From Leucobacter komagatae (GTDB lineage Bacteria > Actinomycetota > Actinomycetes > Actinomycetales > Microbacteriaceae), in assembly GCF_000834055.1 (NCBI RefSeq), contig NZ_JXSQ01000001.1, positions 62,001-126,000 on the forward strand: 64,000 nt of DNA, written 5' to 3'. Below are positions 1 through 64,000 of the stretch, piece after piece. The position numbers and the translations under genes are program-made. Below the pieces are notes generated by a model that was not told where the DNA came from, did no database searches, and was given only the letters and a program-made list of their open reading frames with translations. The first letter of the stretch is position 1. Every line of letters starts with the position of its first letter.

Positions 1-570
1 GTGCGAGCGGGCCTCGAGGCTGACCTTGAGTCGAGCGGCGTTGCGAGCCTCGTCGAACGCTTGCGCGCGCTCGCGCCCGACGTGGCGGACGCGGTTGACA
101 AGCGAAACCCGCGGCGCGTTGTGCGCGCGCTCGAGGTCGCGCTGCTCGGCGGAGACGCACGCGTCACGCTTCCGAGCGAGCCCGAGCACTGGTCCGCGGG
201 TGACGCGCACGACGCGACCCGCATTCTCGGTGTGGCGTGCGCGCGAGAGGTGCTCACCGAACGGCTCGATCGCCGAGTTGAGGGGATGTGGGCTGGGGGC
301 ATGCTTTCGGAGGTGCGCGGGCTCCTTCCGAAAGGCCTTGAGCAGGGCAAGACCGCTAGCCGGGCGATCGGCTACGCTCAGGCGCTCGCCCAGCTGCGTG
401 GCGAACTGAGTGAATCCGACGCGATTGCCGAGACGCAGGCCCTGACTCGGCGTTACGCACGTCGGCAGGTCAGTTGGTTCAAACGCTACCCGGCCGTGCA
501 CTGGATCGACCAGACGGCAGGGCGGGATACCGCCGCACTCGACGCACTCGTGGATGAAGCTCCGCGCTAG
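1..570 (+). CDS. miaA: tRNA dimethylallyltransferase, C-terminal part (cut by window edge)
   Basis: The reading frame is open from base 1, so only the last 189 codons of a protein usually about 300 residues long are present; the N-terminal P-loop lies outside the window. MiaA transfers a dimethylallyl group to N6 of A37 in tRNAs reading UNN codons. The visible part carries the family motif NPRRVVRALEV near residue 36 and the C-terminal segment RRQVSWFKR near residue 153, both typical of MiaA. The neighbour dapF, with hflX and lexA further on, fits the usual actinobacterial order, although a PadR/HAAS pair is inserted here. The GTG at base 1 is unlikely to be the true start. Confidence 0.93.
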   Translation: MRAGLEADLESSGVASLVERLRALAPDVADAVDKRNPRRVVRALEVALLGGDARVTLPSEPEHWSAGDAHDATRILGVACAREVLTERLDRRVEGMWAGGMLSEVRGLLPKGLEQGKTASRAIGYAQALAQLRGELSESDAIAETQALTRRYARRQVSWFKRYPAVHWIDQTAGRDTAALDALVDEAPR

Positions 571-759
571 CCGCGGCTGGATGCCGCCCGCCGACCGGGG
601 GACCGGGGTCGGTAATCTCGCAGCGCGACTCGGTCGGTGCGGAACACCGGCCGGGCAGCGCACAACGTAGGTAATCTGCGATAGGTATCGAGATTTCGCC
701 GGAAATCCTAAGAGTTATCGCAGTTTGCCTATATTGCGCTGCGGAGGGCCGGGGCGCTC

Positions 760-823
760 ACCGGGCAGGGGAGCCACAGCTACCGGGCAACGGCAACAGC
801 TACCGGGCAGGGGAGCCGCAGCT
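760..823. repeat. three short tandem repeats, 22/20/22 bp
   Basis: Three consecutive copies of an ACCGGGCA...CAGCT unit at 760-781, 782-801 and 802-823. The outer two differ at one base and the middle one is 2 bp shorter and more diverged. The array lies between miaA and the convergent HAAS-domain gene, and its last copy runs into that gene's stop codon. The rest of the 571-821 gap shows only two scattered GGTAATCT octamers and no gene. Confidence 0.7.
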
Positions 824-1922
824 ACCGCTTCGAGGAGCGGTACGATTCGAGAGCCCCGCTGCCTGCGGAGATCGCCCCGAAGAGCACCGCACCGATCGGC
901 CAGACTATCCAGGAGTGGCTCCAGGCGTTGCCGATGAAGCTCCAGGCAAGGTAGATCACGACGAGCATCGGCCAGTAGAACGAGGCAATGACACCGATGA
1001 TGCTGCTGTCATCGCTGTCGGAGGCCCCGTCATCGGCTGTGAGCGTGAGCTGCTCAGCGGCGCTCTTGGCCCAACTCGCTGGCATGATGCACAGGATCCC
1101 GGCGGCCACGATGAAGAGGAGGATCACCACGCCGAACACGGTCCACGCCGCATGGTGCGGTGACCCCGTCATGCCGAGCGCGAGCGCGATCAGCGGGGTG
1201 GGGGACAGGATGAAGAGCAGTACCGCAAACTGCAGGCCCCTGAGGCGGCCAGCTTCGTGTTGCTTGGCGAGGTCCGTTGCCCAGCGCGTTACACCGGGGT
1301 CCGCAGAGAAGCGGAGTGCGCTCACGCGAGCAAACTCAGAGACCGAGGCGCCTGTGCGCACGAGCATCACGACGCCGGTGGCGACGCATGCGAAAAGCAC
1401 GAGGATACCGATCAGGGTCGCCGTGCCCGCGGTGAGGCCGAGCTGTCCCTGCTGCGCGAGGGTGGGGAGCAGGATAACGGCCGAGGGCGAGACGACGAAC
1501 AGCGCAACGGCGAGGGCGCTGCGGTAGCGGGTCGTTTCACGTGCTGCGGCGTATCCGGTTGCCTCTGCCGTCGTGATCGGCGGGTACGCGTGTGCTGCGG
1601 CGGGCGCGGGTGCAGGTTGGGCCGTCACGTTCGCGGCAGCGGGGCTCGCGAGTGCTGGCTGCGTGAGCGCTGGATCGGGGTGTGGCGGCGCAATCTCAGG
1701 GTGGATCTCGCGGGAGATGCCGAGCACGGGCGCGAGCTCGTCCAGGTTGCCGAACTCGGTGATGACCTTGCCGACCGCCTCGTTCTCGGAGAGCCCGGCG
1801 GCTGTTGCCGCCGCGTACGCGTCCTCCATCATGGCCTGGAGCTCGGCTTTGGCCTCGAGCATCCTCGGGGTGACAGGGTATGCGCTAAACATGGTTTCGA
1901 GATAGGCGATGATGACGTTCAC
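822..1922 (-). CDS. HAAS-domain integral membrane protein
   Basis: Membrane protein of 366 residues. Residues 1-60 form a small alpha-helical HAAS/permease-prefix domain (segment FGNLDELAPVLG), followed by an Ala/Pro-rich linker and about six hydrophobic membrane segments. Proteins of this type are usually paired with a PadR regulator and are thought to act in envelope stress or transport control; no specific function is known to me. The start is taken as GTG at 1922: it overlaps the PadR stop as GTGA and follows a GAAGGAG ribosome site 7 nt upstream. A 17-codon longer form is possible but has no such site. Co-transcribed with and translationally coupled to the PadR gene. Confidence 0.75.
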   Translation of the reverse strand: MNVIIAYLETMFSAYPVTPRMLEAKAELQAMMEDAYAAATAAGLSENEAVGKVITEFGNLDELAPVLGISREIHPEIAPPHPDPALTQPALASPAAANVTAQPAPAPAAAHAYPPITTAEATGYAAARETTRYRSALAVALFVVSPSAVILLPTLAQQGQLGLTAGTATLIGILVLFACVATGVVMLVRTGASVSEFARVSALRFSADPGVTRWATDLAKQHEAGRLRGLQFAVLLFILSPTPLIALALGMTGSPHHAAWTVFGVVILLFIVAAGILCIMPASWAKSAAEQLTLTADDGASDSDDSSIIGVIASFYWPMLVVIYLAWSFIGNAWSHSWIVWPIGAVLFGAISAGSGALESYRSSKR

Positions 1923-2251
1923 GATGCGGCTCCTTCGACAAACCGGTCGACGACGGACTTTGTGACTTCCCATTCCGCGAGCTTTTGCTCGAGATGCTCG
2001 AGGCCCGCGGTGGTGATCTGGTAGTAGGTGCGTGGCTTGCCTGAGTCGGACGCGCCAGCAAATGACGTCACGAGGGTCGCTGCTTCCAGGCGCTTGACGG
2101 CTGAGTAGAGGGTTGTTTGCTTGATGGCGTAGGCATCGCCGGTCACGGCACTGATTTGCTGCGCGAGGTCGTAGGCGTACGAGGGCCGGTTGCGCAACAG
2201 GGAGAGCACCATGAGGTCGACGTAGCCGCGGATTGCGTCGGCACCGATCAT
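1919..2251 (-). CDS. PadR-family transcriptional regulator
   Basis: Winged-helix protein of 110 residues. The PadR signature is clear: GYVDLMVLSLL at the N-terminus, the recognition region KQTTLYSAVKRLEA, then the wing GKPRTYYQIT and a C-terminal dimerisation helix. PadR proteins are mostly ligand-responsive repressors of adjacent transport or membrane-protein genes. The ATG at 2251 is chosen because AAGGAGAGG lies just upstream; the frame stays open 31 codons further but crosses the promoter palindrome. The gene overlaps the downstream HAAS membrane gene, the usual PadR/HAAS module. A perfect 10-bp-arm palindrome 66 bases upstream is the likely autoregulatory operator. Confidence 0.88.
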   Translation of the reverse strand: MIGADAIRGYVDLMVLSLLRNRPSYAYDLAQQISAVTGDAYAIKQTTLYSAVKRLEAATLVTSFAGASDSGKPRTYYQITTAGLEHLEQKLAEWEVTKSVVDRFVEGAAS

Positions 2252-2316
2252 GTTGGCCTCTCCTTGGGTTGGGTGTTTGCGTGCTGTTCCAACGAGGCCG
2301 AACCTCGCTCCGCCAA

Positions 2317-2341
2317 ACGTACTACGCCTAACGTAGTACGT
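2317..2341. promoter_or_regulatory. perfect palindrome, probable PadR operator
   Basis: ACGTACTACG (2317-2326), a 5-nt spacer, then CGTAGTACGT (2332-2341): a perfect inverted repeat with 10-bp arms. It lies between the divergent PadR gene and dapF and resembles known PadR-type operators (TAC/GTA-rich dyads). It could affect both directions. Confidence 0.7.
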
Positions 2342-2415
2342 CAAGCGAAGGCGCCTGGACTATGCGATAGCCTAAACGGCAGGAAAGTTGCCAAGGCCCA
2401 TCGAAGGAGCTCCCC

Positions 2416-3297
2416 ATGACCACACTCTCGTTCACCAAGGGCCACGGAACAGGCAACGACTTCGTGCTGCTGACCGATCCGGAAGGGGCGATCGACCTCA
2501 CTCCCGAGCTCGTGCGTTTTCTCTGTGACCGCAGATTCGGAATCGGTGCCGACGGCGTGATCCGTGCTGTCCGGTCGCGCGCACTGCCCGAAGGGGAAAC
2601 GATCCTCGAGCAGGAGCCAGAGGCGGAGTGGTTCATGGACTACTGGAATGCCGACGGCACCGTCGCCGAGATGTGCGGCAACGGTATCCGGGTCTATACC
2701 CACTATCTCATCGCCGAGGGTCTGGTTGCGCCGAAGTCCAACGACACGCTGCCGCTCGGAACGCGCGCTGGCGTGCGAGACGTGCTCGTTGGCGCATCGG
2801 GCTACACCGTCGACCTTGGGCGCTGGCGCCTGGGGAAGGAACGGCTCGTCGCCGCGAGTGGTCTCGATGTCGCCCGCCCCGGCCTCGGTATCGAGGTAGG
2901 AAATCCGCACGTCGTTGCGGTACTCGCGGACGAGGCGGAGCTCGACGGGCTCAACCTTGAGGTACAGCCGAGCTTCGAGCCCACCCCGGCGGCCGGCGCG
3001 AACGCCGAGTTCGTGGTGCCTGCTGAGCCGCTGCTGCACAACGGAATCGCGCACATCCGCATGCGGGTATTCGAACGCGGCGTGGGCGAGACCCTCTCGT
3101 GTGGCACCGGAGCTGCGGCCTCGGCGTTGGCGTTCCGGCACTGGGGCGGCGAGCAGATGCCGAACAGTTGGAGCGTTGAGGTTCCTGGCGGTCGGCTCGC
3201 CGTGCGCATGTTCGCCACGGAAGAGGGCGAACACGTGTCGCTGTCGGGCCCAGCCGAGCTCGTCTACAGCGGCGAGATCGAGGTACCTGCCTTCTAG
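2416..3297 (+). CDS. dapF: diaminopimelate epimerase
   Basis: Cytosolic enzyme interconverting LL- and meso-diaminopimelate for lysine and peptidoglycan synthesis. The 293-residue length is typical. Both catalytic cysteines are visible: Cys87 in MCGNGIR and Cys229 in LSCGTGA, with substrate-binding segments GTGNDF near residue 11 and GNPHVV near 162. The ATG at 2416 follows GAAGGAG. The convergent methyltransferase gene begins only 9 bp after the stop. Located next to miaA and hflX as in many Actinomycetota. Confidence 0.97.
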
Positions 3298-3306
3298 CTC
3301 GCCGGG

Positions 3307-3954
3307 TCAGCTCGCACGTGCGGCACGGATGACGTGAAACCCCTTCTTGCGCACGGCGCGGTCGACGGCGAGCTCCGCAAACGTTTCGTCGATCCACCGC
3401 TGCAGTGAATCGGCGCCGAGGTGCTTCGCGACCACCAGGTATGCCGCGCCACCGGGAGCAAGCCGGGGGAGCCAGCTCGTCAGGATGCCGTGGAGCGCCT
3501 CCTTGCCGACTCGAATCGGAGGGTTCGAGCGGATCTCTGCGAATAGCAGGCCAGCCGGCACCTCCTCGGGGGCGGCCACGTGTACGTTCGTGAGGCCGAG
3601 CCGTTCGGCGTTAGTGGCCGTGAGATGCCGCGAGCGCTCGTTCACGTCGATTGCCCAGACCTCGCGATCCGGGTATGCGAGTGCCGCGTCGAGCGCGATC
3701 GGGCCCCATCCGGAACCGATGTCAAGAATTGCCCCAGTCCCAGCGGCAGCGGCGTCCGCGTCAGGTGCCGTTGCAGGCAGTTCGGAGAGCGCGGGGAGGG
3801 CGTCGAGCAGGGTCGCCGTTCCCTGGTCGAGATGCTCCGGGCTGAATACTCCGCCAGCGGTGTGGACGCTCCGGATGGCGCCCTGGAGCTCGACCTCGAT
3901 CTCGCGCGGAGTGAAGTCGCCAGCTGGGGACTCGGAAAAGTAGTGCTGATTCAC
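3307..3954 (-). CDS. class I SAM-dependent methyltransferase, RsmC-like
   Basis: 215-residue protein with an RsmC/RlmG-type MTS fold. HTAGGVFSPEHLD precedes the SAM site LDIGSGWGPIAL, the acidic motif is EVWAIDVNERS and the catalytic-type motif is RSNPPIRVG (NPP[I/F/Y]), which in this family methylates the exocyclic amine of guanine in rRNA. The GTG at 3954 gives the usual N-terminus xNQHYFSESP; the frame stays open 27 codons upstream into the hflX promoter region. There is no clear ribosome site, but GATACT lies 7 nt before the GTG, so the transcript may be leaderless. The exact rRNA or other target cannot be told from sequence. Confidence 0.85.
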   Translation of the reverse strand: MNQHYFSESPAGDFTPREIEVELQGAIRSVHTAGGVFSPEHLDQGTATLLDALPALSELPATAPDADAAAAGTGAILDIGSGWGPIALDAALAYPDREVWAIDVNERSRHLTATNAERLGLTNVHVAAPEEVPAGLLFAEIRSNPPIRVGKEALHGILTSWLPRLAPGGAAYLVVAKHLGADSLQRWIDETFAELAVDRAVRKKGFHVIRAARAS

Positions 3955-4046
3955 GAGGTCAAGTATCCCAGGGACTTGGCCGGCGGGCGTGCTCGAAGCG
4001 AACATCCGTGCCGTAAGCGGCCACTCACCGTACACTTAGGAAGCAC

Positions 4047-5657
4047 ATGAGCGATTTCACCGAAGACCAGACTGACGAGAACGTGACCGGCGACGCCGCC
4101 GTGACTGACGCGAGCGAGCCAGAACACGCCGCGGACCCGGCGGATGAGATGACCGACCCGCTTGAGCGGGTGCTGCGCCGTGCCGCTGGCGCTGGCGCCT
4201 CCGTAATCCGTGACCTCTCCGAGGCGCAAGCGCTCGGCAGTTCAGCCGACGACGGCCTTGGTGACGCGGACCACGGGATCCAGATGGATCGCGAGGATCG
4301 GGCGTCCCTCACCCGTGTCGCGGGGCTTTCGACCGAGCTTGAAGACGTCACCGACGTTGAGTACCGCCAGCTGCGGCTCGAGAACGTCGTACTCATCGGG
4401 GTGTATTCCTCGTCGCGTTCGCAGTCAGCACAGGACGCGCTTGAGGAGGCAGAGAACTCGTTGCGCGAGCTCGCCGCCCTCGCTGAGACCGCTGGCGCGA
4501 CAGTGCTCGACGGCGTACTGCAGCGACGCGCGAACCCAGACCCTGCCACCTACCTCGGCAAGGGCAAGGCGAAGGAGCTCGCTGAGCTGGTCGCGGCACT
4601 CGGTGCAGACACCGTGATCGCTGACGACGAGCTTGGACCGAGCCAGCGGCGTGTGCTTGAGGACGTGGTGAACGCGAAAGTCATCGACCGCACGACGGTG
4701 ATCCTCGATATCTTCAGCCAGCACGCGAAGAGCCGCGAGGGCAAAGCGCAGGTGGAACTCGCGCAGCTCCAGTACCTGCTTCCTCGCCTGCGAGGCTGGG
4801 GCGACTCGATGTCGCGTCAGGCAGGCGGCCAGGTCGGCGCGGCCGGCGCCGGAATGGGCTCCCGTGGCCCGGGTGAGACCAAGATTGAACTCGATCGGCG
4901 TCGCATCAACACCCGAATGGCGAGACTTCGCAAGCAGATCGCAGAGTTCGCTCCCGCCCGCGAGGCGAAGCGTGCGAACCGCAAGCGCGGCGAGGTGCCG
5001 TCGGTTGCGATCGCCGGGTACACGAACGCTGGCAAGTCGAGCCTGCTGAACCGGCTCACCGGCACGCAGGAACTCGTGCAGAACCAGCTCTTCGCGACAC
5101 TCGACACGGCTGTGCGGCACGCGGAGACCACCGATGGGCGCACCTTCACCTACGTCGACACTGTCGGTTTCGTGCGCAACCTGCCTCACCAACTCGTTGA
5201 AGCGTTCCGGTCGACCTTCGAGGAGGTTGGCGAGGCGGACGTGATCCTCCACGTTGTTGACGGCTCACACCCCGACCCCGAGGCGCAGCTGAACACCGTC
5301 CGCGGAGTCATCGCTGAGGTTGACGCGCAGGCGATCCCCGAAGTGGTGGTCTTCAACAAGGCGGACCTCATCGACGACTCCCGGCGCATGCTGCTCCACG
5401 GACTCGCTCCTGACGGAGTCTTCGTGTCCGCTCGCTCGGGTGAGGGAATCGACGAGCTCAAGGCGCGCATCGACGCCGCGCTCCCGACCCCCGACCGCGA
5501 GGTCACCGTCGTGGTTCCCTATGATCGGGGAGACCTTGTCGCGGAGCTTCACGAGCGCAACCGCATCCTCGAGTTGGACTACGACGAGGCCGGTACACGC
5601 GTGCGTGCCCTCGTCACTCCCGAGATGTTTTCTAAGCTCGACGACTTCCTCGTATAG
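4047..5657 (+). CDS. hflX: GTPase HflX
   Basis: Ribosome-associated GTPase that splits stalled or stressed 70S particles. Of 536 residues, the first ~100 are an acidic extension common in actinobacterial HflX. The nucleotide-binding N-domain follows (GVLQRRANPDPATYLGKGK near 156-173), then the hallmark GSRGPGETKIELDRR (271-285), P-loop GYTNAGKSS (324-332), G3 DTVG (371-374) and G4 NKAD (437-440). The ATG at 4047 is preceded by AGGAAG and by TACACT at 4031-4036, a reasonable -10. Housekeeping neighbour of dapF. Confidence 0.96.
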   Translation: MSDFTEDQTDENVTGDAAVTDASEPEHAADPADEMTDPLERVLRRAAGAGASVIRDLSEAQALGSSADDGLGDADHGIQMDREDRASLTRVAGLSTELEDVTDVEYRQLRLENVVLIGVYSSSRSQSAQDALEEAENSLRELAALAETAGATVLDGVLQRRANPDPATYLGKGKAKELAELVAALGADTVIADDELGPSQRRVLEDVVNAKVIDRTTVILDIFSQHAKSREGKAQVELAQLQYLLPRLRGWGDSMSRQAGGQVGAAGAGMGSRGPGETKIELDRRRINTRMARLRKQIAEFAPAREAKRANRKRGEVPSVAIAGYTNAGKSSLLNRLTGTQELVQNQLFATLDTAVRHAETTDGRTFTYVDTVGFVRNLPHQLVEAFRSTFEEVGEADVILHVVDGSHPDPEAQLNTVRGVIAEVDAQAIPEVVVFNKADLIDDSRRMLLHGLAPDGVFVSARSGEGIDELKARIDAALPTPDREVTVVVPYDRGDLVAELHERNRILELDYDEAGTRVRALVTPEMFSKLDDFLV

Positions 5658-5663
5658 CCTCGG

Positions 5664-5677
5664 TGGGCTGCGGCCCA
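5664..5677 (+). terminator. short hairpin after hflX
   Basis: TGGGC-TGCG-GCCCA, 7 bp after the hflX stop. Five perfect pairs, no T-tract, so at best a weak or Rho-assisted terminator. Confidence 0.35.
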
Positions 5678-5762
5678 GCGCGGTCGTAACACTTCGTCTC
5701 ACGCTGTAACAGTGCGCAATTCAGGCCTGTTTGCCCGAGTGTGCGCGGTACTTTTGCAGCAT

Positions 5763-5813
5763 ACGGGCGCAGTGAACCGCCCGTCTTTCGCACCGCATTG
5801 CCCAGACGGAGGA
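5763..5813 (+). promoter_or_regulatory. metE leader with two mutually exclusive hairpins
   Basis: Hairpin 1 is ACGGGCG (5763-5769), loop CAGTGAAC, CGCCCGT (5778-5784). Hairpin 2 would pair CCGTCT (5781-5786) with AGACGG (5804-5809), the latter overlapping the metE Shine-Dalgarno sequence GGAGGA (5808-5813). The two share bases 5781-5784 and cannot form together, which is the geometry of a translational attenuator. I do not recognise a SAM or cobalamin riboswitch core here. Confidence 0.4.
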
Positions 5814-5819
5814 CCCACC

Positions 5820-8156
5820 ATGACCGCTGCACCGCTCCCACACGCCACGATCCTTGGCTACCCCCGGATCGGCCGACGCCGCGAGCTCAAGCGCGCGGTC
5901 GAGTCCTTCTGGGCCGGACGCATCACCGAGGCGCAGCTCATCGAAACGGCGAGCGAGCTGCGCGCTGCGACTCGCGCCCGCCTCGTTGAGCTCGGGCTGC
6001 CGGCTGCCGGCGGAGCCGTTCCCGAGAGCTTCAGTTTTTACGATCAGGTGCTCGACGCGACGCTCGCGCTCAGCGCGATCCCCGAACGCTTTGCGGGCGC
6101 AACGGGGTCAGACCTTGGTACGTACTTCACGCTGGCCCGCGGCGACGAACAGCACCAGCCGCTTGAGATGACGAAGTGGTTCGACACGAACTACCACTAC
6201 AGCGTTCCCGAGATTGACGAGCGCACCCCGTTTGCCGCGAACCCGGCGCAGCTGCTCACCCAGCTCGCTGAGGCAGCCGAGGCGGGCATCGAGTCGCGTC
6301 CCGTGCTGGTTGGGCCCGTCACCTACCTGCTCCTTGCGAAGGCCGCTGATGGTGCCGCTGATGGGTTCGACCCGGTAGACCGCCTCGACGAGGTCACGGC
6401 GGTCTACGCCGAGATCCTTTCGGCGCTCGCCGCTGCTGGCGCCACCTGGGTGCAGCTCGATGAGCCAGCGCTCGTCTCAGATTCGCTTCGCACCAGCCGC
6501 GAAGACACGCTCGCACTCGTCGAGCGCGCGTACGCCGTCCTTGGCGCTGCGAGCACGGCAGGCGAGGCGCCTGCCCGCCCGCAGATCCTCATCACCGCGC
6601 CCTACGGCGATTCGTCGCGAGCGCTCGCACGACTCGGCGCGCTGCCGGTCGAAGCCGTGCAAGCTGATCTCGTGCGTGGCACCCTCCCCGCAGCTGCGCT
6701 CGCAGACGGCTCGCTTGCTCGCGCATTCGCTGGTACGCAGCTTGTTGCCGGCGTCGTTGATGGTCGAAACATTTGGCGCACCGACCTTCGTGCGGCATTC
6801 GCGACGTTGACGACGCTCGCGGAGGCCGGCGTCGAGACCGTCGTTGGCACCTCCAACAGCCTGCAGCACGTGCCCCACGACGTCGCTGACGAGCAGAAGC
6901 TCGATGCGCGACTGAAGTCGTGGCTTGCGTTTGCCGATCAGAAGGTGGCGCAGGTGGCCGTCCTCGCTCGCGGGCTAGCTGAGGGCGCAGCATCGATCGA
7001 GGAAGACCTCGCCGAGGTGGATCGCGTTCTCGCAGACCGCGCCGCTGCCCCTGGTGTTCGTATCGACGATATCCGCTCGCAGGTCGCGGCGGCGGGCGAC
7101 GCCGACCGCAATCGTGCCTCGGAAGAGGATCGTCGTGAGGCGCAGCGCGGCCTCGGTATTCCGCAGCTTGCGACAACGACGATCGGCTCATTCCCCCAGA
7201 CCGGTGAGATCCGGAAGGCCCGCTCCGCTTTTGTGAAGGGCGAGATCGACGAGCAGGCGTACGAGGGATTCCTTGAGGCCGAGATCGAGCGTGTCATCCG
7301 GCTGCAGGAGGAGATCGGTCTCGATGTCCTCGTGCACGGCGAGGCCGAGCGGAATGACATGGTGCAGTACTTCGCCGAGCTGCTTGATGGGTTCGCCGTC
7401 ACTGAGCACGGCTGGGTGCAGTCCTACGGCAGCCGTGCGACGCGGCCGTCGATTCTCTGGGGCGACGTATCTCGTCCGGCCCCGATGACTGTCCGCTGGT
7501 CTGCGTTCGCCCAGTCGCTCACCGAGCGCCCAGTGAAGGGCATGCTCACCGGCCCGGTGACGATCCTCGCGTGGTCCTTCGTGCGCGACGACCAGCCGCT
7601 CGGCGATACCGCCTCCCAGGTCGCGCTCGCTCTTCGTGGTGAGATCGCCGACCTTGTCGATGCGGGGATCACGATCGTGCAGGTCGACGAGCCCGCACTG
7701 CGCGAACTCCTGCCGCTCGACCGCGAGCGCCAGGCTGCGTACCTCGACTGGTCGGTGGGCTCCTTCCGGCTCGCGACGGGTGGGGCGGCACCGGAGGTGC
7801 AGATCCACACGCACCTGTGTTACTCGGAGTTTGGCGAGATCATCGACGCGGTCGACGGCCTCGACGCCGACGTGACAAGCATCGAGGCTGCGCGCAGCCG
7901 CATGGATGTAGTGGAGCCGCTTGGTAACCACGGCTACTCGCGCGGCATCGGCCCAGGCGTCTACGACATTCACTCGCCGCGAGTGCCTGGCGTTGACGAG
8001 CAGACCGAACTCATCCGCATCGCTGCTGCCAGGATCCCCGGTGAGCAGCTCTGGGTGAACCCCGACTGCGGCCTGAAGACGCGCGGTTACGACGAGACCG
8101 TCGCGAGCCTCACGAACCTCGTGCTGGCCGCGAAGGCCGTCCGCGCGGGCGCGTAG
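5820..8156 (+). CDS. metE: cobalamin-independent methionine synthase
   Basis: 5-methyltetrahydropteroyltriglutamate-homocysteine methyltransferase, the last step of methionine synthesis without B12. The 778 residues form two related barrels. The start segment ILGYPRIGRRRELKRA is typical; the C-terminal barrel begins TTTIGSFPQT and carries the zinc ligands His and Cys in IHTHLCYSEF and Cys in NPDCGLKTR. The ATG at 5820 follows GGAGGA; an in-frame codon 36 residues earlier would lie inside the leader. It is the first gene of an overlapping set with the core-MetE paralogue and metF, so methyl donor synthesis and use are co-expressed. The 162-nt leader contains a candidate attenuator. Confidence 0.97.
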   Translation: MTAAPLPHATILGYPRIGRRRELKRAVESFWAGRITEAQLIETASELRAATRARLVELGLPAAGGAVPESFSFYDQVLDATLALSAIPERFAGATGSDLGTYFTLARGDEQHQPLEMTKWFDTNYHYSVPEIDERTPFAANPAQLLTQLAEAAEAGIESRPVLVGPVTYLLLAKAADGAADGFDPVDRLDEVTAVYAEILSALAAAGATWVQLDEPALVSDSLRTSREDTLALVERAYAVLGAASTAGEAPARPQILITAPYGDSSRALARLGALPVEAVQADLVRGTLPAAALADGSLARAFAGTQLVAGVVDGRNIWRTDLRAAFATLTTLAEAGVETVVGTSNSLQHVPHDVADEQKLDARLKSWLAFADQKVAQVAVLARGLAEGAASIEEDLAEVDRVLADRAAAPGVRIDDIRSQVAAAGDADRNRASEEDRREAQRGLGIPQLATTTIGSFPQTGEIRKARSAFVKGEIDEQAYEGFLEAEIERVIRLQEEIGLDVLVHGEAERNDMVQYFAELLDGFAVTEHGWVQSYGSRATRPSILWGDVSRPAPMTVRWSAFAQSLTERPVKGMLTGPVTILAWSFVRDDQPLGDTASQVALALRGEIADLVDAGITIVQVDEPALRELLPLDRERQAAYLDWSVGSFRLATGGAAPEVQIHTHLCYSEFGEIIDAVDGLDADVTSIEAARSRMDVVEPLGNHGYSRGIGPGVYDIHSPRVPGVDEQTELIRIAAARIPGEQLWVNPDCGLKTRGYDETVASLTNLVLAAKAVRAGA

Positions 8157-9367
8157 TGACGGGGGCAGCGAGCGGGGGCGGCGCCGGCGACGGCGGCGCC
8201 CCCGCGGCGGCGGCCGCCTGGCCCGTCGGCGCTCTACCGACCGAACAGGTTGGATCGCTTCCGCGGCCGGCGCGCCTGCAGCGAGCCGTGCTCGACACTG
8301 AGATTGGTGCCGCGTCAGCGGAGGAACTCGCGCAAGAGCAGGAGACTGCCGTTCGAGATACCCTCGCCAGGCTCGCCGAGACCGGATCGCCGATCGTTAG
8401 CGACGGCGAGCAACGCAGGCAGAGCTTTGCGAGCTACCCGCTTGCCGGCGGCGAGGTCACCGAGGGGCCAGTCTTTGCGGTCTTTGCCGATGGCCACCAT
8501 CGGGTCGTTCCGCGACTCGTCACCGCACCATTCCGGTTCCGTGCGTGGGCCGCGGACGACGTCGCGCGAGCGCGCGCGCACACCACGTTGCCGCTGAAGC
8601 AGGCGGTCATCTCGCCATCGATGCTCTCGCTCACGGTTCCAGAGGATGGCCTTGGCGGGTACACGCGTGAGGAATTCATCGGCGACGTTGTCGCGGGCTG
8701 CGCTGAGGATATTCGGCGCTGCTTTGCTGCGGGCGCCAGCCGTGTGTCGATCGACTTCACCGAGGGCAGGCTTGCGCTTCGCCGTGACCTGCGCGCACCG
8801 TGGGCCGGGCCGCTGGCGCTCGGCGGGTTCATCGAGCTCCTCAACCGTGTGCTTGGCGAGCTCACGCCGGAGCAGCGCGAAGCAGTTGGGGTGCACACCT
8901 GTCCGGGCAACGACAACGACTCCGAGCACAGTGCCGATGTTGACTATGCGGAACTCATCCCGGAGCTGTTCCAAATTGAGGCCGGATACTTCCTCGTGCA
9001 GGCAGCAGGAGAGAAGGATCAAGACAGGGTCGCACGGCTCGTCGGCCGTGAGATCACGTCGCTCAGCGCGGCAGGGCGGCGGACGCCGAGGGTGTTGCTC
9101 GGGGTGACGAACCCGACGAACCCGAAGCTCGAGACAGCCGAACAGATTCGCGATCAGCTTGTGCGCGCGGCGAGGTTCGTGCCCGCGGAGCTTCTCGGCT
9201 CGACGGACGACTGCGGGTTCTCGCCCTACCTCGTCGATGAGAAGCCACGGCACGGCTCACCCGATTTCGCTCGCGACGTTGCCTTCGCCAAGATCGCCGC
9301 TCGCGTGCGCGGCACGCAGCTGGCTTCGGCGGAGCTGTCCGGGTCACCAACGGGGAGTACACAATGA
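8156..9367 (+). CDS. core-MetE-like zinc methyltransferase paralogue
   Basis: 403-residue protein corresponding only to the C-terminal, catalytic barrel of MetE. It keeps LPTEQVGSLPRPA, the zinc ligands in GVHTCPGNDND and TDDCGFSPYL, and the acidic IEAGYF segment. Short MetE homologues of this type transfer methyl groups from other donors (methylcobalamin or methylated thiols in some cases); the donor here is unknown. GTG at 8156 overlaps the metE stop by one base, and the stop overlaps the metF start as ATGA. The first ~20 residues are a Gly/Ala-rich low-complexity stretch, so a later start is possible. Not a truncated pseudogene, since all metal ligands remain. Confidence 0.85.
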   Translation: MTGAASGGGAGDGGAPAAAAAWPVGALPTEQVGSLPRPARLQRAVLDTEIGAASAEELAQEQETAVRDTLARLAETGSPIVSDGEQRRQSFASYPLAGGEVTEGPVFAVFADGHHRVVPRLVTAPFRFRAWAADDVARARAHTTLPLKQAVISPSMLSLTVPEDGLGGYTREEFIGDVVAGCAEDIRRCFAAGASRVSIDFTEGRLALRRDLRAPWAGPLALGGFIELLNRVLGELTPEQREAVGVHTCPGNDNDSEHSADVDYAELIPELFQIEAGYFLVQAAGEKDQDRVARLVGREITSLSAAGRRTPRVLLGVTNPTNPKLETAEQIRDQLVRAARFVPAELLGSTDDCGFSPYLVDEKPRHGSPDFARDVAFAKIAARVRGTQLASAELSGSPTGSTQ

Positions 9368-10257
9368 CGGCTTCACTGCTCACCGGAAGTGCGCCAACCA
9401 GGGCGCGGTTTTCGTTCGAGGTGTTTCCGGCGCGCTCGGGCGCAGCAGCGCTCGCGCTGGGGAGCTCCGTGCAGCACCTCTCAGCGGCCGGGCCCGACTT
9501 CATCTCGGTCACGTACGGCGCGAACGGCTCCAACCGTGACGCATCGCTCGACCTCCTCGCCTACCTGCGCGACCACACTGAGGCGCTGCCGCTGGCGCAC
9601 CTTACGACCGTGCGGGAATCGCGGGAGGTCATTCGGGAGACGATCCACCGCATCATGGATGCGGGGATCCACGACTTTCTCGCGCTTCGCGGCGACCCGC
9701 CCCGCGGCACCGACGAAGACGACCCCGAGGTTGCCGGATCGCTCAGCGCGCTCGAGCTCACAGAGCTCATCGCCGAGGCCCGTGCCGAGCGGCCTGCGTT
9801 CACGAGCGTCGGCCGCACGGCGGTCGCCGCCTACCCCAACGGCCACCCGCTCTCGCAGGGGCAGTCGGCCGACATTGACTGGCTGCTTGCGAAGGAGGCG
9901 GCCGGGGCGCAGTTCGCGATCACGCAGCTGTTCTTTCGGGCGGAGGAGTACCTTTCGTTCGCCGACGCCGCACGCTCGGCGGGGCTGACAATGCCGCTGC
10001 TGCCAGGGCTCATGCCCGTCTCAACGAGCGGGCAGCTGCGGAAGGTCGCGTCGCTCGCGGGGAGGCCTGCGCCGGTGGCACTTGAGCGTGCGCTCGAGGA
10101 AGCAGGTGGCTTCGCGCCGGAGCTCGGGGTCGAGCACACGGTCTCGCTCGCGCGGGAGCTGCTTGAGGGCGGTGCGCCGTCGATTCACCTCTACACGTTC
10201 AACAGGCACGAGCAGGTGCTCGCCGTGCTCGCGGAGCTAAACCTGCTGGAAGGCTAG
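9364..10257 (+). CDS. metF: 5,10-methylenetetrahydrofolate reductase
   Basis: FAD enzyme that makes 5-methyl-THF, the methyl donor used by MetE. 297 residues, normal length. Visible family motifs: RFSFEVFPARSG at the N-terminus, DFISVTYGANGS near residue 39, HDFLALRGDPPRG near 104, and QFAITQLFF near 181 in the folate/FAD barrel. The ATG overlaps the stop of the preceding core-MetE gene, indicating translational coupling. It ends the methionine operon; the next gene is convergent. Confidence 0.96.
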   Translation: MTASLLTGSAPTRARFSFEVFPARSGAAALALGSSVQHLSAAGPDFISVTYGANGSNRDASLDLLAYLRDHTEALPLAHLTTVRESREVIRETIHRIMDAGIHDFLALRGDPPRGTDEDDPEVAGSLSALELTELIAEARAERPAFTSVGRTAVAAYPNGHPLSQGQSADIDWLLAKEAAGAQFAITQLFFRAEEYLSFADAARSAGLTMPLLPGLMPVSTSGQLRKVASLAGRPAPVALERALEEAGGFAPELGVEHTVSLARELLEGGAPSIHLYTFNRHEQVLAVLAELNLLEG

Positions 10258-10287
10258 GGCAGCGGGCGGGCCTGTGGGCGGGGCCGA

Positions 10288-10830
10288 CTACTCCCAGTTC
10301 TTGACAAGCCCGGGGAGCCGCTTGGTCGCCACCGACATGTACGCGGAGTCAAAGGCCGGACGCACGGCGATGCCTGTGCTCTCGTCAAGCCCCCAGCGGG
10401 CGTTGACCTCGCGGGCAGGGCCGTTCATGAGCACATCTTCCAGGTAGTTCGTGCGCGGCGAGTCGGGGTTATCGTTGTAGACGTGGATCGTCACCACATC
10501 GATTCCGAAGGAATCGTGGTGCGCGTTCACCGCCGAGAACATCTCCTGCACCTGATCCGCGCTGACGGAGCTCGGCTCGATGACGAGGGTAACGGCAAAT
10601 GCCTTGCCCTTGCTGCCGAAACCGACCCAGGCGTCGCAGCGGGTTGGGGCGAGCTCGCTGGCGGCGAGCTCCGCGCATATTTGCTCTCCGTGCCGCGGGG
10701 ATTCGCCAGGAGGGCGGCCCAAGGAGAATCCGTGTGGGTAGTTGAACGAGCACCCGGACAGCGCGATAGCGAGCAGTGCGGCGACTGCCGCCACTGGCAA
10801 GAACCGGGTAGGACGCCCTGAGATAGCCAT
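10288..10830 (-). CDS. predicted lipoprotein, unknown function
   Basis: 180-residue protein with a lipoprotein signal: basic start, hydrophobic stretch VAAVAALLAIALSGCS and lipobox LSGC with Cys near residue 27. The mature part is about 150 residues, has two further cysteines (QICAEL and TRCDAW) that could form a disulfide, and shows no motif I recognise. It should be anchored to the outer face of the membrane. It is downstream of lipA on the same strand, but 230 bp with a tandem repeat separate them, so it probably has its own promoter. Confidence 0.75.
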   Translation of the reverse strand: MAISGRPTRFLPVAAVAALLAIALSGCSFNYPHGFSLGRPPGESPRHGEQICAELAASELAPTRCDAWVGFGSKGKAFAVTLVIEPSSVSADQVQEMFSAVNAHHDSFGIDVVTIHVYNDNPDSPRTNYLEDVLMNGPAREVNARWGLDESTGIAVRPAFDSAYMSVATKRLPGLVKNWE

Positions 10831-10933
10831 GAGGCCACTGTAGCGGCGCGCTGAGGATCTGAGCGATCTGAGACCACGGAAGCGCGATCGCGGTGATCCC
10901 GCCCGATCCGCCCTCGCCCGGCCCCTCCCGCGC

Positions 10934-10998
10934 CTTCCGTCAGGTCAGGCCTCTTCCGCCAGGTCAGGCCTTTTCAACCGGCAAAGACTCATGACCTG
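10934..10998. repeat. 19-bp tandem duplication plus an inverted copy of its core
   Basis: Two adjacent 19-bp units at 10934-10952 and 10953-10971 differ at a single base. Each contains CAGGTCA (10941-10947 and 10960-10966), and the reverse complement TGACCTG occurs at 10992-10998. This lies in the 230-bp gap between lipA and the start of the lipoprotein gene, about 105-165 bases upstream of that start, where a regulator could bind. Nothing else was recognised in the gap. Confidence 0.6.
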
Positions 10999-11060
10999 GG
11001 TGAGGTCGTGTCCTTTCGGCGGGAGAGGGAGAAGGGGATGGGGAAGGGAGGCCCCCGCAG

Positions 11061-12158
11061 CTACACCGCGGCGACCGCCTGCGGGAACTCGGCACCGGCC
11101 TCCGCACCCGCAGCCCGCTCGGCCAAATGCCTGAGGTGCTCAGGCACCTCGATGCCCTTGCGCGCCATCGTCTGAGCCCAGAGTCTGCCGGCGCGGTACG
11201 AGGAGCGCACGAGCGGCCCTGCGAGCACGCCGTCGAACCCCAGAGCGTCCGCCTCGGCCTTCAACTCGACGAACTCCTCAGGCCGCACCCAGCGGTCGAT
11301 GGGGTGGTGCAGCTTCGAGGGCCGCAGGTACTGCGTGAGGGTCAGAATGTCGCAGCCGGCCGAGCGCAGCTCGCGCATCGTCTCGATGATCTCGTCGCGC
11401 GTCTCGCCCATGCCAAGGATGAGGTTCGACTTCGTGATCATCCCTGCGTCGCGCGCCTGCGTGATCACCTCGAGCGAGCGCTCGTAGCGGAAGCCCGGCC
11501 TGATCCGCTTGAAGATCCGCGGTACGGTCTCGAGGTTGTGCGCGAACACCTGCGGGCGGGCCTCGAACACCTGCGCGAGATCCTCCGGGCGTCCGCCGAG
11601 GTCGTCGGCGAGCACCTCGACACCCGAGCCCGGGTTGAGCGCGTGGATCTGGCGGATCGTCTCCGCGTACAGCCACGCGCCAGTGTCTGGTAGATCGTCG
11701 CGCGTGACCCCCGTGATCGTCGCGTAGCGCAACCCCATGGTTCGCACGGACTCTGCGACCCTGCGGGGCTCGTCGCGATCGAGCGCGAGCGGCTTGCCCG
11801 ACGTGATCATGCAGAAGTCGCAGCGGCGCGTGCAGATCGATCCGCCGATAAGGAACGTCGCCTCGCGATCCTCCCAGCACTCGTAGATGTTCGGGCAACC
11901 CGCTTCCTTGCACACGGTGTGGAGGGCTTCACGGCTCACGAGTTCCTGCACGGCCTTGTATTCGGGGCCGGTGCGCGCACGGGTCTTGATCCACTCGGGC
12001 TTGCGTTCGATGGGGGTCTCGGCGTTCTTCGCCTCGACCCGGAGTAGCCGGCGCTCCTCCGGCTCGGGTCGGGTTCCGACGACGGGAGGATCTTGACAGT
12101 CATGCTGAGAGCCTTTCGAGTACGGGGGCGAGGCGTTCGCGCAGCGCGGGGGCCGCAT
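11061..12158 (-). CDS. lipA: lipoyl synthase (probable N-terminal frameshift)
   Basis: Radical-SAM enzyme inserting two sulfurs into octanoyl-protein to make lipoyl groups. In this frame the auxiliary-cluster cysteines are 83, 88 and 94 ([12 protein letters not shown]) and the radical-SAM cysteines 109, 113 and 116 (CTRRCDFC). All conserved regions are intact, including the C-terminal [10 protein letters not shown]. The N-terminus is odd: the natural start is ATG at 12103, overlapping the lipB stop as ATGA, and it encodes [13 protein letters not shown], but that frame does not join [16 protein letters not shown]. One extra G near 12064-12067 would join them. Otherwise translation must begin at ATG 12158, inside lipB, with an unusual N-terminus. 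Confidence 0.9.
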
Positions 12159-12828
12159 CCGCCGGTGTGATGGTTCGTCCGGCTCGCTCGCTCAGTGTGG
12201 TGACGCCCGCGTCGGTGATGCCGCACGGCACGAAGCGGGTGAATGGGGTGAGGGCGTTGTTGCAATTGAGTGAGATGCCGTGGGTAACAATCCGCCTGCT
12301 CACATGGATGCCGATCTGTGCGAGCTTGGCTTCGGGGGTGCCTGGCGCGGAGCCAGCAGGCGGATCTGTCCATACCCCGGTCCTCCCGGCGATGCGGTAG
12401 CCGACGACACCGAGGTCGCCGATTGTGGCAATGAGGGCCTCCTCGAGTGCGTGCACGAGGTTGACTCCTCCGAGGCCGTCCGCGAGTCGCACGATCGGAT
12501 ACGCGACGAGCTGCCCTGGGCCGTGCCAAGTCACCTTGCCGCCACGGTTGACTGGCACAACGGGGGTGCCGTCATCGGGGTATTCGTGGGTTTCGGCGCG
12601 TCTTCCTGCGGTGTAGACGGGCTCGTGCTCAAGAAAGAGCACGGTGCCGCCATCCGCGTCGCCGGCGAGGCGGTCGGCGGCAGCCTGCTGGAGCGCAAGG
12701 CCGCGCTCGTAGGGGACGAATTCGGGGGCGAGGCCAACGGTCTCGAAACGCGGCGATGGTGTCGCTCGGCTGGCTTCGGGTGTGGGGAGCGCGCTGGGCG
12801 CGGGGCGTACATCGAACGTGGAACGCAT
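12100..12828 (-). CDS. lipB: octanoyl-[acyl carrier protein]:protein octanoyltransferase
   Basis: Transfers octanoate from ACP to lipoyl domains, the step before LipA. From ATG 12828 the protein has 242 residues. The motif [17 protein letters not shown] is at 95-111, and the catalytic pair is Lys168 (EAKLAQIG) and Cys202 (FVPCGI), with the 34-residue separation seen in E. coli and M. tuberculosis LipB. The start at 12828 rather than 12864 gives the usual short N-terminus and has TACTAT 6 nt before it, suggesting a leaderless transcript. Translationally coupled to lipA. Confidence 0.95.
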
Positions 12829-12954
12829 GCCAACATAGTAAATGGACGCAGTCCAACAAAGCAAACTGCGGCGAGAAACCGTCGTCGGCGCAGCTGGGGC
12901 ATTACCAGGGGTTGGGAAGCGGGGCCCCTCCTGCTGTCGACGGCAATGCAGGTG

Positions 12955-13036
12955 CCCGGCTATGCGGACGCCCGGCTATGCGGACACTCGGCTATGCGGC
13001 TATGCGGCTATGCGGCTATGCGGCTATGCGGCTATG
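12955..13036. repeat. octamer tandem repeat (CGGCTATG x6) preceded by two 16-bp units
   Basis: Two 16-bp units beginning CCCGGCTATGCGGAC (12955-12970 and 12971-12986) are followed by six uninterrupted copies of CGGCTATG (12989-13036) and a decayed seventh. The array lies in the 349-bp gap between the end of lexA and the start of lipB, 127-208 bases upstream of the lipB start. Copy number of such arrays varies easily by slippage. Apart from this array and the hairpin at 13091-13107 I see nothing else in the gap. Confidence 0.85.
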
Positions 13037-13090
13037 CGGCTGCCGCGGGGCGCGGGTCGCCAGAAGGCAGGCGCCAGTAGCTATGCTGTG

Positions 13091-13107
13091 CGGTTCGGGA
13101 CGAACCG
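13091..13107 (-). terminator. hairpin downstream of lexA
   Basis: CGGTTCG-GGA-CGAACCG: 7-bp perfect arms, 71 bases after the lexA stop in the direction of lexA transcription. There is no T-run, so it may be a weak terminator or a transcript-end stabiliser. Its arms contain GGTTCG/CGAACC, and a chance likeness to LexA half-sites is also possible. Confidence 0.35.
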
Positions 13108-13177
13108 GATGGATGGGCTAGGGTTCCCGAAAGCCGGCCTCGGTGCGGCGCGTGATGCGACGGGTGGTGGCGTGCGG

Positions 13178-13840
13178 TTATACCGAACGGAAGACGGCCA
13201 CGACCTTGCCGAGTACCTCTGCGTGATCGCCAAGAATGGGTTCGAACGCGCTATTGCGGGGGAGGAGCCAGGTGTGACCGTCGCGGCGGCGGAAGACCTT
13301 CACCGTTGCCTCCCCATCAAGCATGGCTGCGACGATGTCGCCGTTGTCTGCCTCACGCTGCTGGCGTACGACGACGAAGTCGCCGTCGCAGATTGCGGCG
13401 TCGATCATCGATTCGCCAACGACTTTGAGCATGAAGAGCTGGCCGTCGCCAACGAGTTGCCTTGGGAGCGGGACGATCTCCTCAACCTGCTGATCGGCAG
13501 TGATGGGGACACCTGCTGCGATCTGTCCGACGAGCGGCACAAATGCTGTCTCCTGTGCCTGCGTGGTCGGGGCATCCGCAATCGCGCTGCTCGTCACCGC
13601 GAGCTCCACGAGGATCTCGAGCGCGCGAGGGCGATTCGGGTCACGGCGGATGTAGCCGCCAAGTTCGAGGCGACTGAGCTGGTGGGTGACGCTCGAGAGC
13701 GACGAGAGGCCAACGGCGTCGCCAATCTCTCGCATGCTCGGCGGGTAGCCGCGCGATTCGACGGAGCGTGCGATGAACTCGAGGATCGCCTGCTGCTTCT
13801 CAGTTAGCGGCTTCATCGGCGTTGAGGCCAGTTCGCTCAT
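13178..13840 (-). CDS. lexA: LexA repressor
   Basis: SOS repressor and self-cleaving serine protease, 220 residues. The winged-helix domain (KQQAILEFI..., [20 protein letters not shown]) occupies residues 13-75. The cleavage site is Ala109-Gly110 (QIAAGVP), and the catalytic dyad is Ser144 (GESM) and Lys181 (ATVKVF). ATG 13840 follows GAGAGGAC. The divergent LysM gene shares its 286-bp upstream region, which contains SOS-type half-sites, so LexA probably represses both itself and that gene. Confidence 0.97.
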
Positions 13841-13982
13841 CGCATGTCCTCTCGGTAGTGGTGTCTGGGGTTCGACGTGAGCGGCAATCTCCGCGAATTC
13901 CCGGGCCGCTCAGCGAATGTCGGTGGTCACTGCTTGAGTGGCCCTACTGTTCGAAACCATAGCCCGTATGTTCGATGCGAGG

Positions 13983-13996
13983 CAAACATTCGTTCG
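13983..13996. promoter_or_regulatory. SOS (LexA) box
   Basis: CAAACATTCGTTCG matches the actinobacterial/Bacillus-type consensus CGAAC-N4-GTTCG with one mismatch (A for G at position 2) and is followed by A as in TCGAAC...GTTCGA. It lies midway in the lexA/LysM divergent region, 130 bases before the LysM start. Isolated GTTCG half-sites at 13949 and 13970 strengthen the case. Confidence 0.6.
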
Positions 13997-14055
13997 AGTG
14001 TCGCCCAAGTTGGTGCGGTATTTCATCGAATACACCGGTTGCGGTTTCGAAAGAT

Positions 14056-14069
14056 CGAAGATATATTCG
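14056..14069. promoter_or_regulatory. second, weaker SOS-like box
   Basis: CGAAGATATATTCG fits CGAAC-N4-GTTCG with two mismatches, and a further GTTCGAACG follows at 14078-14086. It sits 57 bases before the LysM start codon, a usual operator distance. Confidence 0.4.
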
Positions 14070-14126
14070 AAAGAGATGTTCGAACGAAGTGAATTCGCTC
14101 CAACAATCTCGAGAGAGGAACTCCTC

Positions 14127-14567
14127 ATGACTGCAACAGCTATCGTCACCCCAGTTATCCGCCGCACGGACGCGGCGCGCGCCAACGCAAGCGTCGGTGA
14201 CGCCGCGGTGGCTACGGCGCCGCAGACGCGCTTCCGTCTCACCCGTAGGGGTCGAGTTGTCTTTGGCGGTCTCGCGACCGTACTCGTAGCCGGTGCCCTC
14301 GCTATCGGTGCCGCGTTCGCGGCGCCAGGCGCAGTCGCAAACGGTGCGGAGAGCACGCAGGAGTTCCCCTACGTGCTCGTGCAAGCCGGGGATTCCCTGT
14401 GGAGCATCGCCTCCGCACTCGAACCCGGAGCAGACCCGCGTGATGTTGTCGCAGAGATCGTGCGACTCAACCAGATAGACGGCGCAAGCTTGCAGGCCGG
14501 TGACGCAATCGCCGTTCCGCTCCGGTTTGAGGGGAGCGAGCACACGCTCGCCGCTTCGGCGCTGTAA
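14127..14567 (+). CDS. LysM-domain membrane protein, probable SOS-induced division inhibitor
   Basis: 146 residues: cytoplasmic basic N-terminus (1-43), one membrane segment (about 44-66), then an external LysM peptidoglycan-binding domain (about 81-131; PYVLVQAGDSLWSIA ... LQAGDAIAVP). It is divergent from lexA with SOS-type boxes between them. In this position Actinomycetota carry ChiZ/Rv2719c-like proteins and Firmicutes carry YneA, both small membrane-LysM proteins that delay division after DNA damage. The role is inferred from architecture and context. ATG 14127 follows GAGAGGAACTCCTC; an open frame extends upstream but would cover the operators. Confidence 0.8.
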   Translation: MTATAIVTPVIRRTDAARANASVGDAAVATAPQTRFRLTRRGRVVFGGLATVLVAGALAIGAAFAAPGAVANGAESTQEFPYVLVQAGDSLWSIASALEPGADPRDVVAEIVRLNQIDGASLQAGDAIAVPLRFEGSEHTLAASAL

Positions 14568-14658
14568 CCTGCGCGTGGCTCGGGTGTGGCAACACGCGAG
14601 TTATCCGGCGCGGATTGCCAACGCTCGGGAGCGGCTCGCCGCTCGCTAGACTGGCGTG

Positions 14659-15744
14659 GTGGCCGAACTACACGATCTCCCGCTCCGCGACAACCTTGTC
14701 GGCAAGACCCCGTACGGTGCCCCGCAGGCAGCCGTCCCGGTCAGCCTGAACGTGAATGAGAACACGCATCCACTGCCGGAAGCGTTCATCGCTGAAGCAA
14801 CCGAGGCGCTGGCCGCAGCGTTGCGGGGCGTCAACCGTTACCCAGACCGCGAGTTTATGGGGCTCCGCGAGGCGCTCGCAGGCTATCTCGGCTATGGGTT
14901 GACTCCCGAGCAGGTGTGGGCTGCGAACGGGTCCAACGAGGTGCTCCAGCAGATCCTCCAGGCCTTCGGCGGCCCTGGCCGCACCCTCCTGAGCTTCACG
15001 CCGACATATTCGATGTATCCGCTCCTCGCCGACGGCACCGACACCGGATGGATTGCTGTCCCGCGGGCGGCGGACTACACCGTTTCGCCTGAGCTCGCAG
15101 TTGCTGCAATCACCGAACACCAGCCAGACATCGTTGTGCTCTGCGCACCGAACAACCCGACGGGCACCCCGATGAGTCTCGAGACCGTCGTTGCAGCGTA
15201 CGACGCCTTTGACGGCATTCTCATCGTTGATGAAGCATACAAAGAGTTCGACTCCGCTACGGAGACAGCGATCTCGCTGTTGCCCGGTCGGCACCGCCTC
15301 ATCGTAAGCCGGACGATGAGCAAGGCATTCGCGTTCGCCGGAGTCAGGCTTGGGTACATCGCGGCGGACAGCGCAGTGGTTGACGCGCTGCGCCTCGTGC
15401 GCCTGCCCTACCACCTCTCCGGGCTTACGCAGGCTGCGGCGACAACCGCGGTGAAGCACTCGGCTGCAATGCTTGCGACCGTCGACGAAATTCGTGCAGA
15501 ACGAGATCGGCTCGGCGCGCACCTCACCTCCCTCGGGTATACCGTCCACGACTCGGGGGCGAACTTCGTGCTCGTCGGAGGATTCGTTGACTCGGGCCTC
15601 GTGTTTGCGCGCCTTCGCGAACAGGGCATCCTTGTGCGTGACCTGGGGATCGAGGGCCACATTCGAATCACTGCCGGTACGCCGGAGGAGACTACGGCAG
15701 TGATCGACGCGATCACGGCCTTCGGAGCAGCCGGCACCGTGTAG
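14659..15744 (+). CDS. hisC: histidinol-phosphate aminotransferase
   Basis: PLP-dependent transaminase of histidine synthesis, 361 residues from GTG 14659. Visible: NVNENTHPLP and NRYPDREF near the N-terminus, APNNPTGT (163-170), DEAYKEF (191-197) and the PLP lysine Lys222 in SRTMSKAFAFAGVR. There is no ribosome site; TAGACT at 14647-14652 lies 6 nt before this GTG, so a leaderless mRNA starting at 14659 is likely, although the preceding GTG at 14656 cannot be excluded. The pathway genes hisB-hisH-priA follow after a thiol-redox pair that interrupts the group. Confidence 0.95.
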   Translation: MAELHDLPLRDNLVGKTPYGAPQAAVPVSLNVNENTHPLPEAFIAEATEALAAALRGVNRYPDREFMGLREALAGYLGYGLTPEQVWAANGSNEVLQQILQAFGGPGRTLLSFTPTYSMYPLLADGTDTGWIAVPRAADYTVSPELAVAAITEHQPDIVVLCAPNNPTGTPMSLETVVAAYDAFDGILIVDEAYKEFDSATETAISLLPGRHRLIVSRTMSKAFAFAGVRLGYIAADSAVVDALRLVRLPYHLSGLTQAAATTAVKHSAAMLATVDEIRAERDRLGAHLTSLGYTVHDSGANFVLVGGFVDSGLVFARLREQGILVRDLGIEGHIRITAGTPEETTAVIDAITAFGAAGTV

Positions 15745-15752
15745 CTCGCGGT

Positions 15753-15771
15753 TGCGCTGCCCCTCAGCGCA
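15753..15771 (+). terminator. hairpin after hisC
   Basis: TGCGCTG-CCCCT-CAGCGCA, 7-bp perfect arms, 8 bp after the hisC stop. No clear T-run. It separates hisC from the DsbA-like gene, which has its own -10-like box. Confidence 0.4.
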
Positions 15772-15848
15772 GCATCCCTCGACGCAGAAAGTTCGTGCGT
15801 GAAGGATCGTGGGGCAAGCTCCCGGAAAAGGCAGTTAGGCTCGAAGTC

Positions 15849-16646
15849 ATGCCGAAGCCGATTGAAGCGCTCGACCGCCCGACCCTCGAACGACGGTACC
15901 GCCGGATGCGACTCGCTACCGTTGTTCTCGCAGCCGCAGCAGTGTTCCTTGGAGCAGCCCTCGGGGCGCAGGGGATCCGCGGGACTGACGGACCCATTGC
16001 GGGCGCAGACTCCGGCTCCCCGGCGAGCGACGAGAAGGCAGACGGCACGGAAGCGGACACGGCGGCGCAAAGCTGCCCCGTCGTTGACCGGCTCGATGAG
16101 GATGACCCACGCGCACTCGGGGACATCGATGCACCGATCGTGCTCCACGAATGGACAGATTTCCGCTGCCCGTATTGCGGTTCGTTCTCGCGCGACACCC
16201 TGCCAGTGCTCATCAAGGAATACGTCGACACCGGGAAAGTGCGGCTCGAGATCCATGACGCCGCTCTCGTCGGCGGAGACAATTCTGTACTCATCGCGGC
16301 CGCAGCGCGCGCCGCGGGTGAACAGGGCAAGTATTTCGAGTTCTATGACGAGGTCTACCGCGCACAGGGCGCTGCTGAGGACGCCCACGCCGAGCTCGAT
16401 CTCGCCGCGCTCGTCGCCCATGCGAAGACTGTGGGCGTGGCCGATATTCAGGCGTTTACCGACGCCGTCGAGAGCGGAAAATTCGAAGCAGCCGTGCGCG
16501 AGGACACCGCTGAGGCGCAGCGCATAGGCGTGACCGGCGTGCCGTTCTTTGCGACGAGTGAGTGCGGGCAGGTGATGAGCGGCGCGCAGCCTGTCGACAC
16601 CTTCCGCAGCCAGATCGATGCAGCGCTTGCCGCGGCGAAGAAGTAG
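15849..16646 (+). CDS. DsbA-family membrane-anchored thiol-disulfide oxidoreductase
   Basis: 265 residues: cytoplasmic tail, a signal-anchor at about 21-41, a low-complexity Ala/Gly/Asp linker, then a thioredoxin-fold DsbA-like domain with the redox motif CPYC at 107-110 (DFRCPYCGSFS) and the cis-proline loop GVTGVPFF. It should oxidise or isomerise disulfides of exported proteins. ATG 15849 is chosen because TAGGCT (15836-15841) stands 7 nt before it, the leaderless pattern seen elsewhere in the window; a GTG 18 codons earlier is open but has no signal. The CcdA-like gene follows 9 bp downstream and is the likely electron partner. Confidence 0.87.
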   Translation: MPKPIEALDRPTLERRYRRMRLATVVLAAAAVFLGAALGAQGIRGTDGPIAGADSGSPASDEKADGTEADTAAQSCPVVDRLDEDDPRALGDIDAPIVLHEWTDFRCPYCGSFSRDTLPVLIKEYVDTGKVRLEIHDAALVGGDNSVLIAAAARAAGEQGKYFEFYDEVYRAQGAAEDAHAELDLAALVAHAKTVGVADIQAFTDAVESGKFEAAVREDTAEAQRIGVTGVPFFATSECGQVMSGAQPVDTFRSQIDAALAAAKK

Positions 16647-16655
16647 CGCGGTCGC

Positions 16656-17480
16656 ATGGAGCTGAGCCTGCTCGGAGCGTTCCTCGGGGGAACCCTCGCG
16701 CTGCTGAGCCCGTGCTCTGTGATGGTGCTGCCCGCGTTCTTTGCTTACGCGTTCCACAGCCCGAGAGACCTGTTTTCTCGCACAGGTGCGTTCTTCCTTG
16801 GGCTCGCAACGGCTCTCGTGCCGCTCGGCCTGCTCGCCGGCACCCTTGGTGCCTGGGTTGCGGCGAACCGCAGCGGCCTGATGACGATCGTGCTGATCAT
16901 CGTCGTCGTGCTCGGCGCGGTCATGCTCCTTGGCATCCCGCTTCCCACGTTGACGAAGCAGCAGAGTGCTCAGGGCACGTCGGTCGCATCCGTGTACGCG
17001 CTCGGAGCGGTGTACGGTCTCGCCGGGGGCTGCGCTGGTCCCGTATTCGGGGCAGTGCTCGCGATGGCGGCGTTCGGCGGCAACGCGCTTATGGGCGGAT
17101 TCACGATGCTCGCCTACGCCGCGGGCATGACGGTGCCGCTCGCACTACTCGCGCTGGTGTGGAACCGGATCCCGGGGGTGAGGAAACTCATGCGTCCGCG
17201 CGAACTGGTGATTGGGCGTTGGCGCAACGCGTGGTCGAACGTGATCGGTGGGCTCATCACCATCGCCGTTGGGGTGTTCATGCTCGCAACCGACGGGGCG
17301 CAACGCTTTAGCGGCATGCTCGATGCGAGCGCCCAAGCCGAGATCGAGGCGGGAGTGATGCGGGCGACCTCGGGAGTCTCGAACCTGCTCGTTGTTGGCG
17401 TCGCCGCCCTAATCGGCATCGCTGTGTGGCTCACCGTGCGGTGGCGGACCCGTCTGCGCGCTGGGAACGCCGCGCGGTAG
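16656..17480 (+). CDS. CcdA/DsbD-type transmembrane thiol transporter
   Basis: 274-residue polytopic protein with about six membrane segments. The two cysteines that shuttle electrons across the membrane are at 20 ([10 protein letters not shown]) and 126 ([10 protein letters not shown]), as expected for the CcdA family (cytochrome c biogenesis / DsbD transmembrane domain). Its position directly after a DsbA-like gene suggests it keeps that protein or another external thiol protein in the right redox state. The last codon overlaps the -10-like TAGGAT of hisB. No haem-handling ccs genes are adjacent, so cytochrome c maturation is not shown. Confidence 0.83.
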
Positions 17481-17490
17481 GATCGACAGC

Positions 17491-18099
17491 ATGACCGAAG
17501 CTGCACGCATTGCGACGCTTGAGCGCGCCACAAGTGAGTCCTCTATTCGCCTGAGCCTGAACCTTGACGGAACGGGCGAGGCCGATATCGACACCGGGGT
17601 GCCGTTCTTTGATCACATGCTCACCGCGTTCGCGCGCCACTCGCTCACCGACCTCTCGGTGCACGCTGAGGGCGACATCCACATCGACGTGCACCACACG
17701 GTCGAAGACACCGGCATTCTCCTTGGGCAGGCGATTCTTGCTGCGCTCGGCGACAAGCACGGCATCTCACGCTATGGCGACGCGAGCGTGCCGCTCGACG
17801 AAGCACTCGCGCAGGCGGTCGTCGACATTTCTGGCCGCCCCTACCTCGTGCACTCTGGCGAGCCTGAAGGGTTCGAGTTTCACCTCATCGGCGGGCACTT
17901 CACCGGGTCGATGGTGCGCCACTTCTTCGAGGCGCTCACACTCAACGCGCGCCTGTCCGTGCACCTGCGCCTGCTCGCCGGCCGCGACCCACACCACATC
18001 GCTGAGGCAGAGTTCAAGGCATTCGCACGCGCCTTCCGGACCGCGAAGGCTAAGGATCCCCTCGTGACCGGCATTCCCTCGACCAAGGGTGCACTGTGA
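17491..18099 (+). CDS. hisB: imidazoleglycerol-phosphate dehydratase
   Basis: Manganese enzyme of histidine synthesis, 202 residues, monofunctional form. The metal-binding repeats are visible as FFDHML (38-43), DVHHTVED (66-73) and [11 protein letters not shown] (167-177). TAGGAT at 17478-17483 stands 7 nt before the ATG without a Shine-Dalgarno sequence, so the hisB-hisH-priA unit probably starts with a leaderless message. The stop overlaps the hisH start (GTGA). Confidence 0.97.
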
Positions 18100-18767
18100 G
18101 CGGAGCTGTTGCTCCCCGCGTCGCTGTGCTCGACTACGGTTCGGGCAATGTTCATTCCGCTGTGAAGGCACTCGTGCGCGCAGGAGCCGACGTTGAACTC
18201 ACGAACGACCCTGAACTGGTGCTCGAAGCCGACGGGTTGTTTGTGCCAGGAGTCGGCGCGTTCGATGCGGTGATTGCGCAACTCCGTGCCATCCAGGGGC
18301 ACGAACTCATCGGCCGCAGGCTTGCGGGGGGACGCCCGGTGCTTGGCGTCTGCGTCGGGCTGCAGGTGCTGTTCGAACGCGGGATCGAGCGCGGGGTCGA
18401 GACTGAGGGGCTCGGCGAATGGCCAGGCACCGTGCGCGAGCTGCATGCGCCGAAACTCCCGCATATGGGCTGGAACACGGTCACCGCCCCAGCTGACACC
18501 GTGTTGCTGAACGGGATCGAGACAGAGCGCTTCTATTTCGTGCACAGCAACGCCGCCACTGAGTGGACGCTCGAGGGCCGAACACCGGCAACGGCACCGA
18601 AGGTCACCTGGGCCGAGTACGGAGAGCCCTTCGTGGCGGCGGTCGAAAACGGCCCGCTCAGCGCGACGCAATTTCATCCAGAGAAGTCAGGCGAGGCAGG
18701 TATCCACCTGCTGCGCAACTGGATTGCCTCCCTCACCCCCACACGCACCACCAAGGAGACCCGATGA
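18096..18767 (+). CDS. hisH: imidazole glycerol phosphate synthase, glutamine amidotransferase subunit
   Basis: Class I glutaminase that supplies ammonia to HisF. 223 residues. The catalytic triad is Cys86 (GVCVGLQ), His194 and Glu196 (QFHPEKSG); [10 protein letters not shown] at residues 12-21 is the typical start. GTG 18096 overlaps the hisB stop, and the stop overlaps the priA ATG. Its partner hisF is not in this window. Confidence 0.96.
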
Positions 18768-19513
18768 CCGAGCTCGCGACGAGCCCGAAACTGCAGCTGC
18801 TTCCCGCCATTGACATGGTCGATGGCAAGGCAGTGCGGCTCACGCAGGGTGCTGCCGGCACCGAAACGAACTACGGCAGCCCCGTTGACGCGGCGATGGA
18901 CTGGATCGAACAGGGCGCGGAGTGGATCCACCTTGTCGACCTCGACGCGGCGTTCGGGCGTGGCAGCAACGTTGGTATCGCCCGCAAGATAATCGCCCGC
19001 GCTGGCAACCGCGTAAAGATCGAGTTTTCGGGCGGCATCCGTGACGACAAGAGCCTCGAAGCCGCACTTGAAATGGGTGCGGCACGGGTGAACCTCGGCA
19101 CTGCGGCGCTCGAGAACCCCGAGTGGACGCGCGCGGTTATCGCGCACTACGGGGAACAGATCGCTGTCGGACTCGACGTGCGCGGTGAAACGCTCGCGGC
19201 GCGCGGCTGGACAGAGGAGGGCGGCAACCTCTGGGACGTTCTCGAGCGGCTTGAGGAAGCTGGCTGCCCGCGCTACGTCGTCACCGACGTCACGAAGGAC
19301 GGCATGATGGCCGGGCCGAACGTTGAGCTGCTCACGAAGGTGTGCTCGCGCACCAACCGCCCGGTGATCGCATCGGGCGGAATCTCCAGCCTGGACGATA
19401 TCGCCGCGCTGCGCGAGGTCGTGTCGCGCGGAGTCGAGGGCGCAATCATCGGCAAGGCGCTCTACGACGGCGCGTTCACGCTCCCCGCAGCGCTCGACGT
19501 CGCGGGCAGGTAG
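18764..19513 (+). CDS. priA: bifunctional HisA/TrpF isomerase PriA
   Basis: (beta/alpha)8-barrel isomerase, 249 residues, catalysing the ProFAR step of histidine synthesis and, in most Actinomycetota, also the PRA isomerase step of tryptophan synthesis. The catalytic aspartates are Asp17 ([10 protein letters not shown]) and Asp179 (VVTDVTKDG). The mobile-loop motif ARGWTEEGG (150-158) with Arg and Trp is the mark of PriA rather than plain HisA. ATG 18764 overlaps the hisH stop and follows AAGGAG. Whether it is really bifunctional depends on whether trpF exists elsewhere. Confidence 0.93.
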
Positions 19514-19527
19514 CGGCGGAGGCCGAG

Positions 19528-20412
19528 ATGGCGATCAAGAAGCTTCCTTCAACGGGGGATACGCCACGCTCGACTGGTGTGCCAGAGAGCCTCGTCCCAG
19601 GCGGGCCTGCCGACTCCGCGGGGTTCCCGTGGGCCGGGCGAACGTTCGATCACCACGAAACAGCCTTCGCTGACGACGACGGGAAAACGCCTGCGGCGCT
19701 CGCCGCCGCGATCTCGGCGATGCGGCAGGCCGGCGAACAGTATCGGGCTGGCGGGGCGGATCCTGCCGCGATCGAGGCGCTCGCGGGGCTGCGTCAAGCG
19801 GTGCTCCGTGAGTTGTCGCGCTCGCGGCTGCTTGTGCCGTTGCTTGCTGAGGCAGGAGAACTTGGGGAGACGCCTGACGGGAGGATCGTCGAGAAAACCC
19901 AAGAGTTGTCGATCGTCACGGTCGCGAGCCCCGACGGCAGGCGCGTGATGCCCGTGTTTTCCTCGGTTGATGCGATGCAGCGCTGGAACCCGCAGTCACG
20001 CCCGATCCCGGTCCCCGGTCCGCAGGCCGCTGTAGCAGCGGCACAGGAGGGGACCGATCTCATCATTGTCGACCCGGGTTCGCCCGAAACACAGTTTGGG
20101 GTTCGTCGGACCGAGCTTGAGGCTGTCGCGTTGGGTGAGGCAGGAGTTCCGGCGTGGGCAGACCCTCAGGTACGGGCGGCGTTTCTCACGGCGGCCGCGG
20201 GCGAGGGGCCGCTGCGCGCGCTTGCCCTGCTGCCGGGAGATCCCATCGGGGATCTCACCGCTCCTGAAACCGAGGTGCACCTACTCATTGAGGAGGGGCT
20301 CGACAGGGATGCGCTCGCCGCGATGCTCACACGCCTGCAGGAACGCTGGGCGAGCGACGCGCTCATCGCTGAGCGCGTCGACTCGCTCCGCTTCGTACCT
20401 CGGGTGGCGTGA
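19528..20412 (+). CDS. SseB-family protein
   Basis: 294-residue protein with an SseB N-terminal-type domain in the second third (LLVPLLAEAGE, KTQELSIVTVASPDGRR, PVFSSVDAMQRW), a fold common in Actinomycetota directly after priA/hisA. No enzymatic motif is visible and the cellular role is unknown. ATG 19528 follows GGAGGCCG, 14 bp after the priA stop, so it is probably in the his operon. The frame is open further upstream, overlapping priA in a different frame, but that part looks like a shadow. Confidence 0.8.
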   Translation: MAIKKLPSTGDTPRSTGVPESLVPGGPADSAGFPWAGRTFDHHETAFADDDGKTPAALAAAISAMRQAGEQYRAGGADPAAIEALAGLRQAVLRELSRSRLLVPLLAEAGELGETPDGRIVEKTQELSIVTVASPDGRRVMPVFSSVDAMQRWNPQSRPIPVPGPQAAVAAAQEGTDLIIVDPGSPETQFGVRRTELEAVALGEAGVPAWADPQVRAAFLTAAAGEGPLRALALLPGDPIGDLTAPETEVHLLIEEGLDRDALAAMLTRLQERWASDALIAERVDSLRFVPRVA

Positions 20413-20434
20413 AGCCGCCGCGGGCAGTCGCCCG

Positions 20435-20890
20435 TTACGGCGCGACGTACAGGGCGATGGTGTCCGCGACGAGTGCTGGCTGTTCGCTGCCCTCGATTTC
20501 GATGGTCGTGCGATTGCCTACCCGCCAGCCCTGACGGCTCGCCTCAGCTGAGACGATCTCGATGCTTGCGCGAACCCGTGAGTTGACACGGACGGGCTGA
20601 AGAAAGCGCACCCGGTCGAGTCCGTAGTTCACGACCATCGTTGCGTTCTCGACGCTCACGAGCCCAGAAGCGAGGCGCGGGATGAGCGAAAGCGTGAGAT
20701 AGCCGTGCGCAATCGTCGCGCCGAACGGGCCGTTAGCAGCCCGCTCGGCGTCGAGGTGGATCCACTGCTCATCGCCAGTCGCTTCGGCGAACGCCGTGAT
20801 CCGCTCTTGATCGATGTCCAGCCACTCGCCGGTCGCCGTGCTGCCAACCAGTTGGGGCAGCTCGGCCGCGGTTGAGACTTTGATGGTCAT
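20435..20890 (-). CDS. MaoC-family (R)-specific enoyl-CoA hydratase
   Basis: 151-residue hot-dog-fold hydratase. The signature ATGDEQWIHLD (37-47) followed by GPFGATIAHGYLTLSLIP contains the catalytic Asp and His of MaoC/PhaJ hydratases, which add water to trans-2-enoyl-CoA to give (R)-3-hydroxyacyl-CoA. It is the last gene of a three-gene minus-strand set, overlapping the SDR gene (ATGA) and preceded by a thiolase. Together these give hydration, oxidation and thiolysis, the second half of a beta-oxidation-type spiral. Confidence 0.9.
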   Translation of the reverse strand: MTIKVSTAAELPQLVGSTATGEWLDIDQERITAFAEATGDEQWIHLDAERAANGPFGATIAHGYLTLSLIPRLASGLVSVENATMVVNYGLDRVRFLQPVRVNSRVRASIEIVSAEASRQGWRVGNRTTIEIEGSEQPALVADTIALYVAP

Positions 20891-21636
20891 GCGCGTGGAC
20901 CTCCCGCCACATAGAGCACCTGTCCGGAGACGAAGCTCGCCTCCTCCGAGCAGAAGAATGCCGCTGCTGCGGCGATGTCTTCCGGCTTGCCTGCTCGGGC
21001 TACGGGGATCTCCGAGACCATGTGGCCGACGAAGTCGTCGAACGGGACGCCCATCCGCTCAGCGGTAGCCTTCGTCATATCCGAGACGATGAATCCCGGG
21101 GCGATGGCATTCGCGGTCACGCCGTACCGGCCGAGTTCGATCGCGAGTGTTTTCGTGAACCCTTGCATGCCGGCTTTTGCCGCGGCGTAGTTTGCCTGGC
21201 CGCGGTTGCCGAGCGCTGAAGTGCTCGAAAGGTTCACGATGCGGCCCCAGTTAGCCTCAACCTGATGCTTCTGCACCTCGCGGCTCATGAGGAAAGCGCC
21301 GCGGAGGTGGACGCCGAGCACCGCGTCCCAGTCGTCCTCGCTCATCTTGAACAGTAGGTTATCGCGGATGATTCCCGCGTTGTTGACGAGGATCGTTGGT
21401 GCGCCGAGCTCAGCGGCGACGCGAGCGACCGCTGCCTCGACCGCTGCGCTGTCCGCGACATTCGCGCCGACAGCGGTGGCCTTGCCGCCTGCGTTGGTGA
21501 TCGCCTCCACGGTGCCTGAGCAGGCTGCCTCGTCGAGGTCGAGCACCGCGACGGCATGGCCGTCTGCTGCGAGGCGGATGGCGGTTGCGGCGCCGATGCC
21601 GCGGGCGGCTCCGGTAACAATTGCAATGCGGGTCAT
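20887..21636 (-). CDS. FabG-like short-chain dehydrogenase/reductase
   Basis: 249-residue SDR. Cofactor site TGAARGIG (8-15), NNAG, and catalytic YxxxK in NYAAAKAG are present, with Ser in NLSSTSA. It is closest in look to 3-oxoacyl-ACP / acetoacetyl-CoA reductases and, between a MaoC hydratase and a thiolase, probably interconverts 3-hydroxyacyl-CoA and 3-oxoacyl-CoA. ATG 21636 is preceded by GAGAGGAC; the frame extends 38 codons upstream but into the 3' end of the thiolase gene. Direction (catabolic or anabolic) cannot be seen. Confidence 0.88.
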   Translation of the reverse strand: MTRIAIVTGAARGIGAATAIRLAADGHAVAVLDLDEAACSGTVEAITNAGGKATAVGANVADSAAVEAAVARVAAELGAPTILVNNAGIIRDNLLFKMSEDDWDAVLGVHLRGAFLMSREVQKHQVEANWGRIVNLSSTSALGNRGQANYAAAKAGMQGFTKTLAIELGRYGVTANAIAPGFIVSDMTKATAERMGVPFDDFVGHMVSEIPVARAGKPEDIAAAAAFFCSEEASFVSGQVLYVAGGPRA

Positions 21637-21691
21637 TAGTGGTGTCCTCTCGGGGGAGTGTCGTTCGCTGTCTTTGATCGCTGGAGTGGGG

Positions 21692-22915
21692 CTACAGGCG
21701 CTCAAGCACCATTGCCATGCCTTGGCCTCCGCCAACGCACATGGTTTCAAGGCCGTAGCGCCCGCCGGTCGCCTGCAACCCGTTGATGAGGGTTGAGGTG
21801 ATGCGCGCCCCTGTCATCCCAAACGGGTGACCGACGGCGATCGCGCCGCCATGCACGTTGAGGCGGTCTTCGTCGATCCCGAGTTCGCGGGCCGACGGGA
21901 TGACCTGCGCGGCGAAGGCCTCGTTGATCTCGACGAGATCAATATCTCCGATGCTGAGCCCGGCGTTGGCGAGTGCGCGCTTGGACGACTCGACCGGACC
22001 AAGCCCCATGATCTCGGGAGAGAGCCCGCTGACGCCTGTGGAGACTACGCGCGCGAGTGGCTGCAGTCCCAGCTCATTCACGACGCGCTCCGACATCACC
22101 ACGAGCGCTGCCGCGCCGTCGTTGAGCGGGCAGCAGTTGCCTGCGGTGACGGTACCATCAGGGCGGAATACGGGATCGAGACCCGCGAGCGCTTCGAGCG
22201 TCACGCCCGGGCGCGGACCGTCGTCGGCGGAGACCACCGTGCCGTCTGCGAGGGTGACCGGGGTGATGTCGCGAGCCCAGAACCCCGAAGCAATCGCTGC
22301 CTCGGCTCGCTGCTGCGAACGCGCTGCGAACGCGTCCTGTTCATCGCGGCTAATTCCCTTGAGCTGGGCGACGTTTTCAGCAGTCTGGCCCATCGCAATG
22401 TAGGCGTCGGGAAGGCTGCCAGCCGCACGCGGGTCCGTCCACGTTGGCGCGCCAGCGTCGGCGCGAGCTGCTGTGCGAGCGACGGCCTCAGCGAAGACGG
22501 GATTCTCGATGTCAGCCCCTGGTGTTGCGTCGGCCATGCCCTGGGTGAAACGGCTCACCATTTCGACCCCTGCCGACACGAAGATGTCGCCCTCTCCGGC
22601 CTTGATAGCGTGGAAGGCCATGCGGGTGCTCTGCAATGAGGATGAGCAGTAGCGGTTGACGGTCGTGCCAGGCACCGTATCGAGGCCGAGCAGGACAGAC
22701 ACTATCCGGGCGACGTTGAAGCCCTGTTCGCCTGCTGGCTGGCCTGTGCCGAGGATGATGTCCTCGATCCTGGTGGGATCTAAGCCGGGGACCTTGTCGA
22801 GTGCCGCTTGCACCATGCGCGCTGCGAGGTCGTCGCCGCGGAGCGATGCCAGCGACCCTTTCCGTGCGCGGCCGATGGGTGAGCGTGCGGTTGAAACGAT
22901 GTATGCCTCTGGCAT
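21692..22915 (-). CDS. acetyl-CoA acyltransferase (thiolase)
   Basis: 407 residues, the usual thiolase length. Nucleophile Cys90 lies in NRYCSSSLQS, His in AVGHPFGMTG and the second Cys in ETMCVGGGQGMA at the C-terminus. It cleaves 3-oxoacyl-CoA with CoA (or condenses acetyl-CoA). First gene of the thiolase-SDR-MaoC set; its upstream region is shared with the divergent QsdR-like regulator, which may control it. Confidence 0.95.
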   Translation of the reverse strand: MPEAYIVSTARSPIGRARKGSLASLRGDDLAARMVQAALDKVPGLDPTRIEDIILGTGQPAGEQGFNVARIVSVLLGLDTVPGTTVNRYCSSSLQSTRMAFHAIKAGEGDIFVSAGVEMVSRFTQGMADATPGADIENPVFAEAVARTAARADAGAPTWTDPRAAGSLPDAYIAMGQTAENVAQLKGISRDEQDAFAARSQQRAEAAIASGFWARDITPVTLADGTVVSADDGPRPGVTLEALAGLDPVFRPDGTVTAGNCCPLNDGAAALVVMSERVVNELGLQPLARVVSTGVSGLSPEIMGLGPVESSKRALANAGLSIGDIDLVEINEAFAAQVIPSARELGIDEDRLNVHGGAIAVGHPFGMTGARITSTLINGLQATGGRYGLETMCVGGGQGMAMVLERL

Positions 22916-23269
22916 CTGGATCTCCTCAGTGAGTGGTGGGGTGGCTTAGCTAAGAGTGGCGCTGCCGGCGGTTCGGCGGAGCGCAGGTGATGACACGTGT
23001 CTGGGCGTTCGAGACGGGGAGAAACGTGTGCTGGCCTGTGGGAGCTGGAGGACGATTCGCGCGAAGCGGGGCTGCGGGGTCGCTGCGCCGAGCGAGCAGG
23101 CGGGCAGAAATTGCCGTTGGGGCATCGCAGACTTGGTGCGCGTCGTTGGGCTGAGGCATCGTCTCTCCGATCATCGGTGATCGTGACCAGTATGCATCAT
23201 ATTTCAGAATGTGCACACTGTTTCGAGAAATGTTGCACCGAGGTGATAGGGGGCGGATAGAGTAAACGA
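22916..23269. promoter_or_regulatory. divergent control region, thiolase operon / TetR regulator
   Basis: 354 bp with no convincing gene. It is AT-rich for this genome near 23190-23235, where a perfect TGTGCACA palindrome (23210-23217) is flanked by ATTTC (23201-23205) and GAAAT (23227-23231), a plausible regulator site. TAGAGT (23258-23263) 6 nt before the regulator's ATG looks like its -10. Confidence 0.45.
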
Positions 23270-23905
23270 ATGAGCACAACAGTAGGCGCGCCGATCGCCC
23301 AGGTTGGCCTCGTTGCCGCACCGTCACTGTTGTCGGAGCGTATCGAGGCCCGGCCCGAGGTCATGCGCGCTTTTCAGAGCGCGCGCGAGGCATTCATTGC
23401 TGGAAATCGCATTAGCATGGGTGAGCTAGCGGCAGACCTCGGGGTGGACCGCACCTCGCTCTTTCGCTGGGTTGGGAACCGTGACGCGCTTTTGGGTGAG
23501 GTGCTCTGGTCGCTGGCCGTCCCAACGTTTGTGCAGGCAGAACAGGCATCGAGTCATCTCTCAGGTGCGCCGCGCCTCGTCGCGATCCTCACGGACTTTG
23601 TCGACGGTCTCATCAACGCGACGTACTTCCGCACCTTCCTGCGGCGCGAACCGGCGCGTGCGCTGCGGCTCCTCACCACGAAGGAGAGCCCGATCCAGCG
23701 GCGCTATCTCGCGACTGTCGAGTGGCTCGTTCGGCGGGAGCTCGGCGAGAGTCCGCTCGGCGGAGCGATTGACCCGGCAGGGCTTGCGTACCTGCTGTCG
23801 CGTGTCTCGGAGTCGTTCTCGTACGCCGACCTCATCTCCGGGGACGAGCCAAGCGTTGAGCGCGCGAGCGTCGCGTTCCGCTTGTTGTTGCGCGTCGACG
23901 CGTAG
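23270..23905 (+). CDS. TetR-family regulator, QsdR-like
   Basis: 211 residues. The helix-turn-helix is ISMGELAADLGVDRTSLFRWVGNRDALLGEVLW (about 45-77), preceded by a helix RPEVMRAFQSAREAFIAG. This N-terminal form, with FRWVG in place of the common YYHFG/YRYF, resembles QsdR of Rhodococcus, a regulator of gamma-lactone/gamma-hydroxy-acid breakdown; the match is from memory and needs a profile search. The start at ATG 23270 has TAGAGT 6 nt before it (leaderless). Divergent from the thiolase operon and just upstream of the kinase/acyl-CoA dehydrogenase operon, it could control either. Confidence 0.75.
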   Translation: MSTTVGAPIAQVGLVAAPSLLSERIEARPEVMRAFQSAREAFIAGNRISMGELAADLGVDRTSLFRWVGNRDALLGEVLWSLAVPTFVQAEQASSHLSGAPRLVAILTDFVDGLINATYFRTFLRREPARALRLLTTKESPIQRRYLATVEWLVRRELGESPLGGAIDPAGLAYLLSRVSESFSYADLISGDEPSVERASVAFRLLLRVDA

Positions 23906-24017
23906 CGAGAGCGCACCGGCCCGCACGTAGCGCCGTCCCGCCCTGACCTGGGTGGGCGGTGTGCCGTCGCGCGGCCCGCAGGGGCGGGCACGCGTCTGGG
24001 CGAAGACAGCTCGCGAA

Positions 24018-24037
24018 CATACCGACCATCCGGTATG
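24018..24037. promoter_or_regulatory. regulon palindrome A (CATACCG-N6-CGGTATG)
   Basis: Perfect 7-bp arms, 24018-24024 and 24031-24037, with spacer ACCATC. It ends 43 bases before the start of the APH/acyl-CoA dehydrogenase/ligase operon. The same arms and spacing occur at 35668-35687 and 35758-35777, so this is a shared TetR-type operator. Confidence 0.8.
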
Positions 24038-24080
24038 CTGTGAGTGCGGCCCGAGGAAGAGCCGCAGGAAGACGGTGCAG

Positions 24081-25103
24081 ATGCCTGAGATTCCAGGTCT
24101 AGACCTTGTTGCGCTGACCGCGTGGTTGAGCGAAACACATCCCGAGCTTGCCCTCGGTCCACTCAGCGCCACGGTGATTGCCGGTGGACGCTCGAACCTT
24201 ACATACGCTGTTCAGGGGGCGAAGCTCCCGCTGATTCTGCGGCGACCCCCGCTCGGCCACGTGCTGTCGAGCGCCCACGACATGGGGCGTGAGCACCGAG
24301 TCATTTCTGCTTTGGCAGGAACGGCGATCCCTGTTCCCCGCGCGATCGACCTCGTTGACGACACGGGAGGGGCGATCACCGGGACGCCATTCTTCCTCAT
24401 GGAGAAGGCTCCGGGCGAGGTTGTGCGGTCGCCACAGCAGAACGCGGCCTACACTCGTGAAGAGCTGCGCGGGCTGAGTTTTGAACTCATCCACCATCTC
24501 GCAGCGCTGCACTCCGTAGACGTCGAAGCGGTCGGCCTCACGACATTCGGCAAACCTGACGGCTACCTCGCGAGGCAACTCGCGACCTGGCGCAGGCAGC
24601 TCGACGCCTCGCGTTCACGGGAAACCCCGGCGCTCGACCGGTTGCAGGCCGCGCTCGACGAAGGCGTGCCGGAGACGGTGCGCACGGGGATCGTGCACGG
24701 CGACTACCGCCTCGACAACGCGCTCGTTGAGGGGAAGCCGCCGCGCATCTCAGCAATTCTTGACTGGGAGATGGCGACGCTCGGGGATCCGCTCGTGGAT
24801 CTCGGCATTTTTGCCCTGTACTGGGACATCAGCAAGCTCCCGCACCGTGGCGCAATCGCGAGTGCGGTCGACCCGGCAGCTGGCTACCCGGAGTTCGCCG
24901 AACTCGCCGAATACTACGCAACCCAATCTGGCATCACACTGCCAGACCTCAGCTGGTACCGCGCGTTCGCCGCGTACAAGCTCGCCGTGATCCTCGAGGG
25001 GATCCACTACCGCTATCAGGCCGGCGACACCGTCGGCGAAGGATTTGACCGGATAGGTGAGCTCGTAGGGCCACTTGCCGAGAACGGATTGAAGGTGCTC
25101 TGA
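24081..25103 (+). CDS. APH-fold phosphotransferase associated with acyl-CoA dehydrogenase
   Basis: 340-residue protein-kinase-like (aminoglycoside phosphotransferase family) protein. Catalytic loop IVHGDYRLDNALV and the magnesium segment DWEMATLGDPLVDLG are intact, with the nucleotide-binding start AGGRSNLTYAV and LPLILRRPP. Homologues fused or adjacent to acyl-CoA dehydrogenases (ACAD10/11; LvaA of Pseudomonas) phosphorylate the hydroxyl of 4-hydroxyacyl-CoA. The next gene is exactly such a dehydrogenase, overlapping as TGATG, so that role is likely rather than antibiotic resistance. The ATG at 24081 follows GGAAGACGG; the frame is open further upstream but crosses operator A. Confidence 0.85.
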   Translation: MPEIPGLDLVALTAWLSETHPELALGPLSATVIAGGRSNLTYAVQGAKLPLILRRPPLGHVLSSAHDMGREHRVISALAGTAIPVPRAIDLVDDTGGAITGTPFFLMEKAPGEVVRSPQQNAAYTREELRGLSFELIHHLAALHSVDVEAVGLTTFGKPDGYLARQLATWRRQLDASRSRETPALDRLQAALDEGVPETVRTGIVHGDYRLDNALVEGKPPRISAILDWEMATLGDPLVDLGIFALYWDISKLPHRGAIASAVDPAAGYPEFAELAEYYATQSGITLPDLSWYRAFAAYKLAVILEGIHYRYQAGDTVGEGFDRIGELVGPLAENGLKVL

Positions 25104-26317
25104 TGGACTTCGCATTCGACGAAAAAACACTCGAACTCACGGCGAAGGTGCGTGAGTTTCTCGATGAGCGGGTGATCCCCTCCGAGCCTGTGCTCGAGGA
25201 ACAGCTCGCCTCGGACCCCGACAACTGGGGCACGCAGCCGATCGTGCGCGAGCTCCAGGCTGAGGCTCGCGAGCGGGGCCTCTGGAACCTGTTCCTGCCC
25301 GGCGACCCAGCCGAGACCGGTGCCGCCGGGCTCACAAACCTGCAGTACGCAGCGGTGGCTGAGCTCACAGGGTGGAGCCCGCGGCTCGCGCCAGCGGCCA
25401 TGAACTGTGCCGCGCCAGACACCGGAAACATGGAGGTGCTCAACGACTTCGGCACCCCAGAGCAGAAGGAACGGTGGCTCCAGCCACTGCTCCGCTCGGA
25501 GATCCGCTCCGCGTTTTGCATGACCGAGCCCGACGTCGCCTCGAGCGACGCGACGAACATCGGCACACTCATCAGGCGCGACGGTGACGACTACGTCATC
25601 ACCGGCCGCAAGTGGTGGTCAACGGGCGCGATGAACCCCGAAGCAGAGCTGCTCATCGTCATGGGCAAGACGGACCCCGAGGCCGACCGCCACAGGCAGC
25701 AGTCCATGATCATCGTGCCGCGTGATACCCCCGGTGTTGAGGTCGTCCGCCCGCTCACCGTGTTCGGCTACAACGACAGGGATCACGGCGGCCACGCTGA
25801 GGTCAGCTTCGACGAGGTGCGCGTTCCCGCAAGTAACCTCATCGGCGCGGAGGGCGACGGTTTCGCGATCGCCCAAGCGCGCCTCGGTCCCGGCCGCATC
25901 CACCACTGCATGCGTGCGCTCGGAATGGGGGAGCGAGCACTCGCCCTCGCCATCGAGCGTGCGAACTCGCGGCACGCGTTTGGCAAGTCGCTCTCGGAGC
26001 AGGGCGTGATTCGCGAGTGGATCGCTGAGGCACGGATCCAGCTCGACGCGCTGCGGCTGCTTGTCTTCAAAACTGCGTGGCTCATGGACACCGTCGGGAA
26101 CCGAGCTGCGATGACCGAGATTCAATCGATCAAGATTGCCGTACCGAGAGCGGTCGGGGACATCCTCGATCGGGCGATCCAGGTATTCGGCGCGGCAGGC
26201 GTCTCGGACGACACACCGCTCGCTGGCCTGTATGCGGGGGTTCGCACTTTGCGGATCGCCGACGGCCCAGACGAGGTGCACCTCAACAGTCTCGGCAGGG
26301 CCCAGCTGAGAAAGTAG
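25103..26317 (+). CDS. acyl-CoA dehydrogenase, ACAD10/11-type
   Basis: 404-residue flavoprotein. FAD/substrate motifs are CMTEPDVASSDATNI (about 139-153) and the FAD segment GRKWWSTGA; the C-terminus has QVFGAAGVSDDTPLA. The start FDEKTLELTAKVREFLDERVIPSE is typical of the subfamily that partners an APH-type kinase. In the ACAD10/11 and LvaC scheme, phosphate is removed from 4-phosphoacyl-CoA to yield an enoyl-CoA that enters beta-oxidation. Translationally coupled to the kinase gene and followed 37 bp later by an acyl-CoA synthetase. Ordinary dehydrogenation of an acyl-CoA is the alternative. Confidence 0.9.
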   Translation: MDFAFDEKTLELTAKVREFLDERVIPSEPVLEEQLASDPDNWGTQPIVRELQAEARERGLWNLFLPGDPAETGAAGLTNLQYAAVAELTGWSPRLAPAAMNCAAPDTGNMEVLNDFGTPEQKERWLQPLLRSEIRSAFCMTEPDVASSDATNIGTLIRRDGDDYVITGRKWWSTGAMNPEAELLIVMGKTDPEADRHRQQSMIIVPRDTPGVEVVRPLTVFGYNDRDHGGHAEVSFDEVRVPASNLIGAEGDGFAIAQARLGPGRIHHCMRALGMGERALALAIERANSRHAFGKSLSEQGVIREWIAEARIQLDALRLLVFKTAWLMDTVGNRAAMTEIQSIKIAVPRAVGDILDRAIQVFGAAGVSDDTPLAGLYAGVRTLRIADGPDEVHLNSLGRAQLRK

Positions 26318-26354
26318 CCCCTCAGAAACCGTCAACATGTCAAAGGAGACAGCG

Positions 26355-27931
26355 ATGGCACACCCGCACGATCCAGCAGTAGACGGGAGAGGTTTCACGA
26401 CTCTCTCGGTCGCGAGCATCCTCAGCGAGTCGGCGAAAAGACACGCTGACCGACCCGCGCTCTTCTACAACGATGAGGCGATTACCTACCGCGAGCTATG
26501 GGAGCAAACCCGAGCGTATGCCGGCGCGCTGCGTGCGAGGGGGATCGGGCGAGGCGATCGCGTTGCGATGATGATCCCGAATGTCCCGGACTTCCCCCGG
26601 GTGTATTACGCGGTGCTCGCGCTCGGGGCAATTGTCGTGCCGATCCACCTGCTCCTCAAATCCGAAGAGATCGCCGTGGCCCTGCAGGATGCAGGGGCGG
26701 ATCTCTTCGTCGCCTCGGCGACGTCGCTCGCCGAGGCTGCCCCAGCGGCCGCGGAGACCGGCGTGCCGCTGCTGACGGTGCTGCTGCCAGCCGACGCTCC
26801 TGGTGGGATCCCGCGCCTCGAAGCCGAGGCTGCCGCGGCCGAACCGATCACGCGACTCGAACCCACTGCGCCGCTCGACGCTGCGACGATCCTGTTCACG
26901 AGCGGTACGACGGGAACGCCAAAGGGCGCGGTCGGAAGCCACCTGTCGATCATCGAGCAGGTGCACTCCGTGCTCATCGATGGCATCGGGGTCTCGAACG
27001 AAGACGTGACCTTCGGCGGGCTGCCGCTGTTTCACACGTTCGGACAGACCTCCGTGCTGAACATGGCGTTCCGTGCTGGCAGCGCGGTGATTCTCATGCC
27101 GCGCTTCGATGGCGACGAAGCGCTTGCGCTCATGGTGAAGCACCGCGCTACCGTGTTTGTTGGGGTCCCAACGATGTACGTCGGCCTCGTCGAAGCGGCC
27201 CGCCGTTCCGACGAACGCCCGCCGCTGCGGTTCGCGAACTCCGGCGGTGCCGCCCTGCCGGTCGCGCTGCTCGATGCGTTCGAGCAGGCGTACGGGGTGC
27301 CACCCCACGAGGGCTACGGGCTCACGGAGACCGCGCCCACCGTAACCGTGAACAGTTTCGGCAAGCCGACCGTTCCCGGCACGGTCGGCGAGACCCTGTG
27401 GGGAGTCGAGGTTGCGCTCGCCAATCCCGACGTGGAAGACCGCATCGAGCTCTGCGAGGGTGATGATGAGCTTGGCGAGATCATCGTGCGCGGGCACAAC
27501 GTGTTCAAGGGATACGTCGGCCGCGAGGAGGCGACGCGCGAGGCAATCGTCGACGGGTGGTTCCGCACGGGCGATCTCGGGACCTACGCCGACGGGATCC
27601 TCACTGTTGTTGATCGGAAGAAAGACATGATCCTCCGCTCTGGCTACAACGTGTACCCGACGGAGGTCGAAGCGGTGCTTGCGAGGCACCCCAAGGTTGC
27701 CGCGTCCGCCGTCTTCGGTGTCGCCGACGAGGTGCGCGGACAGGAGATCCATGCGGCAGTGCTCCCCAGCGCTGGCGTTGAGATCGACCTGACGAGATCA
27801 TCGAGTTCGCGAAAGAACACGTCGCTGCGTACAAGTACCCGCGGGTCGTGCACATCGTGACGGACTTCCCGCTCGGTGCGAGCGGCAAGATTCTCAAGCG
27901 CGAGCTGCAGCGGGTCTATACCCCCGCGTAG
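26355..27931 (+). CDS. acyl-CoA synthetase (AMP-forming), frameshifted near the C-terminus
   Basis: Activates a carboxylic acid to its CoA thioester. The N-terminal domain is intact: AMP-binding loop FTSGTTGTPKGA, EGYGLTETAPTV, and the hinge region GWFRTGDLG ... VDRKKDMILRSGYNVYP. After VEID the frame runs into an unrelated tail ending at 27860. In another frame the expected C-terminus continues as EIIEFAKEHVAAYKYPR ... GASGKILKREL, stopping at 27931 and carrying the catalytic lysine. Restoring one G at 27791 (CTGACGAG to CTGGACGAG) gives an intact 525-residue enzyme. So either a real inactivating frameshift or a sequencing indel. ATG 26355 has AAAGGAG upstream; ATG 26337 has none. Confidence 0.88.
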
Positions 27932-27946
27932 GGAGGTGATTGCGCG

Positions 27947-27992
27947 ACACGAGAGGGGGTTCCGGGTATCTGCCCGGAACCCCCTCTCGTGT
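27947..27992. terminator. strong bidirectional terminator hairpin
   Basis: Perfect 20-bp arms (27947-27966 and 27973-27992) around loop TATCTG, between the convergent ends of the acyl-CoA synthetase gene and the substrate-binding protein gene. No long T-run, but stability is very high and it can serve both strands. Confidence 0.85.
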
Positions 27993-28001
27993 GTGCGCGG
28001 T

Positions 28002-29291
28002 TTAGGATCCCGGGATCCCCTTGCCGACGAGCGGGACGGGGTCAAGCTCAATTGCCGTGACGACCTCGCCGTCGAGGCGGTATGCGTACTCAGTGAAGTC
28101 CTGTAGCCCGTCTTCTATGACTGCGATGCCGACGGCGCGGTAGGCGGAGTAGTCCTCCTCACTGAATGAAACGGGGGTCATCCCGTTGCCGACGAGTTTC
28201 CCCGAGCGAACGGCCTCGACGATTGACTCGCGAGTGGGGTGTTCTCCGGCCGCCTCGAGTGCCTCGGTAAAGAGGTAGGCGGCGCTCATGCCGTTGAAAA
28301 CCGCACCCGTAAACGGCGCGCCACCGTTGTAGTCGTCGTTGATCTGTTTGAAGAGCTGCGACCAGCCGTTGTCGGCCTCCGCCGATTGCAGATACCCGGT
28401 CGCGATGAGCCCGTCGAGGAGGGCGGGGCCAGCGTCTCCCAAGAGCTCAAGGAGCACGGGGTAGTCCGAGCCGACTGAAGACGTGATCCAGAGCGGCTCC
28501 CAATCGAGGCGTGCCGCGGTCGTCATCGCAAGCGCCGTGAACCCGGGAATGGTTGCGAGGATCGCTACCTCGCATCCGGAGGCCTTCATCGCACCCACCT
28601 GCGCGGTCAGGTCGGCATTCGACGCGGAGTATTCCTCGACCTGCACGAGGGCGTTGTCGCCGAGCGCGATCTCGGCGCCGCGGCGCAAATCCCCGCCCAG
28701 ATCATCGTCTTGGCCAAGGAAACACACCTTCTCGCCCGGATAGACGTCTGAGGCGTACTGCCCGAGCGCCGATCCTTCGACGACGTAGTCAGCGTTGAAC
28801 GGGAACATATTGGGGTACTGTTCGGGTTGATTCCAGGTGGTCGACCCCGAGGCAACGAAGAGATCAGGGACGTCGTTGTCATGCAGGTAGTCAATGACCG
28901 AGGTGTGCGGCGGTGTTCCGAGACCATTAAAAATGGCGAATACCTCGTCGTCTTGCACCAGCTCGCGTACGACCATCTGCGTGTTCGCGGGGTTGTACCC
29001 GTCGTCCTTGACGATGTACTTGATGTTCCTGCCGTGAATGCCGCCGTTGTCGTTGACGTAATCGAAGTACGCTAGCGCCGCGGCCGACACCTGCGAGTAG
29101 CCTGGCGCGGCCGGTCCCGTGAGCGGGGTGTGGGTTCCGATCGTCACGGTGTCATCAGTGACACCCGGTGTAGACGCGGCCACGCCATCCCCGTTGGAAC
29201 TCGACGGTGTACTGCACCCGGAGAGCGCGATTCCGAGGGCGGCGAGCGCCGCAATGGGCACAAGCAAGGTCTTGTTTTTCTGTGATTTCAT
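28002..29291 (-). CDS. ABC transporter substrate-binding lipoprotein, LivJ type (copy 1)
   Basis: 429 residues. Lipoprotein signal with lipobox LSGC, then a periplasmic-binding type I fold (Leu/Ile/Val-binding family): TIGTHTPLTGPAAPGYSQV and the VVRELVQDDEVFAIFNG segment. First-position ligand residues differ from amino-acid binders, so the ligand is unknown. ATG 29291 follows GAAGGAG. It is the third and last of three tandem paralogues at the 3' end of the liv-type operon; all end with a VP-G-GIPG tail. Linked by operator B to a 4-hydroxy-acid-like catabolic regulon, so an organic acid rather than an amino acid may be bound. Confidence 0.88.
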   Translation of the reverse strand: MKSQKNKTLLVPIAALAALGIALSGCSTPSSSNGDGVAASTPGVTDDTVTIGTHTPLTGPAAPGYSQVSAAALAYFDYVNDNGGIHGRNIKYIVKDDGYNPANTQMVVRELVQDDEVFAIFNGLGTPPHTSVIDYLHDNDVPDLFVASGSTTWNQPEQYPNMFPFNADYVVEGSALGQYASDVYPGEKVCFLGQDDDLGGDLRRGAEIALGDNALVQVEEYSASNADLTAQVGAMKASGCEVAILATIPGFTALAMTTAARLDWEPLWITSSVGSDYPVLLELLGDAGPALLDGLIATGYLQSAEADNGWSQLFKQINDDYNGGAPFTGAVFNGMSAAYLFTEALEAAGEHPTRESIVEAVRSGKLVGNGMTPVSFSEEDYSAYRAVGIAVIEDGLQDFTEYAYRLDGEVVTAIELDPVPLVGKGIPGS

Positions 29292-29492
29292 GGTCTGGCT
29301 CCTTCGATTGCGAGGTCGGTAAATCGGGGTGAGGAAACTGGAGTTGGAGTATGAGCCGGGCACGTGCAGGTCGCGGCTCTGCTGTTTCGAAGGCCTCAGC
29401 AAGGAGATTCGCCGCGCTCTTTCGGAAAGCCATGTTCGGCGTTGTCTCAGTGGTGGATGCACGGTTGCAAGATCCAAACAGGGCGGCGCGGG

Positions 29493-30785
29493 CTACTGTC
29501 CTCCCGGGATCCCGCGAGGGACAAAAGGCACGGGGTCTAACGCGGTACGCGTGGCAACGCCGTTCTCTATCTCGTATGCGACGTCGATGTAGTCCTGCTT
29601 CCCGCCCTCGATGGTGACGACACCGACAGTGAAGTATGAGCCGTGGGTGTCGGGCCCGAACGAGAGCGGCGTCACACCATTGCCCCGAAGCTCGCCGGAG
29701 CGAATGGCATCGAGGATTCCCGTGCGCGTCGGTGTCTCCCCGGCTTTCTCGAGCGCTTCTGCAAAGAGATAGGCAACGCTCATCCCGAACACAACATTTT
29801 CGGTGAACGGAGCACCCGCATTGTAGGTGTCGTTGATCTCACGAAAAAGTGCGACCCACTCACTGTCGCCTCCGGTCATCGGGAGGTAGTTCACCCCGAC
29901 GAGCCCTTCTAAGAGGGAGGGGCCTTCAGCTTCTCCGAGGATGTCTAGGAGCGTTGTTTGATCGAGCCCGACGTAGGTGACGAACCACTGTGTATCCCAA
30001 CCGATCCGGGCGGCGGTGCTGAGCGCAAGTGCGGTGAACGCGGGGATCGTCCCGAGGATGTTCACCTCGCAGCCGGCGGCTTGCATCGCACTGAGTTGCG
30101 CGGTGAGGTCGGGGTTCGACGTCGAATACTCCGCAGCGAGGGTGACCGCTTCCGGCCCGATCGCGCCCTCGACACCCTCGAGAATGAAACCTCCGAGGTC
30201 GTCGTCCTGCCCGAGCACGCAAACGTTCTGACCCGGGTACTCGTCTGCCGCGTATTGCGCGAGGGCAGCCCCCTCAACCGCATAGTCGGCATTGAAGGGA
30301 AAGGTGTACGGATATTTCTCTGGCTGGTTCCAATTCCGTGAGCCCGTCGCGACGAACAGATCGGGGACTTCGTTCTCGTTGAGGTAGTCGAGCACTGATG
30401 TGTGTGGCGCTGTGCCGATGCCATTGAACACCGCGAACACGTTGTCGTCTTGCACGAGCTCGCGCACGACCATCTGTGTGTTTGCAGGGTTGTACGCGTC
30501 GTCCTTCACGATGTACTCGATGGTGCGGCCGTGTATGCCGCCGTTGTCGTTGAGATACGCGAAGTAGGCGAGCGCAGCCGCAGAGACCGACGAGTAGCCG
30601 GGGGCAGCCGGCCCGGTGAGCGGCGTGTGCGTGCCGATCGTTACGGTGTCCGCAGTGATCCCTGGCGTCGCCTGGGAGTCAGCGGCCGGGCCGCCTGGCG
30701 TGCTGCAGGCCGTAAGTAGCAGCGCCGCGCTGGATACGAGGGCGACAGCTGCGACTGTACCGGGTCGTCGAGGGGTGCGAGACAT
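29493..30785 (-). CDS. ABC transporter substrate-binding lipoprotein, LivJ type (copy 2)
   Basis: 430 residues, same fold and layout as its neighbours: lipobox LTAC, then TIGTHTPLTGPAAPGYSSV and NGGIHGRTIEYIVKDDAYNP. It differs from copy 1 throughout, for example in the ligand-cleft region around SRNWNQPEKYP against STTWNQPEQYP, so it is an old duplication, not an assembly repeat. ATG 30785 follows GAGGTG. The 201-bp gap to copy 1 holds no gene but could hold a processing site or promoter. A (GT)9 run lies just upstream of its start. Confidence 0.88.
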   Translation of the reverse strand: MSRTPRRPGTVAAVALVSSAALLLTACSTPGGPAADSQATPGITADTVTIGTHTPLTGPAAPGYSSVSAAALAYFAYLNDNGGIHGRTIEYIVKDDAYNPANTQMVVRELVQDDNVFAVFNGIGTAPHTSVLDYLNENEVPDLFVATGSRNWNQPEKYPYTFPFNADYAVEGAALAQYAADEYPGQNVCVLGQDDDLGGFILEGVEGAIGPEAVTLAAEYSTSNPDLTAQLSAMQAAGCEVNILGTIPAFTALALSTAARIGWDTQWFVTYVGLDQTTLLDILGEAEGPSLLEGLVGVNYLPMTGGDSEWVALFREINDTYNAGAPFTENVVFGMSVAYLFAEALEKAGETPTRTGILDAIRSGELRGNGVTPLSFGPDTHGSYFTVGVVTIEGGKQDYIDVAYEIENGVATRTALDPVPFVPRGIPGGQ

Positions 30786-30817
30786 GGTGGTCACCTCATT
30801 TTCTCGTTGTCGTAAGG

Positions 30818-30836
30818 GTGTGTGTGTGTGTGTGTG
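30818..30836. repeat. (GT)9G dinucleotide run
   Basis: Nineteen bases of alternating G and T, 33-51 bases upstream of the start of binding-protein copy 2 (read as CA on the coding strand). Uncommon in this genome and prone to slippage. Confidence 0.8.
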
Positions 30837-30881
30837 CTCGAGGCGGGGGAGTTCGGCGTGCCTTCGACGCACGATCGTTCC

Positions 30882-32153
30882 TCACCCGGGGATGCCGTTC
30901 GGCACGAAGGGCACGGGATCGATCTTCGTCCTGCTCACGGTGTCTCCGGCTGTCGTATACGCGACTCCGATGAAATCCTGGATTTGGTCTTGGACGAGTG
31001 AGACGCCGAGCGTGAAGTAGGAGCCGTGGTTGTCTGGCGCGTATGAGAGCGGTGCGATGCCGTTTCCCTTGAGCTTTCCTGAGTTGATCGCTTCCACGAT
31101 CGATTCCCGAGTGGGCTGCTCGCCGGCAGCCGCGAGCGCTTCGACGAAGAGGTAGGCCGCACTCATCCCGAAGACAACGTTGCCGTTGAACTGGGCGCTG
31201 TCGTTGTAGTCGTCATTGATCTCTCTGAAGAGCTCGATCCACTCACTGTCGCCAGCCGCGGAGGGAAGATAGTTCACACCGACGAGCCCCTCGGTGAGAT
31301 CCGAGTCTGCGCCGAGTATGTCGACGAGCGTTGCGTGGTCGTTTCCAGCCGAGGTAACGAACCACTGCGGCGACCAGCCGATTCGGGCGGCGGATCCCAA
31401 AGCGAGCGCCGTATACGGGGTGAGCGACGCGAGAATGTTGACTTCGCAGCCCGCGGTCTGCATCGCACCGACCTGGGCGGTGAGATCGGGGTTGGACGTC
31501 GCGTACTGCACGGTGTGGGCAATTCCGTCCTCCCCGAGGACGAGCTTCACGCCATCGAGGATCGATTCCCCGAGGTCATCGTCTTGCCCGAGCACGCACA
31601 CGGTTGCACCTGGGTTCTCGTCGACCGCGTATTGGGCAAGTGCCGCGCCCTCGGCAATATAACTGGCGATGAGGAGGAACGTGTAGGGATATTTGTCCGG
31701 CTGGTTGAGTAGCGTCGAGCCGGATGCGACGAAGAGATCGGGTACTTCGTTTTCGTTGATGTAGTCGACGACTGAAGCGTGGGTCGGCGTGCCGTGGCCG
31801 TTGAAGATGGCGAAGACTTCGTCTTCCTGGACGAGCTCCCTGACGACGCGTTGGGTGTTCGCGGGGTTGTAGGCGTCGTCTTTGATGATGTACTCAATGG
31901 TGCGACCGTGAACACCTCCGCTGTCGTTCACATAGTCGAAATACGCGCGCGCGGCCGAAGAGATTACGGTGTATCCGGGAGCAGCAGGGCCAGTGAGGGC
32001 GGTGTGAGTGCCGATCTTCACGACGTCGTCGGTGACACCGGGCGTCGCCGCATCGTCGGTGGTTGCCGGTGTGCTGCAGCCTGCGAGGAGCAGGCCGAAA
32101 GCAGCCGTCGCTGCGAGAAGCGTGCGTTGGGGGCGATATCGTCTTGAAACCAT
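30882..32153 (-). CDS. ABC transporter substrate-binding lipoprotein, LivJ type (copy 3)
   Basis: 423 residues. Lipobox LAGC near residue 25, then KIGTHTALTGPAAPGYTVI and GGVHGRTIEYIIKDDAYNP. It is the paralogue closest to the permease genes, only 9 bp after livM-like, and has the ribosome site AGGAGG. In the ligand region it has SASGSTLLNQPDKYP-like changes relative to copies 1 and 2 (STLLNQP), suggesting a different or shifted specificity. Confidence 0.88.
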   Translation of the reverse strand: MVSRRYRPQRTLLAATAAFGLLLAGCSTPATTDDAATPGVTDDVVKIGTHTALTGPAAPGYTVISSAARAYFDYVNDSGGVHGRTIEYIIKDDAYNPANTQRVVRELVQEDEVFAIFNGHGTPTHASVVDYINENEVPDLFVASGSTLLNQPDKYPYTFLLIASYIAEGAALAQYAVDENPGATVCVLGQDDDLGESILDGVKLVLGEDGIAHTVQYATSNPDLTAQVGAMQTAGCEVNILASLTPYTALALGSAARIGWSPQWFVTSAGNDHATLVDILGADSDLTEGLVGVNYLPSAAGDSEWIELFREINDDYNDSAQFNGNVVFGMSAAYLFVEALAAAGEQPTRESIVEAINSGKLKGNGIAPLSYAPDNHGSYFTLGVSLVQDQIQDFIGVAYTTAGDTVSRTKIDPVPFVPNGIPG

Positions 32154-32162
32154 GGCTGCCTC

Positions 32163-33248
32163 CTATGTTGCGGAGATGTCCCTGCTCCGCTGTTTTCGTT
32201 TGGGTTGCTGCGGGCTGACCGTTGCGTTCCTCGTCCCTCGCTTGGGGAGCAGGTCGACAAGTCCGCCAGGGCGCACGAGGATCGTCACCGTGAGCAGCGC
32301 ACCGAAGACGAGTACTGGCAGGTTGCCTGTGAGACGCTGCGTGAGATCCGCCGAGAGCGAGAACTGGGAGGTGCCCCAAGTGATGAGCCACGGCAGCATC
32401 ACGACGAGCACGGAGCCAAGCGCCGCTCCGCCGATGCTGCCAAGTCCCCCCAAGACAACGGCCACCACGAGCAGCAGCGAGAACGGGAGCGTGTACGCGC
32501 CAGGGCTCACTGACTGGGTGATGAAGCAGAGCAATGCTCCGCCAGCACCTGCTGAGACGGCGCTCACGATAAAGGCACTGACCTTTACCCTGCCTGCCGG
32601 AATGCCGTTGAGGCGTGCGGCGGTTTCGTCGTCTCGCACCGCGCGCATCCTCAGTCCGAAGGATCCCTCGCGCAGCACTGCGAGCCAGGTGACGAGCACT
32701 CCGGCGACGAGGACTGCCACCCACGCGTGCCACTGCTCAGTGGCCAGCAGGCTGCGGAGCGGATCGGGAACACCTTGGTAGGGGCTCGGTAGCCCCTGAT
32801 CGCCTCCGAGCGCCTTGAACGTCGCTGCCACCGCTGGCACCGCCACAACGAGGGCCAGCGTGATCCCGGCAAGGTACGGGCCGTGGAGCCTGGCCGCTGC
32901 GAGTCCGAGCAACAGTCCGAGCACCCCGGCGACGAGCATGGCTGCAAGGAGCGCGATGAGGAACCGCGGGAGCCCTCCGATGTCGGCGGCAGCGAGCGCG
33001 TTCGCCGTGAGGGCGTATCCGTACCCGCCTGAGGCCATGAGCGCGGCATGCCCGAGAGAGAGCTGACCGCTCTGCCCGATGAGGAGTGTGAGTCCGGCAG
33101 CCACACAGAAGTAGGCTGCGATCGTCGCAAACTGGAAATTCCGGTACGGGTCGAGAGCAAACGTCGCTGCGATAGCGAGCACGGTGAGGATCGCACCGAA
33201 AAGAATGATGCGGCTGTTACCGCGCAGTGAGGGCAATACGCGGTTCAT
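32163..33248 (-). CDS. branched-chain amino acid-type ABC permease, LivM family
   Basis: 361 residues, about ten membrane segments. The family loop QSGQLSLGHAALMASGGYGYAL (shortened here to its core LSLGHAALMASG) and the EAA-type region GMRMRAVRDDETAARLNGI, which contacts the ATPases, are clear (sequence reads LRMRAVRDDETAARLNG). ATG 33248 overlaps the livH-like stop (ATGA). With LivH, LivF and LivG it forms a complete importer fed by three binding proteins. Confidence 0.9.
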   Translation of the reverse strand: MNRVLPSLRGNSRIILFGAILTVLAIAATFALDPYRNFQFATIAAYFCVAAGLTLLIGQSGQLSLGHAALMASGGYGYALTANALAAADIGGLPRFLIALLAAMLVAGVLGLLLGLAAARLHGPYLAGITLALVVAVPAVAATFKALGGDQGLPSPYQGVPDPLRSLLATEQWHAWVAVLVAGVLVTWLAVLREGSFGLRMRAVRDDETAARLNGIPAGRVKVSAFIVSAVSAGAGGALLCFITQSVSPGAYTLPFSLLLVVAVVLGGLGSIGGAALGSVLVVMLPWLITWGTSQFSLSADLTQRLTGNLPVLVFGALLTVTILVRPGGLVDLLPKRGTRNATVSPQQPKRKQRSRDISAT

Positions 33249-34123
33249 GCGCTGCGCTCCTTCCGAGTAGAGAACACCCCTCCTGGCCTAACGACCAGGA
33301 TGAGAACGAGCAGCACGAGCACTCCGATCGGCGCGACTGTCGCCCCGAGATATCCCGTGAGCAAGCTCATCGCCACCCCCACGATTAGGCCGCCGACGAG
33401 TGCCCCGAGGGGGGAATCTAGGCCGCCGATCACGGCAACTGCGAACGCGTACACGAAGAGCATGTCTGTCGCGTGGGGGTTCAACCCGAGTTCAGTGGGG
33501 ACGAGCAGAATCGCCGCGAGCGCCGCGACCGCGCTCGAGAGCATCCAGCCGACAGTGGTCATTCGGGAAACCCTGACCCCGAGCAGCCTGGATACGGCTG
33601 GCGCAAACGCCGACGCGCGAAGCTGCAGTCCGAGCGACGTGCGCGTAAACACGATGGCAAGACCGATCATCACGACGAGGGTCACCCCAATGGTGAAGAG
33701 GTCGTTTGGTGAGAGTAAGGGCACGCCGCCGACGACGATCGCGCTGCGGTCGAACGGTGCTGGCATGGCCCGGTATTGCGCTCCGAAGAATATCCCGAGC
33801 AGCGACTGCAGCACCATCACTATCCCTATCGCTGCGAGTACGCCGGTGAGATGCGAGGACTGCGGCGCGAAGCGCATCACTCCGCGCTCGACGATGAAGC
33901 CCATGAGCGCCCCGGCGAGGATCCCGGCAGCGAATCCCGTGAAGTAACTCCCTGTCGCGCCAGTGACGGCGAATGCAACGTAGGTCGCGACGAGCGCCAT
34001 GGCGCCCTGCGCAAAGTTGATGATTCGGGTAGCCCGCCAGATCAACACGAGCGAGAGCGCGAACAGTGCAAAGATCGCTCCGCGCGCGAGTCCGGTTGCG
34101 AAAAGGAACGTAAATCTATCCAT
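33245..34123 (-). CDS. branched-chain amino acid-type ABC permease, LivH family
   Basis: 292 residues, about eight membrane segments. Typical LivH start: LARGAIFALFALSLVLIWRAT, then INFAQGAMALVATYVAF. The coupling segment LGLQLRASAFAPAVSRLLG is present. Overlaps the LivF-like gene as TGATG and the LivM-like gene as ATGA, so stoichiometric translation is expected. Confidence 0.9.
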   Translation of the reverse strand: MDRFTFLFATGLARGAIFALFALSLVLIWRATRIINFAQGAMALVATYVAFAVTGATGSYFTGFAAGILAGALMGFIVERGVMRFAPQSSHLTGVLAAIGIVMVLQSLLGIFFGAQYRAMPAPFDRSAIVVGGVPLLSPNDLFTIGVTLVVMIGLAIVFTRTSLGLQLRASAFAPAVSRLLGVRVSRMTTVGWMLSSAVAALAAILLVPTELGLNPHATDMLFVYAFAVAVIGGLDSPLGALVGGLIVGVAMSLLTGYLGATVAPIGVLVLLVLILVVRPGGVFSTRKERSA

Positions 34124-34857
34124 CAGAACCCCAGGTATGCGTGTCGCAGGGCGGCATCGTCCGCGAGCGTGGATGCCTCGGCGTCCACAACCACCCTGCC
34201 GAGATTGAGTACGATGCCTCGATCGGCTATCGAGAGTGCTCCCGTGACGTTTTGTTCGGCAAGGAGCACCGTCAAACCGCGCTCCTTGGCCGTTGCGCGG
34301 AGAGTGCGCATGATCTGAACGACTACGAGCGGGGCCAACCCAAGTGACGGCTCATCGAGCGCTATGAGCCGGGGCTCCGCTATGAGTGCCCGTCCAAGGG
34401 CGAGCATCTGGCGCTCGCCGCCGGAAAGCTGATGTCCATCGGCATGCTTGCGGCGCTCGAGCGGTTCGAACATCTCGTAGATCCCTCGAATGGCGCGCTC
34501 GCGGGCATGCCCCTGGTGCCGCCAGAGCGCTCCAAGCCGCAGATTTTCCTCGACCGTGAGTTCCGCGACGATGCTCTGGCCATCGGGAACGAGCGCCAGG
34601 CCCAGTCGCGCGCGGTCTTCGGTGCGAAGTTGCCGGAGGTCGGTGCCGTCGAAAATCAACTTGCCGTCAGACACCGGCACTCGGCCGGTTAACGCGCCGA
34701 GGAGCGTTGTCTTGCCTGCACCGTTCGCGCCGAGAAGGGCGACAACCTCGCCAGGGACAAGGTCCATGTTCACTCCATGGAGCACGGGCCCGCCACCGTA
34801 GTCAACGGTGAGGTCCGAGATGGTGAGCGCGGCTCCGAGCTGTGTCTCTGTGTTCAT
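34123..34857 (-). CDS. ABC transporter ATPase, LivF family
   Basis: 244 residues. Walker A GANGAGKTT, signature LSGGERQMLALGRAL, Walker B LIALDEPSLGLAP and the switch His in LLAEQNVTGAL region (Asn-rich variant AEQN, normal for LivF). It powers the liv-type importer with LivG. The start overlaps the LivG-like stop. Confidence 0.92.
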   Translation of the reverse strand: MNTETQLGAALTISDLTVDYGGGPVLHGVNMDLVPGEVVALLGANGAGKTTLLGALTGRVPVSDGKLIFDGTDLRQLRTEDRARLGLALVPDGQSIVAELTVEENLRLGALWRHQGHARERAIRGIYEMFEPLERRKHADGHQLSGGERQMLALGRALIAEPRLIALDEPSLGLAPLVVVQIMRTLRATAKERGLTVLLAEQNVTGALSIADRGIVLNLGRVVVDAEASTLADDAALRHAYLGF

Positions 34858-35627
34858 GCGTGTGCTCCGGTCCGTGGGCCGCTGCCGTTTCCGTTGGTTG
34901 CTGCGACGCCGAGGTAGGCCTCCTCAACTCGCGGATCCGCGCGTATCTCGTCAGGTGTTCCGCGCGCGATGACCCTGCCGAAGTCGAGAACGACGATGCG
35001 GTCGGCGAGGCCCATGACGAAGTCGACGTGATGCTCAACGAGAAGAACGGACCTGCCGCTTGATGCAATGTCCCTGACCGTGTCGCTGAGTGAGTCGATG
35101 TCCTCGACGCTGAGACCGCCGGCTGGCTCGTCGAGGAGGAGTAGCGACGGATCGTTTGCTAAAGCGCGGGCAAGCGCGACCCGTTTCCTGTCCGGGAAGG
35201 GGAGTTCGCCGACCGGGCGGGTGGCGATGCTGCTCAGACCGAGTCGCTCGAGCTGAGCGCCGACGAGTTCGTCCGCGTTTCTCCGGTAGGCGACCGGGAC
35301 CCGCACGTTCTCAGCCACGGTCATGGTCGGGAACAGGCCGAGCCCCTGTAACGTCCGCGAAAGGCCAAGCCGCGCGAGCTGCGGGGTCTTCCGCGGAACG
35401 GTGCTGCCGTCGATCCTGATGGAGCCCGAACTCCGCAGGAGACTGCACACGGCATTGAAAACCGTCGTCTTCCCCGCGCCGTTTGGGCCGATCAGGGCGA
35501 CAACTTCGCTCGGTCTGACGTCGAAAGTGACGTCATCGAGCGCGGTCAGCCCACCAAACTTTACGGTGAGCTGCTCCACCTCGAGTCGGGGAGTGGTCTG
35601 TGCTGGGTTGGATAGTTGAGACTTCAT
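34854..35627 (-). CDS. ABC transporter ATPase, LivG family
   Basis: 257 residues, first gene of the transporter operon. Walker A GPNGAGKTT, Walker B LLLLDEPAGGL. The signature region reads LPFPDRKRVALARAL, a degenerate form normal for LivG, and the switch is LLVEHHVDFV. ATG 35627 is chosen over GTG 35633 because GAAGAGG stands 5 nt before it. Operator B lies 41-60 bases upstream, so the whole seven-gene operon should respond to the TetR regulator. Confidence 0.91.
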   Translation of the reverse strand: MKSQLSNPAQTTPRLEVEQLTVKFGGLTALDDVTFDVRPSEVVALIGPNGAGKTTVFNAVCSLLRSSGSIRIDGSTVPRKTPQLARLGLSRTLQGLGLFPTMTVAENVRVPVAYRRNADELVGAQLERLGLSSIATRPVGELPFPDRKRVALARALANDPSLLLLDEPAGGLSVEDIDSLSDTVRDIASSGRSVLLVEHHVDFVMGLADRIVVLDFGRVIARGTPDEIRADPRVEEAYLGVAATNGNGSGPRTGAHA

Positions 35628-35667
35628 CGGCACCTCTTCGTGTCGTTCGTGGCATCACAGTACATCA

Positions 35668-35687
35668 AATACCGACCGGACGGTATG
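35668..35687. promoter_or_regulatory. regulon palindrome B (AATACCG-N6-CGGTATG)
   Basis: Six-bp perfect inner arms (ATACCG 35669-35674, CGGTAT 35681-35686) with spacer ACCGGA, 41 bases upstream of the LivG-like start on the minus strand. Same arms and spacing as boxes A and C. Confidence 0.82.
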
Positions 35688-35757
35688 CGATTGTTGCATT
35701 AGTTACCGAAGGGTGTTGCGCTCCGTGCGCGAGTGGGGTGACCGGTGCTAGGGTAGT

Positions 35758-35777
35758 CATACCGACTGGACGGTATG
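35758..35777. promoter_or_regulatory. regulon palindrome C (CATACCG-N6-CGGTATG)
   Basis: Perfect 7-bp arms (35758-35764, 35771-35777), spacer ACTGGA, ending 19 bases before the SDR start. Boxes B and C are 90 bp apart centre to centre in the divergent region between the transporter operon and the SDR/TetR operon. Confidence 0.82.
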
Positions 35778-35796
35778 CACGACGCAAGGAGGCGCC

Positions 35797-36540
35797 ATGA
35801 CTACATCTCGTTTCGCTGAAACGGTCACCATTGTTACCGGCGCGAGCCGAGGAATCGGGCTCGCAATCGCTCAGCGACTTGTCGCAGAGGGTGGATCCGT
35901 GATTATCACCGGCCGCAATCAGGAGGCGCTCGACGAGGCCGTCGCTGGGCTTGGGCCGAATGCAACCGGCGTGGCCGGGCGCGCAGACGACACGGAGCAC
36001 CGCGCCGCGGTATTTGCGCACGTTGCAGAACGGCACGGGCGGCTTGACCACCTCGTGAACAACGCCGGCATCAACCCTGTGTATGGGCCGATCGTCGACG
36101 TAGACGCGGGTGCTGCTCGCAAGATTCTCGACGTCAACGTCATCGCATCACTGGACTGGAGCCGGGACGCGGTCGCCGCGGGGCTTCGCTCGAGCATCGT
36201 GAATATTTCGTCAGCGTCCGCGCTTGGAGCGAGCCCGGGGATCGCCTTCTACGGGATCTCGAAGGCGGCACTGATGAACCTGACGGTGCAGCTCGCCTTC
36301 GAGCTTGCGCCCAAGATCCGCGTGAATGCGGTCGCGCCGGCGGTCGTGAAGACGGCGTTCGCGCGCGCCCTGTATGAGGGGCAGGAAGCAGAAGTGTCTG
36401 CAGCCTACCCGCTCGGCAGGCTTGGCGAGCCCGAGGACATCGCCGGTCCCGTTGCGTTCCTGCTGTCAGCTGACGCGGCGTGGATCACCGGCCAGACCGT
36501 TCCGATCGATGGCGGCGGCAGCATCCGACCCATCCTCTAA
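35797..36540 (+). CDS. short-chain dehydrogenase/reductase
   Basis: 247-residue SDR. TGASRGIG (15-22), NNAG, Ser in NISSASA and YxxxK in FYGISKAA are all present. The substrate is unknown. As first gene of the operon behind operator C and part of the kinase/dehydrogenase regulon, a 4-oxo/4-hydroxyacyl-CoA or hydroxy-acid oxidoreductase (compare LvaD of the levulinate pathway) is a reasonable guess. ATG 35797 follows AAGGAGG. Confidence 0.87.
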   Translation: MTTSRFAETVTIVTGASRGIGLAIAQRLVAEGGSVIITGRNQEALDEAVAGLGPNATGVAGRADDTEHRAAVFAHVAERHGRLDHLVNNAGINPVYGPIVDVDAGAARKILDVNVIASLDWSRDAVAAGLRSSIVNISSASALGASPGIAFYGISKAALMNLTVQLAFELAPKIRVNAVAPAVVKTAFARALYEGQEAEVSAAYPLGRLGEPEDIAGPVAFLLSADAAWITGQTVPIDGGGSIRPIL

Positions 36541-36591
36541 CCAGGACCAGTGCCAGCCGGGGTTCTCGGCGGGCGTGAGCAGTAGGGAAGA

Positions 36592-37236
36592 ATGGCTCGA
36601 ATGAAGCAATCTCAGGTAGCCACAGACGTCATTCGTGCATCGGTTGAGCTTTTCGCGCTACGCGGCTACGCGAACACCAGCGTTCAAGACATTGTCGCTC
36701 GAGCGGGTGTCACGAAGGGTGCGATGTACCACTACTTCGAGTCCAAAGACGATCTGCTGTTCGGCATCTACGACTCGTTGCTCTCTCTCCAAAAGGACAA
36801 CCTCGACGCAATCATCGAGGCCGGTGGTGATGTCGACGACGTGCTTCGAGCCGCCTGCGTCGACGTACTCGAGACCTCAATCGAATACCTCGCAGAGGGC
36901 ACCGTGTTCTTTCGAAGCATGGACATGCTCTCTGAGCCGAGGCGGAAGGAAGTTGTGCGCCGCCGTCGCGCGTACAACGATGAGTTCGCTGCCCTCGTGA
37001 GGCGGGGGCAGCGCGAGGGGAAGTACCGAGACGACATTCCTCTCGCAGTTCTCATCGCCCACTTCTTCAGCGACGTTCACTATCTCTCCTACTGGTACTC
37101 GGAAGAGAAACCGGAGGACAGGACGCTGACAGCAGTGCATATCACCGACCTCTTTATGTCTAGCCTAAGGAGAGCAGATGTCGAATACACAAGCGCCGGA
37201 GACGATGCAAGCTTGGCGCGTCACAACGCTCGGTGA
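36592..37236 (+). CDS. TetR-family regulator of the CATACCG regulon (predicted)
   Basis: 214 residues. The DNA-binding domain is standard TetR: VIRASVELFALRGYANTS, VQDIVARAGVTKGAMYHYFESKDDLLFGIY (about 38-67), followed by a helical ligand domain. It lies 51 bp after the SDR behind operator C, so it should control its own operon, and it is the best candidate to bind boxes A, B and C. Its last 59 bp overlap the next gene, which is unusual and gives a C-terminal tail that may not be conserved. Start may instead be ATG 36601, better spaced from AGGGAAG. Confidence 0.88.
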   Translation: MARMKQSQVATDVIRASVELFALRGYANTSVQDIVARAGVTKGAMYHYFESKDDLLFGIYDSLLSLQKDNLDAIIEAGGDVDDVLRAACVDVLETSIEYLAEGTVFFRSMDMLSEPRRKEVVRRRRAYNDEFAALVRRGQREGKYRDDIPLAVLIAHFFSDVHYLSYWYSEEKPEDRTLTAVHITDLFMSSLRRADVEYTSAGDDASLARHNAR

Positions 37237-38182
37237 GCCAGCAGAGGCGCTGACACTCACCACCGTCCCCACTCCCCGCCCGAGCGCAGGGGAGGTGCTC
37301 GTCCGCGTAGGCGCGGTCGCAGCGAACTTCCCTGACGTGTTGCTCGCGCGCGGTGAGTACCAAGTCAAACCTGAGCTTCCGTTTACCCCCGGGGTCGAGT
37401 GCAGCGCAACCGTGGCCGAGCTGGGTGAGGGCGTGACCGGACTGAGCGTCGGGGAACGCATCGTGGTGCCGATGATTGGAGTGCTTGCTGAGTACGCGGC
37501 CGTTCCGGCAAACGCGGTGCGGCGGATCCCAGAGTCGCTCGACAACGTGCGGGCGGCTGGGCTCATGATCGCCTATCAGACGGCATGGTTTGCGCTTCAT
37601 CGCAGGGCCCAGATTCAGTCGGGAGAGTGGCTACTCGTGCACGCCGCAGCGGGCGGAGTCGGCGCGGCGGCCGTGCAGCTCGGAGTCGCAGCTGGCGCGA
37701 GAGTGATCGGAGTCGTTGGCTCCGAGGCAAAGGCGCAAGTCGTCCGTGACGCCGGGGCAGAACACGTCGTGCTGCGAAGCGACGATGTTGCGGCAGAGGT
37801 GAAGCGAATCACGGAGGGGCGAGGCGCAAATGTCGCATTCGACCCGGTTGGCGGGGCGGCGTTCGAAGCCTCTACCCGGTCGATCGCGTTCGAGGGGCGC
37901 ATCGTGGTCATCGGGTTCGCGAGCGGAACAATTCCGGAGCTCGCAATGAACCGGCCACTCATCAAGAACTACGCGGTCCTCGGCCTCTACTGGGGGCTCT
38001 ACCAGGAGCGTGCCCCAGAGCTCGTGGCCGAGGCGCACGAGGAACTCATCAAGCTGTTTGAGGCGGGAAAAATCTCGCCCGTCGTTGACCACACGGTCCC
38101 GTTCGCCGAGGCGCCAGCAGCACTCACCGCGCTCGCGACCGGAAATACCGTTGGTCGTGTCGTTGTGGAGGTCGCGCCATGA
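37178..38182 (+). CDS. NADPH:quinone oxidoreductase-like MDR enzyme
   Basis: 334-residue medium-chain dehydrogenase without zinc ligands. GroES-like N-domain, then nucleotide site HAAAGGVGAAAVQLGVAAGARVIG and late motif NVAFDPVGG. Members reduce quinones or 2-enoyl substrates with NADPH. AAGGAG stands 5 nt before ATG 37178, inside the 3' end of the TetR gene. The stop overlaps the next SDR (ATGA). Possibly a reductase for unsaturated acyl intermediates of the island's pathway. Confidence 0.87.
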   Translation: MSNTQAPETMQAWRVTTLGEPAEALTLTTVPTPRPSAGEVLVRVGAVAANFPDVLLARGEYQVKPELPFTPGVECSATVAELGEGVTGLSVGERIVVPMIGVLAEYAAVPANAVRRIPESLDNVRAAGLMIAYQTAWFALHRRAQIQSGEWLLVHAAAGGVGAAAVQLGVAAGARVIGVVGSEAKAQVVRDAGAEHVVLRSDDVAAEVKRITEGRGANVAFDPVGGAAFEASTRSIAFEGRIVVIGFASGTIPELAMNRPLIKNYAVLGLYWGLYQERAPELVAEAHEELIKLFEAGKISPVVDHTVPFAEAPAALTALATGNTVGRVVVEVAP

Positions 38183-38913
38183 TCACCTTGGAAGGCAAAG
38201 TCGTACTGGTCACTGGCGGCGCGCGCGGCATCGGCGCCGCGTATTCGCGGGCGCTGCACGCTGCCGGCGCACGCGTCATGCTCGCTGACGTGCTCACGGA
38301 CGAGGGCGAGGCGCTCGCAGCAGAACTCGGTGACGGCGCACGGTTCGTTGCGCTCGATGTGCGGGAGGAAGCCGAGTGGGCATCCGCTGTGGACGCTACC
38401 GTTGCGGCCTTCGGTTCGCTCGACGTGCTCGTGAACAACGCGGGTATCGCCAACGCGGCGCCGATCGAGCATTTCACGCTCGAGAAGTGGAATGCCGTGA
38501 TCGCCGTGAACCTCACCGGAGTGTTCCTTGGTTGCCGCGCCGTTGTGCCGGTGATGAAAGGACAGGGCGGCGGATCAATTATCAACATTTCCTCCGTCGA
38601 GGGGATGCGCGGTAGCCCCGGACTGCACGGTTACACGGCTGCGAAATTCGGCGTACGCGGCATGTCTGCGTCACTCGCTGTAGAGCTCGGCCCGGCTGGT
38701 ATTCGGGTGAACTCAGTCCACCCCGGGTACATCACCACCGCTATGTCGGCGCGGATCGACCCCGAGAAGCTCGATATTCCGCTTGGGCGGCCGGGCGTTC
38801 CCGAAGACCTGGTGGGAACGATCGTGTTTCTCGCAAGCGAAGCCTCATCGTTTACGAGCGGGGCTGAGTTCGTGGTCGACGGCGGCATGATCGCGGGAAT
38901 CCCGCACCGCTAG
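38179..38913 (+). CDS. short-chain dehydrogenase/reductase
   Basis: 244-residue SDR: TGGARGIG (12-19), NNAG, Ser in NISSVEG and YxxxK in GYTAAKFG. It resembles 3-alpha(20-beta)-hydroxysteroid-dehydrogenase-type and 3-oxoacyl reductase SDRs; substrate unknown. Last gene of the SDR-TetR-MDR-SDR operon, closed by the hairpin at 38926-38968. Confidence 0.87.
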   Translation: MITLEGKVVLVTGGARGIGAAYSRALHAAGARVMLADVLTDEGEALAAELGDGARFVALDVREEAEWASAVDATVAAFGSLDVLVNNAGIANAAPIEHFTLEKWNAVIAVNLTGVFLGCRAVVPVMKGQGGGSIINISSVEGMRGSPGLHGYTAAKFGVRGMSASLAVELGPAGIRVNSVHPGYITTAMSARIDPEKLDIPLGRPGVPEDLVGTIVFLASEASSFTSGAEFVVDGGMIAGIPHR

Positions 38914-38925
38914 TGTTCCGCGCAA

Positions 38926-38968
38926 CATCGCGGCGCCACTGACGGTCTCCCGTCAGGGCGCCGCGATG
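38926..38968. terminator. long bidirectional terminator hairpin
   Basis: Left arms 38926-38937 and 38939-38945, loop TCTC, right arms 38950-38956 and 38957-38968: 19 pairs with a single bulged A at 38938. Lies between the convergent SDR and azlD genes. Confidence 0.85.
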
Positions 38969-38975
38969 CGTCGCG

Positions 38976-39296
38976 CTAGAACAGGTTGACGAGGAGGACG
39001 TAGCAAGCGGTGCCGACCGCAATGCTGAGCAAGACCCGCCGTCCGCCGAGCAGATGCACGGCGACAGTGACAGCCGTAGCAACGAGCGCCATCCACCAAT
39101 CGCTGCCGCGAGCAACGATCTCGTCGCGCAGCACAACCACCGCGAGGATCAGCAGGATGCCGGCGGGCATCCACTCTCCCAGCGAGCGCACGAACTTCGA
39201 GCGGCGAAGCGGCTTGAGCATCGCGAATGGGAGCGCCCGGAGCAGGAAGGTGATGATGCCGGCGATCGCAATCGCTGCGATGAGGTACCAGGTCAT
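38976..39296 (-). CDS. azlD: branched-chain amino acid exporter, small subunit
   Basis: 106-residue membrane protein with four hydrophobic segments, of the AzlD family (FLLRALPFAMLKPLRRSKFV is the typical loop). With AzlC it exports branched-chain amino acids or analogues. ATG 39296 overlaps the azlC stop as ATGA. Confidence 0.85.
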   Translation of the reverse strand: MTWYLIAAIAIAGIITFLLRALPFAMLKPLRRSKFVRSLGEWMPAGILLILAVVVLRDEIVARGSDWWMALVATAVTVAVHLLGGRRVLLSIAVGTACYVLLVNLF

Positions 39297-40024
39297 GCGT
39301 CGGTCTCCTGCTCGCGCTGCCGTCGAGCCTCGACCGCGTAGCGTACGGCGAGCAGAGCGGCGAAGATGATGAGCGCGGCGAGCATCGTATTCTCGGGGAA
39401 CGCGGTCAGTGCGGCGGCGACGGCGAGGGCCGCGAGCAGGGCCGAGGGGACTTGCCTGCGAGAACGCACCGCGTCGAGCGTCATGACCGTGAACGTGGCC
39501 GCTAGCGCGAACTCGAAACCCTCGATGGGTGCAGGAAGTGCTGAGGCGATCCCGATCCCGAGGAGACCGCCTCCCACCCAATAGAGCTGCATCATAAGCT
39601 GCCCGCTCACGATGCGCCTGCTCGTGAGTTTGTCAGGGGGCATCAGCACGTACGTCGCGTACGCCTCATCGATCAGCGCGTAGACGGAGTATGCGCGGGG
39701 GAGACCCTGCCGCACCCTGGAGAGCGGGAAAGACAGCGCATAGAACACATGCCTGAAGTTCAGCGCAAACACGGTAACGGCGATCGTGATGAGTGGTGCC
39801 GCAGTTGCGAGCATGCCGACGAGCAGCAGCTCGACAGAGCCGGCGAAAATGACAATCGAGAGCGCTGGCGCAACCCACAGCGGGAGTCCGGCCTGTACGA
39901 CGAGGATGCCGAGCGCGACGCCGAGCGGGAAAATGGCGATTCCCACACCGAGCGAATCGCGGATGCCCTTGAGGGACTCACCCCGCCGGGCGCCGTGGTC
40001 GGGTGCGGCGGTGGGGGACGACAT
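39293..40024 (-). CDS. azlC: branched-chain amino acid exporter, large subunit
   Basis: 243 residues, about six membrane segments. AzlC hallmarks: GVAIFPLGVALGILVVQAG, FAGSVELLLVGML, and NFRHVFYALSF. AzlC-AzlD is the BrnFE-type LIV-E exporter. Its location beside a liv-type importer regulon may be chance: no CATACCG box stands before it, and its promoter region is shared with the divergent aldo/keto reductase. Confidence 0.9.
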   Translation of the reverse strand: MSSPTAAPDHGARRGESLKGIRDSLGVGIAIFPLGVALGILVVQAGLPLWVAPALSIVIFAGSVELLLVGMLATAAPLITIAVTVFALNFRHVFYALSFPLSRVRQGLPRAYSVYALIDEAYATYVLMPPDKLTSRRIVSGQLMMQLYWVGGGLLGIGIASALPAPIEGFEFALAATFTVMTLDAVRSRRQVPSALLAALAVAAALTAFPENTMLAALIIFAALLAVRYAVEARRQREQETDA

Positions 40025-40140
40025 GCCCCCATTCTTCCCTACTCTCAGGCGCGCGGGCCACTCGTGGTTTTGCGGGATGCGCCGCCGGTGCTGCCCGGCA
40101 CCACGCGCGGAGCGAACCGCTCGCGCGAGGCAGCTCTTCC

Positions 40141-40160
40141 GTGCCGGATCCGCCCGGCAC
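40141..40160. promoter_or_regulatory. palindrome against the aldo/keto reductase -10 box
   Basis: GTGCCGG-ATCCGC-CCGGCAC, 7-bp perfect arms, abutting TAGGCT (40161-40166), which stands 6 nt before the start codon. A protein bound here would cover the promoter spacer. Confidence 0.5.
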
Positions 40161-40172
40161 TAGGCTGTCGCT

Positions 40173-41264
40173 ATGAGCTACGTTGCTTCGCAAGACCGAT
40201 ACGACAGCACCCCCATTCGCCGTTCGGGGAGGAGCGGCTTGCAGCTTCCCGCGCTCTCCCTTGGGCTGTGGCAGAACTTTGGAAGCGACCGCGACCCTGC
40301 CGTGCAGCGTGCCACAGTGCTCGACGCGTTCGACAGCGGAGTCTTCCACTTCGACCTCGCAAATAACTACGGGCCGCTCGCAGGGCAGGCTGAGATTACG
40401 CTCGGGCGCATCCTCCGAGAAGACTTGGCGGCGCACCGCGACGAGATCGTGCTCTCCACGAAGGCCGGATGGGACATGCAGCCCGGTCCGTTTGGTTCAG
40501 GCGGAAGCAGGAAGTACCTGGTTGAGAGCCTAGATCGCTCGCTCGGGAGGCTCGGTGTCGAACGGGTCGACGTCTTCTATCACCATCGACCTGATCCGGG
40601 GACGCCCGCATCGGAGACCGCCAGAGCGCTCGATTTCGTTGTGCGCTCAGGGCGCGCCCACTACGTGGGTATTTCTTCATATAGCGCTGCTGCCAGCCGC
40701 GAGATGGCTCGGCTGCTCCGCGACCTCGGCACGCCGCTCGCGATCCATCAACCCTCGTACTCGATGATGAACCGGTGGGTGGAGACTGACGGGCTGCTCG
40801 ACGTGGCTGCTGACGAAGGGTTCGGAGTCATCGGCTTCAGCCCGCTGGCGCAGGGCATGCTCACTGACAAGTACCTCGCTGGCATTCCCGAGGGGAGCAG
40901 GGCGGCTGATGGCGGATCGTTCACGACCAAGGCCCTCACGCCCGTGGTCGTCGAACGGCTACGTGGCCTAGCGGATATCGCTGCGCGCCGCGGGCAGTCG
41001 CTCGCCCAGCTCGCCATCTCTTGGGCGCTCCGAGATGAGCGGATGACGAGCCTCGTCGCCGGGGCGAGTAGTGCGGAACAGTTCACCGAAAACCTCGGCG
41101 CGGTCTCGCACACATCCTTTACCGCCGAAGAGCTCGCCGAGATTGATGCGTTCGCGGTCGACGCTGGCATCGACCTGTGGGAGGCTCCTCGGATGGGAGG
41201 GCCGCTGCCGCCCTACACGGCGCGGGGTCGGGATCCGCTCGCCCAGACGCCCGTGCTCGGGTGA
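40173..41264 (+). CDS. aldo/keto reductase, YghZ/MgrA-type
   Basis: 363-residue NADPH-dependent reductase. The catalytic Asp-Tyr are in HFDLANNYG, Lys in LSTKAGWDM and His in DVFYHHRPD. It resembles L-glyceraldehyde 3-phosphate reductase/YghZ proteins, which detoxify aldehydes, with the extended C-terminus typical of that group. No Shine-Dalgarno; TAGGCT 6 nt upstream suggests a leaderless mRNA. Single-gene unit. Confidence 0.92.
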   Translation: MSYVASQDRYDSTPIRRSGRSGLQLPALSLGLWQNFGSDRDPAVQRATVLDAFDSGVFHFDLANNYGPLAGQAEITLGRILREDLAAHRDEIVLSTKAGWDMQPGPFGSGGSRKYLVESLDRSLGRLGVERVDVFYHHRPDPGTPASETARALDFVVRSGRAHYVGISSYSAAASREMARLLRDLGTPLAIHQPSYSMMNRWVETDGLLDVAADEGFGVIGFSPLAQGMLTDKYLAGIPEGSRAADGGSFTTKALTPVVVERLRGLADIAARRGQSLAQLAISWALRDERMTSLVAGASSAEQFTENLGAVSHTSFTAEELAEIDAFAVDAGIDLWEAPRMGGPLPPYTARGRDPLAQTPVLG

Positions 41265-41333
41265 CGCCACCGCCCGGAGCTCCGAGGGAATCGGCACGCT
41301 GTGCGCCAATACCCCCGGGGCACGGGAATGCGA

Positions 41334-41729
41334 TTAGTTGACGGGGCCGGTGTACTTCTCGCCAGGTCCCTTGCCGATCGCGTCGGGGATGGGGGAGGCC
41401 TCACGGAACGCAAGCTGCACTGAGCGGAGGCCGTCGCGGAGGCTGCGAGCGTGCATGTCGCTCACCTCTGGGGCACCTGCGGTGATGAGCCCGGCGAGCG
41501 CGTTAATGAGCTTGCGAGCCTCATCGAGATCGATCTGGTTGTCTGGATCGTCTGCAAGGCCGACCTTCACTGCTGCAGCGCTGAGGAGGTGGACGGCGGC
41601 GGTGGTAATCACCTCAACGGCTGCGACGTCTGCGATATCGCGAACGGCCTGCGTAGCCTCATCGCCGTCCGGATAAACCGCGTCGTGGTCCGTTGGCTGT
41701 GCTGCCGCTGCGGTGTCCTGCTCGCTCAT
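41334..41729 (-). CDS. DUF1844-family protein
   Basis: 131-residue soluble protein with the conserved blocks DIADVAAVEVITTAAVHLLSAA, LDEARKLINALAGLI and the C-terminus GPGEKYTGPV. DUF1844 proteins are common beside infC in Actinomycetota; the function is unknown. ATG 41729 chosen because the upstream 34 codons lack a ribosome site and are low in similarity to the family; AGGGGC upstream is a weak ribosome site. Divergent from infC. Confidence 0.85.
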   Translation of the reverse strand: MSEQDTAAAAQPTDHDAVYPDGDEATQAVRDIADVAAVEVITTAAVHLLSAAAVKVGLADDPDNQIDLDEARKLINALAGLITAGAPEVSDMHARSLRDGLRSVQLAFREASPIPDAIGKGPGEKYTGPVN

Positions 41730-41973
41730 GAAAAGCGCCCCTGTCTGTGTCTGCAATCGGTGTGCTAAGCTTGCTGAGGTTATCGGCAAACTTGCCGGAA
41801 CTACGGAAGAGGAATTTCTCCCACCCGGCACCTCTTAAGGTTACCGGGTAGTTGGCACTCCGCCGCTCACGCGGCAGCTAAAGGGTGTGGGTACATTTGC
41901 GTTCCCGATCTCGCTTCCGTGAGCCTCGACACCGTCGAGCAGTCTTAATCACATGAGATCAGAGGAGCAGGCG

Positions 41974-42576
41974 ATCAGCGAGCCCCGTACGAATGACCGA
42001 ATCCGCGTTTCCGAGGTGCGACTGGTAGGACCCAGTGGCGAGCAAGTCGGAGTCGTGCCCATCGATACCGCCCTGCGCCTTGCCCAGGAGGCGGATCTCG
42101 ATCTCGTTGAGGTCGCCCCGAACTCAAAGCCTCCCGTTGCCAAAATCATGGACTTCGGAAAGTTCAAGTACGAGGCAGCTCAGAAGGCGAAGGAAGCACG
42201 TCGCAACCAGGCGAACACCGTCCTCAAAGAGGTTCGTTTCCGCCTGAAGATTGATACGCACGACTACGACACGAAGGTGAAGCGTGCGGTCGGCTTCCTT
42301 GAGCAGGGCGACAAGGTAAAGGCAATGATCCTCTTCCGTGGCCGCGAGCAGTCGCGTCCGGAGCAGGGTGTGCGCTTGTTGCAGCAGTTCGCCGAGGACA
42401 TTGCCGAATACGGCACCGTCGAGTCGAACCCTCGGATTGATGGCCGCAACATGGTGATGGTCATCGCCCCCGTGAAGAATAAGTCCGAAGCGAAGGCTGA
42501 GCAGAACGCTCGTCGCGCCGAGGAAAAGGCGAGCCGCCGCGCTGAGAAGCCGGCCGAGAACACCACCGCCGAATAA
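41974..42576 (+). CDS. infC: translation initiation factor IF-3 (probable AUC start)
   Basis: 200 residues from an AUC codon at 41974 ([18 protein letters not shown]). IF3 binds the 30S subunit and proofreads start-codon selection. A good ribosome site, AGAGGAG (41961-41967), stands 6 nt before this AUC, whereas the in-frame ATG at 41953 has none; rare AUU/AUC/AUA starts in infC are known and let IF3 repress itself. N- and C-domains are complete ([32 protein letters not shown]), followed by a 30-residue Lys/Glu/Arg/Ala-rich tail. The leader has a hairpin CTCGAC-ACC-GTCGAG at 41925-41939. Forms an operon with rpmI and rplT. Confidence 0.93.
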
Positions 42577-42661
42577 GACCCGTGGCGGCGCGGGGATCGA
42601 GTATCCCCGCGCGCCCATGACGCAGCCGCCCAGGCGGTGCACCACAACAAGGAGAAAACCG

Positions 42662-42856
42662 ATGCCAAAGCAGAAGACCCACTCGGGGGCCAAGAAGCGC
42701 TTTAAGGTAACTGGCTCCGGCAAGCTGATGAAGCAGCAGGCCGGCATGCGCCACAACCTTGAAGTGAAGTCCTCGCGCCGCAAGCGCCGCCTGAACGCCG
42801 ATCAGGCGCTCGCACCGGGTGATGCGAAGCAGGCGAAGAAGCTCCTCGGCCTCTAA
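42662..42856 (+). CDS. rpmI: ribosomal protein L35
   Basis: 64 residues: [20 protein letters not shown] at the start, then KSSRRKRRL, the usual bL35 sequence. ATG 42662 follows AAGGAG. Between infC and rplT as in nearly all bacteria. Confidence 0.97.
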
Positions 42857-42895
42857 GCCGGCCCCACAACTTATCTCTGTTAAGGAAGAACTGAA

Positions 42896-43282
42896 ATGGC
42901 AAGAGTAAAGCGGGCCGTCAACGCCCACAAGAAGCGTCGCGTAATTCTTGAGCGCGCCTCCGGCTACCGCGGACAGCGTTCGCGCCTGTACCGTAAGGCC
43001 AAGGAGCAGGTCACGCACTCGCTCGTTTACGCGTACAACGACCGTCGCAAGCGCAAGGGTGACTTCCGTCGCCTGTGGATCCAGCGCATCAACGCTGGCG
43101 CACGCGCAAACGGCCTCACCTACAACCGCTTCATCCAGGGCCTCGGCCTTGCCGGTGTTGAGGTAGACCGTCGCATGCTCTCCGAGCTCGCAACCAACGA
43201 CGCAGCGACGTTCGCGACGCTCGTCGAGGTTGCCAAGAAGGCCCTCCCCGAGGACACTTCGGCACCGAAGGTTGCTGCGTAA
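42896..43282 (+). CDS. rplT: ribosomal protein L20
   Basis: 128 residues. [15 protein letters not shown] and [19 protein letters not shown] are diagnostic of bL20, and the C-terminal globular part ([20 protein letters not shown]) is complete. Ribosome site AAGGAAG. Ends the infC operon before the terminator at 43296-43330. Confidence 0.98.
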
Positions 43283-43295
43283 GTAGCTCTCCAAG

Positions 43296-43330
43296 AAACC
43301 CCGCCCCGCTTCTGCGGTGGCGGGGTTTTT
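43296..43330 (+). terminator. Rho-independent terminator of the infC operon
   Basis: AAACCCCGCC (43296-43305) pairs with GGCGGGGTTT (43319-43328), with an inner CCGC-TTCT-GCGG stem and a T-run to 43330. The clearest intrinsic terminator in the window. Confidence 0.93.
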
Positions 43331-43376
43331 GGGTATTCAGGCAAGCAGCGTAGCCGGCCACGGGTAGGCTTGATCC

Positions 43377-44177
43377 GTGCATGAACTCATTGAGAACCCT
43401 AAGGCCCCGCGCGTCAAGCGCGTCGCGTCGCTCGCGAAGAAGAAGGAACGGAACGAGACGGGCCGATTTCTTGTTGAGGGCCCGCAGGCTGTGCGCGAGC
43501 TGCTCGCCTACCGCCCCCGGCTCGCCGACGTGGTCTATGCGACGACGGGGGATGAAGCGTGGCAGTTCGAGATCGATAACCTTGCCGCACAAGCGGGAGT
43601 CGAGATCGAGCGCGTGACTCCTCAGGTGCTCGCCGCGATGGCCGAGACCGTCCAACCGCAGGGTGTGGTTGCGGTCGCGCGCATCCCAGAGATAACGCTC
43701 ACCGAAGCGCTCGCCGGCGCGAAACTCGTCGCGATCCTGCACGAGGTCCGCGATCCGGGCAACGCGGGAACGGTGCTGCGCGCCGCCGACGCGGCGGGAG
43801 CAGACGCCGTCGTGTTCTCGGGGGAGTCAATCGACCCGTGGCACCCAAAGGTGGTGCGCTCCACGACCGGATCGCTCTTCCACCTGCCAGTCGCCACGGC
43901 AGCTTCACTCAGCGAGGTCGTCGAGGCCGCGCAGGCTGCCGGACTGGAGACCATCGCGGCCGACGTCCGCGGCACGGAGGTGACAGACGCGCGCGAGCAG
44001 CTCCGCGGGAACGTCGCGTGGGTGTTCGGTAACGAGGCGCGCGGGCTCGGGGAGACAGAGCGAGCCGTGATTGGCCGCTCAATCAAGCTGCCAATTTTTG
44101 GCGAGGCTGAGTCGCTGAACCTCGCGACCGCAGCGAGTGTGCTGCTCTACGAGACGGCATTCGCACAGCGAGCATAG
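43377..44177 (+). CDS. TrmH/SpoU-family RNA 2'-O-methyltransferase
   Basis: 266 residues with an N-terminal RNA-binding substrate domain (RFLVEGPQAVRELL) and a SPOUT knot: EVRDPGNAGTVLRAADA (motif 1), WVFGNEARGLGE (motif 2) and IKLPIFGEAESLNLATAASVLLYE (motif 3). It methylates a ribose in rRNA or tRNA; in Actinomycetota this gene usually sits between rplT and pheS. GTG 43377 has TAGGCT (43365-43370) 6 nt upstream and no ribosome site. The exact nucleotide target is not evident. Confidence 0.92.
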   Translation: MHELIENPKAPRVKRVASLAKKKERNETGRFLVEGPQAVRELLAYRPRLADVVYATTGDEAWQFEIDNLAAQAGVEIERVTPQVLAAMAETVQPQGVVAVARIPEITLTEALAGAKLVAILHEVRDPGNAGTVLRAADAAGADAVVFSGESIDPWHPKVVRSTTGSLFHLPVATAASLSEVVEAAQAAGLETIAADVRGTEVTDAREQLRGNVAWVFGNEARGLGETERAVIGRSIKLPIFGEAESLNLATAASVLLYETAFAQRA

Positions 44178-44232
44178 AGTGGCCTGCCCCTCTCACTGAG
44201 CCCCCAAATGGGCTGGGCTAGCGCCGTGCTCC

Positions 44233-46884
44233 CTACGGAGTGCGCTCCAGTCTCCGCGCGAGGAGCACCGCTGCACCGCCAATGAGTAGCATCGCTCCGA
44301 CGGCGCCACCGAGAATAGGGATAGAGTCGCCGGTTGCGGCCACGGCAGCCGCCTCCACGGTGATCGGGCCCCACCCAATGACGTCGCCGCCCGGAGTGGC
44401 GATGACCAGCCGGTGCGATCCGATCTCGGTGTCAGCTGGCACGGTCAACTCGATGCTCCCGTCTGCGCGGACCGACGCTGAACCGATGTGTCGCGGATCT
44501 GAAAAGAGCCAAGCTTCGACTCTCTCACCGGCCAGTTCCGAGCGAATGCCAACGGTGATCCGCTCGCCTGGGTGAACGGTTCGCGGGAACGTGATCGCGC
44601 CTTCGAGCGCGGCTGTGAGTGCATCGAGGGCTGGCGGAACAGTTTCTGTCTCGTCCGGTTTCGGGGTGACTCCCGGCCCAGGATCGGTCGCGGCCCCCTG
44701 TATCTTGGGCGAGGGCGTGCTCGAGACGGTCGTCGGGAGAAAACCTGGCCGAACGCCGGTCACGGAGACCGCCACGGTGCGCCCAAGCGCCGAGGCGGGT
44801 ACGACGAACGAGGCGTCTGTCGCACCAGACACAGTAGCCCCTGCAATCTCCCACTGGAAGCTGAGCTTGGTGTCCGCTGGCCACGACCCTGGATGAGCCG
44901 TGAGGGTCGCACCAACTCGGGGCTCACCACTGAGGGTCGGCGCCGGCGCCGGCGAGATCTCATACTCCGCAATGCTCAGGCTTGTGGCGCACTCAGTGCA
45001 CGTGCCGCCAAGCGTTGCGACGCTGGCAGCAACGTCGATCGACCCGCCAGAGGCGGATGCGGTGACCGTCGCCCCAAAAGTGAGCGACGCCTGCGCTCCA
45101 GGCGCGGTCTTTGGCACTGCCCAGTTGAGGGTTGTACCGTCAAGCACCAGCCCGGCAGGCAGCGGATTCTCGAGGTCGGCGCTGCGCAGCAGCGACGAGA
45201 CGTCGACCGCGACCACCGACGTCTCTAGATCGACCATCCCGGTGTTGTCCGCGACCAGAGTGTAGCTCAGCTCATCGCCGCGCTCGGCTTCCGCGCCTTC
45301 AGCGGGAGTGCTCAGCTCTGCGGTGAGCTTCTCCGGCCAAGCGGGCTTTTCCGGCGTCATGATCCACGCGTCCCAGAAAGCCGTGAGATCGCGACCGGAC
45401 AGCTCCTCGGCGAGCGCTTTGAGCTCGGCCCCGCTCTGGCTCGTGCCCCCGTACCGGGCTTGCCACTCCGGCAGCAGCGTGAAGAACACGTCGTCGCCGA
45501 TCGCGATCTTCAGCGCCTCCCAGAACTGTGCGCTGCGCGTGTACGTCTGGTAGCCGTAGACCGTTGCGGAGTCCGTCTGAGCGCCGGGAGGGATCTTCCA
45601 GTTGGCGGACGATGCTGGCATGCGGTTCCACGCATCGAAGTAGGATTTCTCTGTTGTGCCCCCGGTGCCGAAGCCGTTCGCGCTGTTGTAGTGGGTCGGG
45701 CCCCATGACGCCATCCCCTCCGCGATCCAAATATCGGTCCAAGTACTTGGTGAGACGTTGTTGCCGTACCACTGATGCACGAGTTCGTGGAGGAACGTAT
45801 TGCTTGCGAGAGAACGCGGTGACGGGAAGAAGGAGCGATCCTGGGTTTCGAGCGCGTAATTGATCTCCGTTGGAACGGTATCGACGACGACGCCGGTGCT
45901 GTTGCCAGGGTAGGGTCCGTAAACTGATTCAAGGTTCCGTGTGACGGCCTCGATGTCATTGATGCGCTTCAGGACGAGGGTTTTGTCGGCCTCGCTCAGC
46001 TCAGAGTCGATGAATGACCAGCTCGGAATCGTGCGGCCATCGCTTAGGGAGACAGTCGACTCGATGATGTCGTACCGCCCAATACCGATGATGGCGAGTT
46101 CCGACGCCATCTGCTTGTCCTGGCGCCACTTCCAGGTCGTGCGGGCACCATCAGCTGAAGGGACTCTGCTGTGCAGCTCGCCGTTGCTGACCGCTGCCGC
46201 CGGTCCGGGGTTGGAACCGTCTGCATCGGCGAGCGTTGACGGGATGTCGATCGCGAACGTATAGGTCGCCTTGTCACCCGGGGTGTTGTTGTGCGGGAAA
46301 CCCGCCATCATGCCGACGGGCTGGCCGAGGAGGATCGCGCCGTCATGCGTCGGGCTCCACCCCTCAGCGGAGTCGTCTGCATCGATGTGCGTGACCGGGA
46401 CACCGTGATAATCGACGGTGACTGCGAACTCGCCTGACACGGGCACTTGCGGCTCCACAACAAGCTTGTGCGTTATTGTCGCGGCATCTGAAATGCGCTC
46501 CCATGCCGCGGCCTGGCCGTTAACGCTAACGGCGTCGACCTCCATGCCCTCGAAGTCGAGCGAGAAGGTTCTGAGTGGTTGGTCTGCTCGCGCCGTCATC
46601 GTTGTCGTAGCTTGCGTAATGCTGCCAGCGAGGAGCGATCCTCGTTGCTCGGCGTCTGGGGACCAGGAAATGCTCACGTCGTAGTCGAGAGCGTCGTAGC
46701 CGCCATTGCCGACGTTCGGGAACATGCTGTCGCCAGACGTCTGCGCCCCATCAATCGGCGCAGCGGCACCCGGATCGGCGAGCGCTGCCTGCGCGGGGAT
46801 GAGCGATAGCCCGATGGAGAGGGCGAACGCGAGGGCGGCAGCGACGCTTCGGCGTGTGTTTCCTTGAGGGCTGGTGGCGGTCAT
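44233..46884 (-). CDS. secreted M1-family metallopeptidase with C-terminal membrane anchor
   Basis: 883 residues. Sec signal peptide (to about residue 36), M1 beta domain, then the zinc site H366-E-L-V-H370 with Glu389 in WIAEGMASW, exactly the HEXXH-X18-E spacing. In place of the GAMEN exopeptidase loop it has ALETQ, as in other secreted actinobacterial members. The C-terminal third has repeat/Ig-like segments (PTLSGEPRVGATLTAHPGSWP) and ends in a sorting-type signal: VAATGDS, hydrophobic helix, then RRLERTP, resembling LAxTG. So it is probably held at the cell surface. ATG 46884 follows GAAGGA; the open frame further upstream is outside the family. Confidence 0.9.
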   Translation of the reverse strand: MTATSPQGNTRRSVAAALAFALSIGLSLIPAQAALADPGAAAPIDGAQTSGDSMFPNVGNGGYDALDYDVSISWSPDAEQRGSLLAGSITQATTTMTARADQPLRTFSLDFEGMEVDAVSVNGQAAAWERISDAATITHKLVVEPQVPVSGEFAVTVDYHGVPVTHIDADDSAEGWSPTHDGAILLGQPVGMMAGFPHNNTPGDKATYTFAIDIPSTLADADGSNPGPAAAVSNGELHSRVPSADGARTTWKWRQDKQMASELAIIGIGRYDIIESTVSLSDGRTIPSWSFIDSELSEADKTLVLKRINDIEAVTRNLESVYGPYPGNSTGVVVDTVPTEINYALETQDRSFFPSPRSLASNTFLHELVHQWYGNNVSPSTWTDIWIAEGMASWGPTHYNSANGFGTGGTTEKSYFDAWNRMPASSANWKIPPGAQTDSATVYGYQTYTRSAQFWEALKIAIGDDVFFTLLPEWQARYGGTSQSGAELKALAEELSGRDLTAFWDAWIMTPEKPAWPEKLTAELSTPAEGAEAERGDELSYTLVADNTGMVDLETSVVAVDVSSLLRSADLENPLPAGLVLDGTTLNWAVPKTAPGAQASLTFGATVTASASGGSIDVAASVATLGGTCTECATSLSIAEYEISPAPAPTLSGEPRVGATLTAHPGSWPADTKLSFQWEIAGATVSGATDASFVVPASALGRTVAVSVTGVRPGFLPTTVSSTPSPKIQGAATDPGPGVTPKPDETETVPPALDALTAALEGAITFPRTVHPGERITVGIRSELAGERVEAWLFSDPRHIGSASVRADGSIELTVPADTEIGSHRLVIATPGGDVIGWGPITVEAAAVAATGDSIPILGGAVGAMLLIGGAAVLLARRLERTP

Positions 46885-47010
46885 GGAATCCTTCAGCGTT
46901 GAGGGAGATGCGAGCCAGCGAGGCCCCGCGCGAATCGTCGCGGATGCTAGGAAAAGCGCGGCCGCTGCTTCGACTCTACTGCCGCGGCACCAGAATTTCC
47001 AAGCCCCAAA

Positions 47011-47044
47011 GCAGCGCGCGAGACTCTGGTGCCTCGCGCGCTGC
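47011..47044 (-). terminator. terminator hairpin after the flavin monooxygenase
   Basis: 12-bp perfect arms, GCAGCGCGCGAG (47011-47022) and CTCGCGCGCTGC (47033-47044), loop of 10. On the minus strand it is followed by TTTGGGG. It lies 11 bases after the FMO gene and upstream of the M1 peptidase. Confidence 0.7.
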
Positions 47045-47054
47045 GAGGATGGCG

Positions 47055-48440
47055 CTACGCCTGCGTTCCAGCGGGCTCCCGGCTTGGGTTGCCTGGGGAG
47101 AGGTAGCGTTCGAGTGAATCGTCGAGTTCTTCGAGCCACGGGGTGTGGTGGGGTGCAGCGATCGTGCCGGTCATAACCGAGCGGTAGCAGATGTCGCGGT
47201 ACCCGAGAATGTTCTCACGCTTGTCCTTCGACCATCTGATGAACGTGTCACTGACCTCGTCGATGTCAAACTCCGGGTAGTCGGTTGCATCCATCAGGTC
47301 GCGAACGTAGTCGGCCTGATACCGAATCTGATCAGCGGAGTTCGTTGGTGTCGCGGCGTAGCGGCTCTGCCACTGTGCCATGGATGCGGCGCGCTCCTCA
47401 GCATCGGGCATCTGGGAGCGTCCAAGAATGAGGTCACGGACATACCAGGCTTGGGTATCGAACATGTTGAACGTGAACCACTGATCCTGCGCGCCAACGT
47501 AGAACAGGGCGGGGTTGCCGTCCCAGACAACGCCGCGGTACAGGTGCTCTGGATACAGGGTGTTTGGCCCGGAAACAGCGAGGTCCTTTGGCAGGAAGGG
47601 ATACTTGTGGACGTAGCCGGTGCAGAAGATGAGGGCGTCGATGTGCTTGGAAGTGCCGTCGCGGAAGAAGGCGGTGTTGCCCTCAAAGCGCTCGACACTG
47701 TGCCGCTCCTCGAAGCCATCCGGCCAGGCATAACCCATCGGTGCGGTGCGGTAGCTTGCGGTGACGGAACGCGCGCCCATCTTGTATGCCTGGCTGCCAA
47801 TGTCTTCGGCTGAGTAACTCGAGCCAACGACGAGCACATCTTTGTCTGCGAGTGACTCTGCGCCGCGGAAGTCGTGAGCATGGGTGATGAACCCGGTGAA
47901 CGTTTCGATACCCGGTACCTCGGGGGTGAACGGGAACGAGAAGTGGCCGCTGGCCACGACCACGTGATCGAATGTCTCCGTCGTCGTTTCTCCTGACGGC
48001 AGGTGCTCACTCGTCACGGTGAATAGCTGAGTGCTCTCGTCGAACGTTACCAGGCGGACGACGGTCGTGAAGCGAACATATTTGCGCACATCGCTGTGCT
48101 TGAGGCGGCCAGCGATGTAGTCCCAGAGGACTTCGCGCGGGGGATACGACGAGATCGGGCGCCCAAAGTGCTCATCGAACGAATAATCGGCAAACTCCAG
48201 GCCCTCCTTCGGGCCGTTCGACCAGAGATTGCGATACATGCTCGAGTGGACGGGCTCACCGTACTCGTCGAGGCCGGTGCGCCAGGAGTAGTTCCACTGG
48301 CCGCCCCAGTCAGACTGCTTCTCGAAGCAGACGAGCTCTGGGATGTCTACACCCTGACGCTCTGCCGACTCGAATGCGCGGAGCTGGGCCATTCCGCTCG
48401 GGCCAGACCCGATGATTGCGACTCTTTTCTTCTCACTCAC
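47055..48440 (-). CDS. flavin-containing monooxygenase, trimethylamine monooxygenase-like
   Basis: 461 residues. FAD site GSGPSG (11-16), FMO signature FTGFITHAHDF (181-191), NADP site VGSSYSAEDIG (205-215). The segment MYRNLWSNGPKEGLEFADYSF is typical of bacterial Tmm, which oxidises trimethylamine to its N-oxide; indole-oxidising FMOs share part of this. The specificity is therefore probable, not certain. GTG 48440 is chosen with GAGGAAG 9 nt upstream; longer frames add non-conserved sequence. No other methylamine genes are adjacent, so it appears as a single-gene unit. Confidence 0.88.
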   Translation of the reverse strand: MSEKKRVAIIGSGPSGMAQLRAFESAERQGVDIPELVCFEKQSDWGGQWNYSWRTGLDEYGEPVHSSMYRNLWSNGPKEGLEFADYSFDEHFGRPISSYPPREVLWDYIAGRLKHSDVRKYVRFTTVVRLVTFDESTQLFTVTSEHLPSGETTTETFDHVVVASGHFSFPFTPEVPGIETFTGFITHAHDFRGAESLADKDVLVVGSSYSAEDIGSQAYKMGARSVTASYRTAPMGYAWPDGFEERHSVERFEGNTAFFRDGTSKHIDALIFCTGYVHKYPFLPKDLAVSGPNTLYPEHLYRGVVWDGNPALFYVGAQDQWFTFNMFDTQAWYVRDLILGRSQMPDAEERAASMAQWQSRYAATPTNSADQIRYQADYVRDLMDATDYPEFDIDEVSDTFIRWSKDKRENILGYRDICYRSVMTGTIAAPHHTPWLEELDDSLERYLSPGNPSREPAGTQA

Positions 48441-48655
48441 GTAACTACGCTTCCTCACTCTGTTGTGGTCGCTAGCCGCGCATTCAGGCACAGCTGTGCA
48501 CCGCACCGGTTGACTGCAACCGGTGCTCCCTGGCTGGCGTTTCGTCGGCCGAGTTGTGGTGTCCAGCGCTGGTGGGAGATTGTCAAATCTCAACCATCCG
48601 TCGGCTAGCAACCTTTCAACCATATCATTTGCGTTTTTTGAGAGTGAGAACCCGG

Positions 48656-49018
48656 TCAGAGCCTGACGAAACCGAGCACCGTCACGGCGAGGGCGAGCAA
48701 CAGCAGCACAAGGTTTGTCCGGATGGGCTCATCGATTCGCTTGTGCGCGAAGATCGCGAAGAGCTGGGTGAGTGCAAGGCCAATGGCGGCGATCGGGGCG
48801 AGCACGGGCAGGATCCCAGTGAGCGGGGCGGCGATCAGAGCGACCGCGCCGAGCACCTCTGCCGCTCCGATGAGCTTCACCGCTGTTGGCGTGAGCGCCT
48901 GCAGCGTGACCATGGGGAGATCTGCATGAGGTTTCACAAGTTTCATGGCTCCGGCCATGAGGAAGATGAGCGAGAGGATCCCAGACAGGGTCCAGGTGAT
49001 GATGGTGAGTGCAAGCAC
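48656..49018 (-). CDS. DoxX-like membrane protein
   Basis: 120 residues, four membrane segments, DoxX family (LSLIFLMAGAMKL, LIGAAEVLGAVALI). Family members are linked to quinone or thiosulfate redox and to membrane integrity; precise role unknown. GTG 49018 has TTTGGAG 8 nt upstream and gives the usual family length. Divergent from an HxlR regulator that probably controls it. Confidence 0.82.
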   Translation of the reverse strand: MLALTIITWTLSGILSLIFLMAGAMKLVKPHADLPMVTLQALTPTAVKLIGAAEVLGAVALIAAPLTGILPVLAPIAAIGLALTQLFAIFAHKRIDEPIRTNLVLLLLALAVTVLGFVRL

Positions 49019-49034
49019 GAGATCTACTCCAAAG

Positions 49035-49071
49035 GTAACTATTAGTAACTGAGATACAGTGAGTAAGTATC
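49035..49071. promoter_or_regulatory. candidate HxlR operator region
   Basis: Direct repeat GTAACT at 49035-49040 and 49045-49050, followed by GATAC (49053-49057) and GTATC (49067-49071) as an inverted repeat. It is AT-rich relative to the genome, between DoxX and HxlR genes, the usual place for HxlR binding. Confidence 0.5.
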
Positions 49072-49161
49072 GGCTATGAAGGGTCAGGCACCGCAACGTG
49101 TCTGAGTAACGCCGGTGTAACCGGTGGGGTCACCAGCGGCAGCGAACACTGAGGAATGCAG

Positions 49162-49647
49162 ATGACGGAAACACATGGAGCGATTGCATCGCATCGGATG
49201 CCAGCGCACACAGCGGGCGCAGAGGATGATCCATCCGCGTTCGACGTAACCATGGAGCGCTTCTGCGCTCTCGACGAAGAGCAGGCCGAGCTGTTCCGTT
49301 CAATTCTCGGCAGAGTTGGCGACAAGTGGAGCATGATGCTCATCGGAATGTTGCAGCAGGGCCCATACCGGTTCACGGAGCTCAAACGCATGACGCGCGG
49401 GATTTCTTCACGGATGCTGACGTTCACGCTGCGGCAGCTCGAACGCGATGGCCTCGTCACCCGAACGGTCTACGCGGAGATTCCGCCGCGCGTCGAATAC
49501 GCTGCCACCGAGCTTGGCAGCACGCTCGTTGGCCCGGTGATGGCGGTCGCCGAGTGGGCGTCGCAGCACCAGCGGGAGATCGTGAGGTTTCGTGAGGCCT
49601 ATGACGCCGCGCAGGACGACGCCGGCGATACGCCGAGGGTGCGCTAG
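49162..49647 (+). CDS. HxlR-family transcriptional regulator
   Basis: 161 residues. Winged-helix HxlR core: RVGDKWSMMLIGMLQQGPYRFTELKRM (about 51-77), ISSRMLTFTLRQLERDGLVTRTVYAEIPPRVEYAATELG. Such regulators respond to redox or aldehyde/quinone stress and act on a divergent gene, here DoxX. ATG 49162 has GAGGA 6 nt upstream; ATG 49156 would abut the ribosome site. No conserved N-terminal cysteine beyond CALDEE is obvious. Confidence 0.88.
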   Translation: MTETHGAIASHRMPAHTAGAEDDPSAFDVTMERFCALDEEQAELFRSILGRVGDKWSMMLIGMLQQGPYRFTELKRMTRGISSRMLTFTLRQLERDGLVTRTVYAEIPPRVEYAATELGSTLVGPVMAVAEWASQHQREIVRFREAYDAAQDDAGDTPRVR

Positions 49648-49700
49648 CGCGACCGCTCCGCGCTATCGCGCGCGCAGCAGGCGGGCGCAGACCCCAGGCA

Positions 49701-49740
49701 TCGTGGTTCGGGGGCCAAATCACCGACCCCCGAACCACGA
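49701..49740. terminator. bidirectional terminator hairpin
   Basis: 14-bp perfect arms (49701-49714, 49727-49740) and a 12-base loop between the convergent HxlR and DyP-peroxidase genes. Confidence 0.8.
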
Positions 49741-49751
49741 ACTGGCGGGTG

Positions 49752-51056
49752 CTACGCGAGCAGAGTCGCGCCCAGAATCTCGCCGCTCTTGAACCCTGGG
49801 AGAACCGCGAACACCGCAGACCCGGTGTGGGTCACCCACTCATTGAGCAGATCCGCCTCATCGAGACGACGCTGGATGGGAACGAACTGCGTGAGCGGAT
49901 TGCGCTGGAAACAGCCGAACAGGAGGCCTGCCTCGTTCCCATCGTCGTAGTTCACCGCTCGACGAACGATGCGTTCTCGACGATCCACTGAGTGCGCGCG
50001 CCGAATATGGGCGGCCGAAGAAATGACCGGGAGCCCGAGCGCATTCTTCGCATCGAAATCCACCGGGGCGTGTTCCCCGCCGGTGGGGTTCGTGAGCGGC
50101 GCTCCGTCGCTCAGCGTCCGGCCCATCGTCTGTTCACGGCCGGGACGATCCACGCGATCCCAGCTGTCGAGCTCCATGCGGATGCGCCTGAGCACAAACG
50201 CCGAGCCCCCAGCGAGCCAGGCCTGCCCGTCGCCGCGGTCGACCCACATCACCTCATCAAAATCGTCTTCCTCAGGCGTCGGGTTGACGGTGCCGTCAAC
50301 CTGACCCATGAGGTTGCGCATGGTGTGGTCACTGGCCTCAGAGCCACGAGACTGCCTGAAGCCCTGCTGCACCCATGCGACCTCTGCAAACCGGTCGAGG
50401 TCGCGGTGGAGCATGCGCGCGGCGTGCGCCACGGGAAGCGGATCGTCAGCTTGCACAATCAGCAGGAGGTCCCCGCCGTCAAAGCCGTGCCCCAGTTCAT
50501 CGTGCTCGAACTTGGGAAGCGGTGCGAGCCACGCGGGGCGCAATCGTGGATCAACTCTGTCGACAAGGCCTGCGCCAACGCCGACGGTAACGGAGAGACG
50601 GGCGGGACGGGCCGCAAGCTCTGGCTCCGGGTCGGCAAGCGGTCCGACGCCAGCGGTTAGCGCCTCGATGTCGCCGGTGAGGACACGGAACATGCCCGCG
50701 AGCGATGCACGGTCCGTCTCGTCACGCAGCCGATATGCGATGTGCCTGACGTTGGTCGCAGGAACGCTGACGATCCCCGCCTGGTGTTCCCCGTGGCAGG
50801 GGAGTGCTTCACCACCAAATCCAGGCTCGTCTCCGGTTACGCTCAGTGCTGGCTCAGTGGTGTCGTCAAATCGGGCGCTGGCCGAAGCGTCTGCACGACC
50901 GAGGGAGAAACCTCCAAACGCGCCGCCAGCGCCGCCGATGAGCGCGCCAAGGCCGGCGCCGACCGCGCCCCCCGTGAGGAGGGCGCGGCGGCTCAGGCGA
51001 CGAGCCTGCTGATCTGCCTCGAGCTGATCAGTGTTTTCCAGTGGATCTTTAGCCAT
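49752..51056 (-). CDS. Tat-exported DyP-type haem peroxidase
   Basis: 434 residues with a twin-arginine signal (RRLSRRALLTGG near 19-30) and a DyP fold: GQVDGTVNP (GxxDG motif), GGEHAPVD, haem-ligand region SAAHIRRA and distal Arg in RIVRRAVNYDD. It oxidises dyes or phenolics with peroxide outside the cell; EfeB-type deferrochelatase activity is an alternative, but no efeU/efeO genes are adjacent. ATG 51056 overlaps the PCuAC stop by 8 bp. Its clustering with CopC and PCuAC genes matches the Streptomyces DtpA copper-handling context. Confidence 0.92.
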   Translation of the reverse strand: MAKDPLENTDQLEADQQARRLSRRALLTGGAVGAGLGALIGGAGGAFGGFSLGRADASASARFDDTTEPALSVTGDEPGFGGEALPCHGEHQAGIVSVPATNVRHIAYRLRDETDRASLAGMFRVLTGDIEALTAGVGPLADPEPELAARPARLSVTVGVGAGLVDRVDPRLRPAWLAPLPKFEHDELGHGFDGGDLLLIVQADDPLPVAHAARMLHRDLDRFAEVAWVQQGFRQSRGSEASDHTMRNLMGQVDGTVNPTPEEDDFDEVMWVDRGDGQAWLAGGSAFVLRRIRMELDSWDRVDRPGREQTMGRTLSDGAPLTNPTGGEHAPVDFDAKNALGLPVISSAAHIRRAHSVDRRERIVRRAVNYDDGNEAGLLFGCFQRNPLTQFVPIQRRLDEADLLNEWVTHTGSAVFAVLPGFKSGEILGATLLA

Positions 51057-51663
51057 GGTCCATCGCGTCGGCGTCACCTGACATGTCCATGTCGCCGTGG
51101 TCCATCGCCTCGTCCCCGTCGATGTCTTCGTAGCTCTCATTCGCACCGCTGGTGTCCTTGACGAGCGCGACGATCTCGAGTGTTGAGCCATCGGAGAACG
51201 TCAGCGTGACCGTGACGTCATCGCCCGGAGTCAGCGGCTTGGTGATCTGCATGAGCATGATGTGGTTCGCACCAGGCTCAAGCAGGAGCGACCCGTCTGC
51301 GGGGACGGTGACGTCGCCCTCGATCTTGCGCATCTTGCCGTCGACAACCTCGTGGAGCTCGACGACGTCCGCCGCATCGCTCTTGAGATCCGTGATGACA
51401 AGGTTCTCGTCACCGTGGTTCTCAAGCGTGCCGAAGACGCCGCTCATCGCTTCGCCCGGGGTGATGTCTGGATCGGTTGCCTTCACCCACATGTCCTGTG
51501 CGGTGACGACGGTTTGCGTGTCGTGCTCCGATGAGCTCGCGGGAGGTGTTGTGGAGTCCTCCGACTGGGAGCAGCCGACGAGTGCCAGGGTGAGTGCTGC
51601 GGCGGCGGAGGCAAGACCTACCGCCGCACGGCGCGAACGCTTGGTGCGGTATGTGTTGAACAT
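51049..51663 (-). CDS. PCu(A)C copper chaperone lipoprotein
   Basis: 204 residues. Signal with lipobox LVGC, then the PCuAC domain with the copper motif: ELHEVVDGKM ... NHIMLM (H-X9-M ... H-X-M). The C-terminus is a Met/His/Asp-rich tail with repeated MDHG (about the last 20 residues), a further copper-binding element. Extracytoplasmic Cu(I) carrier, here between CopC and a DyP peroxidase. Ribosome site GAGGAG before ATG 51663. Confidence 0.9.
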   Translation of the reverse strand: MFNTYRTKRSRRAAVGLASAAAALTLALVGCSQSEDSTTPPASSSEHDTQTVVTAQDMWVKATDPDITPGEAMSGVFGTLENHGDENLVITDLKSDAADVVELHEVVDGKMRKIEGDVTVPADGSLLLEPGANHIMLMQITKPLTPGDDVTVTLTFSDGSTLEIVALVKDTSGANESYEDIDGDEAMDHGDMDMSGDADAMDHG

Positions 51664-51666
51664 GGA

Positions 51667-52311
51667 TTACTCCTCGTGTGCGCGGGGGTCGTTGCCCTCC
51701 GCGGATGATGCGCTCTTGCGCATGCGAATAAACATTGGGATTGCGACCGCTACGGCGACAATTGCCGCGGCAGCGATCGTGAGCGGAAGCGCGAGGCCTG
51801 CTCCGTCGGAGTTCTCAGAACCCTCGGGGGTGCCGGTCTCCGGCTGCTCCTCGGGTGTTGCCTCTGCTTCGCCCGTGTACGGGCTGATGTCCCCGGCCTT
51901 GCCGTCAACAATGTCAAACGTGAAGCCACCCTCGATCGGGTGCCCGTCACTCGACACGACCCGCCAGGCTGACTTGTAGTTGCCGTCAGCCATCGGAGTC
52001 GCAAACTGTTGGGTGACATCGCGGCCGTTGAACGTGGGAAGCCCGTTCGCTGCGTCGCCCCCATCCGGTGCTGTCACATGGATCTCGGTGCCAACTTCGA
52101 GGACGTTGTCGCTGAAGGTGAGCTTGAGCGAAGATGCTTCTCCGCTCTCGGCCGTCTCAATAGCGACGTCAATGAGTTGATCGTGTGCCTGCGCGGGAGA
52201 TATTGGCGCGAGGAACACTGTGAAGGCGAAGCCAATCATGGCAGCGATAAGTGTCGCTGCTGCCGCCTTCGGCCACCGTGAAGCAGCCTGGATTTGGGTA
52301 TGCGTATGCAT
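51667..52311 (-). CDS. CopC-domain copper-binding membrane protein
   Basis: 214 residues: signal peptide ending AQA, then CopC domain starting HDQLIDV (N-terminal His is the Cu(II) ligand) and SSDGHPIEGGFTF with the second His; C-terminal membrane helix LALPLTIAAAAIVAVAVAIPMF and a basic tail. No CopD domain is fused. Three bases separate it from the PCuAC gene, so they are co-translated. The N-terminus MHTHTQI has extra His. Confidence 0.9.
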   Translation of the reverse strand: MHTHTQIQAASRWPKAAAATLIAAMIGFAFTVFLAPISPAQAHDQLIDVAIETAESGEASSLKLTFSDNVLEVGTEIHVTAPDGGDAANGLPTFNGRDVTQQFATPMADGNYKSAWRVVSSDGHPIEGGFTFDIVDGKAGDISPYTGEAEATPEEQPETGTPEGSENSDGAGLALPLTIAAAAIVAVAVAIPMFIRMRKSASSAEGNDPRAHEE

Positions 52312-52327
52312 AGGTGGTCCTGTCTCT

Positions 52328-52344
52328 TCCCGGGAAAACCGGGA
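52328..52344 (-). promoter_or_regulatory. small inverted repeat upstream of copC-like gene
   Basis: TCCCGG-GAAAA-CCGGGA, 6-bp arms, 16 bases upstream of the CopC-gene start on the minus strand and 19 bases after the preceding membrane-protein gene. Could be a regulator site or an mRNA hairpin; too short to decide. Confidence 0.3.
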
Positions 52345-52363
52345 GATCGTTTCCTATTACTTG

Positions 52364-54135
<1,772 letters not shown>

Positions 54136-54136
<1 letters not shown>

Positions 54137-56685
54137 TGCGGATCCCACTCAGCTGGCTCGGCGAGTTCGTCTCGCTGCCCGCAAACAGCACCCCCGAGGA
54201 CGTTCATGCGCAGCTCGTGCGCGTCGGCTTCGAGGAGGAGTCGGTTCGCCGCTTCGACATCTCAGGCCCCGTTGTCGTAGGTCTCGTGCTCTCGGCAGAG
54301 CCCGAGCCCCAGTCAAACGGCAAGACCATCAACTGGTGCCAGGTGCGCGTTGCGCCGGAGGGCGAAACCGCTGCCGACGGCGGCGAAGACGTGCGCGGCA
54401 TTGTCTGCGGCGCGCACAACTTCGGTCCAGGCGACAAGGTCGTCGTGACCCTGCCAGGCGCCGTGCTGCCTGGCGATTTCAAGATCGCTGCCCGCAAGAC
54501 GTACGGTCACGTCTCCGACGGCATGATCGCGTCAGCGCGCGAACTCACGCTCGGTGAGGACCACGACGGCATCATCGTGTTGTCGCGGCTTGGGCTCGAC
54601 CCTGAGGTCGGCGCAGACGCGCTCGCTCTCCTCGGGCTCGACGACACCGCGGTCGAGATTAACGTCACGCCCGACCGCGGCTACGCGTTCTCCCTGCGCG
54701 GCGTTGCACGCGAGTACTCGCACGCGAGCGGTGCGGAATTCACCGACCCTGCTGTGCGTGAAGTTGCGCCAGCGAGCGGTTTCGAGGTCACACTTGCCGA
54801 TGATGCGCCGATCCGCGGCCGCGACGGCGCAACGGGCTTCGTCACGCGCGTCGTGCGCGGCATCGATGCGACCAAGCCGACACCGGCCTGGATGGTGTCG
54901 CGCCTGCAGCTCGCCGGCATCCGCGCGCTCTCGCTCCCCGTTGACATCTCGAACTACGTGATGCTCGAGCTCGGCAACCCACTGCACACCTACGACCTCG
55001 CAAAGCTCAAGGGCGGAATCACCGTGCGCCGCGCCCGTGCAGGAGAGACGCTGCTCACCCTCGACGGCCAGGAACGCAAGCTGCACGTCGAAGACCTCCT
55101 CATCACCGACTCGTCGGGCCCCATTGGGCTCGCAGGCGTCATGGGTGGCGAATCAACGAAGGTCGGCGACGACACCACCGACGTGCTCATCGAGGCCGCG
55201 ACGTTCGATACCATTTCGATTGCGCGTACGCAGCGCAGGCACAAGCTTCCGAGCGAAGCTTCGAAGCGCTTCGAGCGCGGTGTTGACCCGCTTGTCGCCC
55301 AAGCCGCTGCCGACCGCATGGTCGAACTGCTCGTCAAGCTCGCTGGCGGCACAGCCGACTCGCTCGGGAGCGACCTTGTCGCCCCCTGGTCGCAGACACC
55401 AGTGCTCCTTCCCCTTGCCAGGGTGAACGGCCTCCTCGGCACCGATTACAGCGACGCTGAAGTGCGTGGCGCTCTCGAAATGATCGGCTGCACAGTTACT
55501 GACGCCGACGCTCAGGTGCCTACGCTGCTGGTGACCGCGCCGAGCTGGCGCTCCGACCTCACGCGGACGGCCGATCTTGTGGAGGAAGCAGCTCGCATCA
55601 TCGGCTACGACCGCATCCCGTCGGTGCTGCCTGTTGCGCCACCGGGTCGCGGCCTCACGCGCTCGCAGCGGCTTCGCAGGCGCGCCGCGAACGTGATCAC
55701 CGCAGCCGGATTCGACGAGGTGCAGAGTTACCCGTTTGTCTCTCGAGCACAGCTTGATGCCTTCGGCGCCGGGTCCGAGCTGTCTGCCGAAGACGGATCG
55801 GCATCGATCGCGGCGATCCGCCTCGCGAACGCGCTCGACAGTGAGAGCCCGTTCATGCGGCGCTCGCTCCTGCCTGGTCTCGTGACCGCTGCACAGCGCA
55901 ACGTTTCGCGCGGTCTCACCGACCTCGCGATCGTCGAGTTCGGTCGTGTCTTCCAGCCCGTCGTAGCACCGAATGAGCTGGGCACCACTGCCGTGCCGCC
56001 GCTCGCAGCGCGCCCCTCCGCTGAGGTGCTTGCCGAGCTCAATGCATCGATCCCAGCTCAGCCCCACACCGCAGCAGCACTGCTCATCGGCGACGCCATC
56101 GAGAAGCAGCCGGGGGAGCCAGGCCGCGAGTACGACTGGGCTGACGCGATCGACGCGGCGCGCATCACCGCCGGCGCTCTCTCCGCTGAGCTCACCGTTC
56201 GCCAGGGAGCGCACCGCGCATTCCACCCTGGCCGCACCGCCGAGCTCGTCGTCGCTGGTGAGGTTGTCGGTGTCGCCGGTGAGCTGCTTCCGGAGCTCGT
56301 CGCCGAGTACCACCTGCCCGGCCGCGTCGCCGCCTTCGAGCTCGACCTCGAGCGCGTCATGGAGCTCGCCCCGCGCGAGCCCGCGACCGCGAACCTCTCG
56401 GGCTACCCTGCCGCGACGCAGGATCTCACGCTCGTTGTTTCGCGTGACATCCCTGCAGCCGACGTGCTGTCGACGGTCGTCGCTGGCGCGGGCGAGCTGC
56501 TCGAACACGCGCACATCGTCGCCGACTACCGTGGCCAGGGCATCGAAGAGGGCCAGCGCGCGCTGACGTTCGCGCTGCGTTTCCGCGCGAGCGACCGCAC
56601 GCTGAAAGCCGAGGAGGCGAGCGAGGCGAAGCTCGCCGGTGTCGCCGCGGCCGAGGCTGCGTTTGGGGCGAAGCTGCGCGACTAG
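54136..56685 (+). CDS. pheT: phenylalanyl-tRNA synthetase beta subunit
   Basis: 849 residues, full length. Domains in order: EMAP-like tRNA-binding domain (GLVLSAEPEPQSNGKTINWCQV), B3/4 editing domain, B5 domain, inactive class II core (ELDLERVMEL) and the C-terminal anticodon-binding FDX-ACB domain (SGYPAATQDLTLVV ... LTFALRFRASDRTL). ATG 54136 overlaps the pheS TAA. Confidence 0.98.
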
Positions 56686-56710
56686 CGTGCGCTCGCTCCG
56701 CCTGCGGCCG

Positions 56711-56749
56711 GGTGTGGTGTAGAACGGCAGGGCCGTTCTACACCACACC
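56711..56749 (+). terminator. terminator hairpin after pheT
   Basis: 18-bp perfect arms (56711-56728, 56732-56749) around AGG, 26 bases after the pheT stop. No strong T-run but very stable. Confidence 0.85.
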
Positions 56750-56877
56750 TCGCCACGCACTCCGGCCCCGCCGCTCACTGGCCGAGCCGCTCGTCGGTCA
56801 AGGGCCAGGAGTATCGTTGGGGGCGTAACCCCGGCGGGCGAGCCCGCCAGCCGGGATGCCCCGAAGACGGAGGCCCC

Positions 56878-57717
56878 ATGCGTATCGCGATCGCTGGAAG
56901 TACCGGAACCGTTGGCACACACCTCGTGCGCCTGGCGCTTGGCGCCGGCAACGACGTGCTCGCCCTTGCACGCAACCCGCACGCGCGGGACGCGGCTGAG
57001 GACGCGGCAGGCGCGCGCTCCGCAGTTCCAGGAGAACCATCGGATATTCCGGATCCTGCAACCCCAACGCCTGGAATCCTCACCCTCGTAGCGACCGACC
57101 TCACGAGCGCAGACCCGCTTGACCTGTCTGGTGTCGACGCGGTGATCGACGTCTCCGCCATCGGCAAGCTCTCCGGCTCGCGCGAATTCTTCGGTGCCGT
57201 CACCGAGAAGCTGCTGCGGGCCGGCGCAGAGGCCGGCGTGCAACACTACGTTGCCCTCTCGATCGTTGGCGCCGCCGCACATCCCTTCGGCTACTACTCT
57301 GGGAAAGCGCTTCAGGAGCAGCTCGTCGAGTCTGGCCCGCTGCCGTGGAGCTTGCTACGAGCCACTCAGCTCTTCGAGTTCGCCGAGCAGAGCTCCGTTT
57401 CCGTTGGGCGTTGGACGTTCATCACGAAGATGCGCACCCAGCCCGTGGCAGCAGCCTCAGTAGCCAAGCGTTTGTTGGAACTCGCGAGCGGTTCTCCCCA
57501 GGGGAACGTGCGGGATCTCGCTGGGCCTGACGAACTGTGGCTCGCCGATCTGGGACGAATGGCATTCGAGACCCACGGGCTCACCCAGTCAGTCATCGAA
57601 ATCCCGCTTCCAGGAAAGTTCGGCCGCGCGGTGCGCGCGGGCGGTTGCCTTCCCGGGCCCGACGTCGACATCGACAGCGTGAGTTACGAGGACTGGCTGG
57701 CCGCCGGCGCTCGCTGA
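56878..57717 (+). CDS. NAD(P)H-binding (NmrA/atypical SDR) protein
   Basis: 279 residues. Atypical-SDR Rossmann start IAIAGSTGTVGTHLVRLAL (GxxGxxG), YYSGKALQEQLV in place of YxxxK, and a proline/acid insert after ~residue 50. Such proteins act as redox sensors or ubiquinone/NADH-binding factors; substrate unknown. ATG 56878 follows GGAGG. Single-gene unit behind the pheT terminator. Confidence 0.82.
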   Translation: MRIAIAGSTGTVGTHLVRLALGAGNDVLALARNPHARDAAEDAAGARSAVPGEPSDIPDPATPTPGILTLVATDLTSADPLDLSGVDAVIDVSAIGKLSGSREFFGAVTEKLLRAGAEAGVQHYVALSIVGAAAHPFGYYSGKALQEQLVESGPLPWSLLRATQLFEFAEQSSVSVGRWTFITKMRTQPVAAASVAKRLLELASGSPQGNVRDLAGPDELWLADLGRMAFETHGLTQSVIEIPLPGKFGRAVRAGGCLPGPDVDIDSVSYEDWLAAGAR

Positions 57718-57792
57718 GGGCAGGCTTCCAGGAGGAGGCCAACCGGCTACGGGGAAGCGAGACGCCGGGCGCCCTGCACGGCACCGGTGGGC

Positions 57793-57841
57793 GGGCACCG
57801 GGCGGCGGGCGGCGGGCACCAGGCGGCGGGCACCGGGCACC
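57793..57841. repeat. seven tandem heptamers GGGCRSC
   Basis: Heptads GGGCACC and GGGCGGC alternate irregularly over 57793-57841, one copy with a leading A. They lie in the 236-bp gap between the NAD(P)-binding gene and the VOC gene, where I see no other feature. Confidence 0.65.
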
Positions 57842-57953
57842 GGGCGCACGAGGGCGGCCGGTCGCGCGCCAACGCTCGCCCTACCGTCAGCGCCAGCACC
57901 GGAGTAGTGTGTGCCGCACCAACACATACGCGCAAGGGAAGCCCGGTGATGTC

Positions 57954-58883
57954 ATGACGCAGAAGATCGTGCCCAATATCTGGTGTAATCGCACGGCCGA
58001 GGAGGCAGGCAGCTTCTACGCCGCGGCCTTCAACGGTGCTGGGCTCAGCGCCGAGTCCACGGTTTCGGCGCGCTATCCGAGCGAGGGTCTGCTCGATTTC
58101 CAGCTGGACTTCGCGGGGGAGGCGCTCGTCGTTGATGTCACCGTCGAGGGCACCCAGCTCGCACTCGTCAACGCGGGCCCAGAGTTCTCCCCAAACCCTT
58201 CGATCTCGTTCATGGTGAATTTCGACCCGCTCATGTTCGGTGGCGATGCCGCCGAGGCTAGGCGCCGTCTCGACGCGCTCTGGGGGGCGCTTTCAACGGA
58301 CGGTTTCGTGATGATGCCGCTCGGGGAGTATCCGTTCGCAGCTCATTACGGTTGGGTGCAGGATCGCTTCGGGGTGAGCTGGCAGCTGATGCTCACGCGC
58401 CCGGAGGGGGATCCGCGCCCGCTCATCATCCCTGCGCTCATGTTCGACGGGCCCGCGCAGAACCGCGCGGCGGAGGCGGCGGCCCGCTACGTCGAACTCT
58501 TCGCGCACGTTCCAGGGGGAGCGGCGGTCGGCTTCCAGTCTCCCTATGGCCAGGCGATGGGTGACGCGACGCCAGAGGCCCTCGCGTTCGGAGAGTTCCG
58601 CATTGGCGAGCAGTGGTTCATGGCGTCTGACAATGGGTCGGGAACCGACCACGGCTTTAGCTGCGGGGTCTCGCTCCAGGTGAACTGCGTGGACCAGTCC
58701 GAGATCGACGCGCTGTGGGAAGGGCTGTCATTCGTGCCAGAGGCCGAGCAGTGCGGCTGGCTCGCAGACGAGTTCGGGGTGAGCTGGCAGATTGTGCCAG
58801 CGAACATGGGCGAACTCATGGCGGGGAGCGGGTCTTACGACAAGCTGATGGCGATGAAGAAGATTGTGATCGCAGAGCTCTGA
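57954..58883 (+). CDS. double VOC-domain protein (PhnB/glyoxalase-like)
   Basis: 309 residues: two PhnB-type VOC domains (about 1-155 and 160-309), each ending with a GVSWQ motif (FGVSWQLML and FGVSWQIVP). The VOC fold often binds a metal and acts on small electrophiles, but the PhnB/3-demethylubiquinone-like group has no settled activity. ATG 57954 begins MTQKIVPNIWCNRTAEEA; upstream open frame is the low-complexity repeat region and is not family-like. Confidence 0.85.
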   Translation: MTQKIVPNIWCNRTAEEAGSFYAAAFNGAGLSAESTVSARYPSEGLLDFQLDFAGEALVVDVTVEGTQLALVNAGPEFSPNPSISFMVNFDPLMFGGDAAEARRRLDALWGALSTDGFVMMPLGEYPFAAHYGWVQDRFGVSWQLMLTRPEGDPRPLIIPALMFDGPAQNRAAEAAARYVELFAHVPGGAAVGFQSPYGQAMGDATPEALAFGEFRIGEQWFMASDNGSGTDHGFSCGVSLQVNCVDQSEIDALWEGLSFVPEAEQCGWLADEFGVSWQIVPANMGELMAGSGSYDKLMAMKKIVIAEL

Positions 58884-59011
58884 CTGACGCCTGTGCGAGG
58901 CCCTGACGCGTGGAACGGTGCACGGACGACAGCCCTGTGGAAAGTGGCGAGCGTGTTCTCGTTGCACGCGATAGCGTGGGGGTACTAGCAATGCCCAGAG
59001 ATGGAGTAGAG

Positions 59012-59797
59012 ATGTCAGAGCAGACCGAGTACACCGCAATCATCACCGAAACGCACGGCCGCGTTGCGACGATCACGCTGAACCGCCCTGAGGCGCTCAA
59101 CGCGCTGAGTAACACGCTGATCACGGAGCTCGTCTCGGCAGCAGCCGGGTTCGACGCTGATCCCAACATCGGCGCGATCATCATCACGGGCTCAGAGCGT
59201 GCGTTTGCCGCTGGCGCAGACATTAAGGCAATGCTTGACCTCGAGTACGCTGACGTGCTCGCCGGTGGCGTGTTCCCGTCATGGGACGGCCTCGAGCGCA
59301 TGCTCACGCCGACCATCGCCGCTGTGTCGGGTTTCGCGCTCGGTGGCGGGTGCGAACTTGCGATGATGTGCGACATCATTCTCGCTGGCGATAACGCGAA
59401 GTTTGGCCAGCCCGAGATCAACCTCGGCGTGATCCCCGGCTTCGGCGGCACTCAGCGCCTGCCGCGCGCGATCGGCAAGTACAAGGCCGCCGACATGGTG
59501 CTCACTGGCCGCATGATGGACGCGGAAGAGGCCGAACGGTCGGGGCTCGTGTCGCGGGTGGTACCGGCCGCTGAACTGCTTGACGTCGCGAAGCAGACCG
59601 CGGAGCTCATCGCGTCGAAGCCGCTCCCAGCGGTGAAGGCTGCGAAGAACGCACTGCAGGCGGCAGAGGAGTCTTCGCTTTCGGAAGGCCTCAGGGTCGA
59701 GCAGATCGCGTTCGCGGCGCTCTTCGCCACTGAGGACCAGACGGAGGGGATGCGCGCATTCGCAGAGAAGCGTGAGGCGAACTTCAAGCACCGCTAG
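59012..59797 (+). CDS. enoyl-CoA hydratase/isomerase family protein
   Basis: 261 residues, crotonase fold. [13 protein letters not shown], oxyanion-hole segment [11 protein letters not shown] and [15 protein letters not shown] with catalytic Glu, then [22 protein letters not shown] with the second Glu. It hydrates 2-enoyl-CoA to (S)-3-hydroxyacyl-CoA. ATG 59012 has GGAG 5 nt upstream; ATG 58991 and an earlier frame are open but lack a site. Not adjacent to other beta-oxidation genes here; it may serve the island at 20-39 kb or general fatty-acid use. Confidence 0.93.
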
Positions 59798-59809
59798 CCG
59801 CTAACGGGT

Positions 59810-59830
59810 CGCGTTCAGCGACCGAACGCG
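59810..59830 (+). terminator. hairpin after enoyl-CoA hydratase gene
   Basis: CGCGTTC-N7-GAACGCG, 7-bp perfect arms, 12 bases after the stop and before the arg operon. No T-run. Confidence 0.4.
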
Positions 59831-59914
59831 CTGGGTCGCGCGCCTGGACCGCGCTGCGGTCAGCCCAGCGCTGGACATGGTGCCAGAATAGAGGTGCGCG
59901 AGAAAGAGGAGTCG

Positions 59915-60982
59915 ATGACGTACAGTGTGGCGGTCGCCGGGGCGAGCGGGTATGCGGGAGGCGAGCTGCTGCGCTTGCTTGCGGATCACCCGGAGTTTGA
60001 TATTCGAACGGTGACCGGGCACTCAAACGCCGGAAAACCACTCATCGCATCGCAGCCACACCTGCGATCGCTCGCGCACCTCACGCTGCAGGAGACGACG
60101 CCAGAAGTGCTCGACGGCCACGATGTTGTGTTCTTCGCGCTGCCGCACGGTGCATCGGGTGCGCTCACAGCCCAGCTGAAGAACGTCCGCCTCGCGATCG
60201 ACTGCGGCGCGGACCACCGACTCACCAGCGAAGCCGACTGGACGGCGTTCTACGGCGGCGAATTCAACGAGCCGTGGACCTACGGGGTCCCGGAGCTCAT
60301 CGTCGCAGGCGGCGAAGCCTCCGCGCTGCCCGCTCGACAACGCGAGCAGCTCATCGGGGCAACCCGCATTGCCGCACCTGGCTGCAATGCGTCAACCGTC
60401 GCGCTCTCGCTCGCACCCGGTATCGCCGCCGGCGTGATCGAGGCGACCGACATCGTCACCGTGCTCGCGGTCGGGCCATCGGGGGCGGGGAAAGCAGCGC
60501 ACACGCATCTGCTCGGGGCCGAGCTCATGGGCACCGCAAACCCCTACGCCGTAGGCGGCACGCACAGGCACATCCCCGAGATCCAGCAGGCGCTCCGCGG
60601 CGCTGGCGCGACCGAAGAGCCGACGCTGAGCTTCACACCAGTTCTCGTGCCGATGAGCCGCGGGATCCTCGCAACAACGACGGCCCGCATCGTCCCTGGC
60701 ACGAGCGCCGCCGACGTGCGCGCCGCGTGGGAGCGCGCATACGCCGATGAGACCTTCGTTCACGTGCTGCCAGAGGGCTTCTACCCGCGCACGGCAGACA
60801 CCGTCGGCGCGAATACCTGCCTCATGGGAGTCGCGATCGATGAGGCAGCAGGCCGTGTCGTGATCGTCGCCGCCGTCGACAACCTCGCCAAGGGCACGGC
60901 TGGCGCCGCGATCCAATCGGCGAACATTGCCCTAGGTATCCCCGAGGCCACCGGCCTGAGCGTGAATGGAGTCGCACCGTGA
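59915..60982 (+). CDS. argC: N-acetyl-gamma-glutamyl-phosphate reductase
   Basis: Third step of arginine synthesis. 355 residues: [14 protein letters not shown] (9-22) binds NADP, catalytic Cys157 in APGCNAST, and the C-terminal [13 protein letters not shown] is typical. ATG 59915 follows AAAGAGGAG. TAGAGG at 59889-59894 may be the -10 of the arg operon argC-argJ-argB. The argC/argJ overlap is GTGA. Confidence 0.97.
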
Positions 60983-62178
60983 CCGTAACTACCCCAGCAG
61001 GGTTCCGCTCAGCCGGAATCACCGTAGGGCTCAAGAGCACGGGCAAGCCCGACCTCGCGCTCGTCGTGAACGACGGACCAGCTCCGGCGAGCGCAGTGGT
61101 GTTCACATCGAACCGGGCGCAGGCAAACCCCATCCTGTGGAGCCGCAAGGTCGCCCAGAACGGCCCTGCCCGCGCCGTGATCCTCAACTCGGGAGGCGCG
61201 AACTGCTTCACGGGGGACTTCGGTTACGAGACGACCCGCCTCACCGCGGAGGCAGTCGCGCACGAACTCGCAGCGCAGGCGACAGGCGAGGAGCAGGTGC
61301 CAGCCGACACGGTCGAGGAGGGCGCCGAACGCGTGCTCGTCTGCTCCACAGGCCTCATTGGAACCGGTGATCAGGCGTTCCGCGACAAGATCGTCACCAA
61401 CGTCCCGGTGCTCGTGTCTGCGCTCGCCGCAGACGATACAACGGCGCCCGCGGCGATTCTCACCACCGACTCGGTCGAGAAGACTGCGATCCACGAGGGA
61501 ACCGGCTGGACGATCGGTGCGATGGCGAAGGGCGCAGGTATGCTCGCTCCCGGCCTCGCAACGATGCTCGTCGTTATCACCACCGACGCACTGCTCGACA
61601 GCGACGAGCTCGATGCTGCGCTGCGCCGGGCGACCGCGGTGAGCTTCGACCGACTTGACTCCGACGGCTGTATGTCAACCAACGACCAGGTCACCCTGCT
61701 GGCGAGTGGCTCCTCAGGAGTGGCACCGGAGGAGAACGAATTCGCCGCGGCGCTTGCCGGCGTGTGTGACTCGCTCGCTGCGCAGCTGCAGGCAGACGCC
61801 GAGGGCGCGAGCCACGACATCGACATTGAGGTGCGCGGCGCAGCAAGCGTCGAGGACGCGCTAGAGGTCGGGCGCTCGGTTGCACGCAACAACCTATTCA
61901 AAGCAGCGATCTTCGGCAACGACCCGAACTGGGGTCGCGTGCTCGCCGCGATCGGCACCACCGACGCCGCCTTCGACCCCTACGCCGTAGACGTGAGCTT
62001 CAACGGCGTGCGGCTCTGCCACGCTGGGGCGCCGGACCGCCCGATCGACGAGTGCGACCTCACCCCGCGCAAGACGCACGTCGAGATTGAACTGTTCGCT
62101 GGGAGCTTCGCGGCGACGGTTCGCACGAACGACCTCACGCACGACTACGTGCACGAGAACTCCGCCTACTCGAGCTAG
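60979..62178 (+). CDS. argJ: bifunctional ornithine acetyltransferase / N-acetylglutamate synthase
   Basis: 399 residues. Self-cleaves before Thr195 ([15 protein letters not shown]), producing the two subunits of the acetyl-recycling enzyme of arginine synthesis. [10 protein letters not shown] (70-79) and [14 protein letters not shown] are also conserved. GTG 60979 overlaps the argC stop. Whether it is mono- or bifunctional cannot be seen without knowing if argA/argE exist. Confidence 0.96.
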
Positions 62179-62186
62179 GAACCCCT

Positions 62187-63092
62187 ATGACGCACGTCAG
62201 CACGCCCCTCGAACGGGGCCAGGCTGCAGAGAAGGCGGCAGTGCTTATTGAGTCGCTTCCGTGGCTCAAGAAGTTCCGCGACGCCATCATGGTGATTAAA
62301 TTCGGCGGCAACGCCATGGTCGACGACGCCCTGCTCACGGCGTTTGCCGAGGACGTCGTGTATCTGCGGCACACTGGCATTCGCCCGGTGATCGTGCACG
62401 GTGGCGGCCCGCAGATCAATCGAATGCTTGACCGGCTCGGTATCGAGAGCAGGTTCGAGGGCGGCTACCGGGTCACTACTCCCGAGACAATGGACGTCGT
62501 GCGCATGGTGCTCACGGGCAAAGTCAACCCTGAGCTCGTCGATGAGATCAACGCGCACGGCCCTCTCGCATCTGGCACGACAGGGGAGGACGCCGGGCTG
62601 TTTATCGGTCGCAGGCGGCCGCCCATCGAGGTCGATGGTGCGCTCGTGGATCTCGGCCGGGTTGGAGACATCGTCGGGGTCCGGCCAGAGTCGCTGCTCG
62701 CGGTCCTCGACGCAGGGCTCATCCCCGTGGTCTCCTCGATCGCGCCCGACGCGGATCGGCCGGGGGAATCGCTCAACGTGAACGCGGACGCTGCGGCCTC
62801 CGCACTCGCCTCGGCTCTTGGCGCAGAGAAGCTCGTGATCCTCACCGATGTTGCGGGGCTCTACTCGGATTGGCCGAACCGCGACTCGCTGGTCTCGTCC
62901 ATCACCGCGTCGGACCTCGAAGCGCTGCTGCCGTCACTTGAATCGGGAATGATCCCCAAGATGCGTGCCTGCCTCGACGCTGTGCAAGGCGGGGTGCCCA
63001 AGGCCGCGATCATCGACGGGCGGGAACCACACTCGGTGCTGCTCGAGATTTTCACGGAGCAGGGCATTGGAACCGAAGTCATCGCAGACTAG
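62187..63092 (+). CDS. argB: N-acetylglutamate kinase
   Basis: 301 residues, amino-acid kinase fold. [12 protein letters not shown] (33-44), HGGGPQI (70-76) and [12 protein letters not shown] near 197 bind ATP and acetylglutamate; the N-terminal helix upstream of the kinase core suggests the arginine-sensitive, hexameric form. AGGAACCCCT precedes ATG 62187. The rest of the arg pathway (argD, argF) is outside the view. Confidence 0.97.
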
Positions 63093-63114
63093 CTTTGGAG
63101 TATTCCCTGCCGCG

Positions 63115-63735
63115 GTGAAGCTCGAAGACCTCATCGCTGGCGCGCTCGGGGCCATCGGGGGAGCGGTGCTGTTTGCGTTTCTGTTCCCCTTCCCGGCTGC
63201 CGACGGGGGATCGTGGGTGCGCGGGGAGGCGCTCCCGGGCAGCGCTGACATCTTCGGGTGGCTGCTCGCTGTGGTCGCATACGCGGGCTTTGGATTCTTT
63301 TCGCTCGTGCTCGCCGCTGTTGACGTTCGCACGCATACACTGCCGAACGGCCTGATCGCCTGGGCGACGCTCTGGACAGTTCCGCTTCTCCTCGTTGCGG
63401 GGCACTTCCGTGGCGACGGGATCAGCGCGCTCGCTGCGCTGCTGAGCGCTGGGGTCGCGACAGTCTTCGTGTTCCTGCTGTGGTTTCGCATGCGCGGTGT
63501 CGTTGGGGGCGGCGACCTCAAACTCATACCCGTGGCGGCATACGCGGCTGTGTGGGGCGTTGCAGAGTCCGTCTGGGTGGCAGGCTTCCTCGTGTTTGTG
63601 TTGCTTCTCCTTGCCGGGGTGGTCGTGCTGGTTCTCGTCGCGCTCATTCTCGGCCGCGACCAGGTCGCGGCCGGCCCGCTCATCCTCGCCGGTTCGTGGA
63701 TCACCTTGGTCGTGACCCACATGTCGGATTTGTGA
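63115..63735 (+). CDS. A24-family prepilin peptidase-like membrane protein
   Basis: 206 residues with about six membrane segments. The two catalytic aspartates of type IV prepilin peptidases are present: Asp70 in DVRTHTLPN and Asp134 in GVVGGGDLKLI. The N-terminal methyltransferase domain of PilD is absent, as in short tad/archaeal-type enzymes. GTG 63115 begins at KLEDLI; GGAG lies about 15 nt upstream, so start is uncertain. No pilin or tad genes adjoin it here. Confidence 0.82.
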   Translation: MKLEDLIAGALGAIGGAVLFAFLFPFPAADGGSWVRGEALPGSADIFGWLLAVVAYAGFGFFSLVLAAVDVRTHTLPNGLIAWATLWTVPLLLVAGHFRGDGISALAALLSAGVATVFVFLLWFRMRGVVGGGDLKLIPVAAYAAVWGVAESVWVAGFLVFVLLLLAGVVVLVLVALILGRDQVAAGPLILAGSWITLVVTHMSDL

Positions 63736-63757
63736 TGCGCCGGTCGGCTGCGACCCC

Positions 63758-64000
63758 TCAGTCAGGCACCCGGCCCGCGTACCCGCGCTTCTCGAAGAGT
63801 TCCAAGACATGCTCGCGGGGGATGACCCCTGAGGCAGCGGCCCAACGCTCGTAGGCCTCCTCGAGCTCGGCGACGAGGTCGGGGTGTTCGGCAGCCAGAT
63901 CGGTGAGCTCGGTGCGGTCGCTCTCCATGTTGTAGAGCTCCCACGCCTGATTGTATTTGCGGACGATTTTCCACTCGCCCCTTCGCACTCCACAGTTCCC
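63758..64000 (-). CDS. sulfatase, C-terminal part (cut by window edge)
   Basis: The last 80 or so residues of a reading frame that enters from beyond base 64000. VRRGEWKIVRK, ELYNMESDRTELTDLA is the usual C-terminal segment of arylsulfatases/alkyl sulfatases (W-x-LY-D-x-x-E-x-x-x-L). The catalytic formylglycine Cys motif is outside the window. The frame is open through base 64000 (GNCGVRRGEW), so it is truncated, not a small gene. Confidence 0.8.
   Translation of the reverse strand, partial: GNCGVRRGEWKIVRKYNQAWELYNMESDRTELTDLAAEHPDLVAELEEAYERWAAASGVIPREHVLELFEKRGYAGRVPD

Follow-up and report, generated by a model that had tools for sequence, protein, structure and literature searches.

We identified a gene cluster in Leucobacter komagatae that, read from its sequence, probably serves the catabolism of acids carrying a hydroxyl (or oxo) group at C4; the likeliest substrates are acids derived from gamma-lactones or mid-chain hydroxy fatty acids. 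The window, i.e., the whole 64,000-nt stretch that we analyzed, covers positions 62,001 to 126,000 of the forward strand of contig NZ_JXSQ01000001.1 (GCF_000834055.1). The cluster occupies window positions 20435 to 38913 and is an island, probably an accessory catabolic one, between hisA-like/sseB on one side and infC on the other. It encodes a thiolase, a FabG-like enzyme, a MaoC-type hydratase, a QsdR-family TetR regulator, an APH kinase, an ACAD10/11-type dehydrogenase and an acyl-CoA ligase. An operon of the order SDR-TetR-QOR-SDR and a LIV-type ABC importer that has three binding lipoproteins complete it. Pfam and NCBIfam profiles recovered the genes where the original prediction had placed them, with some starts corrected: the kinase start at 23952 gave way to an ATG at 24081, and the likely starts of the binding proteins (29291, 30785, and 32153) and the start of FabG (near 21636) were revised.

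The chemistry is indicated by two plus-strand genes, a predicted APH-fold 4-hydroxyacyl-CoA kinase of the LvaA / ACAD11 N-terminal type (24081..25103; PF01636, 165.3 bits) and an ACAD10/11 (LvaC)-type dehydrogenase (25103..26317), whose stop and start overlap at base 25103. The kinase matched ACAD11 chain 8v3v with an E value of 1.8e-46 and 161.8 bits, and the first chain beyond the four best, 9fsg, scored 58.7 bits. The dehydrogenase matched ACAD11 chain 8v3u (E 6.4e-135) and 4hr3 (E 1.7e-121), after which the next chain dropped to 1.8e-39. By these best matches, neither protein falls with an unrelated subfamily, the outcome that had been named as a refutation of the proposed class. In mouse ACAD11, according to the available part of the source (PMC12440821), R626, H634, and R637 contact the phosphate of 4-phosphoacyl-CoA and D753 is catalytic. 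Equivalents of these residues and of R631 are all present in the window dehydrogenase and in 55/55 clustered relatives, and those of the catalytic kinase residues D220 and N225 are kept, as in 75/75 clustered relatives; both sets of relatives were drawn from clusters built by similarity, so this conservation is partly a matter of selection. As a control, we used eight other acyl-CoA dehydrogenase matches from the same genome, of which seven were retrieved and six aligned. R626, H634, and R637 occur in none of the six, and the D753 equivalent in none of the five that cover the position. R631 was present in all six and is a general ACAD residue, unlike R626, H634, and R637. With the residue sets complete in both proteins, the predicted chemistry class held up, and by analogy with mouse ACAD11 the dehydrogenase would turn 4-phosphoacyl-CoA into 2-enoyl-CoA. 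Mammalian ACAD10 and ACAD11, as described in the available parts of PMC12440821 and PMC11342911, likewise join an APH-fold kinase to an ACAD with matching phosphate-binding and catalytic residues, whereas the window has two separate adjoining genes in a bacterial cluster with an importer and regulators.

The kinase set and the importer appear to share an operator. A motif search placed the putative operator ATACCG-N6-CGGTAT at 24019..24036, 5′ of the kinase, at 35669..35686, 5′ of the importer operon, and at 35759..35776, 5′ of the SDR1 operon; because the kinase begins at 24081 and not 23952, the first site falls upstream of it. These three are the only exact copies in the whole genome, where sites with one mismatch number four elsewhere and one for the backwards control motif. 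Allowing up to three mismatches, the two strands of the window gave 9 matches against a shuffle mean of 2.46, and 0/100 shuffles reached 9. We also searched 80 named loci, which are the best 80 of at least 579 confirmed kinase relatives; they are related rather than independent, and since the best-scoring loci were kept, counts from them apply to close relatives. Across 1.53 Mb of these loci, 69 sites with at most one mismatch were found at spacing 6 and none for three control motifs, and the same halves at other spacings from 0 to 11 gave 0 to 3 sites each. Shuffles, genome count, and relatives' loci thus all bear out the common operator that had been claimed. Its probable owner is a TetR_C_24 regulator (36592..37236, plus strand; PF17932), whose family occurs in 22 of the best 80 of at least 579 loci, 20 of which also contain the operator.

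Such an operator-wired importer is unusual for a kinase-plus-dehydrogenase pathway. We considered whether the importer and the kinase/ACAD operons are mere neighbors in a general lipid-catabolism region under a broad acyl-CoA-sensing TetR protein. The TetR_C_24 regulator does match the FadR model (44.7 bits, cutoff 200), weakly and behind ScbR (58.9 bits, cutoff 150), and operator-type sites also lie 5′ of kinases in importer-free loci. Against this, every one of the three exact genomic operators lies inside the cluster, and the association recurs. An importer of the same family was present in 17 of the best 80 of at least 579 loci, as well as in four congener regions retrieved for the importer, and in those 17 loci the operator stood 5′ of the kinase in 16 and 5′ of LivG in 15. 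Operator and importer occurred together with the kinase in 16 of the best 80 of at least 579 loci, from the five genera Microbacterium, Agromyces, Cellulomonas, Demequina, and Isoptericola, and importer and kinase also stand together in Actinoplanes in a different gene order, where the importer genes are followed on one strand by SDR1, a further SDR, the kinase, and the ACAD. We consider a chance neighborhood very unlikely.

The ABC importer with three binding proteins that the original prediction described has the complete LIV/HAAT-type makeup. All on the minus strand, its genes encode a LivG-type ATPase (34854..35633; PF00005, PF12399), a LivF-type ATPase (34123..34857; PF00005; NF008626 at 215 bits, below the cutoff of 441), LivH-type (33245..34123) and LivM-type (32163..33248) permeases of the BPD_transp_2 family (PF02653), and three PF13458 binding lipoproteins, namely, protein 1 (30882..32153; 65% identical to protein 2), protein 2 (29493..30785), and protein 3 (28002..29291; with a lipobox). 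The permease, ATPase, and lipoprotein set is common to LIV/HAAT importers, but the window has three binding proteins in tandem. The top PDB match of the binding-protein profile was 4n03 (E 2.5e-26), a Thermomonospora curvata protein titled fatty acid ABC transporter substrate-binding protein, with 22% identity over the aligned part. It also took row 1 in VIA-align, tied on Z with a valine-bound protein, and ranked third in Foldseek and second in a single-sequence search. Several of VIA-align rows 7 to 16 were aromatic-acid binders, which would suit a ring- or branch-bearing acid (a terpenoid, alicyclic compound, or steroid fragment) for which 4-hydroxyacyl-CoA is just one intermediate. The enzymes of the SDR operon are all encoded on the plus strand. 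The first is a DHRS4-like SDR1 (35797..36540; NF005559 at 261 bits, above the cutoff of 215; DHRS4 3o4r, E 6.2e-50). The other two could be read as fitting a ring- or branch-bearing acid: a quinone-oxidoreductase-like MDR enzyme, QOR (37178..38182; PF00107; TIGR02824 at 225 bits, below the cutoff of 296.8), and SDR2 (38179..38913), whose best NCBIfam model is trans-4-hydroxycyclohexanecarboxylate dehydrogenase (NF053702, 250.7 bits, below the cutoff of 400); in addition, some relatives carry a Zn alcohol dehydrogenase. However, the Pfam matches of the cluster contain no oxygenase, ring-opening, or crotonase family, and FabG, MaoC, and thiolase form an ordinary beta-oxidation set. A ring- or branch-bearing substrate is in our judgment improbable.

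The predicted beta-oxidation enzymes were all present by family profile: on the minus strand lie a MaoC-type enoyl-CoA hydratase (20435..20890; PF01575, 82.9 bits), a FabG-like SDR, probably an (R)-3-hydroxyacyl-CoA dehydrogenase (20887..21636, start by codon model; TIGR01830 at 251.3 bits, below the cutoff of 297.75), and a beta-ketoacyl-CoA thiolase (21692..22915; NF005890 at 732 bits, above the cutoff of 580). An AMP-forming acyl-CoA ligase (26337..27860, plus strand; PF00501, 282 bits) is frameshifted near 27790 in the assembly, which puts the final ~40 residues, including the C-terminal lysine motif, in a different frame; the gene is in frame in four congeners. A 12-bp perfect inverted repeat at 27954..27985 lies where the ligase and importer operons converge and is probably a terminator. 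Together with an LvaA-type kinase and an LvaC-type ACAD, the ligase and SDRs would also fit a levulinate or 4-hydroxyvalerate pathway, with the ABC importer as transporter; one C5 cycle needs no more than MaoC, FabG, and thiolase, and the additional acyl-CoA dehydrogenase ACAD2 is missing from the window. ACAD2 is, however, kept in 17 of the best 80 of at least 579 loci and in a congener (L102), some relatives add a hotdog thioesterase besides the Zn alcohol dehydrogenase, and a fatty-acid binder led the profile and VIA-align searches. We regard the levulinate pathway as unlikely and favor 4-hydroxy acids of the gamma-lactone or mid-chain hydroxy fatty type, on the indirect evidence of the 4n03 matches and of the phosphotriesterase clusters described below. 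No oleate hydratase was found in the genome.

In the lva operon, which includes an SDR and a CoA ligase, lvaB lies between lvaA and lvaC, and the LvaR-type regulator is of the sigma-54 type. With no gene between kinase and dehydrogenase and two TetR regulators, the cluster is not an lva operon, and we dropped that identity on gene order and regulator type. The overlap at 25103 leaves no room for LvaB between the two genes, and DUF6285, which we take to be a possible LvaB family, had no match in the genome. Searches for reference lva genes of Pseudomonas led only to a Pseudomonadaceae MAG and members of the family to which it belongs. The papers that assigned ACAD10/11 chemistry date from 2024 and 2025; on the bacterial side, their available parts cover the lva pair of Pseudomonas and a single Burkholderia pair that was tested (PMC12440821, PMC11342911). 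The Pseudomonas putida lva genes and Burkholderia LvaA/LvaC orthologues likewise combine kinase and LvaC-type dehydrogenase (same sources, available parts), whereas the window has TetR regulators, a LIV-type importer, and its own MaoC, FabG, and thiolase. In open-licence literature we found no paper combining the lva operon with an ABC transporter and none joining ACAD11, phosphotransferase, and actinobacteria.

The regulator predicted to be QsdR-like (23270..23905, plus strand) belongs to that family by PF18598 (126.2 bits); it matched Rhodococcus erythropolis QsdR (4ZA6) with E 1.2e-13, and the QsdR segment from that alignment itself scored 82.9 bits with PF18598. Repeats of the form TGCAnCAT ... 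ATGnTGCA at 23193..23237 (two mismatches in the window copy) are its candidate operator; among 20 loci that carry the QsdR-type gene, 16 have a copy with at most two mismatches 5′ of it. In the qsd operon, according to the available part of PMC6262395, qsdR is divergent from the lactonase gene qsdA, and qsdC encodes a ligase. The window shares with it the regulator's C-terminal Pfam domain and a nearby acyl-CoA ligase; its divergent gene encodes a thiolase, and because no lactonase family appears in the Pfam matches of the cluster genes, the cluster is not a qsd operon.

Taken together, these data suggest a pathway in which the LIV-type importer and its binding proteins would bring in the acid, the AMP-forming ligase, recognized by family and frameshifted in the assembly, would form the CoA ester, and an SDR may set the oxo/hydroxyl state or stereochemistry at C4. 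The APH kinase would then phosphorylate the C4 hydroxyl and the ACAD10/11-type enzyme remove the phosphate to give 2-enoyl-CoA, as their residues and mouse ACAD11 suggest, after which MaoC, FabG, and thiolase could finish beta-oxidation, presumably in this order and by an (R)-hydroxyacyl route. Through the three operators, the TetR_C_24 regulator would repress the operons of the kinase, the importer, and the SDRs, and we propose that the QsdR-type regulator acts through its own repeats on itself and on the divergent thiolase-FabG-MaoC operon. That this is the first importer-coupled ACAD10/11-type pathway, with a LIV importer binding lipid acids, a single TetR regulon, and a QsdR relative that senses a lactone or acid, is a tentative reading that we hold possible but somewhat doubtful.

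The phosphotriesterase family includes lactonases. The proposed gamma-lactone link found no lactonase within the cluster and gained indirect backing from three other actinobacterial clusters (L136, G328, and G402) that hold kinase, ACAD11, and phosphotriesterase-family genes together. No phosphotriesterase-type relative was found in the called ORFs of the best 80 of at least 579 loci, and the PTE gene of the window's own genome is distant. In a survey of 396 genomes of the phylum, a phosphotriesterase homologue (E <= 1e-60) was present in 21, 20 of which had ACAD11 (E <= 1e-80). The two genes lay within 6 kb in 2/21 (5.6 kb in G328 and 3.4 kb in G402), against a roughly calculated chance expectation of ~0.2 close pairs, and 17 kb apart with no common cluster in one (G280). 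In the remaining 18, one of them without an ACAD match, the phosphotriesterase is not near ACAD11; the match in G349 has an internal stop. Phosphotriesterase beside ACAD11 is therefore a minority arrangement. An ACAD11 relative occurred in 123 plasmid records, of which we inspected six neighborhoods (Tsukamurella L136, Rhodococcus L137, L139, and L140, and Streptomyces L138 and L141), and only L136 had an annotated phosphotriesterase. This Tsukamurella tyrosinosolvens plasmid (NZ_LR134470.1) encodes eight enzymes 43 to 76% identical to those of the window (thiolase, SDR1, QOR, FabG, MaoC, kinase, ACAD11, and ligase). Besides the phosphotriesterase-family gene, its cluster has genes for an MFS transporter and a HAD phosphatase; neither an ABC importer nor a QsdR-type regulator was found there. 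Conserved operons that tie the chemistry to an importer, along with the phosphotriesterase clusters, would point to natural substrates on which the bacterial family can be tested and would supply lactone and hydroxy-fatty-acid importers and sensors. The gene sets of kinase, ACAD, and (in Tsukamurella) HAD phosphatase resemble the domain set of mammalian ACAD10.

We further investigated the gene layout of the cluster, in which all genes listed by the original prediction were found. A thiolase-FabG-MaoC run occupies 22915 to 20435 on the minus strand, and divergent from it lies the TetR gene at 23270, whose predicted resemblance to QsdR was borne out by its assignment to the QsdR family. This TetR gene is followed by the APH kinase (24081), the ACAD10/11-type dehydrogenase (25103) and an AMP-forming ligase (26337). 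The kinase begins at 24081 and not at the listed 23952, which would put the operator described below within the gene. The ligase run converges with a leftward importer run (35633 to 28002; two ATPases, two permeases and three lipoprotein binding proteins), with a 12-bp perfect inverted repeat between them (27954-27985). SDR1, a TetR gene, a quinone-oxidoreductase-like gene and SDR2 (35797-38913) are divergent from the importer. In this assembly, the ligase frame breaks near 27790, which leaves the last ∼40 residues and their C-terminal lysine motif out of frame; the gene is in frame in four congeners, and the break may be either a sequencing error or a mutation.

When compared with structure chains, the dehydrogenase scored 453 bits with ACAD11, 409 with 4hr3 and 139 with the next chain. 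One study of mouse ACAD11 (PMC12440821) names R626, H634 and R637 as contacts of the 4-phospho group, R631 as positioning the acyl chain and D753 as acting in catalysis. Equivalents of these five residues are all present in the window dehydrogenase and are kept in 55/55 of its clustered relatives. Its own genome holds eight other matches, of which seven were fetched and six aligned (L008 gave no alignment). Among the residues so named, R626, H634 and R637 were found in 0/6 of these, D753 was absent from all five that cover that stretch (L006 does not), and R631 was found in 6/6. The kinase matched four chains of its group, two of them ACAD11, at E values of 3e-55 to 2.4e-45, with other chains at 3.9e-15 or worse, and its catalytic H, D, N, D and E positions are conserved in 75/75 clustered relatives. 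Taken together, these sequence comparisons strongly suggest that the cluster would encode a 4-hydroxyacyl-CoA pathway working like the ACAD10/11 and LvaA/LvaC route, although it is neither an lva nor a qsd operon. The case for lactones or hydroxy-fatty acids as substrates is moderate; that for any single compound is weak.

The predicted tie between the importer and the kinase and SDR1 genes held: ATACCG-N6-CGGTAT has three exact sites in the whole genome, upstream of the kinase, the importer and SDR1, and four one-mismatch sites elsewhere, versus one for a control. In 80 named loci (the best 80 of 579 confirmed kinase relatives), the motif at spacing 6, allowing one mismatch, had 69 sites; three control motifs had none, and the remaining spacings between 0 and 11 had 0 to 3 each. 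In this same set, the family of the window's TetR_C_24 regulator (36592..37236), the probable owner of the operator, occurs in 22/80 loci, 20 of them with the motif. The motif stands without this gene in 14, five of which (L017, L018, L026, L027 and L071) stop within the operon expected to carry it.

A same-family importer was present in 17 of these best 80 of 579 (Microbacterium, 6; Agromyces, 4; Cellulomonas, 4; Demequina, Isoptericola and Actinoplanes, 1 each) and was not seen within the fetched flank of the other 63. The operator lies upstream of the kinase in 16/17 importer loci and of LivG in 15/17; LivG sits at the end of locus L020. No operator was found in the Actinoplanes importer locus (L067), where importer, SDR1, another SDR, kinase and ACAD are consecutive on one strand. 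We consider the case for the common operator strong; through it, the predicted pathway would be coupled to its own importer.

A second repeat, TGCAnCAT ... ATGnTGCA, is a candidate operator of the QsdR-type gene. It precedes this gene in 16/20 gene-bearing loci (16 named, 4 congeners), with six matches elsewhere in the 84 loci scanned; the window copy, at 23193, has two mismatches and an additional half site reaching 23237.

Within the window's genus, the ACAD was matched at E ≤ 1e-100 in 7/54 genomes, one of them the window's own. Of the remaining six, four share the window's thiolase-to-SDR2 order, with MaoC ends cut or beyond the fetched stretch, and carry two binding proteins versus the window's three; one adds an extra acyl-CoA dehydrogenase, ACAD2. 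The last two matches lie on a 3.7-kb contig (G038) and in a differing gene set (G034). From listed gene positions, we calculated the distance between a hisA-like gene (18764, left flank) and infC (41953, right flank): it is 20.8-22.4 kb in the window's genome and the four carriers, and 2.5-6.4 kb in 14/14 non-carriers examined, of 47 match-free genomes. The cluster is an island at one fixed genomic place; in the window, this distance also takes in azlC and an aldo-keto reductase. In the binding-protein tandem (28002-32153), the window has three copies, each of the four congeners two and the named relatives' loci one, probably reflecting lineage-specific tandem duplication. The thiolase-QsdR gap (22916-23269) aligns from about 23150 with the ACAD2 start region of congener locus L102, and a start-like CAT and ribosome-site-like stretch persist near 23155; the gap probably preserves part of an acyl-CoA dehydrogenase gene that was lost by deletion.

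In other bacteria, a HAD-family phosphatase gene shares a cluster with the kinase and ACAD11-type dehydrogenase in a Tsukamurella plasmid (L136:9134-9739) and in L142:1224-1886 and L143:8860-9576, the same three types that mammalian ACAD10 contains as domains. The L142 and L143 genes were called as such from their identity with the Tsukamurella protein (37% and 44%, respectively). The cluster in L142, from genome G328, has a ribose-type importer (1979-5608) inside a phosphotriesterase-kinase-ACAD11 cluster, with an RbsB-like binding protein and an AraG/RbsA-like ATPase, both under cutoff; this is another importer type alongside kinase/ACAD11 chemistry. On a Rhodococcus sp. BH4 plasmid (L139:10985-25045), an MBL-fold hydrolase gene and an annotated ABC transporter lie close to the kinase and ACAD11 genes. 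On a Streptomyces plasmid (L138:10853-23460), the kinase and ACAD11 genes adjoin AfsA-related and ketoacyl-ACP synthase genes, a set perhaps used in gamma-butyrolactone-type metabolism.
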